Source: a virus. From it: 28,452 bases of DNA. The notes beneath the pieces were generated by a model. It was not told where the DNA came from, made no database searches, and saw only the letters and a program-made list of their open reading frames with translations. Both the position numbers and the translations under genes were made by a program. This document shows, one piece after another, positions 1-28,452 of the stretch. The stretch's first letter is position 1. The number at the start of each line of letters is the position of its first letter. The stretch spans positions 1 to 28,452 of the IMG/VR virus record IMGVR_UViG_3300020192_000065, one strand, 5' to 3'.

Positions 1-2
1 CG

Positions 3-557
3 CTTACCTCATCCGCATCGAACGAGTGGCACACCCCGGCTGCGTGGGTGGAGCGTGTGCGTACCGTGCTGGGGCGCATCGACCTCGATCCCGCCTCAGC
101 CCTCGCAGCCAACGATACCGTGCGCGCCAACACCATCTGCACAGCAGACGACGACGGACTGACGCACGAATGGCACGGTCAGGTCTTTTGCAACCCGCCC
201 TATGGCAAGACAGGCAACCAGTCCAACCAAGGGCTCTGGCTGAAGAAGATGATCGCCGAGTACAAAACAGGACACGTCACAGAGGCGATCATGCTCATCA
301 AAGCAGTCCCCGGCGAAGAGTGGTTCCAGTCCGCCTGGGACTACCCGATCTGTTTCATCAGCGGGCGCATCGCTTTCACCAACGGCACGAGCGGCAGCGA
401 CGATGGCAATACCGGATCATCCTGTTTTGTCTACTTCGGCGCCGACCCTGCCGAGTTCGTCCGCGTCTTTTCACCCTTCGGTCCCGTCGTCATCAACCCC
501 ATCCGCCCCATCCGCGACCACAGACAGGAGACGTCCTATGTCGCAACAGACGACTAA
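3..557 (+). CDS. Dam-like phage DNA N6-adenine methyltransferase (5' end outside window)
   Basis: The reading frame is open to the left edge, so the start codon lies before base 1. The first visible residues read NEWHTPAAWVERV and then RIDLDPAS, the usual beginning of phage N6-adenine methyltransferases of the PF05869 (Dam) type. The catalytic motif appears as NPPYG near base 200, followed by WLKKM. The later ADDDGL, PGEEWFQ and GRIAF segments also fit the family. These enzymes transfer a methyl group from S-adenosylmethionine to adenine, often in GATC, and usually protect phage DNA from restriction or mark replicated DNA. The gene overlaps the next start by 20 bases. About 184 residues are visible, so only a short N-terminal piece is probably missing. 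The family call is firm from motifs; target specificity is unknown. Confidence 0.85.
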   Translation, partial: LTSSASNEWHTPAAWVERVRTVLGRIDLDPASALAANDTVRANTICTADDDGLTHEWHGQVFCNPPYGKTGNQSNQGLWLKKMIAEYKTGHVTEAIMLIKAVPGEEWFQSAWDYPICFISGRIAFTNGTSGSDDGNTGSSCFVYFGADPAEFVRVFSPFGPVVINPIRPIRDHRQETSYVATDD

Positions 558-798
558 CCGCTTGTTCGTCATGCGTACCTTCCGCCACTCACCTGGCGCC
601 CCGCCCAAACCTATCGCCGTTGAGTTGCATCCGTCGCGCGACGAGATCGTCGCCGCACGTGCGATCGCTGCCACCAGTTATATGCAGCAAGGATACAGGG
701 TCTACGGGTCGCCCGGCGCAAATGTCTGGGTAGCCCGGCGCGATGCAGATATCATCAGCTTCACGATTGAGGACGCGCCGACGGTGGTGCAGCCATGA
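538..798 (+). CDS. Small protein of unknown function, 86 residues
   Basis: The ATG at 538 lies 7 bases after a good ribosome binding site (AGGAG at 525) and inside the end of the methyltransferase gene, so the two are probably translationally coupled. The stop overlaps the start of the next gene in an ATGA arrangement. The product is a small mixed-charge protein without membrane segment, cysteine motif or signal peptide. Its middle (HPSRDEIVAARAIAATSYMQQGYRV) looks like a helix followed by a beta strand. I do not recognise a family. Its position between a methyltransferase and a recombination ATPase suggests a role in DNA metabolism, but this is only context. Confidence 0.7.
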   Translation: MSQQTTNRLFVMRTFRHSPGAPPKPIAVELHPSRDEIVAARAIAATSYMQQGYRVYGSPGANVWVARRDADIISFTIEDAPTVVQP

Positions 799-1589
799 CG
801 ACGTTGTTCATGGCACCCGCTGGGCAGCTGCGGCTCAAGGTTGCTCTGTACGGCGATCCGGGTACAGGAAAAACAGCCGCTGCCCTGACATTTCCCCGCG
901 TCGCGCTCGTCGATAGCGAGCGCGGCTATCAGTTCCACGCGACGCAGCCGTGCGGCGTCGTCGCCGCACGGACTCTGGACGACCTCGACGCCGCGATCAA
1001 CGCCATCCGCGCCGACGCGGGCACCAGTTTCGATACGCTGGTGGTGGACAGTCTCACCAACCTGATCGCCGCCGAACGCGGCGCAGCGCGCCGCCCGGAC
1101 GGCGCACTCACTTACAAAGATCACGCAGTGATCAATCTGCGCCTGCGCGCACTCTACGTTACCCTCGCTGCACTGCCCTGCCATGTCGTCGTCATCGCCC
1201 ACGAAGACGACAGCTACACGGCTGAAGGCGGCACACTCAAGAAAACGGGGCGCGGTGCCAGTATGGACAAGAGCGCCGCCTACGCCTTCGATTTTATCCT
1301 GCACATGCGTCAGGGCTACCGGGCTGCAGTTGCTAAATCGCGCGCAGATGCCCTCCCTCACGGACATCTGCTCGATCGCGTCACCTACGACGAGTTGCTC
1401 GCCGCCTCCCAGCCAGGCGATCTGCGCAACAACGGCACCGCCCGCGCCTTCTACACCTACTGGACGGCGCGGGGTTTCACCAAAGAAGCCATCCTCACCG
1501 CCCTCGGCGTCGGCAAATTATCCGAGTACGCCGACGGGCGCACTGCAGCCGACGGCATCATGTCCTCGCTCAAGGAGTCACAGACGTGA
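795..1589 (+). CDS. Sak4-like RecA-fold ATPase (phage recombination protein)
   Basis: This 264-residue protein has an early Walker A motif, GDPGTGKT, at residues 20-27 and a Walker B strand, TLVVDSLTNL, near residue 80. The strand order and the early SERGYQFH and VVVIAHE segments resemble the AAA_24/Sak4 family of phage RecA-like ATPases. Those proteins act with a single-strand binding protein in annealing or strand exchange during phage replication and repair. The size fits the family. It starts in an ATGA overlap and ends in a GTGA overlap with the DnaD-like gene, so it belongs to the replication operon. A helicase loader of the DnaC type is the main alternative, but the downstream gene already looks like the loader. 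The ATPase fold is clear; the exact role is an inference. Confidence 0.75.
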   Translation: MTTLFMAPAGQLRLKVALYGDPGTGKTAAALTFPRVALVDSERGYQFHATQPCGVVAARTLDDLDAAINAIRADAGTSFDTLVVDSLTNLIAAERGAARRPDGALTYKDHAVINLRLRALYVTLAALPCHVVVIAHEDDSYTAEGGTLKKTGRGASMDKSAAYAFDFILHMRQGYRAAVAKSRADALPHGHLLDRVTYDELLAASQPGDLRNNGTARAFYTYWTARGFTKEAILTALGVGKLSEYADGRTAADGIMSSLKESQT

Positions 1590-2314
1590 GCATCAAAGTC
1601 ACATCCTGGGTATGGGAGCACAGTCCGTACAAAGAAACCCGGCTGCTGCTGCACCTCGCACTTGCAGACTTTTGCGACGATCGCGGGGTCTGCGTGCCAG
1701 GTGTCCAACGCATCGCCGACAAAGCCCGCACGGGCAAGCGCAACGCGCAGGATATTCTGCGCCAGATGGTCGCGGACGGGCAGATGCGTGTCGCGTATAA
1801 CGCTGGCATCAAGACAGCCTTCGGCACGACCAATCTCTACACGCTGGTCAGCTATCAGAGTGCCCACGCCATCGTCGATCATATACCGCGACGTGGGGTG
1901 AAGCGGGCTGCAGGGGGTGATCCCCAGACCACCCCTGGGGTGATCTTGCCACGCGAGGACGGGGTGATCCCCAGACCACCCGATCCGTCAGTGAATCCGT
2001 CAGATCATCATCATGCTGATCCGACGACCATCGAACGACCTAATTGCTTCGCGCTCTATGAGCAGAATATAGGTCTTCTGACTGCGATGATCAGCGACGA
2101 ACTCAAAGACATCGCTGTGCGACACACGGACTACTGGATCGCCGAAGCCTTTCGCCGCTGCGTTGTTCAGAACAAGCGCAGTCTCGCGTACGCGAAGGGC
2201 ATCTTCAAGCGCTGGGAGCGCGACGGTTACGACACCGCCACCGATCAAGTCGCCGGAAAGACGGAAGTTGCCACGCCGCCGAAATATTACACCGCTGATG
2301 AGGATGAATCATGA
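1586..2314 (+). CDS. DnaD-like replication initiator / helicase loader
   Basis: The 242-residue product has three parts. Residues 1-100 form a winged helix (KETRLLLHLALADFCDDRG, then GVQRIADKARTGKRNAQDIL). A proline-rich low-complexity linker covers about residues 105-150. The C-terminal part, from NCFALYEQNIGLLT to AYAKGIFKRWERDGY, matches the DnaD/DnaB_2 domain used to recruit replicative helicase. Such proteins bind the phage origin and load the DnaB helicase, which is encoded directly downstream. The GTG start at 1586 has AAGGAG at 1572 and overlaps the previous stop. The linker-coding DNA carries direct repeats listed separately, an arrangement like the phage lambda O gene, where the origin sits inside the initiator gene. 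Confidence 0.8.
   Translation: MSIKVTSWVWEHSPYKETRLLLHLALADFCDDRGVCVPGVQRIADKARTGKRNAQDILRQMVADGQMRVAYNAGIKTAFGTTNLYTLVSYQSAHAIVDHIPRRGVKRAAGGDPQTTPGVILPREDGVIPRPPDPSVNPSDHHHADPTTIERPNCFALYEQNIGLLTAMISDELKDIAVRHTDYWIAEAFRRCVVQNKRSLAYAKGIFKRWERDGYDTATDQVAGKTEVATPPKYYTADEDES
1895..2003 (+). repeat. Iteron-like repeats inside the initiator gene, candidate replication origin
   Basis: The 9-mer GGGGTGATC occurs at 1914, 1937 and 1961, about 23-24 bases apart, with a shortened copy GGGGTGA at 1895. Copies at 1914-1934 and 1961-1981 are identical over 21 bases. An inverted repeat, CCCCAG/CTGGGG, spans 1922-1940. Directly after them ATCCGTCAG occurs twice (1983 and 1995), followed by an ATCATCATCAT run at 2004. 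The repeats fall in the linker of the DnaD-like protein, where protein sequence is unconstrained. Replication origins with iterons inside the initiator gene are known in lambdoid phages. That this is the origin is inference from position and repeat layout. Confidence 0.6.
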
Positions 2315-3654
2315 ACACCAGTGCACTCACCCCGCTGCTGGAGGGTCTGGCGCCTTTCAGCCAGGAAGCAGAGCAAGCCGTAATCGGGGCGGCGTTGGTC
2401 AATTCCAGCGTCTACAGCGAACTCGCAGACACCCTGCGCGTCGCGGACTTCTATTTCCAGCGCCATGAAGTCATCTGGTCTGCGTTTGCGCGCCTCGCCG
2501 TAAAGCGTCAGCCGATCGATTACGTCACCGTCGTCAGCGAACTCACCGCCACTCGACAGTTAGACGAAATCGGCGGTATGGGCTATCTGCTGACACTTGT
2601 TAACAACACCCCCAGCGCCTACCACGCGCCTTCCTACGCACAGATTGTTCGCCTCGCCGCCACGCGCCGCCGCATCCTCGCAGGCGCCGAAGAACTCAAG
2701 GCGTTGGCGCGCGATGAAACCATCAGCACCGATGACCTGCTTGCTCGAATGGAGCGCGTCGTCTCAGCGATTACGGCTACTGCTCACACAGAGATGACCT
2801 CCCGCAGCGTCGCTGACACCGTTGACGCGCTCATGACTAGTATTTTTGATCGCGTCGAGGGCAAGTTACACGGCATCCCGACGGGGCTTAAAGACCTCGA
2901 CGGGCTGATCGGCGGTCTCGCGCCCGGCAACCTCATGATCCTTTCCGGGCGTCCGGGGATGGGTAAATCTGCGCTGCTGGCAACCATCATCGTCAATCTG
3001 CTGAAAGCGGGCGCCCGCGTCGGGTTGCTCACACTGGAAATGGCGGACACCGAGATCGTCGGGCGCATCCTTTCCAATTTCAGCAGCGTCGACAATCGCT
3101 ATCTTTTCAACAAAGCACCCGACGCCGACAAGCTCACCGCGATCGGCTATCACGCCCAGAAGTTGCGCGGAATGCCGCTCTATATCGATGAGCGAGCAGG
3201 TGCCAAACCTGCTCATCTCAAGCGTGTCGCGCGCGCCTGGGCGCGTAAGCACGCCATAGACGTATTATTCACTGACTACATCCAGCTGTTTCATGGCGAC
3301 ACACAGACGCACAACCGCGTGACGGAGTTGGACGAGATCGTCATGGCGCATAAAGAAATCGCAAAGGAGCTGCATATCCCTGTCATCACAGCAGCCCAGG
3401 TCAGTCGTGCAGTCGAAAGTCGCAACGACAAGCGTCCGACACTCGCGGATTTGCGCGAGTCCGGCTCGCTGGAGGCGACCGCCGACATCGTCGGCTTGCT
3501 CTATCGCGCCAGCATGTACGACGAACACGCCAGCCCCAACCTCGCCGAACTCAATATCGCCAAAAACCGCAATGGCGCCACAGGCACGATCGCCCTGTAT
3601 TACGACGCGCCTCGCACCCGCTTTGCTGATCTTGCCCGCGACAGAAAAGGTTGA
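2311..3654 (+). CDS. dnaB: Replicative DNA helicase, DnaB family
   Basis: The 447-residue protein has the length and layout of DnaB. The N-terminal domain begins with PFSQEAEQAVIGAALV, a typical DnaB opening. The RecA-like C-terminal domain starts with IPTGLKDLDGLIGGL and carries Walker A GRPGMGKSA at about residues 212-220. Other family blocks are TLEM, the Walker B-like VLFTDYIQLF, and the LRESGSLEATADIV segment, followed by IAKNRNGATG near the end. It unwinds DNA 5' to 3' as a hexameric ring at the fork. It overlaps the DnaD-like gene by four bases (ATGA), which fits loader-helicase pairing. Confidence 0.95.
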   Translation: MNTSALTPLLEGLAPFSQEAEQAVIGAALVNSSVYSELADTLRVADFYFQRHEVIWSAFARLAVKRQPIDYVTVVSELTATRQLDEIGGMGYLLTLVNNTPSAYHAPSYAQIVRLAATRRRILAGAEELKALARDETISTDDLLARMERVVSAITATAHTEMTSRSVADTVDALMTSIFDRVEGKLHGIPTGLKDLDGLIGGLAPGNLMILSGRPGMGKSALLATIIVNLLKAGARVGLLTLEMADTEIVGRILSNFSSVDNRYLFNKAPDADKLTAIGYHAQKLRGMPLYIDERAGAKPAHLKRVARAWARKHAIDVLFTDYIQLFHGDTQTHNRVTELDEIVMAHKEIAKELHIPVITAAQVSRAVESRNDKRPTLADLRESGSLEATADIVGLLYRASMYDEHASPNLAELNIAKNRNGATGTIALYYDAPRTRFADLARDRKG

Positions 3655-3657
3655 ATC

Positions 3658-4167
3658 ATGCTCGACAAACACGTCGATCCCCAAGCTATCCTCGCTTTTT
3701 TTGCCGACTACCAGGCGCAGTACCGGATGCCGCCCACCATCCGCGAGATCGTACGCCACATCGGCGCATCGTCCACCAGCGTGGTCGTGTACCACCTCAG
3801 ACGCCTGGCAGACGACGGGCGTCTGGCAGCGGCTGCACCTCGCGCATCCCGGCGTTATTATTTACCAGAACCGGACGATGCGGCACAAACGATCATCACC
3901 ACTCTTGTCCGTGCCCATCGCTACGTCCTTAAGGGTGCCTCTCTGATAGATATCGCCATTGGTCAGTTATCCTCCACTGACCAGGCGGTGTTGCGCGCAC
4001 TGACCGCTTGCAGTAAGCCCATCGAGCTGGGGAAACAGCTTGCAAAGCCACGTGCCCATGTTGTTGACGCGCTTCACCGCCTGGAGTGCGTCGGTCTCGC
4101 GCAGCGCGTGCGCGGTTACGAGTGGGAACCTTCGCTCCCCATCCCGATTGCGACTGTGACACCATGA
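3658..4167 (+). CDS. Winged-helix regulator with LexA-type DNA-binding domain
   Basis: Residues 8-60 read like the LexA N-terminal domain: ILAFFADYQAQYRMPPTIREI, then GASSTSVVVYHLRRLADDGRL. The second half (about residues 105-155) looks like another winged helix, with PIELGKQLAKPRAHVVDALHRL and GLAQRVRGYEW. There is no LexA serine-lysine protease domain, so it should not self-cleave in the SOS response. It is probably a transcription regulator. An AAAAGG ribosome site precedes the ATG by 7 bases. The stop overlaps the next gene (ATGA), and 6 bp further on lies a perfect copy of the dispersed palindrome, making this the best candidate in the window for the protein that reads it. That link is inference. 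Confidence 0.72.
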   Translation: MLDKHVDPQAILAFFADYQAQYRMPPTIREIVRHIGASSTSVVVYHLRRLADDGRLAAAAPRASRRYYLPEPDDAAQTIITTLVRAHRYVLKGASLIDIAIGQLSSTDQAVLRALTACSKPIELGKQLAKPRAHVVDALHRLECVGLAQRVRGYEWEPSLPIPIATVTP

Positions 4168-4571
4168 AGCCTGCACTGGTAACGTTTACCAGTGGTGCGC
4201 CCTTGCTGTGCGCCTGGGTCTCACGTCATCTACCGCTGACAGCGCACCGCACCGCGCTGTCAGCCTACCAGATATGCCAGGTGCCCGACCGCAATACCAG
4301 CGCGCCGGAGCTGTGGCTCGATGTCGTTCTCTGCTGCGCCAGCGCGCCAGCGCTCGTGGTGCTGATCACCTCGCACACCATCTACACGCCTGTGATCCGC
4401 CTCATGGCGCATGTCTCGCCCGCTACGGTCGTCATTCGCCCGGTCATGACCAAGCCGCGCACCGCCGACGACGCTGCCTGGCAGTGGTCAGGCGAATGGC
4501 AGCAGCTCGTCATGGATGCCAATTACCAGCGCACTTATCGAGTCACCTGGACGCCGGAGCCATCAGCATGA
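4164..4571 (+). CDS. Unknown protein, 135 residues
   Basis: The ATG at 4164 overlaps the stop of the regulator gene. The palindrome at 4174-4194 lies within the first ten codons and is read as ALVTFTSG. The protein has two hydrophobic stretches (about residues 50-80), too polar at the edges to call membrane helices with confidence. I do not recognise a family. Placing the palindrome in the 5' coding region means that a hairpin in the mRNA or a bound protein could affect expression of this gene and of those after it. The next gene starts in its stop codon. Confidence 0.65.
   Translation: MKPALVTFTSGAPLLCAWVSRHLPLTAHRTALSAYQICQVPDRNTSAPELWLDVVLCCASAPALVVLITSHTIYTPVIRLMAHVSPATVVIRPVMTKPRTADDAAWQWSGEWQQLVMDANYQRTYRVTWTPEPSA
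4174..4194. promoter_or_regulatory. Dispersed palindrome copy 1 (perfect, 9-bp arms)
   Basis: Arms CACTGGTAA and TTACCAGTG surround a CGT centre. This is the most perfect of five copies. It starts 6 bp after the stop of the winged-helix regulator gene and lies inside the first codons of the following gene. The same core recurs at 10201, 14713, 18176 and 23753. It may be an operator, or it may act as an RNA hairpin with a three-base loop. Confidence 0.75.
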
Positions 4572-4981
4572 CCAGGCAAGCCAGCAGTACGCCGCCGCAG
4601 CACCTCGCACTGGGGCTTGGCGATGACAACAGATCACAGCGCATCGTCCAGATCGCCACTGTCATTCGCGGCATGATGGATTGCATCGACAATGGCAGCT
4701 TCGACATCGACCGCCTGCGCGCGCGCACCATTCCAGCAGCCCGCGCCGAGTGCCAGCGCACCCATGCTGCGTTCGTAGCCTGTACCAGCTTGTCCGATCT
4801 GGGCACGCTCTGGTTCGATGCAAAGCAGGCGCGTGAGACGCTCGCGTATCATGAGACCGAGCTGCTCTACGCCGAAATCCGCGACCGCCTCCAAGCTGAA
4901 GCCCGCACCAAGCGCGATGCTATGCACCGCGCCATGTTCGGCGCCAACGTGCCCATACCACTGGATGCGGAAGCCTTGTGA
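4568..4981 (+). CDS. Unknown helical protein, 137 residues
   Basis: The ATG at 4568 overlaps the preceding stop by two bases. The product appears mostly helical: a central segment (IVQIATVIRGMMDCIDNG) and a longer charged C-terminal helix (AKQARETLAYHETELLYAEIRDRLQAEARTKRDAM, seen in pieces). There is no membrane segment or metal-binding motif. I do not recognise a family. The tail of the gene overlaps the GTG start of the next one. It is part of a run of small accessory genes between the replication and partition genes. Confidence 0.65.
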   Translation: MTRQASSTPPQHLALGLGDDNRSQRIVQIATVIRGMMDCIDNGSFDIDRLRARTIPAARAECQRTHAAFVACTSLSDLGTLWFDAKQARETLAYHETELLYAEIRDRLQAEARTKRDAMHRAMFGANVPIPLDAEAL

Positions 4982-5193
4982 CCGAGACGATGCGCCTCAC
5001 TTTCGTGATAACCCAGACGCGCCGCGACCTTTACCGCGCGCATCTCGACGACGACGCGACCATCGTCGCGCACGGCGAAACGCCCATGCTCGCCATTCGC
5101 GCCCTTGCCGACCATCTCGACGACGAAGATGCCCGCCTCGACGCGCAGCCTCGTCCATCGTCCGTTTCTCGTACCCAGGAGCCATCAGCATGA
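4978..5193 (+). CDS. Small acidic protein of unknown function, 71 residues
   Basis: The GTG at 4978 overlaps the preceding stop (GTGA); an ATG at 4990 is an alternative start. The product begins with a beta-rich segment (MRLTFVITQTRRDLYRAHL) and continues with DDDATIVAHGETPMLAIRALADHLDDED. This resembles small HicB-like or other alpha/beta folds often found in phages, but I see no decisive motif. It ends in the start of the ParM-like gene. The reading frame is supported mainly by the coupling on both sides. Confidence 0.6.
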   Translation: MTETMRLTFVITQTRRDLYRAHLDDDATIVAHGETPMLAIRALADHLDDEDARLDAQPRPSSVSRTQEPSA

Positions 5194-6245
5194 CCCGCAA
5201 ACAAGTCCGTTCCGGATCACCGCCGCCGACGACGCTCGTTGTCGGTCTCGACATGGGGTACGGCTATACCAAAGCCGTCACCGAAAACTACAGCGTCTCT
5301 TTTCCGTCCGTCATCGGGCACGCCCGCACCATCCGCTTTAACGCAAAGGAGATCGCTGAGAAGTATCCCGGCATGTCCCTCACCGATGGCGTTGATGCGT
5401 TATTCATCGGCGAGTTGGCGCTCAGTCAGCTCAATACCAATGCACTGCGCCGCCTCCGCAGCCGCGCAACCGCGCATGACAACGAGATGGCGACCAATTT
5501 CCGCCGCCGTCTCATGTTCGCTGCCCTGGGACGCATTGGCGAACACCTGCGCATCGAGGACACGGTGCACGTCATAATCTCGACAGGTCTCCCTGTAGAT
5601 CACATGGCTGACGCCGCAAGCCTTAAGTCACTGCTGATCGGTCCCCACAGCGTCATGACCGACCGTGCCGCGTTCGTCGCGCACGTCAGCGATGTGCGCA
5701 TCATGCCGCAGCCCTACGGCAGTATCTACAGCGAGATGCTGCTGCCCGACGGCGCGCTCAACGCGCGCTACACCCACACCCGGACGGGCGTCATCGACAT
5801 CGGTACCTACACGGTCGATCTGACCGTCGACGACGACGGTGAATTCGTTGCCGGATCTTCCGGCTCGCTCGAGGCAGGAATTCACATGGCAGAGGACGCA
5901 ATCAGTGAGGGCATCAACAATCGTCATCGTGCCCGCGCCACCCAGCGCCAGATCGACGAGGTGCTGCGCACGGGATATCTGATCGCATACGGACAGCGCG
6001 AGGACTGGCGGAGGGAGGTCTCCAACGCGCTGAAACCGCTGCAGGATGCGGTCATCGCGCTTGCCACAGAGCGGTGGGACTCCGGTCTCAATCTCGACAG
6101 GGTGCAGGTAACGGGCGGTGGCGCACCGCTTGTCTTTGACGCCCTGCGCGCGATCTATCCGCAGGCTGTCATGCTCCCTGACCCGCACCTCGCCAATGCG
6201 CGCGGCTATCTCCGCTACGCCCGCTTCAAAGCACGAAGCGGCTAG
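5190..6245 (+). CDS. ParM-like actin homologue (plasmid/phage segregation)
   Basis: The 351-residue protein has the ordered motifs of actin-like ATPases: phosphate 1 as VVGLDMGYGYTKAV (about residues 17-30), phosphate 2 as GVIDIGTYTVDLTV (about 199-212) and the adenosine motif VTGGGAPLV (about 306-314). ParM-type proteins polymerise into filaments that push apart plasmid copies joined through ParR bound at a centromere. The length fits ParM/Alp proteins. The next gene encodes a ribbon-helix-helix-like protein, and three 11-bp tandem repeats lie between them, so a complete type II partition locus is likely. The ATG at 5190 overlaps the preceding stop. A phage cytoskeletal actin with another task is the alternative. 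Confidence 0.82.
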   Translation: MTRKQVRSGSPPPTTLVVGLDMGYGYTKAVTENYSVSFPSVIGHARTIRFNAKEIAEKYPGMSLTDGVDALFIGELALSQLNTNALRRLRSRATAHDNEMATNFRRRLMFAALGRIGEHLRIEDTVHVIISTGLPVDHMADAASLKSLLIGPHSVMTDRAAFVAHVSDVRIMPQPYGSIYSEMLLPDGALNARYTHTRTGVIDIGTYTVDLTVDDDGEFVAGSSGSLEAGIHMAEDAISEGINNRHRARATQRQIDEVLRTGYLIAYGQREDWRREVSNALKPLQDAVIALATERWDSGLNLDRVQVTGGGAPLVFDALRAIYPQAVMLPDPHLANARGYLRYARFKARSG

Positions 6246-6259
6246 GGAGTCCGTTCGGA

Positions 6260-6292
6260 GGGTGTATACAGGATGTATACAGGGTGTATACA
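6260..6292 (+). repeat. Three 11-bp tandem repeats, candidate parC centromere/operator
   Basis: Three head-to-tail 11-bp units, GGGTGTATACA, GGATGTATACA and GGGTGTATACA, differ at one base. Each contains the self-complementary octamer TGTATACA. They lie between the ParM-like and ParR-like genes. ParR proteins of the R1 type bind 11-bp iterons as ribbon-helix-helix dimers, so unit length and position fit a centromere that may also control the downstream gene. Three units are fewer than the ten of R1 parC. Confidence 0.7.
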
Positions 6293-6311
6293 TCCCTCGA
6301 CGGGTCATCTG

Positions 6312-6692
6312 ATGAAGAAATCGCGTTACACCATCACTGCGCAGCTTGTAGCCGAAAAAGACGAGGACCTGATCATGTGGCTCACATCGCTTTCGACCGG
6401 ACAGCGCAATCAGACTATCAAGATGCTGCTTCGACGCGCCCTTTCCTTGCCACAGCCATCTGCCCCGGTCGAGGTCGATCCCACCGATTTCAATGCCATC
6501 GTTGATCAGCTCACCGTCCAGCAGCGCCGCATTGCCGATCTCAGCGCCGAGGTCGAGCAAATGCGCCAGCACATCGCCGCTGGCGTCGTCATACCATCGC
6601 CCGGCGCAGAGCCACCCATGTCCGGCGCAGTGCACGCCGACGATCCAACACTCGCCCGCCGTGCTGCGCGTCTCAATCGCCAGAACTGGTAA
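6312..6692 (+). CDS. ParR-like DNA-binding adaptor (ribbon-helix-helix)
   Basis: The first 45 residues read KKSRYTITAQLV followed by DEDLIMWLTSLSTGQRNQTI, a beta strand and two helices in ribbon-helix-helix order, as in ParR proteins. A short coiled-coil-like helix (IVDQLTVQQRRIADLSAEVEQM, given in pieces) and a flexible tail follow. In type II partition, the N terminus binds the centromere repeats and the C terminus caps ParM filaments. I chose ATG 6312; ATG 6273 is also in frame and has GGAGGG ten bases upstream, but it would start inside the repeats. The stop codon (6690-6692) forms part of a half copy of the dispersed palindrome, ACTGGTAA. Confidence 0.68.
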   Translation: MKKSRYTITAQLVAEKDEDLIMWLTSLSTGQRNQTIKMLLRRALSLPQPSAPVEVDPTDFNAIVDQLTVQQRRIADLSAEVEQMRQHIAAGVVIPSPGAEPPMSGAVHADDPTLARRAARLNRQNW

Positions 6693-6712
6693 TCCACAAG
6701 GAGTTTGTCTTT

Positions 6713-6943
6713 ATGCACACCATGACCATTCATGACTACGCCTCACTCAACCCCGCCGAGCGCCAGCACGCGATCGCTTTCTATGACAGCTTTCGTATTG
6801 AGTCGTTCTACAGACGCGGGCTTATCGGTCGTCCAACTTACGTCGTCACGCTCGACCTGGGCGAGGGCGGCGCTTACCTCTACATGCGCGCCGACACCTT
6901 GCTCGCCATCCGCACCGACTCCATTCACGCAGGGGAGGGCTGA
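6713..6943 (+). CDS. Small protein of unknown function, 76 residues
   Basis: AAGGAG at 6698 sits 9 bases before the ATG. A half palindrome (ACTGGTAA, 6685-6692) ends just upstream of it. The product starts with a helical region (LNPAERQHAIAFYDSF) and ends with beta strands (PTYVVTLDLGEGGAYLYM). I do not recognise a family. The gene is followed after two bases by the DUF488 gene, so the two are probably co-transcribed. Confidence 0.65.
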   Translation: MHTMTIHDYASLNPAERQHAIAFYDSFRIESFYRRGLIGRPTYVVTLDLGEGGAYLYMRADTLLAIRTDSIHAGEG

Positions 6944-6945
6944 TC

Positions 6946-7389
6946 ATGCCGACGATCTACACGCTCGGTTACACCGCGTGTAACCCGGACGACCTCCGTT
7001 CCTTCGCCCATGCGCGCTCGACGGTCGTCATCGATACGCGCATGGCACCCCGTTCTCGCGCGCCGCAGTGGGACGGCGACGCGCTCAAACAGCTGCTCGG
7101 TGTTAGCAACTACCAGCACGAGCGCTGGCTCGGCAATCGCAACTACAAGTCCGTCAAATCAGCGATCGCGATCGTCAACCTCAAGGGCGGCTTGGTCGGT
7201 CCCAAAGCACTGCTGGACGTGGGCATGTCCGTCCTGCTGCTGTGCGCCTGCGTCGAGCATCGCACATGCCACCGCTTTATCATCGCTGAAGCCCTTGCCG
7301 ACGCGACTGGACATTCCATCGAGCATCTCAAGCCGTCAGACCTGACGCGCCCGCTTCAGCTCTCATTTTTAGAGGACACCTATGCCTAA
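6946..7389 (+). CDS. DUF488 family protein
   Basis: The 147-residue protein shows the DUF488 pattern in order: IYTLGYTACNPDDLRSF at the start, VVIDTRMAPRSRAPQWDGDALKQLL in pieces, then the RWLGNRNYK segment, and LLLCACVEHRTCHRFIIA near residue 100-117 with the conserved cysteine-histidine-arginine trio. The biochemical role of DUF488 is not established; conserved cysteines suggest a redox, metal or nucleotide-linked activity. It is a known passenger gene in bacteria and phages. It starts two bases after the previous gene and overlaps the following zinc-binding gene. Confidence 0.85.
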   Translation: MPTIYTLGYTACNPDDLRSFAHARSTVVIDTRMAPRSRAPQWDGDALKQLLGVSNYQHERWLGNRNYKSVKSAIAIVNLKGGLVGPKALLDVGMSVLLLCACVEHRTCHRFIIAEALADATGHSIEHLKPSDLTRPLQLSFLEDTYA

Positions 7390-7795
7390 AAAATCAGCTT
7401 TTGCCGATTCACCTATGCGCACCTGTTCTGTGTGCAACCGCGAATTACCGCAGACCAAAGAGTACTTTTATCCCCAACGAACGGGGTATCGGTCTCACTG
7501 CATCTCCTGCCACCTCAAAAAAGCCGCAGCGCGAAAGGGTAAGATGAGTCCCACCGCCGCACGCGCGCACATCGACGCCCCCATCTCACCACCGCCTGCC
7601 GCCTCCAGCAGCACGACGGACAGCGGTGTACGCTGGCTGCTGATCGATGAGGCGCGAGGCAAGATTCAGCAGTGCACACTCGTGGTTGATCACGAGATGT
7701 CGCTCGCAAAATTCGCCAACCCGTCCATTGCGGGCGCGCTCACCGCTGACTTTCGCGCGCGCGGTTATCGTATTGTCCGGATCAGGAAGGGATGA
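7382..7795 (+). CDS. Zinc-binding protein with N-terminal CxxC...CxxC
   Basis: Residues 15-43 contain CSVCNRELP and, 25 residues on, HCISC, giving two CxxC pairs that would bind one zinc ion, as in small phage zinc-finger proteins and HNH nuclease N termini. There is no HNH histidine-asparagine-histidine core, so a nuclease call is not supported. After a proline/serine-rich linker (about residues 60-80) comes a second small domain (GVRWLLIDEARGKIQQCTLVV) ending in a basic tail. The start overlaps the end of the DUF488 gene, with GAGG upstream. A role in nucleic-acid binding is likely but unproved. Confidence 0.7.
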   Translation: MPKKSAFADSPMRTCSVCNRELPQTKEYFYPQRTGYRSHCISCHLKKAAARKGKMSPTAARAHIDAPISPPPAASSSTTDSGVRWLLIDEARGKIQQCTLVVDHEMSLAKFANPSIAGALTADFRARGYRIVRIRKG

Positions 7796-7932
7796 CCCAC
7801 CGTCGCTGGATCGTACTGAACATCACCGTCGCCGTGCTGCTGTTCGCCCTGTTCATGGCGTCCTTGCACGCACCGCCGCTGGCATTCTACGCCAACTGTA
7901 AACCCGTGCCAGTCGAGGCGATCGCACCGTGA
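7792..7932 (+). CDS. Small single-pass membrane protein, 46 residues
   Basis: A short gene starts at ATG 7792, in an ATGA overlap with the preceding stop and 0-1 bases after a purine run (AGGAAGGG, 7784-7791), which itself is the likely ribosome site. The product begins MTHRR, has one hydrophobic helix (WIVLNITVAVLLFALFMASL, residues 6-25), and ends with a short tail. The positive N terminus suggests the tail is outside the cytoplasm. The close spacing of the ribosome site is not ideal. Small membrane proteins of this kind occur in superinfection exclusion and lysis control, but nothing here shows which. Confidence 0.6.
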   Translation: MTHRRWIVLNITVAVLLFALFMASLHAPPLAFYANCKPVPVEAIAP

Positions 7933-7988
7933 TCGACACCCGTGCCCTTTGCTGATTTTCGACACTTAGAGAAACCGGACGCCACCAC

Positions 7989-8393
7989 ATGAACCTGCTT
8001 GCTACCTACCGCGCTGCCTGTCGCGCCGCCCGCCTCGACCCAGAAGTCGGACCGACCACCCTCTACCAATGCGTGGTCGCCACATCCGAAGCCCGCAAAC
8101 AGCGCCCGGTGCGACGTGAAAGCAACGAGCGGGTTTGGTGGCTGTGCGACTGGTCGCCATACAGCCACGCCGCCGACCCCCGCGACCGTCCGCGTCGTGC
8201 CAGCAGCGCGGTCGAGCAGCAGGCACTTGTCAATGTCGCCGCCGCCGCGCTGCGCCACCGCCTGTGCGATGCCCCGCCGCGCCCCCATGCCCACCTTCGC
8301 CCACTGCGTGAGATATTTACGCAGCGCGGTGAATCCTCTCCCCACACCGCGCCCCATCATCGACATTCTGCATCCAGGTTAAGTGATGGATAA
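7989..8393 (+). CDS. Uncertain protein, 134 residues
   Basis: The ATG at 7989 opens the longest frame here. The first 70 residues (YRAACRAARLDPEV, then ESNERVWWLCDWSPYS) look like real protein, while the last 40 are rich in histidine, proline and arginine and look less natural. There is no clear ribosome site. The same frame continues past the TAA at 8391 into the next entry, so this could be the first part of a gene broken by a stop codon. I do not recognise a family. Confidence 0.4.
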   Translation: MNLLATYRAACRAARLDPEVGPTTLYQCVVATSEARKQRPVRRESNERVWWLCDWSPYSHAADPRDRPRRASSAVEQQALVNVAAAALRHRLCDAPPRPHAHLRPLREIFTQRGESSPHTAPHHRHSASRLSDG

Positions 8394-8408
8394 TCCCCTA
8401 ACCCCATC

Positions 8409-8606
8409 TTGTCGTACCTTTTCGACCGCGCGGGCGGGTGCTGTGAGCAATGCGGCGCGATGCACGGCTCGGTCATTGCGCGCAGCGCGCTGGATGCGGC
8501 AGCGACTCGTGCGCGGAAACGCGCTGAACACGCGCTTGCGGGCGGGCAGCTTGCTTTGCCCGATGTGTCAAACTGTATTGAGACACCATTCACGAAGGGG
8601 CTGTAA
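8409..8606 (+). CDS. Possible small cysteine-rich protein, 65 residues (TTG start)
   Basis: This frame uses GC-rich codons like its neighbours and contains GGCCEQCGAMHGS, a CxxC pair of the kind seen at the start of zinc-knuckle or HNH-like domains. The rest (ARSALDAAATRARKRAEHAL) is a charged helix. The only nearby start is TTG 8409 without a good ribosome site. It is in the same frame as the uncertain gene upstream, separated by one TAA, and may be its C-terminal part. An overlapping ATG frame at 8386-8610 was considered and reads worse. Confidence 0.35.
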   Translation: MSYLFDRAGGCCEQCGAMHGSVIARSALDAAATRARKRAEHALAGGQLALPDVSNCIETPFTKGL

Positions 8607-8711
8607 ATGAACGACAAACAGGACATGATGACCAGAAATAATTCGACTAACTGGAGATACCAGCACCACCAGCGTCAGACCCTGTCCGTCGTAAGTGGAT
8701 GTGCGACATAA
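8607..8711 (+). CDS. Small coupled ORF before the cytosine methyltransferase, 34 residues
   Basis: ATG 8607 has GAAGGGG at 8594, six bases upstream, a better ribosome site than the methyltransferase itself has. The ORF ends at TAA 8709-8711, which overlaps the methyltransferase ATG at 8711 (TAATG). It therefore looks like a short leader that delivers ribosomes to the methyltransferase start. The peptide is polar and asparagine/glutamine-rich and has no recognisable motif. Its last codons lie in the first copy of the 16-bp repeat. Confidence 0.5.
   Translation: MNDKQDMMTRNNSTNWRYQHHQRQTLSVVSGCAT
8694..8709 (+). repeat. 16-bp direct repeat, left copy flanking the C5 methyltransferase
   Basis: AGTGGATGTGCGACAT is found here and again, identical, at 9979-9994. 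The two copies sit 2 bases before the methyltransferase ATG at 8711 and 15 bases after its stop. A chance exact 16-mer at precisely these places is unlikely in a 28-kb window. Confidence 0.75.
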
Positions 8712-9964
8712 TGATTACCCTCACTGATTTTTTCTGTGGCGCGGGCGGGAGCAGCACGGGCGCTGCCGCAGCGATGCGCGGACGCGGACGTGTCGTTATG
8801 GCTGCCAACCATTGGCGTCGCGCGATCGAGACACATCAAACGAACCACCCGGATACCGATCACGACTTGGCAAACCTCCAGGCGACACATCCATCCCGAT
8901 ATCCACGCACAAATATCGCTTGGATTTCACCCAGTTGTACCAGTCACAGTATAGCGAAAGGCAAACAACGTAAGTCGCTTGGTCAGCTCGATCTGTGGGG
9001 CAATGATGGTGTTGACCCGGACGAGGAGCGCAGCCGCGCCACCATGCGCGAGGTGGTGGAGTTTACCGCGTATCATCTCTACGATATTGTGATCGTAGAG
9101 AATGTAATAGACATCCATCACTGGCAGCACTTCGATGCCTGGCAAAAAGCGATGGTCGACTTGGGCTATGAGTACAAGGCGCTGTACCTGAACGCGCGCT
9201 TTTTCGGCGTCCCTCAGTCGCGCGACCGCATCTACATCGTTTTCTGGCGCCGAACAATGCGCGCGCCCGATCTGGACTTTCGCCCATTGGCGACCTGCGC
9301 CGCGCACGGAGAAGTGCGCGCTGTTCAAACCTGGAAAAAAGCTGCATGGGGGCGCTACGAGCGCCAGTACACCTACCGTTGCCCGCGCTGCGGCGCGCAG
9401 GTGCAGCCGCCCCACACGCCCGCCGCCGCCGCGATCGACTGGTCGCTGCCTATCGAGCGCATCGCCGACCGCGCCAAGCCGCTACGCGCCAAAACCCTCG
9501 CCCGCATCGAGGCGGGATTGCGCAAATTTGCGCAGCAGCACGCACCAATAACTACATTTATATCGTCGTACTATGGATCAGGGCAGCATTCATCCGTAGA
9601 CCAGTCACTTCAGACCATCACGACTCACGATCGTCACGGGCTGGTCTGCGCGCCATTTCTTATCCCCTACGCCAACAGCAGAGGTCCCGCCCGACCTGTC
9701 ACCAGCACGTTACACACACTCAGCACGGCAAATATCGTCGGCTTGGTCGTCCCGCCTGACGAGATCGACTGGCAGCGCGCGGTCGCCGAGTCGGGCTTTC
9801 GCATGTTGCAGCCCGACGAGCTTAAGCGCGCCATGTCCTTCCCGGATGCCTATATCATTCTGGGCAACAAATCCGAGCAGGTGCGGCAGATCGGCAATGC
9901 TGTCTGCTGCAACGTCGCCGAGTGGATCGTTGCGCGCTGCGCCGACGCTTTGGAGAAAGCCTGA
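8711..9964 (+). CDS. DNA cytosine-5 methyltransferase with zinc-ribbon-like insertion
   Basis: The 417-residue protein carries the C5 methyltransferase motifs in order: motif I TDFFCGAGGSSTG (residues 5-17), motif IV as SPSCTSHS with catalytic Cys 76, motif VI VIVENV (127-132), motif VIII PQSRDRIYI (168-176) and motif X QIGNAV near the end. It methylates carbon 5 of cytosine using S-adenosylmethionine. SPSC in place of the usual PPCQ is seen in a phage-rich branch of the family. In the target-recognition region C196-x2-H199 and CPRC at 224-227 could form a zinc site. I prefer the ATG at 8711, coupled by TAATG to the small ORF; ATG 8699 is also in frame. The recognition sequence cannot be read from the protein. 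It is probably an anti-restriction enzyme, because no restriction endonuclease gene is beside it. Confidence 0.92.
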   Translation: MITLTDFFCGAGGSSTGAAAAMRGRGRVVMAANHWRRAIETHQTNHPDTDHDLANLQATHPSRYPRTNIAWISPSCTSHSIAKGKQRKSLGQLDLWGNDGVDPDEERSRATMREVVEFTAYHLYDIVIVENVIDIHHWQHFDAWQKAMVDLGYEYKALYLNARFFGVPQSRDRIYIVFWRRTMRAPDLDFRPLATCAAHGEVRAVQTWKKAAWGRYERQYTYRCPRCGAQVQPPHTPAAAAIDWSLPIERIADRAKPLRAKTLARIEAGLRKFAQQHAPITTFISSYYGSGQHSSVDQSLQTITTHDRHGLVCAPFLIPYANSRGPARPVTSTLHTLSTANIVGLVVPPDEIDWQRAVAESGFRMLQPDELKRAMSFPDAYIILGNKSEQVRQIGNAVCCNVAEWIVARCADALEKA

Positions 9965-9978
9965 CTCCCGACATGCTG

Positions 9979-9994
9979 AGTGGATGTGCGACAT
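9979..9994 (+). repeat. 16-bp direct repeat, right copy flanking the C5 methyltransferase
   Basis: This is the second identical copy of AGTGGATGTGCGACAT. It opens a very short frame (ATG 9984 to TGA 10028, 14 codons) that resembles the alternative start of the methyltransferase (MCD...). An AAAGGAG at 10011 follows without a substantial gene behind it. This suggests the 5' end of a second or lost gene. Confidence 0.7.
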
Positions 9995-10083
9995 GTTGAT
10001 CGATTTACTCAAAGGAGAAAGCTCGTGACGACGGCGCGCATAGTACACGAGCAACGATGATCTGCGCGAACCTTGAACAGACG

Positions 10084-10113
10084 TTCGAGAGCGTGGGTTT
10101 TTCGTGATATGAT
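10084..10113 (+). promoter_or_regulatory. Candidate sigma-70-type promoter with extended -10
   Basis: TTCGAG (10084-10089) is a weak -35 and TATGAT (10108-10113) a good -10, 18 bases apart. A TG one base before the -10 box makes it an extended -10. Transcription would start near 10120, in the 276-base gap after the methyltransferase, and run into the terminator at 10159. Confidence 0.55.
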
Positions 10114-10119
10114 CGAATC

Positions 10120-10191
10120 GGGCGACTATTTTTAATGCGCGAAGAAAGAGCCGCGCACAAGGCAGAGGACTGATAGCCCTCTGCCTTTTTG
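10120..10191 (+). ncRNA. Candidate small RNA of about 70 nt with two hairpins
   Basis: The promoter-like sequence at 10084-10113 and the intrinsic terminator ending near 10191 define a transcript of about 70 nt. It would have a U-rich single-stranded 5' part (CTATTTTTAA), a first hairpin with stem TGCGCG/CGCGCA (10136-10141 and 10152-10157), and, one base later, the terminator hairpin. There is no reliable coding frame; a 12-codon frame from ATG 10135 has no ribosome site and ends inside the terminator loop. The layout is that of a stand-alone regulatory RNA. I recognise no known RNA family. A leader of the downstream packaging genes with built-in attenuation is the main alternative. Confidence 0.5.
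10159..10191 (+). terminator. Rho-independent terminator
   Basis: AAGGCAGAGG (10159-10168) pairs perfectly with CCTCTGCCTT (10178-10187) around a 9-base loop and is followed by a run of T. It is the clearest intrinsic terminator in the window and separates the early/accessory block from the packaging genes. Confidence 0.9.
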
Positions 10192-10200
10192 TCTGCCTCT

Positions 10201-10219
10201 ACTGGAAACATTTACCAGT
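10201..10219. promoter_or_regulatory. Dispersed palindrome copy 2 (one mismatch)
   Basis: ACTGGAAA and TTACCAGT surround CAT, one mismatch from the perfect core. It lies between the terminator and the start of the metallophosphoesterase gene (10241), the expected place for an operator or upstream control element of the late genes. Confidence 0.7.
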
Positions 10220-10240
10220 TGGCATAGGCAAAGGTGCCCG

Positions 10241-11149
10241 ATGCACACGATCGTCCGACACGTTGAGTACACATCGAAGCCGCAGCTTTTCCGGTTGTGG
10301 CATCTGACCGACTGGCATCTTGGTGCACGCGCGTGCGACGAGGCGCTGCTGGAGCGCCATATCAGCATGATCGCGGCTGACCCGCACGCGCTGTGGATCG
10401 GCGGCGGCGATTACATCGATTGTGTGGCGCGCAAGGGTGATAAGCGGTACGAAGAGGCAACGCAAGCCGCGTGGCTGCGTGGCGAGAACGATGTAATTGA
10501 CGCTCAGTGCGAGCGTTTTTTCAAGCTGGTCGCGCCGATCGCCGACAAATGTGTCGCGCTGGTAAACGGCAATCACGAACACAACGCGCTGCGCTATTAC
10601 GATCGGGATGTTTACAAGCACCTGGTTCGTGGCGTAGCACGGATGACGGGGCGCGAAATGAATACGCTGGCGATCGGCATCGGCGGGTTCGTCGTGCTGC
10701 GCTTCATGCGTAAATCGAAGCAGTCCGATGCAGCTGCGTACTGGTCGATGCACATATTTGCGCATCATGGTGCTGGTGGTGGGCGACTGGCGGGCGGCGA
10801 CGCGCTTTCGCTGGAACGCACACTGGGCGATTATGCTGCCGATCTGGTGCTGTTGGGACATCGGCACAAGCATCGGGTGGTCAATCGCAACATCGTCGAG
10901 CCGACAGATCAGGGGGCGCGCGTGGTTAAGCGGGTGGGCGTGATGTCAGCCAGCTATCTTCGCTCGTTCATTTTAGACGACGATTTTGTCGTGACCACAT
11001 ACCCGGAGCATTTACTGCTGCCCGCAACCGAGGTAGGTGCGGTTCCGATCGTGGTAGCGCCCGGTCAGCGAGACTTTTTTGTAGTGACCAGCGGGGGGAA
11101 CGGTGTCGGATCGCGGCTGCCGACCCTGGCGAATGAGGTGCGCGCGTGA
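10241..11149 (+). CDS. Calcineurin-like metallophosphoesterase
   Basis: The 302-residue protein has the metal-binding motifs of this superfamily in order: LTDWHLG (DxH, about residues 22-28), GGGDYID (GD, about 52-58), NGNHEH (about 108-113), AHHG (about 173-176) and GHRHKH (about 206-211). Such enzymes hold two metal ions and cleave phosphomono- or diesters; phage relatives include nucleases and nucleotide phosphatases. The substrate cannot be predicted. AAAGG precedes the ATG. It is the first gene after the terminator and palindrome and precedes the packaging genes, a place where phages often encode DNA-processing enzymes. The stop overlaps an alternative GTG of the next frame. Confidence 0.88.
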   Translation: MHTIVRHVEYTSKPQLFRLWHLTDWHLGARACDEALLERHISMIAADPHALWIGGGDYIDCVARKGDKRYEEATQAAWLRGENDVIDAQCERFFKLVAPIADKCVALVNGNHEHNALRYYDRDVYKHLVRGVARMTGREMNTLAIGIGGFVVLRFMRKSKQSDAAAYWSMHIFAHHGAGGGRLAGGDALSLERTLGDYAADLVLLGHRHKHRVVNRNIVEPTDQGARVVKRVGVMSASYLRSFILDDDFVVTTYPEHLLLPATEVGAVPIVVAPGQRDFFVVTSGGNGVGSRLPTLANEVRA

Positions 11150-11161
11150 CGTTAGTGGTAT

Positions 11162-11506
11162 ATGTGGCAGCACGAACCATGCTTTTTCGGGTGGGTGCGC
11201 GGGCAAAAGCCGAAGCGGATGGCGGACAATTATCCGCCGACGGTGTGGACGATCCCGACCATCGCGTCGGGGGAACAGACGTTGCACCCGACCAGCAAGC
11301 CGATCGATGTGTTCACGCGCCCGATGGAACAGCATACAGCACCGGGCGACATTTGCTATGAGCCGTTTTCGGGCAGCGGATCGCAGCATGTCGCGGGTGA
11401 ACAGATGGGGCGGCGCGTGTACGGGATGGAGATGCAACCTGTATACGTCGCCGTGATTCTAGAGCGGCTGGCGGGGATGGGGCTGGAGCCGAGATTGAGC
11501 GAGTAA
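11162..11506 (+). CDS. N-terminally truncated DNA methyltransferase (C-terminal half, probable remnant)
   Basis: The 114 residues match the C-terminal half of phage N4-cytosine/N6-adenine methyltransferases. YMWQHEP and FFGWVRG come first, then TVWTIP, HPTSKPIDVF, the S-adenosylmethionine-binding EPFSGSGSQ, and finally EQMGRRVYGMEM with PVYVAVILERL. In intact proteins the catalytic DPPY motif lies upstream of these, but here a TAG at 11153 closes the frame and the preceding gene ends at 11149. The homology-like sequence begins right at the boundary (TGG TAT ATG). Without DPPY it should not methylate DNA by itself. It is probably what remains after a deletion, unless it works with a partner subunit. 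Confidence 0.72.
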   Translation: MWQHEPCFFGWVRGQKPKRMADNYPPTVWTIPTIASGEQTLHPTSKPIDVFTRPMEQHTAPGDICYEPFSGSGSQHVAGEQMGRRVYGMEMQPVYVAVILERLAGMGLEPRLSE

Positions 11507-11508
11507 TC

Positions 11509-12201
11509 ATGAGCGGACGACCGAGTCTACTGACGGCAGAAATGCAGGCGAAAACCTGCGAGTACCTGCGCATCGGTGTGACGATCGAAAATATCTGCGA
11601 TGCGGTAAATATCAGCACACGCAGCTATCAGTATTGGCGCGCAATCGGAGAGGCGATCGACGCAGGGGAACGGCATCCGTTGATGCCAAAAGACGCTGCC
11701 CAACGCGACGCCTGTTTGCAGTTCTTTCGCGCTACTACGCGCGCGCACGCGGAGGCGCACGTCGCGGCGGTGGTGGCACTGCGCACCGGGATGACGGCGG
11801 CTGAGACGCGCAAGCAGACGGTGAAGACCTTTTCAGAGACGCGACTGCGTGCAGGGACGGGGGGCGAGCAGGTGCCGTATACGTACACGCGCACTGAGCG
11901 TGTCGAGGAGACGACGAACCACCCCCCGGACTGGCGCGCTGGGATCGAATACCTGCGGCGGCGTGACGCGGCGAACTGGTCAGATACGCAGCGGGTGACG
12001 ATCACCGAGGGTGCAATGAACGATGAAGAAGCAAAGCGGATACTCGGCGGAGCAGCGCGTATATTCGGCGGCTCGGTTGAGCCTGACGAGCTTCAAGATG
12101 CTGCTGTGGAGGCAGTACGAACACGCCCTGCATCTGGAAATGATCGACGCGGCACTGGAGCGGGTGGAAAAGGCAATAGCAAGCGGGGGACACGATCCTG
12201 A
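11509..12201 (+). CDS. Terminase small subunit
   Basis: The 230-residue protein begins SGRPSLLTAEMQAKTCEYL and GVTIENICDAVNISTRSYQYW, the helix-turn-helix opening of phage terminase small subunits that bind packaging sites. Later parts, IEYLRRRDAANWSD and ITEGAMNDEEAKRIL, also fit. It lies directly before the large subunit gene. Its last 59 codons overlap that gene in another frame. The final 25 residues are glycine, serine and arginine rich and look like overprinted sequence rather than a conserved domain. The small subunit delivers concatemeric DNA to the large subunit at the portal. Confidence 0.82.
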   Translation: MSGRPSLLTAEMQAKTCEYLRIGVTIENICDAVNISTRSYQYWRAIGEAIDAGERHPLMPKDAAQRDACLQFFRATTRAHAEAHVAAVVALRTGMTAAETRKQTVKTFSETRLRAGTGGEQVPYTYTRTERVEETTNHPPDWRAGIEYLRRRDAANWSDTQRVTITEGAMNDEEAKRILGGAARIFGGSVEPDELQDAAVEAVRTRPASGNDRRGTGAGGKGNSKRGTRS

Positions 12202-13432
12202 CGGCATTCAGCGCCTCGCCATCTTCATCCCGCCGCGACACGGAAAGAGTCAAACGGCGGCGCGCCTGTTTCCAGCGTGGTTTCTGGGACGCAATCCTGA
12301 TAAGCGCGTGATCCTGACAGGCTACGGCGCGTCGCTGGTGGATAAACATTCGCGGGCGGCGCGAAACCTGATCTGCGCGGAAATGTACGGGCGCGTATTT
12401 CCTGATGTGCGTGTGGCGGACGACAGCAGCGCGCGATCGGCATGGGACATTGCCGGGCATGAGGGAGGCATGGATGCGGTCGGGATCGGCGGCGCGGTGA
12501 CGGGCAAGGGCGCGCATCTGTTGGTGATCGACGATCCGGTAAAAAGCCGACAGGAAGCGGAAAGTCGTCTTCAGCGCGAAAGGGTTTGGGAAACCTACAC
12601 GAGCGACCTGCTCACCCGAATCGAGCCGGGTGGCGCCGAGGTGCTGATCATGACGCGCTGGCACGAGGACGACCTCGGCGGGCGGCTGCTATCGCGCACG
12701 GAGGGATGGACGGTCATTCGACTGCCTGCGCTCGCTGAATTGGGGGACACGTTGGATCGCAGCGAGGGCGAGGCGCTGTGGGCGAGGCGCTATTCGGTGG
12801 CGCGCCTGATGCAGTTCCGCGCCGACATGGGGGCATATTCGTTCACGGCGATGTATCAGCAGACGCCGCGATCGCGCGAGGGCGCACTCTTCAAGATGGA
12901 GTGGATCGTCGCCGCGCGACAGCTGAGTACCCCAGAGCTGCGACGGGTGGTAGTGGCAGTTGACCCGGCTGTGACGGCGACGGCAAACAGCGATGAGACA
13001 GGAATCGTAGTGGTCGGCATGTCCGGCAGCGGACGCGACTCTCATGGCTATGTACTGGAAGATGGCAGCCTGCGCGGATCGCCGGATGCGTGGGCGCGCC
13101 AGGCGATCGCGCTCTATCACAAGTATCGCGCGGCAGCCATCGTGGTCGAGGTGAATCAGGGCGGCGACATGGTCGTCAACACAATCAAGACGATCGACCG
13201 GAACGTGAAGATCAAGCCCGTGCGGGCGATGCAGGGCAAGTCGCTGCGCGCGGAACCGATCGCGGCGTTGTACGAGCAGGGGCGCGTGCATCATCTCGGT
13301 GAGATGCCGCGCCTGGAAGATCAGATGTGCCAGTGGACGCCAGCCGATCGAGAGTCTCCCGATCGGCTGGATGCGCTGGTATGGGGGTTAACGGATTTGT
13401 TGGTGCAGCCGACTGGCGTGTTCGCGCGATAG
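12023..13432 (+). CDS. Terminase large subunit
   Basis: The 469-residue protein has the ATPase and nuclease signatures of TerL. Walker A is PPRHGKSQ (about residues 70-77), Walker B is LLVIDDPVK (about 166-174), and TRWHEDD follows. The nuclease domain has VVAVDPAV (about 308-315), a second acidic segment VVEVNQGGD, and DRLDALVWGLTDLL at the end. It packages DNA into the prohead and cuts it. Family-like sequence (ARLSLTSF, YEHALHLEMIDAAL) runs up to about residue 17, which supports the early ATG at 12023 although it lies deep inside the small subunit gene. ATG 12098 is the alternative. Confidence 0.93.
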   Translation: MKKQSGYSAEQRVYSAARLSLTSFKMLLWRQYEHALHLEMIDAALERVEKAIASGGHDPDGIQRLAIFIPPRHGKSQTAARLFPAWFLGRNPDKRVILTGYGASLVDKHSRAARNLICAEMYGRVFPDVRVADDSSARSAWDIAGHEGGMDAVGIGGAVTGKGAHLLVIDDPVKSRQEAESRLQRERVWETYTSDLLTRIEPGGAEVLIMTRWHEDDLGGRLLSRTEGWTVIRLPALAELGDTLDRSEGEALWARRYSVARLMQFRADMGAYSFTAMYQQTPRSREGALFKMEWIVAARQLSTPELRRVVVAVDPAVTATANSDETGIVVVGMSGSGRDSHGYVLEDGSLRGSPDAWARQAIALYHKYRAAAIVVEVNQGGDMVVNTIKTIDRNVKIKPVRAMQGKSLRAEPIAALYEQGRVHHLGEMPRLEDQMCQWTPADRESPDRLDALVWGLTDLLVQPTGVFAR

Positions 13433-13441
13433 GGGGTGTGT

Positions 13442-15664
13442 GTGGGCGCAATTGAGCGATTGGGTGCGGCGTGGGCGGCGCTGCGCGGCGATGACGCCCC
13501 GGTGCGGCGGATGGAGAGCAAAAACGCATCGATATTCGCGTTTCCTGAGTGGATGCGGACACGGGCGCGCTGGAATATTGATGATAAATACCCGGCATAT
13601 GTCGATGAAGCGTACCGCCTGAACAGCCTGGTATACGCGCCGATCCGATACAAGGCGCGGTCGCTGGCGTCGGTACCCCTGGTCGCAGCGACGGGCGAAC
13701 AGGATAATCCTGAGTGGCTGCCGGACAATCACCCGCTCGCGCGGCTGGTGGCACGCCCCAACAGAAACCAGACATGGCGGGCGTTCACGGAGCAGCGGAA
13801 GACATATCTGGAACTGGCTGGCAATGCGTATGTGTACGCCGAGCGCGACAAAAAAGGGACGCCGACGGCGCTGCACAACCTGCGCCCTGATCGAGTACGC
13901 ATCCTGCCGACCGCGAACGGCATCCAGGGATTTTATTACATTCTACCGGGGCAAGCGGCAGGCGACGGCGTGCCGATGCTGGTCGAAGATGTGGTGCACA
14001 CGAAGTATCCCAATCCGCTCGATGATCTTGAGGGAATGGGGTACGGCATTCCGCCGATCCTGTCGGCAGCGCGAGACATCGACACCGATAACAGCGTGAC
14101 GGCGTTCATCAAGCTGTTGTTCGATCGGGGCGCGATGCCTATGGGGATGCTGCGCTACGATGTGCCGCTGACGGAGGAGGACGCCGACCTCGCCAAGCGG
14201 CGGTTCATGGACAGGTACGGCAGCTATGAGCGCTGGATTGAGCCGTTGGTGGTCGATCAAGGCGGCGGCTATGAGCGCATCGGCATGACCTTCGACGAAC
14301 TAGGCTTCGACGTGCTGGACGCGCGCAACGAGGCGCGCATCCTGTCTGTGTTTGGTGTGCCACCGATCCTGCTCGGCACACGGTACGGCATTGCGCACGG
14401 CACCTACTCGAATTATGAGCAGGCGCGGACGCAATTCTGGCAGGACGTGCTGGTCGCGGAGCTGCGCATGTTCGAGGATGACGATCAGCGACTCTTGAAC
14501 AGCGCCGACACGTTCGTTATGTATGACCTGTCCGTTGTGCCCGCGCTGCAAGCCGACACGCCCGCGCTCGTCCAGGCGGCGCGCACGCTGTGGGAGATGG
14601 GCGTCCCGGCGAACAAGGCGTTTGTCGCGGTCGGATTGGCGATCGAGAATATCGAGGGTGGCGATACGGCATACGTGCCGACGGGGATGACGGTGGTCGG
14701 TGCGCCCAGCGAACCGGTAAGCGTTACCAGCGGGACGGATAACACCGAAGACGATCGCCCTGCCCCATCGGCGGGCGATCTCCCAAAAGCACGAGCCCTG
14801 GGCGAAAAAGAGCGAGTCGCTAAGGGGTGGAGCATTGAAACAAAGGCGCAGCACTGGAAAGCGCTCGACGACATCGCGCTGGCGCACGAGGATGGTTTCC
14901 GGGCGATGGCGGTGGCGCAATTCGAGCGTGATCGGCGGGCGGTGATGGTAATCGTCGGGCAAGCCGAAGAAAAAACCAGGGTGAGGAAAGCGACGATCGA
15001 GTGGGAGCCAGTACTGCCCGACATTTTGAAGGTACTAGAAACACACGGCGAGTCATGGCGTGAAGCGTTCATCCCGCTGGTGCGGGGTGTGGTCAAAGAT
15101 ACCAGTGAATACTGGGCGACGGCTGCGGGGTTGGCGTTCGACGTGCGCCGACTGGAGGATCAGGCTTTCTTCATCGACTACGCGATGGACTTCTGGAGCC
15201 AGGTTGGGCAAACGACACGCGACGAGGTAGGCGGGATCGTCCAACGCGGCATCAGGGACGGCTGGTCAATCCCGGATATGCAAAAGTCGCTGCGTGAAAC
15301 ATTTGAACAGTGGATCGTAGGCAGCGGCGATCCCGATGTGCTGCGCTTCGCTTCGGACAGGGTAACGCCGTACCGGACGGAAATGATCGCCCGCACCGAG
15401 TCTACGAAGGCGACGGCGTGGGGTGCGCAGCAGGTGTATCGGGATGCAGGCGTGAAGCGCAAAGAATGGCTGGCAACAAAGGACGACCGAACGCGACCGA
15501 GCCATGTCACTGCCAACGGGCAGGTGCGCGACATCGACGATGCGTTCGAGGTCGGCGGTTACAAGATGATGCAGCCTGGTGACAGCACCCAGGGCGCGCC
15601 TACGGACGAGATCGTCATGTGCAGGTGTACCGTGCTGCCGATCATACCAAAAGAGAGAGAATGA
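13442..15664 (+). CDS. Portal protein fused to a MuF-like head morphogenesis domain
   Basis: Residues 1-410 form an HK97-type portal (SLVYAPIRYKARSLASVPL, HPLARLV, AGNAYVYAERD, VLDARNEARILSVFGVPP in pieces). A linker rich in polar residues follows near 420-460. The last 290 residues are helical and end in the Phage_Mu_F signature: KEWLATKDDRTRPSHV, NGQVRDIDDAF and VMCRCTVLPI. The portal is the dodecameric DNA gate; MuF-like proteins are minor head proteins, sometimes injected. Many phages encode them separately, here they share one 740-residue chain. GTG 13442 has GGGGG five bases upstream; GTG 13436 is the alternative. The fourth-type palindrome copy lies at the linker. Confidence 0.9.
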   Translation: MGAIERLGAAWAALRGDDAPVRRMESKNASIFAFPEWMRTRARWNIDDKYPAYVDEAYRLNSLVYAPIRYKARSLASVPLVAATGEQDNPEWLPDNHPLARLVARPNRNQTWRAFTEQRKTYLELAGNAYVYAERDKKGTPTALHNLRPDRVRILPTANGIQGFYYILPGQAAGDGVPMLVEDVVHTKYPNPLDDLEGMGYGIPPILSAARDIDTDNSVTAFIKLLFDRGAMPMGMLRYDVPLTEEDADLAKRRFMDRYGSYERWIEPLVVDQGGGYERIGMTFDELGFDVLDARNEARILSVFGVPPILLGTRYGIAHGTYSNYEQARTQFWQDVLVAELRMFEDDDQRLLNSADTFVMYDLSVVPALQADTPALVQAARTLWEMGVPANKAFVAVGLAIENIEGGDTAYVPTGMTVVGAPSEPVSVTSGTDNTEDDRPAPSAGDLPKARALGEKERVAKGWSIETKAQHWKALDDIALAHEDGFRAMAVAQFERDRRAVMVIVGQAEEKTRVRKATIEWEPVLPDILKVLETHGESWREAFIPLVRGVVKDTSEYWATAAGLAFDVRRLEDQAFFIDYAMDFWSQVGQTTRDEVGGIVQRGIRDGWSIPDMQKSLRETFEQWIVGSGDPDVLRFASDRVTPYRTEMIARTESTKATAWGAQQVYRDAGVKRKEWLATKDDRTRPSHVTANGQVRDIDDAFEVGGYKMMQPGDSTQGAPTDEIVMCRCTVLPIIPKERE
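14713..14731. promoter_or_regulatory. Dispersed palindrome copy 3 (imperfect, inside portal-MuF gene)
   Basis: ACCGGTAA and TTACCAGC surround GCG. Each arm differs by one base from the consensus. It codes for PVSVTSG at the linker between portal and MuF domains and is read in the same frame as copy 1. The position suggests the joint was once an intergenic boundary. Confidence 0.6.
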
Positions 15665-16812
15665 GAATGTTTAACCGAGGCAGCAAGCAGGACGAGACGA
15701 AGGCTGTCGGCGGATGGCGGAGCGAAGACGGGATGGCTGAACTGTCACCGACGCGCAACCGACAATTCGTGACCAAACAAATGCCCGCCTTCGTCATGAA
15801 TCTGGATGAAGCTGCAGGCATAGTCGAAGCGATCGTGAACGTGTTCGGCATCCTGGACGACGGCGACGACATCATCCAGGCGGGGGCATTTACGAAGACG
15901 ATCGCCGAACGCGGGCTGCGCGTGCAGGTACTCGATCAGCACCGTACCGACAGTGTGCTGCGCGTGTTGGGCAAGGTGCTAATCGTGCGCGAAGTGGGCA
16001 GGGACGAACTTCCGGCGCAGGTGCTGGAGCGCTACCCCGACGCGACGGGCGGTCTGTGGACACGGACACGGTATCTGCTGGAGACACCGGAGGGCAGAGG
16101 CGCGTTTCAACGGATCGCGTTGGGCGCGGTGAGCGAGTACAGCATCGGTATTGATGCTGTGAAAACAAAGTATCAGAAGGCGGTGCGTGCTGACGGCACC
16201 GAGGCGAACGCGCGGGTGATCACCGAGGTGCGACTGTGGGAATACAGTCCTGTGATCTGGGGCATGAATCCGGCGACGGCGACGGTGAACGTAAAAAGCG
16301 GGGATGGCGCGCCGGACAACAGCAAAAGACGCCTGATGGGTCTCGGCACGTACCTGCAAACGAGCGTCGTCACCGACCCTGGTTATATGCTGCGCCACTG
16401 GCTGTCAACAGCGGTGATTACGCTGGACGAATACCAGGCGCTCAACACGCTACTGGTCGCGGCTGCGCAAATGGTGGTGGACGGCATGGAGGTCGCCGTG
16501 CGCGACCGGATATATGTGCCGGACTATCTGAGCGCGGGCGCGCCTGACGAGCTGAAGGCGGGACGGGTGTTAAGCGACCGCAACTATCGCCGGATCATGG
16601 CGGCGTGGGATGCGCTGCGCGAGGTGATGACGGACGCTGGCATGATGGACACGTCCGACGCCGAAAGCGAGAAAAACAGCGCGAGTGACGAGAAAACAGC
16701 ACGCGAAGACGGCGCCGAGACGGGGACTGCCCCACTCACGCAATTGGAGATCGAGCGCGATTTGGTCGAGATGGAATTGAGTGCGCTAAAGCGCATGGGG
16801 GCAACAACGTGA
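15661..16812 (+). CDS. HK97-family prohead maturation protease
   Basis: The 383-residue protein has the U35 prohead protease fold in its first 200 residues: VNVFGILDDGDDIIQAGAF, LDQHRTDSVLRVLGK with the likely catalytic His near residue 93, GLWTRTRYLLET, and VSEYSIGI with the likely catalytic Ser near residue 160. It cleaves the capsid scaffold and the major capsid protein N terminus during head maturation. The C-terminal 180 residues are an extension rich in charged helices, longer than the usual protease, which may serve as scaffold. ATG 15661 overlaps the portal stop; ATG 15667 is an alternative. The end overlaps the capsid gene (GTGA). Confidence 0.88.
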   Translation: MRMFNRGSKQDETKAVGGWRSEDGMAELSPTRNRQFVTKQMPAFVMNLDEAAGIVEAIVNVFGILDDGDDIIQAGAFTKTIAERGLRVQVLDQHRTDSVLRVLGKVLIVREVGRDELPAQVLERYPDATGGLWTRTRYLLETPEGRGAFQRIALGAVSEYSIGIDAVKTKYQKAVRADGTEANARVITEVRLWEYSPVIWGMNPATATVNVKSGDGAPDNSKRRLMGLGTYLQTSVVTDPGYMLRHWLSTAVITLDEYQALNTLLVAAAQMVVDGMEVAVRDRIYVPDYLSAGAPDELKAGRVLSDRNYRRIMAAWDALREVMTDAGMMDTSDAESEKNSASDEKTAREDGAETGTAPLTQLEIERDLVEMELSALKRMGATT

Positions 16813-18092
16813 ACGTGAAAACGGCATGGGAGCAAGTAGCAGAGGCGAAGCGACTGCTGGAACAGGCGCGCGACCTGCTGACAAAAGATGTGGTCAGCGA
16901 CACTGACCGCAGCGACGCGGCGGTACTGCGAGAGCAGGCGACGAAGCTGCGCAGCGACGCGGAAGCGCTAGCGCTGATCGAGCGTGAGGCGAAGGCAATG
17001 CCCAAGCCGATCGAGGGCAAGATGGCACGTGCAGACGTCGCCGATGACTTCGAGACATTCGGCGAATTCATCGTGGCGGCGCGCGAAGCGAAGGCGACCG
17101 GGCGAAGCGACCCGCGTCTGAAGTACATGGCGCGTGATGCCGACGAGGTCGGCGCTAGTCAGCGAAAAGCCCTGAGCGGCACGGCTGGGGCGTCCGGCGG
17201 CTTTCTGATGCCGGAACGCTGGATCGCGGAGCTGAACAGCGTGATGCTGGAGACGAGCACGGTGCTGCCGCGTGTGACCACGATCCCGATGTCTACGCGC
17301 ACGGTCTCACTGCCTGTCGTGGACTATGCGCGCGCGCTGCCGGAAGGCGAACCGCGTCAATTCGGTGGGGTGCAGGCGTACTACCAGGACGAAGGCGTGG
17401 AGTCGGTCGAAAGCGAGCCGCGTTTCCGCGAACACACGCTGACGGCGCACGAGCTGGCGGTGTATACCGAAGCCAACAACAGCCTGCTGGCGGACTCGGC
17501 GGTCTCGCTGGAGGCATTCCTGGCGAGCGGGATGGGGATGCAGGGCGCGCTGATGTGGAAAATCGAACACAAAATCTTTAACGGCAACGGCGTCGGGCAG
17601 CCGCTCGGTATCCTGAACGCGCCCGCGACGATCGCGGTGCCACGCGAGCTGACAGGCGAGGTGGATTATCTAGACCTCGCCCGCATGGACGAAAAAACCC
17701 TGCCATCCGGAAAACTGGCGTGGTTCGCGTCGATCAGTATGAAGACGCGCCTGCGCACGCTGAAAGACGATGCAAATCAGTTGATCTGGGCATCGGCGGG
17801 GAGCGGCTTGCCCGCGACGCTGCTGGGCTATCCGATCTACTTCACGGAACACCTGCCCCGGATCGGCGGTCGCGGTGACATCGTGCTGGCGGACATGAGT
17901 TACTACCTGTTCGGCGATCGTCAGGCGGCAACGCTGGATGTGAGCACCGAAGCGAACTTCCGGCGCAATCGGACGGGCTATCGGATGATCCATCGTCATG
18001 ATGGCTCGTCATGGATGAACGCGCCGATCACGCTGTCGGACACGGTGACACAGGTGTCGCCGTTCGTGGTGCTGGACTCGGCACAGAGCTAA
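16809..18092 (+). CDS. Major capsid protein, HK97 fold
   Basis: The 427-residue protein has a coiled-coil N-terminal delta domain (about residues 1-110, ending near KALSGTAGASGGFLMPE) that would be removed by the protease, then the HK97 capsid body: TRTVSLPVVDY, EANNSLLADSAVSLEAFL, the NGNGVGQPLGIL loop and the C-terminal GYRMIHRHDG block. Hundreds of copies form the icosahedral shell. The GTG start overlaps the protease stop. It follows the standard portal-protease-capsid order. The gene is followed by an array of hairpins, perhaps to set apart its high expression. Confidence 0.95.
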   Translation: MNVKTAWEQVAEAKRLLEQARDLLTKDVVSDTDRSDAAVLREQATKLRSDAEALALIEREAKAMPKPIEGKMARADVADDFETFGEFIVAAREAKATGRSDPRLKYMARDADEVGASQRKALSGTAGASGGFLMPERWIAELNSVMLETSTVLPRVTTIPMSTRTVSLPVVDYARALPEGEPRQFGGVQAYYQDEGVESVESEPRFREHTLTAHELAVYTEANNSLLADSAVSLEAFLASGMGMQGALMWKIEHKIFNGNGVGQPLGILNAPATIAVPRELTGEVDYLDLARMDEKTLPSGKLAWFASISMKTRLRTLKDDANQLIWASAGSGLPATLLGYPIYFTEHLPRIGGRGDIVLADMSYYLFGDRQAATLDVSTEANFRRNRTGYRMIHRHDGSSWMNAPITLSDTVTQVSPFVVLDSAQS

Positions 18093-18107
18093 TCTCCTAA
18101 GATGGTC

Positions 18108-18151
18108 GGAATATCACTGCGGACGGCGATCTCAGGTCGCAGTGATGTTCC
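18108..18151 (+). other. Long hairpin 1 after the capsid gene
   Basis: GGAATATCACTGCG (18108-18121) pairs with CGCAGTGATGTTCC (18138-18151), 14 pairs with one G-U, around a 16-base loop. It begins 15 bases after the capsid stop and is too regular to be chance. With the next elements it may stabilise the capsid mRNA 3' end or reduce transcription. Confidence 0.75.
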
Positions 18152-18153
18152 GT

Positions 18154-18179
18154 CAGTGGGCGCAGCAGTGCGCCCACTG
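18154..18179 (+). other. Long hairpin 2 after the capsid gene
   Basis: CAGTGGGCGCA (18154-18164) pairs perfectly with TGCGCCCACTG (18169-18179) around a 4-base loop, GCAG. Its 3' arm overlaps the first bases of the dispersed palindrome at 18176, so the two structures exclude each other. Confidence 0.75.
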
Positions 18180-18194
18180 GTAAGGCTTACCAGT
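18176..18194. promoter_or_regulatory. Dispersed palindrome copy 4 (perfect)
   Basis: ACTGGTAA and TTACCAGT surround GGC with no mismatch. It lies in the only sizeable gap of the head genes, between the capsid gene and the gene at 18231. Its left arm is shared with hairpin 2, which makes alternative RNA folds possible. Confidence 0.75.
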
Positions 18195-18196
18195 TA

Positions 18197-18220
18197 CCGC
18201 CGAGAGGCGGCTTTGTATTT
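18197..18220 (+). terminator. Weak intrinsic terminator or attenuator
   Basis: CCGCC and GGCGG close a GAGA tetraloop and are followed by CTTTGTATTT. The stem is short (5 pairs) and the T run is broken, so termination is probably partial, allowing read-through from the capsid gene to the next gene at 18231. Confidence 0.5.
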
Positions 18221-18230
18221 GGAGGGCAGT

Positions 18231-18671
18231 ATGACCAGTCTTTTGCACGCCGATTTTGCAGAGAACTACGTCCTGATCGACAAGATGGTGATCTCGGCAG
18301 CGACGAGCGAACAGAACACCGACTACGTGTCGATCAAGGACTATCTGCGCATTGTGGTGATCGTCCATGCGCTGATCGTGACGACCACGCTCGACATCGA
18401 CATCGAAGCTGCGACCAGCAGCGCCGGGGCGAACTCCTACAACGTCAAGCGGGCTACGCAACTCGTCGGAGCCGACGACAACGACGTGGTGATCTTCGAC
18501 ATTCGACCGGACGAGATGAGCAATCCAGCTGGCGGGGCTGCCGACGATGGCTATCAGTATCTCAACATCGAACTCATCCCAAGTGGCGCCGCGACCGTGA
18601 GCGTGCTGATGCTGGGCGTGCCTCGTAATCGTGGTGCGGTCGGCACATCGTGGGATCAGGCTGTCAGCTAA
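18231..18671 (+). CDS. Probable virion protein (capsid-associated), 146 residues
   Basis: ATG 18231 has a strong ribosome site, GGAGG at 18221. The product appears beta-rich: LRIVVIVHALIVTTTLDIDIEAA in pieces, VIFDIRPDEMS and YQYLNIELIPSGAATVSVLMLGVPRNRG. The location after the capsid gene, the strong start and a sequence style seen in small phage structural proteins suggest a head decoration or stabilising protein. No motif proves it. It has no membrane segment or cysteine. The capsid-downstream hairpins and palindrome lie in its leader and may control it. Confidence 0.7.
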   Translation: MTSLLHADFAENYVLIDKMVISAATSEQNTDYVSIKDYLRIVVIVHALIVTTTLDIDIEAATSSAGANSYNVKRATQLVGADDNDVVIFDIRPDEMSNPAGGAADDGYQYLNIELIPSGAATVSVLMLGVPRNRGAVGTSWDQAVS

Positions 18672-18733
18672 TCAGTCGTAATCATCAATTCAGGGGGTGC
18701 CGTCGGCATCCCCTACCCGATTGGAGGCAAGGT

Positions 18734-19417
18734 GTGAGCATGGTCGTGCAGGTGCTGCGTTCATTCCAGCACGAGCAGCGTGGTGCGCTGCTGATGGTGC
18801 ATCCCGGTGATCTGATCGAGGTCGGACGCGGGGTAGGACTGCGTTTGATCAGCGAGGGGGCGGCACGGGGACTGGCGCCGATCACGCTGACAGACGCCGA
18901 AGCGTCCAACGTGTGCGTAATGGTGCCGACCCGCGTGTTAGGGGACAGGGTACGCGCGATGATGCCTGCGGCATGGATCGACGTGTCCGACTCGGTCGAG
19001 CGCCTGGTCGAACTGCTGATCGATGAAGGGGACGCCGATCAGGGTGTCGATCGGGTGATCTGGTGGGATGGCAGCACGCCACTGACCGCCAGCATGATCC
19101 GCGACGGGATGGCGGCGCTGGATACGTGGTCGGCTGCGGTGCCGTTGTGTGACTACAAAATACTGGCGTGCGATGTGGGCACAGTGGAAGAGCGTAAGGT
19201 GACAGCAGGGGAGATCGGCGATCTGCGCGTGCCGATCTACGAAACAGGACTGATGTTCCTGCGCCGCAACAGCGAGAGCGAGGCACTGATCAGGCAGTGG
19301 GCAACGTCGATGTCTCTGGGTGGTGATGCCCGTCTGGCATGGCTGCGGGCGATGTGGCATGTCAAGCCACTGCTGCTGCCGCTTCCGGCATCCTGGTCGG
19401 GGGCGAGGGCGAGGTGA
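18734..19417 (+). CDS. GT-A-like protein with an N-terminal small phage domain
   Basis: Residues 1-55 (VQVLRSFQHEQRG, then HPGDLIEVGRGVGLRLISEGAARGL) resemble the small beta domain of phage head proteins. The rest shares the C-terminal pattern of the two GT-A proteins downstream: YETGLMFLRRN, an ALIRQW helix, and LLLPLPASW, like GGVIGFRRS, TAWLREW and LTLGSEWN. No clear DxD metal motif is visible, though CDVGT occupies the expected region. It may be a degenerate or unusual glycosyltransferase joined to a virion-binding part. GTG 18734 has GGAGG six bases upstream; ATG 18740 is an alternative. It overlaps the next gene (GTGA). The glycosyltransferase relation is inferred from pattern only. Confidence 0.55.
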   Translation: MSMVVQVLRSFQHEQRGALLMVHPGDLIEVGRGVGLRLISEGAARGLAPITLTDAEASNVCVMVPTRVLGDRVRAMMPAAWIDVSDSVERLVELLIDEGDADQGVDRVIWWDGSTPLTASMIRDGMAALDTWSAAVPLCDYKILACDVGTVEERKVTAGEIGDLRVPIYETGLMFLRRNSESEALIRQWATSMSLGGDARLAWLRAMWHVKPLLLPLPASWSGARAR

Positions 19418-20052
19418 ACGCGAGCGAGCGCGGCGTGGTGTATATCGCATTGGGAGCGACGTGGCGGTCACATGTGGCGCTGAGTATCGGCACTTTGAAG
19501 GCACAAAATCCATACCTTCAGGTCTGGATAATGACCGACGGCGAGGTCAAGGGAGCGGATGAGCGACTCCAACTCCCCTATCCCTATCCGCAAAAGATAA
19601 CCACAGATCGCCAGTTATCAAGATGGGCGAAGACAGCGCTTGCAGATGCCAACACACCGGATCGGTGCATGTACCTTGACGCCGACACGCAGGTGTGCGG
19701 CTCACTGGAGGCATATTTCGCGCCGCTCGATTCGGGCTTTGACATGGTGATCACGGCGAGCATCAACCAGGGCGCTCATATGCTGCGCCACGCGACGCCG
19801 GACGAGCGGCTGGTGACGCTGAACGAGGTCGGCACAGGCGCGGTGCAATTGCAAGCTGGCGCGTTCTCCTGGGCGCGGAATGAACGCACGAGAACGCTAT
19901 TCGCCACATGGCGACAGCAATGGTGGCGATGGGCGGACGTGGATCAAGGAGCGCTGATGCGAGCGATCCGGGTGAGCGGCGTGCGGCTGTGGCTGCTCGG
20001 TCGAGACTTTAATGGCGGGTCGGTGGTCAAGCACAGGAGCGCGGGCGGATGA
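19414..20052 (+). CDS. GT-A glycosyltransferase with DxD motif
   Basis: The 212-residue protein starts GVVYIALGATWRSHV and has LSRWAKTALADANTPDRCMYLDADTQVCGSLE in pieces; YLDADTQV (about residues 86-93) is the metal and nucleotide-sugar-binding DxD of GT-A enzymes. A later GAFSWARN and WADVDQGALMRAI follow the GT8-like pattern. It should transfer a sugar from a nucleotide donor. Its acceptor is unknown; the placement between head and tail genes suggests a virion protein or phage DNA modification. The GTG start overlaps the previous stop. Longer starts upstream would lie inside the previous gene. Confidence 0.82.
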   Translation: MNASERGVVYIALGATWRSHVALSIGTLKAQNPYLQVWIMTDGEVKGADERLQLPYPYPQKITTDRQLSRWAKTALADANTPDRCMYLDADTQVCGSLEAYFAPLDSGFDMVITASINQGAHMLRHATPDERLVTLNEVGTGAVQLQAGAFSWARNERTRTLFATWRQQWWRWADVDQGALMRAIRVSGVRLWLLGRDFNGGSVVKHRSAGG

Positions 20053-20927
20053 CGCAACAAATACGTATTGTGTGTGAACTGCCATCCGAGCATGTGCTGG
20101 GACGGATGGCGCGATCGCTCGCAGATCATGCAGGGTGGGAACTCAGTGCGAAGGCATCGGCGTTCGCGGATATAAATTATTTCATACCGTACCTGTCATT
20201 CGAGCCGACCGAGGCGGCGGCGGCAGCATACTTCACCCATTGCGAGACAAACGACAAGGGCAAAACGCGGCGCTGGCAGTCGGTCGATAAAATGGTCACG
20301 GGGCGCATTGTAACGGCGTCACGCTATAAGGCGCAACTGCTACACCCGACTGCGGTGGTGCGCCCGCCGATCGACATGGATAAGTTTCGCCCGGCGCTGC
20401 GTGTGTCGCGTAGTGGCAAGCCGCTGATCGGCGTGGGCGGCATGGTCTACAAAACGGGGCGGAAGGGGGAGCATCTGGTCGAGATGCTGGCGCAGTCGGC
20501 GCTCGGTCGAGAGATCAACCTGTGCGCCAGCGGGCGCGGGTGGAGCGTACAGACTCAGAAATACGACTGGGGCGAGATGCAGGCGTTTTATCAGTCGCTC
20601 GACGTGTTCCTGTGTACCTCGCTGATCGAGGGCGTGCCGATGCCGCCGCTGGAGGCGCTGGCGTGCGGGGTGCCGATCGTGGTGCCGATCGGGGTAGGAC
20701 TACTGGACGATCTCGCGGATGCGATCGGCATTTACCGGTATCAGGCTGGGGACTATGACGGCATGGTGCGGGCACTGCAGGACGCGATCGGCATGGTGAC
20801 TGCGCGCCTCGGACGTGATGCGAAACGCCTTATCAGCGACCAGTGCCGGAGCTACGTCGTCAAAAACTACACAGCAGAGAACTGGGCTGCGGATCACGTC
20901 GCGGCGTTCGGGGAGTGGTTCCCATGA
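20049..20927 (+). CDS. GT-B glycosyltransferase (GT4 type)
   Basis: The 292-residue protein shows the C-terminal Rossmann half of GT4 enzymes: VGGMVYKTGRKGEHLVEML, DVFLCTSLIEGVPMPPLEAL with the Glu pair that binds the donor sugar nucleotide (about residues 185-205), then ACGVPIVV. The N-terminal half is short and ends in the PPIDMDKFRP boundary. It probably transfers a sugar with retention of configuration. It overlaps the genes on both sides by four bases (ATGA), so the island is one translation unit. A third kind of fold in the same island points to a multi-step glycan. Confidence 0.88.
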   Translation: MTQQIRIVCELPSEHVLGRMARSLADHAGWELSAKASAFADINYFIPYLSFEPTEAAAAAYFTHCETNDKGKTRRWQSVDKMVTGRIVTASRYKAQLLHPTAVVRPPIDMDKFRPALRVSRSGKPLIGVGGMVYKTGRKGEHLVEMLAQSALGREINLCASGRGWSVQTQKYDWGEMQAFYQSLDVFLCTSLIEGVPMPPLEALACGVPIVVPIGVGLLDDLADAIGIYRYQAGDYDGMVRALQDAIGMVTARLGRDAKRLISDQCRSYVVKNYTAENWAADHVAAFGEWFP

Positions 20928-21661
20928 TCGGCATGTACACGGTAGCATATGGGGCGCCCGCGCGGGTGTGCGCGGAACGACTGATCACGAGCTGGCGGCG
21001 GCATATGCCGTCGGTGCCGATGGTGATCGCCACCGACGATGCCGACATGTTCGAGGACAAGGATTGCACGGCGCTCGATCTGCGGCGCCCAGACATCGGC
21101 GCACGCGAGCCGAAGCTGCGCATGTTCGACGCGACACCTGAAGACTGGGACTGTGTGCTGTATCTGGACGCCGACATCGAGATACTGGAGTCGGTCGTCT
21201 ACCTGTTCGAGGCACTGGCGGCGGGATGGGATATGGTACTGACGCGCAATCCGGGCAAGTACCACACCACACGCGAAATGATACGCCCGAACAACCACGC
21301 AGAAGTCGAGGAGACGTGGGAGGTAATGGGCAGCAACGATCGGCTGCAATGGAACGGCGGGGTAATCGGGTTTCGGCGGTCTCCCGCGATGGCGGACGTG
21401 TTCACGGCGTGGCTGCGCGAGTGGCAGCGTAACGCCCAACAGGATCAGCCTGCGCTGCACAGGGCGCTGTGGCAGCATCCATGCAGGGTACTGACATTAG
21501 GCAGTGAGTGGAATCGCTCGACACGGTACGACGATGGAACCGCCCGCGAGATCATCCGGCATCACCAGATGGAAGCGCGGGAGATGGTGGGCAAGCTGGA
21601 GGAAGGTGTGCGTGGGGACAGCGCCGAAGCGTGGGCGCGGCTGCGCGGGAGGCGAAAATAA
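20924..21661 (+). CDS. GT-A glycosyltransferase with DxD motif
   Basis: The 245-residue protein has VLYLDADIEILES (about residues 77-89) as DxD motif, KLRMFDATPEDWD before it, and LQWNGGVIGFRRS with DQPALHRAL after it, as in GT8-like and related GT-A families. It is similar in plan to the gene at 19414, but the sequences are not close by eye. The sugar and acceptor are unknown. ATG 20924 overlaps the GT-B stop; earlier in-frame starts lie inside that gene. The charged C-terminal tail (REMVGKLEEGVRGDSAEAW) is helical. Confidence 0.83.
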   Translation: MIGMYTVAYGAPARVCAERLITSWRRHMPSVPMVIATDDADMFEDKDCTALDLRRPDIGAREPKLRMFDATPEDWDCVLYLDADIEILESVVYLFEALAAGWDMVLTRNPGKYHTTREMIRPNNHAEVEETWEVMGSNDRLQWNGGVIGFRRSPAMADVFTAWLREWQRNAQQDQPALHRALWQHPCRVLTLGSEWNRSTRYDDGTAREIIRHHQMEAREMVGKLEEGVRGDSAEAWARLRGRRK

Positions 21662-21792
21662 TGCTGGCGCAGCTGCGTGTAGCCCTGATCGTGAAGAACC
21701 GACACGGCAGCTTCGAGCGCGATCGGCGTCAGGTCGGTTGTTTCAGCTACGCCTGGACACGCGAGATGATCACGAAGGAGATGGGCATATGA
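21661..21792 (+). CDS. Small protein of unknown function, 43 residues
   Basis: ATG 21661 overlaps the TAA of the glycosyltransferase gene (TAATG) and has GGGAGG eight bases upstream, a better start signal than most large genes here. Its stop overlaps the ATG of the methyltransferase at 21789 (ATGA). The peptide starts LAQLRVALIVKN and is basic in the middle. I recognise no family. It may be a coupling peptide or the remnant of another enzyme's N terminus (AQLRVALIVKNR resembles the first strand of a glycosyltransferase). Confidence 0.5.
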   Translation: MLAQLRVALIVKNRHGSFERDRRQVGCFSYAWTREMITKEMGI

Positions 21793-23081
21793 ATGTCGGC
21801 GGAAGTACGGACAGCATCTTCTGCGAGTTCGAGAAGACGCACCCGGAGATAGGTGGGGTGCTAAGCGACATCGATGCGCGGATCGCCCGGAAACCCCGGC
21901 GTGAGGTCGAGCGGTATCAGGCAGCGGCGCTGTATGCGCTGGCAAAAACATACAACGGCAAGCCGATTTTGGAGATCGGGACAGCGGTCGGCTACAGCGC
22001 GGCGGTGATCGCGGCTGCGGCACCGTCGGCGGCGATCGTGACGCTGAATCCGAACGAGGCTGAAGCGGCGATTGCGCGGGTGAACCTGGCGCCCTGTCCC
22101 AATGTAACGGTGATGACGATCGCGTCACTGGACTATCTTGGCGTGCGACACCCTGTCAGCGATGTACCTGACGGCGCGCCGGAGCAGGATTTCAGCTTCA
22201 TCTTCGTGGACGGAGATCATGCGCGCGTGCGTTTGGATTTCGCTTACTGGGACAGGCTGGCGCCGGGAGGGATGATCGTCTTCCACGATTATTCGCCAGC
22301 AGGGACATGGCGCGCCTGTCCGCCAGTGTACGAGGCGTGTCAGGACTTCGCGGCGTGGCTCGGTCGGGCGGACGTGCTGATCGTGGACAATCAGGGTGTC
22401 GGGATGATCGGCTGGATCAAGCGCATGGGCGATCCGATGTGGCAGTTTCGTCTCGATGAGCCGTCGCCAGTACTGCTTAATGCAGCATCAGCCGCCAGTG
22501 TGCAGCCCGCGAATCGGCTGGCGAAATTATGGCGGTTATGTCTATCTGCACACGAAGTACCGGGCGCGATTGTCAGCCTGGGCGCGGGCATGGGCGGCGC
22601 TGCGGCGCTGATCGAGCGCGCGGTCGGCGGCGAGGATCGCCAGGTGTGGCTATTCGATACCTGGGGGAATGCGGAACAACCCGGCGAACGCGACGGCGCA
22701 AAAGCGCACGCGCGGTATGCCGACAGGCTCAAGGCTGGACGACACGATGACGTGGCGGACGCGATAAGGGTGATGCAGGACTGGGGCATCGGCTCGGCGC
22801 ATTATGTGACGGGGCATATCTCTGACACGGTGCAGGTGCGTTCGGAAGACATCGGGGTGATTGCTGTGCTGCACATCGATACGGATTCGTATGCACCGAC
22901 GCTGCTGTCGCTGCTGTCGCTGTACGAGCATGTGGCGCAGGGCGGATTGATCATCTGCGACGATTACGGGCATTGGCAGGGGGCGCGCCTGGCAGTGGAC
23001 GAATTCCGCGCCAAGATGCAGATTGTGTCTCCGCTGATGGCGCTGGATAAGACCGCGCACTGGTGGCGCAAGGATGGCTGA
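21789..23081 (+). CDS. Double methyltransferase: class I SAM domain plus TylF-like O-methyltransferase
   Basis: The 430-residue protein joins two methyltransferase domains. The first (about residues 1-215) has ILEIGTAVGYSAAVI as S-adenosylmethionine site and FIFVDGDHARVRLDF with GGMIVFHDYSP, like the Methyltransf_24 family. The second (about 250-430) has IVSLGAGMGGAAALIE, VWLFDTWG, HIDTDSYAPTLLSLL and ICDDYGHWQGARLAVDEF, the TylF/macrocin O-methyltransferase pattern including the acidic metal ligands. TylF enzymes methylate sugar hydroxyls. With four neighbouring glycosyltransferase-like genes, it probably caps a glycan. AAGGAG at 21776 marks the ATG at 21789. The stop overlaps the head-tail connector gene. 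Confidence 0.85.
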   Translation: MNVGGSTDSIFCEFEKTHPEIGGVLSDIDARIARKPRREVERYQAAALYALAKTYNGKPILEIGTAVGYSAAVIAAAAPSAAIVTLNPNEAEAAIARVNLAPCPNVTVMTIASLDYLGVRHPVSDVPDGAPEQDFSFIFVDGDHARVRLDFAYWDRLAPGGMIVFHDYSPAGTWRACPPVYEACQDFAAWLGRADVLIVDNQGVGMIGWIKRMGDPMWQFRLDEPSPVLLNAASAASVQPANRLAKLWRLCLSAHEVPGAIVSLGAGMGGAAALIERAVGGEDRQVWLFDTWGNAEQPGERDGAKAHARYADRLKAGRHDDVADAIRVMQDWGIGSAHYVTGHISDTVQVRSEDIGVIAVLHIDTDSYAPTLLSLLSLYEHVAQGGLIICDDYGHWQGARLAVDEFRAKMQIVSPLMALDKTAHWWRKDG

Positions 23082-23745
23082 TTACACAACGGTGCAGAAG
23101 GTGCGTGCAACGATCGGCAGCCAGGTATCGAGTGCCGATGACGATGTGATCACGCGCTTGATCAGCGCGGTGAGTCGCCAGATCGATCGCTATTGCAATC
23201 GCCTGGACGGATTTGAAGCGTCAGCCACCGCGACGGCGCGCGTATTTCCGGGTCGGGGCGAGACGACGCTGTGGATCGACGAGTGTGCGGCGGTGACGCT
23301 GGTGGAGGGGAGAGAAAGCGTGTCGTCGGCGTGGACGGGGTGGACTGCGGGCGACTGGATACCCTTCAGCGGCGACGACATGTCGCCCAACTTCAACAAG
23401 ACGCCGTATCACGGTCTGATGGTGATGCCGAGCGGGACACACAGCGTGTTTCCGCACGGGGCGTATTCGTCGATGTGGGTATTCGATACAGGCAGGCGGC
23501 AGCGCGGGATTGTGATGACGCTGCCGACGGTGCAGGTGACAGCGCGATGGGGCTATGCGCTGTCAGTGCCGGACGACGTTGAGAATGCGTGCATCATCCA
23601 GACTGCACGGATGTACAAGCGGGGACAGAGCGCCTACGCCGACACGCTGGCGACCTCTGATTTTGGCACCATGCAATATCGCAAACTCGATCCGGAGGTC
23701 GAGGCGATCCTAACAGGCGGGCGGTATATCCGTCCACGAGTCTAG
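23074..23745 (+). CDS. Head-tail connector protein (gp6-like)
   Basis: The 223-residue protein begins with a helical region of the phage connector type (YTTVQKVRATIG, VITRLISAVSRQIDRYCNR), continues with beta-rich segments (TLWIDECAAVTLVEG, IVMTLPTVQVTARWGY) and ends in PDDVENACIIQTARMYKRGQ, as in HK97 gp6-like and SPP1 gp15-like adaptors. It forms the ring under the portal on which the tail docks. It starts inside the end of the methyltransferase gene and resumes the normal head-tail gene order after the sugar-enzyme island. Confidence 0.85.
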   Translation: MADYTTVQKVRATIGSQVSSADDDVITRLISAVSRQIDRYCNRLDGFEASATATARVFPGRGETTLWIDECAAVTLVEGRESVSSAWTGWTAGDWIPFSGDDMSPNFNKTPYHGLMVMPSGTHSVFPHGAYSSMWVFDTGRRQRGIVMTLPTVQVTARWGYALSVPDDVENACIIQTARMYKRGQSAYADTLATSDFGTMQYRKLDPEVEAILTGGRYIRPRV

Positions 23746-23752
23746 AAGATGC

Positions 23753-23771
23753 ACTGGTAAGGATTACCAGT
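23753..23771. promoter_or_regulatory. Dispersed palindrome copy 5 (perfect)
   Basis: ACTGGTAA and TTACCAGT surround GGA. It fills the gap between the connector gene and the membrane coiled-coil gene, 16 bases before the ATG at 23788 and next to its ribosome site, so a bound protein or an RNA hairpin could limit translation or transcription of the tail genes. Confidence 0.75.
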
Positions 23772-23787
23772 AGAAAGGCAGGAAATA

Positions 23788-24468
23788 ATGCCCGACCCAG
23801 GGCAAGTCACAGAGATTGCCGACGCGGTGCTCCGGATCGGGGTGATCGAGGTGCTGAGTCTGTTCATCGTCGTGATCGCATTCGTGATCGTGCTGGCGGT
23901 GCTGCGCGGGGCGCAGCCGCTGCTGGCGGCTAACGCGCGTGCGATGGAGAGCAACGGTGAGGCGATGAAACGTAACAGCGTCGTGTCGGAAAGGTCGATC
24001 GCCGCGTTGGAAACCACGCGGGATGCGATCGGTACTATGAAAGACGCGATCAGCAGCGGGGGCGATGCGGCGGTGGCGGTGCAAGAAGCGTTGCTGAAGC
24101 GGGTGACCGAAGCGCAGACGCAGGCAGCGGCGGATCGTGACACTGTGTTGAAACAACTGGACAAGGCAGTGGCGGCAGCTGATGCCGATCGTGTGAAACA
24201 AAAAGAGGAGGTGCTTAAGGTGGTCGCCGAGGCGGAAATAAAGATGAGTGACGGCTTCGACAGTATGAAGCACGAGCTGGAGTCGCTGGCAAAACAGGCG
24301 CAATCGCTGCAGGACAATGATGCCAACACGCTCGATGTGCTGCGTGGCATGGCGACGACACTGGAGTCGCTGCTGCGGCGCGTCACGCAACTAGAAGAGA
24401 CGATGCAAAGCACGCAGCCTGCCACGCCGGGACCGCGCGAGGTTAAAGGCAGTGCCGATCTCGGTTGA
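23788..24468 (+). CDS. Membrane-anchored coiled-coil protein, 226 residues
   Basis: Residues 16-40 (RIGVIEVLSLFIVVIAFVIV, then LAVL) form one membrane helix. From residue 45 to about 210 the protein is a long alpha-helical coiled coil (AQTQAAADRDTVLKQLDKA, KQKEEVLKVVAEAEIKM, LESLLRRVTQLEETM). There is no signal-peptidase site. A membrane-anchored protein is unexpected between the connector and tail completion genes. It might act in entry, exclusion or lysis, or be a membrane-active virion part. No family is recognised. The palindrome lies just upstream. Confidence 0.72.
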   Translation: MPDPGQVTEIADAVLRIGVIEVLSLFIVVIAFVIVLAVLRGAQPLLAANARAMESNGEAMKRNSVVSERSIAALETTRDAIGTMKDAISSGGDAAVAVQEALLKRVTEAQTQAAADRDTVLKQLDKAVAAADADRVKQKEEVLKVVAEAEIKMSDGFDSMKHELESLAKQAQSLQDNDANTLDVLRGMATTLESLLRRVTQLEETMQSTQPATPGPREVKGSADLG

Positions 24469-24958
24469 GGTACGTGGTGAGATCGCGGCGCGGAATCAGG
24501 TGACCGGGTTACTGGCTGATTTGCGCGGGACGCCGCTGGTGGGGGCGATGCGGCAAACGGCGCTGCTGGTCGAGCGAGGTGCCAAGCGAAATGCGCCTGT
24601 CGATACCGGACGCCTGCGGGGGAGCATCGGGCACGAGATTCGGCGCAGCGGCATCGGCGCTGGGGGCGATACACAGGCGGTGGTGGGCAGCAATGTGGAA
24701 TACGCGCCGGACATGGAATTCGGCACGGGCACATTCGTCGGTCGCCCTGCCTATTTACCACCCGCCGCCGCGCTGGAGGTGTGGGCGCGACGGCATGGGA
24801 CAACGGGAGACGCTGTGGCAAATGCTATATTCAAAGCAGGGGGGCTGAAGCCACGCCGATTTCTACAACGCGCATTCGAGAGCAATAAAAGCCAGATCGT
24901 GAGGATCATCGAGGGAGCGCTGGCAGACATGGTGGCGCGCAGGAACAGGGGCACATAA
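24452..24958 (+). CDS. HK97-gp10-like head-tail joining protein
   Basis: The 168-residue protein has the PF04883 pattern: MRQTALLVERGAKRNAPVDTGRLRGSIG, given in pieces, then VGSNVEYAPDMEFGTG, PPAAALEVWARRH and KPRRFLQRAFE. These proteins complete the neck or tail joint. Start codon GTG 24452 lies within the end of the preceding gene, after AAAGG. The stop overlaps the following ATG (TAATG). The identity is firm from the APVDTGRLR block. Confidence 0.9.
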   Translation: MPISVEVRGEIAARNQVTGLLADLRGTPLVGAMRQTALLVERGAKRNAPVDTGRLRGSIGHEIRRSGIGAGGDTQAVVGSNVEYAPDMEFGTGTFVGRPAYLPPAAALEVWARRHGTTGDAVANAIFKAGGLKPRRFLQRAFESNKSQIVRIIEGALADMVARRNRGT

Positions 24959-25401
24959 TGAGCGTGAGCATCAGCGCGATCAACACGGCGATCGCGGAAA
25001 CAGTCGGCACGGCGACGGGGATCGTGCGGGTGCAGGATGTGCCCGATCTGACCGAAGGCGCGCACGATCTGCCGCTGGTGCAGGTGTACTGGCAGTCGAG
25101 CGTGACGGACGATGAAGGCAGCACGGATCGGCTGACGTTCGGTGCGGGAGTGCGACTGACACGACTGACCTATCACGCGGACGTTTATGCGCGCCAGCGG
25201 TCGCACCTCGGTGAGGACGTGGCGAAGACGCTGGCACTCGCCGAGGCAGTGCAGACGGTGCTGGAGCGGGAACGAGGCGGTGCATTCTTCGGCTTGGCGG
25301 GTGTGAAGGCACTGCGCTGGTCGGCGGAGCGAATCACGATCGAGAACGGCGGCACGCAGTATATGGGTGCACGCTTCATCATCGATGTGTGGGTGTTCTG
25401 A
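24958..25401 (+). CDS. Tail terminator-like protein
   Basis: The 147-residue protein has the size and layout of tail terminator (gpU-like) proteins: an N-terminal helix (INTAIAETVG), beta strands (LPLVQVYWQSS, RLTRLTYHADVYARQRS), a helix (VAKTLALAEAVQTVLE) and final strands ending in RFIIDVWVF. The position between the gp10-like protein and the major tail protein is the classical one. It caps the tail tube where it joins the head. No catalytic motif. ATG 24958 overlaps the stop before it. Confidence 0.75.
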   Translation: MSVSISAINTAIAETVGTATGIVRVQDVPDLTEGAHDLPLVQVYWQSSVTDDEGSTDRLTFGAGVRLTRLTYHADVYARQRSHLGEDVAKTLALAEAVQTVLERERGGAFFGLAGVKALRWSAERITIENGGTQYMGARFIIDVWVF

Positions 25402-25742
25402 TGGCGGTGTACAGGGCGCTGAGACGAATGACGGGACGGACGTCGATCGCGACGGGGACGCTGACGCGCCTGGAGTGGCTGGCGCCGACCGATATCGCGA
25501 AGCTGGTCGCGGTTGGCGCGGCGGCGCGGGTGGTGACGGTGCCCCTGGCAGTGCTGCCAGGATGGGAAAAGCGGGCAATGTGGTTGAGCGACGCGCCGAT
25601 CGCAGATGGTGAGCAATTGATTGAGGCGGATGCTGACTCGGTGGCGGAGTTAATCCCTGTGTCGGCAGGTGAAATACGCGCGTGGCAGGACGAGATGATC
25701 GCCCTGCTGACGCTGACTCATGACGACGGATGTGGATGTTAA
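25401..25742 (+). CDS. Small tail-region protein of unknown function, 113 residues
   Basis: ATG 25401 overlaps the previous stop (TGATG). The product has a basic start, then IAKLVAVGAAARVVTVPLAVLPG, which resembles the small virion beta domain where LVAVGAA stands for the residue-accounting 'Li-x-x-GAA' block, and an acidic helical tail (ADADSVAELIPVSAGEIRAW) ending CGC. It may be a minor virion or chaperone protein. I do not recognise a family with confidence. Confidence 0.6.
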   Translation: MAVYRALRRMTGRTSIATGTLTRLEWLAPTDIAKLVAVGAAARVVTVPLAVLPGWEKRAMWLSDAPIADGEQLIEADADSVAELIPVSAGEIRAWQDEMIALLTLTHDDGCGC

Positions 25743-25770
25743 AAGCCCGGACGGGCAAGAAAGTAGCATA

Positions 25771-26226
25771 ATGCCAAGTACGAGTACGGCGATCAATGCG
25801 TGCAACGTCAAGGTACAGATTGACAACGCTGCTGGCACGCTGGTGGATGTAAGCGGCAGTGCTAACCGCGTCAATCTGGAATTCAGCCAAGAACTGGGAT
25901 CGTACCGAGTGTTCGGCAACAAATGGATGAAGCGACTGGCGTGCGCAAAAGATGCGACGCTGCAGCTGGATGTGGTGTATTCGACCCAGGCGAACGAGGG
26001 TCTCGATCTGCTGCGTGATTGGTTTTTCTCGGCAGCCAGCAGCGGTACGCCGCGCACGATACGGATGATGCTGCCGGATGACGTGGTGGGTGGGGACGAC
26101 TATCAAGGCGAATTCATCATTTCGAGTCTGAGTATCCCGATGGACGCGAGCGAAGCAGGTCCGATCACGGTGTCGGCGGAGCTGATGCCCGACGGCGAAG
26201 TGACGCACGGCACGCTGACAACCTAA
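25771..26226 (+). CDS. Major tail (tube) protein
   Basis: The 151-residue product from ATG 25771 reads AINACNVKVQIDNAAGTLVDVSGSANRV in pieces, ELGSYRVFGNKWMKRL, TLQLDVVYS and later PITVSAELMPDGEVTHGT, the pattern of phage tail tube proteins that stack as hexamers. Its place between the terminator-like protein and the tail assembly chaperones is the usual one, and an intrinsic terminator follows, as often for abundant structural genes. ATG 25720 is in frame and would add 17 residues, but it has no ribosome site, whereas AAGAAAG precedes 25771. Confidence 0.82.
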   Translation: MPSTSTAINACNVKVQIDNAAGTLVDVSGSANRVNLEFSQELGSYRVFGNKWMKRLACAKDATLQLDVVYSTQANEGLDLLRDWFFSAASSGTPRTIRMMLPDDVVGGDDYQGEFIISSLSIPMDASEAGPITVSAELMPDGEVTHGTLTT

Positions 26227-26250
26227 GCAGCTGCGAACCGGTAAAAACGA

Positions 26251-26273
26251 GGGGCGGGAGACTGCCCCTTTTT
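26251..26273 (+). terminator. Rho-independent terminator after the major tail protein
   Basis: GGGGCGG (26251-26257) pairs with CTGCCCC (26262-26268, one G-U) around a GAGA tetraloop, followed by TTTTT. The same loop closes the weaker terminator at 18197. It should lower transcription into the chaperone genes relative to the tail protein gene. Confidence 0.8.
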
Positions 26274-26306
26274 GATTCCAATAAAACCGAGCAAGGAGAG
26301 ACGATT

Positions 26307-26624
26307 ATGGCGGCAAGGCAGTCAACCAAACGGATCGATACGACGGATTTGCAGGGGGAAGGATCGTTCGTAATCGTGCGACCGTTCACCTACGGGAGGA
26401 TCCGCGACCTACAGGCAACGGCGGGCAATCTCTCGGCGGATGAAGTGGCGGCACTGGACGAACGGACGATCATCGACGGTGTGCAGGAGTGGAACTGGGC
26501 TGATGAGGCAGGCAAGGCGCTACCTCTTCCCGCCGCCGACGCGAGTGTCGTTCGGTCGCTAACGGTGAACGAATTCAATTTTCTGTCGCGGGTGATCATT
26601 GCCGGAGGACGTGACCCAAAATAG
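26307..26624 (+). CDS. Tail assembly chaperone, short form (gpG-like)
   Basis: ATG 26307 has AAGGAG at 26293. The 105-residue product (FVIVRPFTYGRIRDLQA, ALDERTIIDGVQEWNW, LTVNEFNFLSRVI) fits the first tail assembly chaperone, which coats the tape measure during tail assembly. Its stop TAG at 26622 comes directly after CCCAAAA, a slippery site that lets a share of ribosomes move to the -1 frame and add the next domain, as with lambda G and G-T. Confidence 0.82.
   Translation: MAARQSTKRIDTTDLQGEGSFVIVRPFTYGRIRDLQATAGNLSADEVAALDERTIIDGVQEWNWADEAGKALPLPAADASVVRSLTVNEFNFLSRVIIAGGRDPK
26604..26621 (+). promoter_or_regulatory. Programmed -1 ribosomal frameshift signal
   Basis: The heptamer CCCAAAA (26615-26621) is read C CCA AAA in the chaperone frame, the canonical X XXY YYZ form, directly before the TAG. 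A Shine-Dalgarno-like GGAGG lies at 26604-26608, six bases upstream, and could stimulate slippage as in dnaX. Slippage fuses the frame to the downstream one. Confidence 0.82.
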
Positions 26625-26635
26625 CAAAGGCGGCA

Positions 26636-26872
26636 ATGGATGCGGCGATCAGAGCACTGTGGGTAGAGGATGCGAGTCTGCTGCCGCCTGGATACGCAGA
26701 TATGGTGCTGTGTCGAACATTCGGATGGACGCCGAGCGAGCTGGACGAACAAGACGCCGGGCGGATCGAGATGCTGGTCGCGCTGATGAGTGCAGAGAAC
26801 ATTGTGAAAGCACGGCGTGAACGGGTGAACGCCGAGCGTGCGCAGCGAAAAGGAGGAAGGGGGGCGCGGTGA
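26636..26872 (+). CDS. Tail assembly chaperone -1 frame extension (gpT-like part of gpGT)
   Basis: The frame is open from the slippery site (about 26621) and runs to TGA 26870. It includes ALWVEDASLLPPGYADMVLCRTFGW, in pieces, and SELDEQDAGRIEMLVALMSAENI, the typical second half of phage tail chaperones. Its own ATG at 26636 has no ribosome site, so it is most likely made only as the C-terminal part of an approximately 188-residue fusion with the gene at 26307. The long form bridges the tape measure to the tail tube proteins. Confidence 0.82.
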   Translation: MDAAIRALWVEDASLLPPGYADMVLCRTFGWTPSELDEQDAGRIEMLVALMSAENIVKARRERVNAERAQRKGGRGAR

Positions 26873-28452
26873 GTAACACACTGGAAATCATCATCTCGGC
26901 GCGAGATTCTTTCTCGCGCACGCTCGGCGATGCTGCGTCGCATCTGGACGGATTCGCGTCTAAGGCGCAGCGGGTGGGGCAATCACTGATTGGCGTGGGC
27001 GGCATGCTGGCGCTGGCGTTCGCGCCCATGATCGCGGGCGTCACGGAGGTGACACGGACGGCGCTGTTGTTCGATACAGCGATGACGAATATCCGATCGC
27101 TGACTGGCGCGACTGCGGACGAATTCGTCGGGATGAAAGACGCGATACTGGAGCTAGGCAGCGAGAGTATCGCCGGTCCTCAGGCGGTGTCAGAAGCGAT
27201 GTACGACATCGTGTCGGGCGTGACCGATGCGACGACGCACATGGCGATACTAGAGTCGGCGATCGCCACCAGCGAGGCGGGCGCTGCGGACTTGCGGGGG
27301 ACGACGGCGGCGCTGGTATCGGTGATGAATGCGTATCGCTTCTCGGCAAACAGGGCGGCATATGTGTCGGACGTGCTGACGCGCACGGTGGGGGTCGGCG
27401 TCGGGACGATGGAGGAGTTCGCTGCCGCAATTCCGACGGTGACGGGCGTCGCCGCGCAGGTAGGCGCGGAATTCGACGATGTTGGCAGCCAGCTTGCGTA
27501 TCTGACGACGCAAGGCTACACGGCGAGCGTGGCGGCGACGCAACTGCGCCAGTCGTTCGTGGCGCTGCTCAATCCGAACGAGGCGATGCGTGAGGCGCTG
27601 GAGCAGATCGGCTACGAGAGCGGATCGGCGTCGCTGGAGGCGCTCGGTCTGGTCGGAACCTATCAGGCGTTGAGCGCGATCACGGGCGGCTCGGTCGATG
27701 CGATGGCGAAGGCGACCGGGTCAGTGGAGGCGCTGCAGGCAGTGCTGGCGCTGACGAGCGAGGGCTTTGCTACGTTTAATGAAGCTTTCGATGCTGGCGT
27801 GGAGGGCGCGACCGACGCGGCACAGGGAATCCAGCGCAGCGGCGTGGAGGCAGAACTAAAACTGCTAAACAGTCAAATCGACACGCTGAAGATACGAGTG
27901 GGCGATGCGCTGGTGCCTGCACTGCTCGATGTGGTGGCTGGTCTTACGCCTGTGATCGATTCTGTGACCACCTGGGTTGCGGAAAACCCGGCGCTGGTGG
28001 CGCAACTGGCGCAGATTGCGATTGTGGGGTTCGGGGTCGGCGCTGCACTGGTGGTGGTGGGCACGGTGATCAGCAGTGTAGCAACGCTGGTCGGGCTGCT
28101 AAACGGGGCGATCGGACTACTGACGAGTACGGCTTTCCTGCCGTTGGCAGGGATAATTGCTTTGGTCGGCGGATTATTCTACGCCTATCAAAACAATATT
28201 CTCGGTTTCAGGGACAGGATAGAAGAATTAGGCGTAACGCTGCGCAACGCCGGAAAAACGATCGAGCAACTCGGCTTTATTATGAAGACGCTCGTCACTA
28301 ATTCCGGGGTTGTGTCTAACGCAGTGGCGTCTGAATTCGATGCAATGAGCGACAGCATCGCGGACTCACTCAATCGCGCCAGCGACGACATCTCAAACTG
28401 GCTGAATGAGACGGCGGCGAGTCTGGGGATTGGATCGACGGGGATGCAGGTG
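26869..28452 (+). CDS. Tail tape measure protein (3' end outside window)
   Basis: GTG 26869 overlaps the chaperone stop (GTGA) and has GGAAGGGG upstream. The frame stays open for 528 codons to the window end. It starts LEIIISARDSFSRTLGDAASHL and continues with TP901-type tape measure features: TRTALLFDTAMTNIRSLTG, AAIPTVTGVAAQVG, TTQGYTASVAATQLRQSF, ALLNPN, and hydrophobic segments (LAQIAIVGFGVGAALVVVG; LPLAGIIALVGGLFYAY) that act at the host membrane. The protein sets tail length and is ejected first at infection. Confidence 0.93.
   Translation, partial: MSNTLEIIISARDSFSRTLGDAASHLDGFASKAQRVGQSLIGVGGMLALAFAPMIAGVTEVTRTALLFDTAMTNIRSLTGATADEFVGMKDAILELGSESIAGPQAVSEAMYDIVSGVTDATTHMAILESAIATSEAGAADLRGTTAALVSVMNAYRFSANRAAYVSDVLTRTVGVGVGTMEEFAAAIPTVTGVAAQVGAEFDDVGSQLAYLTTQGYTASVAATQLRQSFVALLNPNEAMREALEQIGYESGSASLEALGLVGTYQALSAITGGSVDAMAKATGSVEALQAVLALTSEGFATFNEAFDAGVEGATDAAQGIQRSGVEAELKLLNSQIDTLKIRVGDALVPALLDVVAGLTPVIDSVTTWVAENPALVAQLAQIAIVGFGVGAALVVVGTVISSVATLVGLLNGAIGLLTSTAFLPLAGIIALVGGLFYAYQNNILGFRDRIEELGVTLRNAGKTIEQLGFIMKTLVTNSGVVSNAVASEFDAMSDSIADSLNRASDDISNWLNETAASLGIGSTGMQV

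Follow-up and report, generated by a model that had tools for sequence, protein, structure and literature searches.

The virus record IMGVR_UViG_3300020192_000065 carries five copies of a short palindrome, ACTGGTAA-NNN-TTACCAGT, each with zero to two changes, and we consider it probable, at roughly 60%, that these palindromes are dispersed DNA operators for one phage-encoded dimeric regulator, placed at the entry of gene blocks. The window that we analysed is the entire IMG/VR record (28,452 bases), which lists no completeness estimate. All genes assigned in it lie on the + strand, in the block order given in Table 1; some of the assignments, including terminase and capsid, come from the analyses and the remainder from reading the sequence.

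All five copies that a preliminary description of this DNA had reported are present where it placed them, and its count of three perfect copies was confirmed, the other two having one change and two changes. At site 1, an extra outer C-G pair extends the palindrome to 4174-4194. The three-base centre varies, as had been described, reading CGT, CAT, GGC and GGA at the four strong copies (sites 1, 2, 4 and 5, respectively). The earlier estimate that far fewer than one copy would be expected at random also held: when up to 3 mismatches were allowed, dinucleotide shuffles yielded a mean of 0.02 copies and at most 1, compared with the 5 observed. Moreover, a dispersed exact palindrome family of three, present in the window, appeared in 0 of 40 shuffled sequences, and a blind search of the window for dispersed exact palindromes returned ACTGGTAA-NNN-TTACCAGT as the sole family with three copies. 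A chance origin of the set is thus ruled out by the shuffles; the set is real and non-random. A half copy, ACTGGTAA, is present at 6685 as previously noted, though about one such stray 8-mer is expected by chance. Viewed as direct repeats, the copies form a family only 22 nt long with unrelated flanks; since the similarity ends at the palindrome edge, they did not arise by recent copying of some longer repeat.

Table 1. Palindrome copies and other features of the window, with the order of its gene blocks
Feature	Position	Strand	Sequence or description
g6	3658-4167	+	LexA-type winged helix, residues 5-68; candidate regulator
Site 1	4175-4193	no strand	ACTGGTAACGTTTACCAGT; exact; starts 8 nt past the g6 stop
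LexA/SOS box, Chloroflexota type	10075-10086	no strand	GAACAGACGTTC; sole exact GAAC-N4-GTTC in the window
Promoter-like sequence	10085-10113	+	TCGAGA-17-TATGAT; sole + strand match reaching the scan threshold
Intrinsic terminator	~10160-10191	+	GGCAGAGG-N9-CCTCTGCC, then TTTTTG; between promoter and site 2
Site 2	10201-10219	no strand	ACTGGAAACATTTACCAGT; one uncompensated change; end 21 nt before ATG 10241
Site 3	14713-14731	no strand	ACCGGTAAGCGTTACCAGC; two uncompensated changes; weak, doubtful copy within the portal-MuF ORF
Two strong RNA hairpins	18113-18178	+	Directly upstream of site 4; stem of the second takes the first palindrome bases
Site 4	18176-18194	no strand	ACTGGTAAGGCTTACCAGT; exact; gap between major capsid gene and g24, end 36 nt before ATG 18231
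Site 5	23753-23771	no strand	ACTGGTAAGGATTACCAGT; exact; gap between head-tail adaptor gene and g31, end 16 nt before ATG 23788
Block order, part 1		+	Sak4-like recombinase, DnaD-like loader, DnaB helicase (named from sequence), LexA-like regulator g6
Block order, part 2		+	Unknown genes with ParM-like actin and ParR-like protein; DNA methylases, nuclease-like genes
Block order, part 3		+	Second methylase, terminase; portal-MuF, protease, capsid
Block order, part 4		+	Sugar enzymes; head-tail adaptor; neck and tail genes

The strong copies lie close to gene starts. In a position test, every one of the four had a start codon no more than 60 bp away (0.65 expected, p=0.0012), and three were in intergenic gaps (0.25 expected, p=0.0008), with the centres of sites 2, 4 and 5 located 26-46 bp upstream of the start codon. 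Site 1 overlaps the first codons of g7 if this gene starts at ATG 4164, which itself overlaps the g6 stop, and is intergenic if the start is TTG 4203. Site 3 is found deep within a single 742-codon portal-MuF ORF (13436-15664), of which the PHROG portal profile phrog_2662 spans residues 35-735; because this one profile covers almost the entire ORF, site 3 is not at a gene boundary, and it may be a weak or chance site. The proposal that each copy marks a functional switch therefore stands for the four strong sites and not for site 3, inside the fused portal-MuF gene. Likewise, a check of module borders within the window agreed with the proposal at all four strong copies, near gene starts, but not at the gap 26227-26306, a module change past the tail tube gene, which holds a terminator and no palindrome.

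The palindromes could conceivably function as RNA hairpins in late mRNA, with an 8-bp stem and a 3-nt loop near the ribosome-binding site, serving in processing, stabilisation or antitermination. In line with this idea, Shine-Dalgarno sequences follow closely downstream of the sites, the folds of 39-nt segments taken alone from sites 1, 2, 4 and 5 are somewhat more stable than those of shuffled sequences (z -1.6 to -3.0), and in context the hairpin pairs with a probability of 0.93 at site 1, 0.65 at site 2 and 0.93 at site 5. However, pairing drops to 0.01 at site 4, where a much stronger upstream hairpin competes and captures part of the arm, and to 0.00 at site 3, such that a stem does not form at every copy. 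In addition, each of the three arm changes (one at site 2 and two at site 3) breaks a pair and none is compensated, while the combination of a kept arm sequence and a varying loop is the reverse of most protein-RNA hairpins. These observations speak against the antitermination or processing hairpins suggested in the preliminary description, and we regard an RNA role as distinctly unlikely. Taken together, the kept arms, the free centres, the uncompensated changes and the low pairing at sites 3 and 4 fit a two-fold symmetric protein that binds double-stranded DNA better than an RNA element.

Site 2 lies in a 276-bp gap (9965-10240) that contains, in order, a GAAC box, a promoter-like sequence, a terminator and site 2, followed by the start of the packaging block. 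Judging from this arrangement, the gap resembles lambda-like late control, with a late promoter under SOS control and a leader that ends at a terminator. The GAAC-N4-GTTC box was found upstream of lexA in 12 of 15 Chloroflexota regions, and the palindrome does not match it, being a distinct sequence. As for promoters beside the palindromes in general, sigma-70-type sequences were not enriched next to the sites: the best score was 8/12 at each, a value reached by 38% of background stretches. Control of initiation is thus unsupported, and a role of the palindrome as a promoter element was rejected, given scores at background and no shared spacing.

The sites, their symmetry, the conservation of their sequence, their position close to start codons and the lack of a comparable set in the phages and species searched are direct observations. 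We infer that a protein binds the palindromes and acts through repression or as a roadblock, as well as its candidate identity, discussed below. According to this model, operators would stand at the entries of blocks, namely at the end of the replication/regulator genes, before packaging, after the capsid and before the neck/tail genes, and the protein bound there would keep RNA polymerase from initiating at the following block or from transcribing through into it. The late genes would thereby be silent in the prophage state, or timed during infection. An elongation block would fit sites 4 and 5, which are located farther downstream in the same operon as site 2 and have no recognisable promoter. 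A phage-wide circuit run by a dimeric regulator, as originally proposed, remains the best-supported reading, with a placement that agrees at four of the five copies and disagrees at site 3.

Within the window, g6 is the only tested protein that matches a DNA-binding family of transcription regulators. Its N-terminus matches Pfam PF01726 (3.7e-8, above the cut-off). In a fold comparison, LexA structures score Z 7.3-7.5, which places them among the top hits but level with other winged helices. A single-sequence AlphaFold model predicts the N-terminal domain alone with fair confidence; the C-terminal half has pLDDT mostly <50 and a weak second HTH-like match. A profile search with the 169-aa protein gave no match to the LexA peptidase, such that g6 resembles LexA in its N-terminal winged helix and lacks the S24 peptidase with its Ser-Lys pair and cleavage site; RecA would therefore not inactivate it as it does LexA. 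Compared with the DNA-binding domains of Chloroflexota LexA proteins, g6 is 41-61% identical, and Chloroflexota is a likely host phylum, a lead that comes from a LexA comparison covering Chloroflexota alone. The recognition helix of g6, SSTSVVVYHL, carries V at its seventh residue, where all 15 Chloroflexota LexA proteins have S, N, D or H, making an altered target plausible. By itself, g6, which is encoded 8 nt before site 1, is the best candidate binder of the palindromes, an assignment that we make tentatively and at somewhat less than even odds. It may bind the GAAC-N4-GTTC box instead, or the palindromes may be bound by some other protein without an assigned function.

These features can be combined into a more specific scenario, albeit one that we consider rather unlikely: the phage, possibly a plasmid-like prophage, may have captured the DNA-binding half of a host LexA, dropped the peptidase and retargeted the protein to ACTGGTAA-NNN-TTACCAGT, where it would hold each lytic block, while host LexA would hold the late promoter via the SOS box at 10075. 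If true, this would constitute a two-layer lysis switch built from a LexA derivative and LexA itself.

We also searched for the motif elsewhere. The exact 16-base pattern was found in 31 stretches among 2.9 million viral contigs, with a single copy in each, and in 62 stretches among 84,980 prokaryote species (257 Gb), compared with about 60 expected for 16 fixed bases. A similar phage-like dispersed set was found in neither collection, the true host possibly being absent from the species searched, and a looser 14-base scan of the viral contigs gave no related set among the matches listed. The check for copies throughout host chromosomes, put forward in the preliminary description as a way to refute phage control, hence revealed no set comparable to that of the phage in these species, the true host possibly not among them. 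Given this absence from other contigs and species, a host-wide element is unlikely; and given that the set is private to the phage, the phage is a likelier source of the regulator than the host. A comparison among relatives had been proposed as well. The exact viral scan yielded no related contig, and hence no relatives in which conservation of the sites could be judged; at most one or two window proteins could be recognised in any other contig, and searches of the viral contigs with the capsid, g6 and DnaB gave nothing useful.

Several individual matches were rejected. Viral stretches L240 and L287 have two copies of a variant, GCTGGTAA...TTACCAGC, at 35-36% GC and without a window protein homologue; L014 combines the motif with a weak capsid gene match and reads as a generic phage with one copy, a coincidence; and the Anaerolineae genome RH21 has a single exact copy on one contig and a TerL match on another, with no link between them. 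In a survey of 174 viral stretches of at least 5 kb, five had at least three dispersed exact palindromes each, and at least one of these stretches, L300, resembles a regular repeat array.

These searches bear on the possibility that the sites serve a host DNA-binding protein, be it a nucleoid, segregation or SOS factor, and were borrowed by the phage. Host factors do use dispersed palindromes, such as matS, SlmA sites and LexA boxes, the last being palindromic in the likely host phylum too. Yet the Chloroflexota lexA box differs from the palindrome described here, and none of the 84,980 species (among which the true host may be missing) has a phage-like set of exact copies. The only species genome with several dispersed exact copies is the Pirellulales MAG bin.141, which has its own 19-bp repeat family, ACTGTTAACSGTTAACAGT, along with five exact copies that are seemingly part of it. 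We therefore find a borrowed host site quite improbable. It is also very unlikely that the palindromes are short boundary sequences that aid the exchange of modules between phages by recombination. Although they lie at changes of function, and deletions between two repeat copies have been reported in Cluster O mycobacteriophages, few, if any, of the Cluster O repeats were involved in the observed rearrangements (PMC4351075). In our case, the shared stretch is limited to 19 bp and the flanks show no homology, and the linker was found in no other phage, whether in the exact viral scan or among the matches listed in the looser one. Recombination, moreover, needs neither strict symmetry nor a free centre.

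A further alternative is that the sites act on the DNA itself, in replication, packaging or partition, and not on expression. The authors of the Cluster O study favour a role other than control of initiation (PMC4351075), and among the proteins of the phage are an actin-like ParM and a ParR-like protein. Against this, the palindromes follow the positions of gene starts, a pattern not required of sites that act on DNA, and the ParR-like gene comes with a repeat of its own, an 11-bp spaced TGTATACA triplet at 6263-6292, on account of which the ParR-like protein was also rejected as the palindrome binder. Overall, we deem an action on the DNA itself very improbable. Returning to the operator reading, the question of the binder is testable, as there is one obvious candidate and there are few copies, mostly at block borders. 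If g6 does bind them, this would suggest a function for a class of dispersed palindromes that occur, with other sequences, in other viral contigs.

Symmetric copies within a one-strand late operon had been thought unusual, a view that did not survive comparison: phage phiC31 and the Cluster O mycobacteriophages show the same layout, and the set is a new example of a known layout, not a new kind of thing. The conserved inverted repeats (CIRs) of phiC31 are operators bound by the large c repressor, and its record annotates gene c as a repressor of lytic genes. The blind search applied to the window also recovered the palindromes of phiC31, which carries 16 CIR-like copies, with up to 2 changes, in 41 kb; by the same position test, 15 of the 16 are intergenic and 8 of the 16 lie within 60 bp of a start. 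Five intergenic palindromes belong to the structural operon: one precedes TerL, one the portal, one follows the capsid gene, one the tape measure, and the fifth is at 17011. They stand 27-88 bp upstream of start codons, a distance similar to the 26-46 bp of the centres of sites 2, 4 and 5. The window set thus shares with the CIRs a dispersed, mostly intergenic placement upstream of starts, including in the structural operon near terminase, portal and capsid. The sequence is not shared, since the CIR (TACTCACGTGAGTA) is without a free centre whereas the window palindrome has a free 3-bp centre; nor is a c-type repressor, the best window match being a 46-aa piece (E=0.008) that we took as chance, in a record that may be a fragment.

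Other systems resemble the set in part. The late activators P2 Ogr and Mu C use dyad sites that recur at multiple late transcription units of a single strand; these keep a constant spacing to a late promoter downstream of them, whereas no promoter was seen at the window sites. The LexA/SOS system offers a parallel in the LexA-type DNA-binding domain of g6 and in the binding of palindromes by LexA-family proteins, but its GAAC-N4-GTTC box is unlike the window palindrome and g6 has no peptidase. The stoperators of Cluster A phages (L5, TipsytheTRex) are also numerous genome-wide and located in short intergenic gaps; these are, however, 13-bp asymmetric sites, oriented with transcription and bound by a monomer, while the window sites are palindromic (PMC9283540). 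The Cluster A repressor, for which an elongation block has been proposed, has an HTH and a second DNA-binding domain (PMC9283540), and loosely resembles g6 with its two putative HTHs.

The Cluster O palindrome, TGTTCGG-NNN-CCGAACA, was described in 2015 without a known function, with 34 copies in Corndog (PMC4351075); we recovered it de novo in Firecracker, with 13 copies in the first 50 kb. About two thirds of the Cluster O copies lie between genes or near gene starts and about one third within genes; they are mostly off promoters and do not occur in the host genomes that the study names, and its authors thought a regulation of transcription unlikely (PMC4351075). The arms differ from those of the window palindrome (7 bp, TGTTCGG/CCGAACA, compared with 8 bp, ACTGGTAA/TTACCAGT), and copies are far more numerous in Cluster O, numbering in the tens, compared with five in 28 kb here. 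Furthermore, Cluster O phages lack a partition system and are not known to form lysogens, whereas the window phage encodes ParM/ParR-like proteins. What the two, which belong to different lineages, share is a dispersed palindrome with invariant inverted arms (in the window, at the four strong copies, one of which has one arm change) and a free 3-bp centre, many copies of which lie near gene starts.

The 9965-10240 gap upstream of the packaging block is likely the control region of the late operon. Its elements run from the LexA-type box (the Chloroflexota SOS box type) and promoter-like match, through the leader ORF and an intrinsic terminator, to the dispersed palindrome copy that precedes the packaging genes. 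Strong folding (z -5.7) was found at 18093-18230, 3' of the major capsid gene, where two long hairpins precede a weak terminator-like one at 18197; this region may tune expression 3' of the capsid gene.

Features of the window, with coordinates
Feature	Position	Strand	Remarks
TGTATACA x3	6263-6295		11-bp spacing; between actin-like ParM gene and ParR-like gene
Actin-like ParM gene	5190-6245		
LexA-type box GAACAGACGTTC	10075-10086		sole exact one in window
Promoter-like match	10085-10113	+	sole + strand match above threshold; adjoins LexA-type box
Leader ORF	starts ATG 10136		12 codons; within gap 9965-10240
Glycosyltransferase-like + methyltransferase-like gene block	18650-23081		flanked by the capsid and head-tail adaptor genes; names assigned by reading rather than by profile search

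The TGTATACA triplet resembles a centromere-like or autoregulatory operator array and hints at a plasmid-like prophage.

Dispersed palindromes were also observed elsewhere. The uncultured viral contig L071 carries its own, TTGAGTTTAAACTCAA, at 1626, 3580, 8085 and 12974 (three exact copies and one with a single change), while two further viral contigs, L226 and L310, hold three copies each of TATCGTTAACGATA, possibly another such system. In the Planctomycete MAG Pirellulales bin.141 (L116, L166), a family of 19-bp palindromes, made up of ACTGTTAACSGTTAACAGT and its near variants, is dispersed genome-wide.

As with the window's glycosyltransferase-like and methyltransferase-like block, such enzymes likewise lie among the head genes of Cluster O phages.
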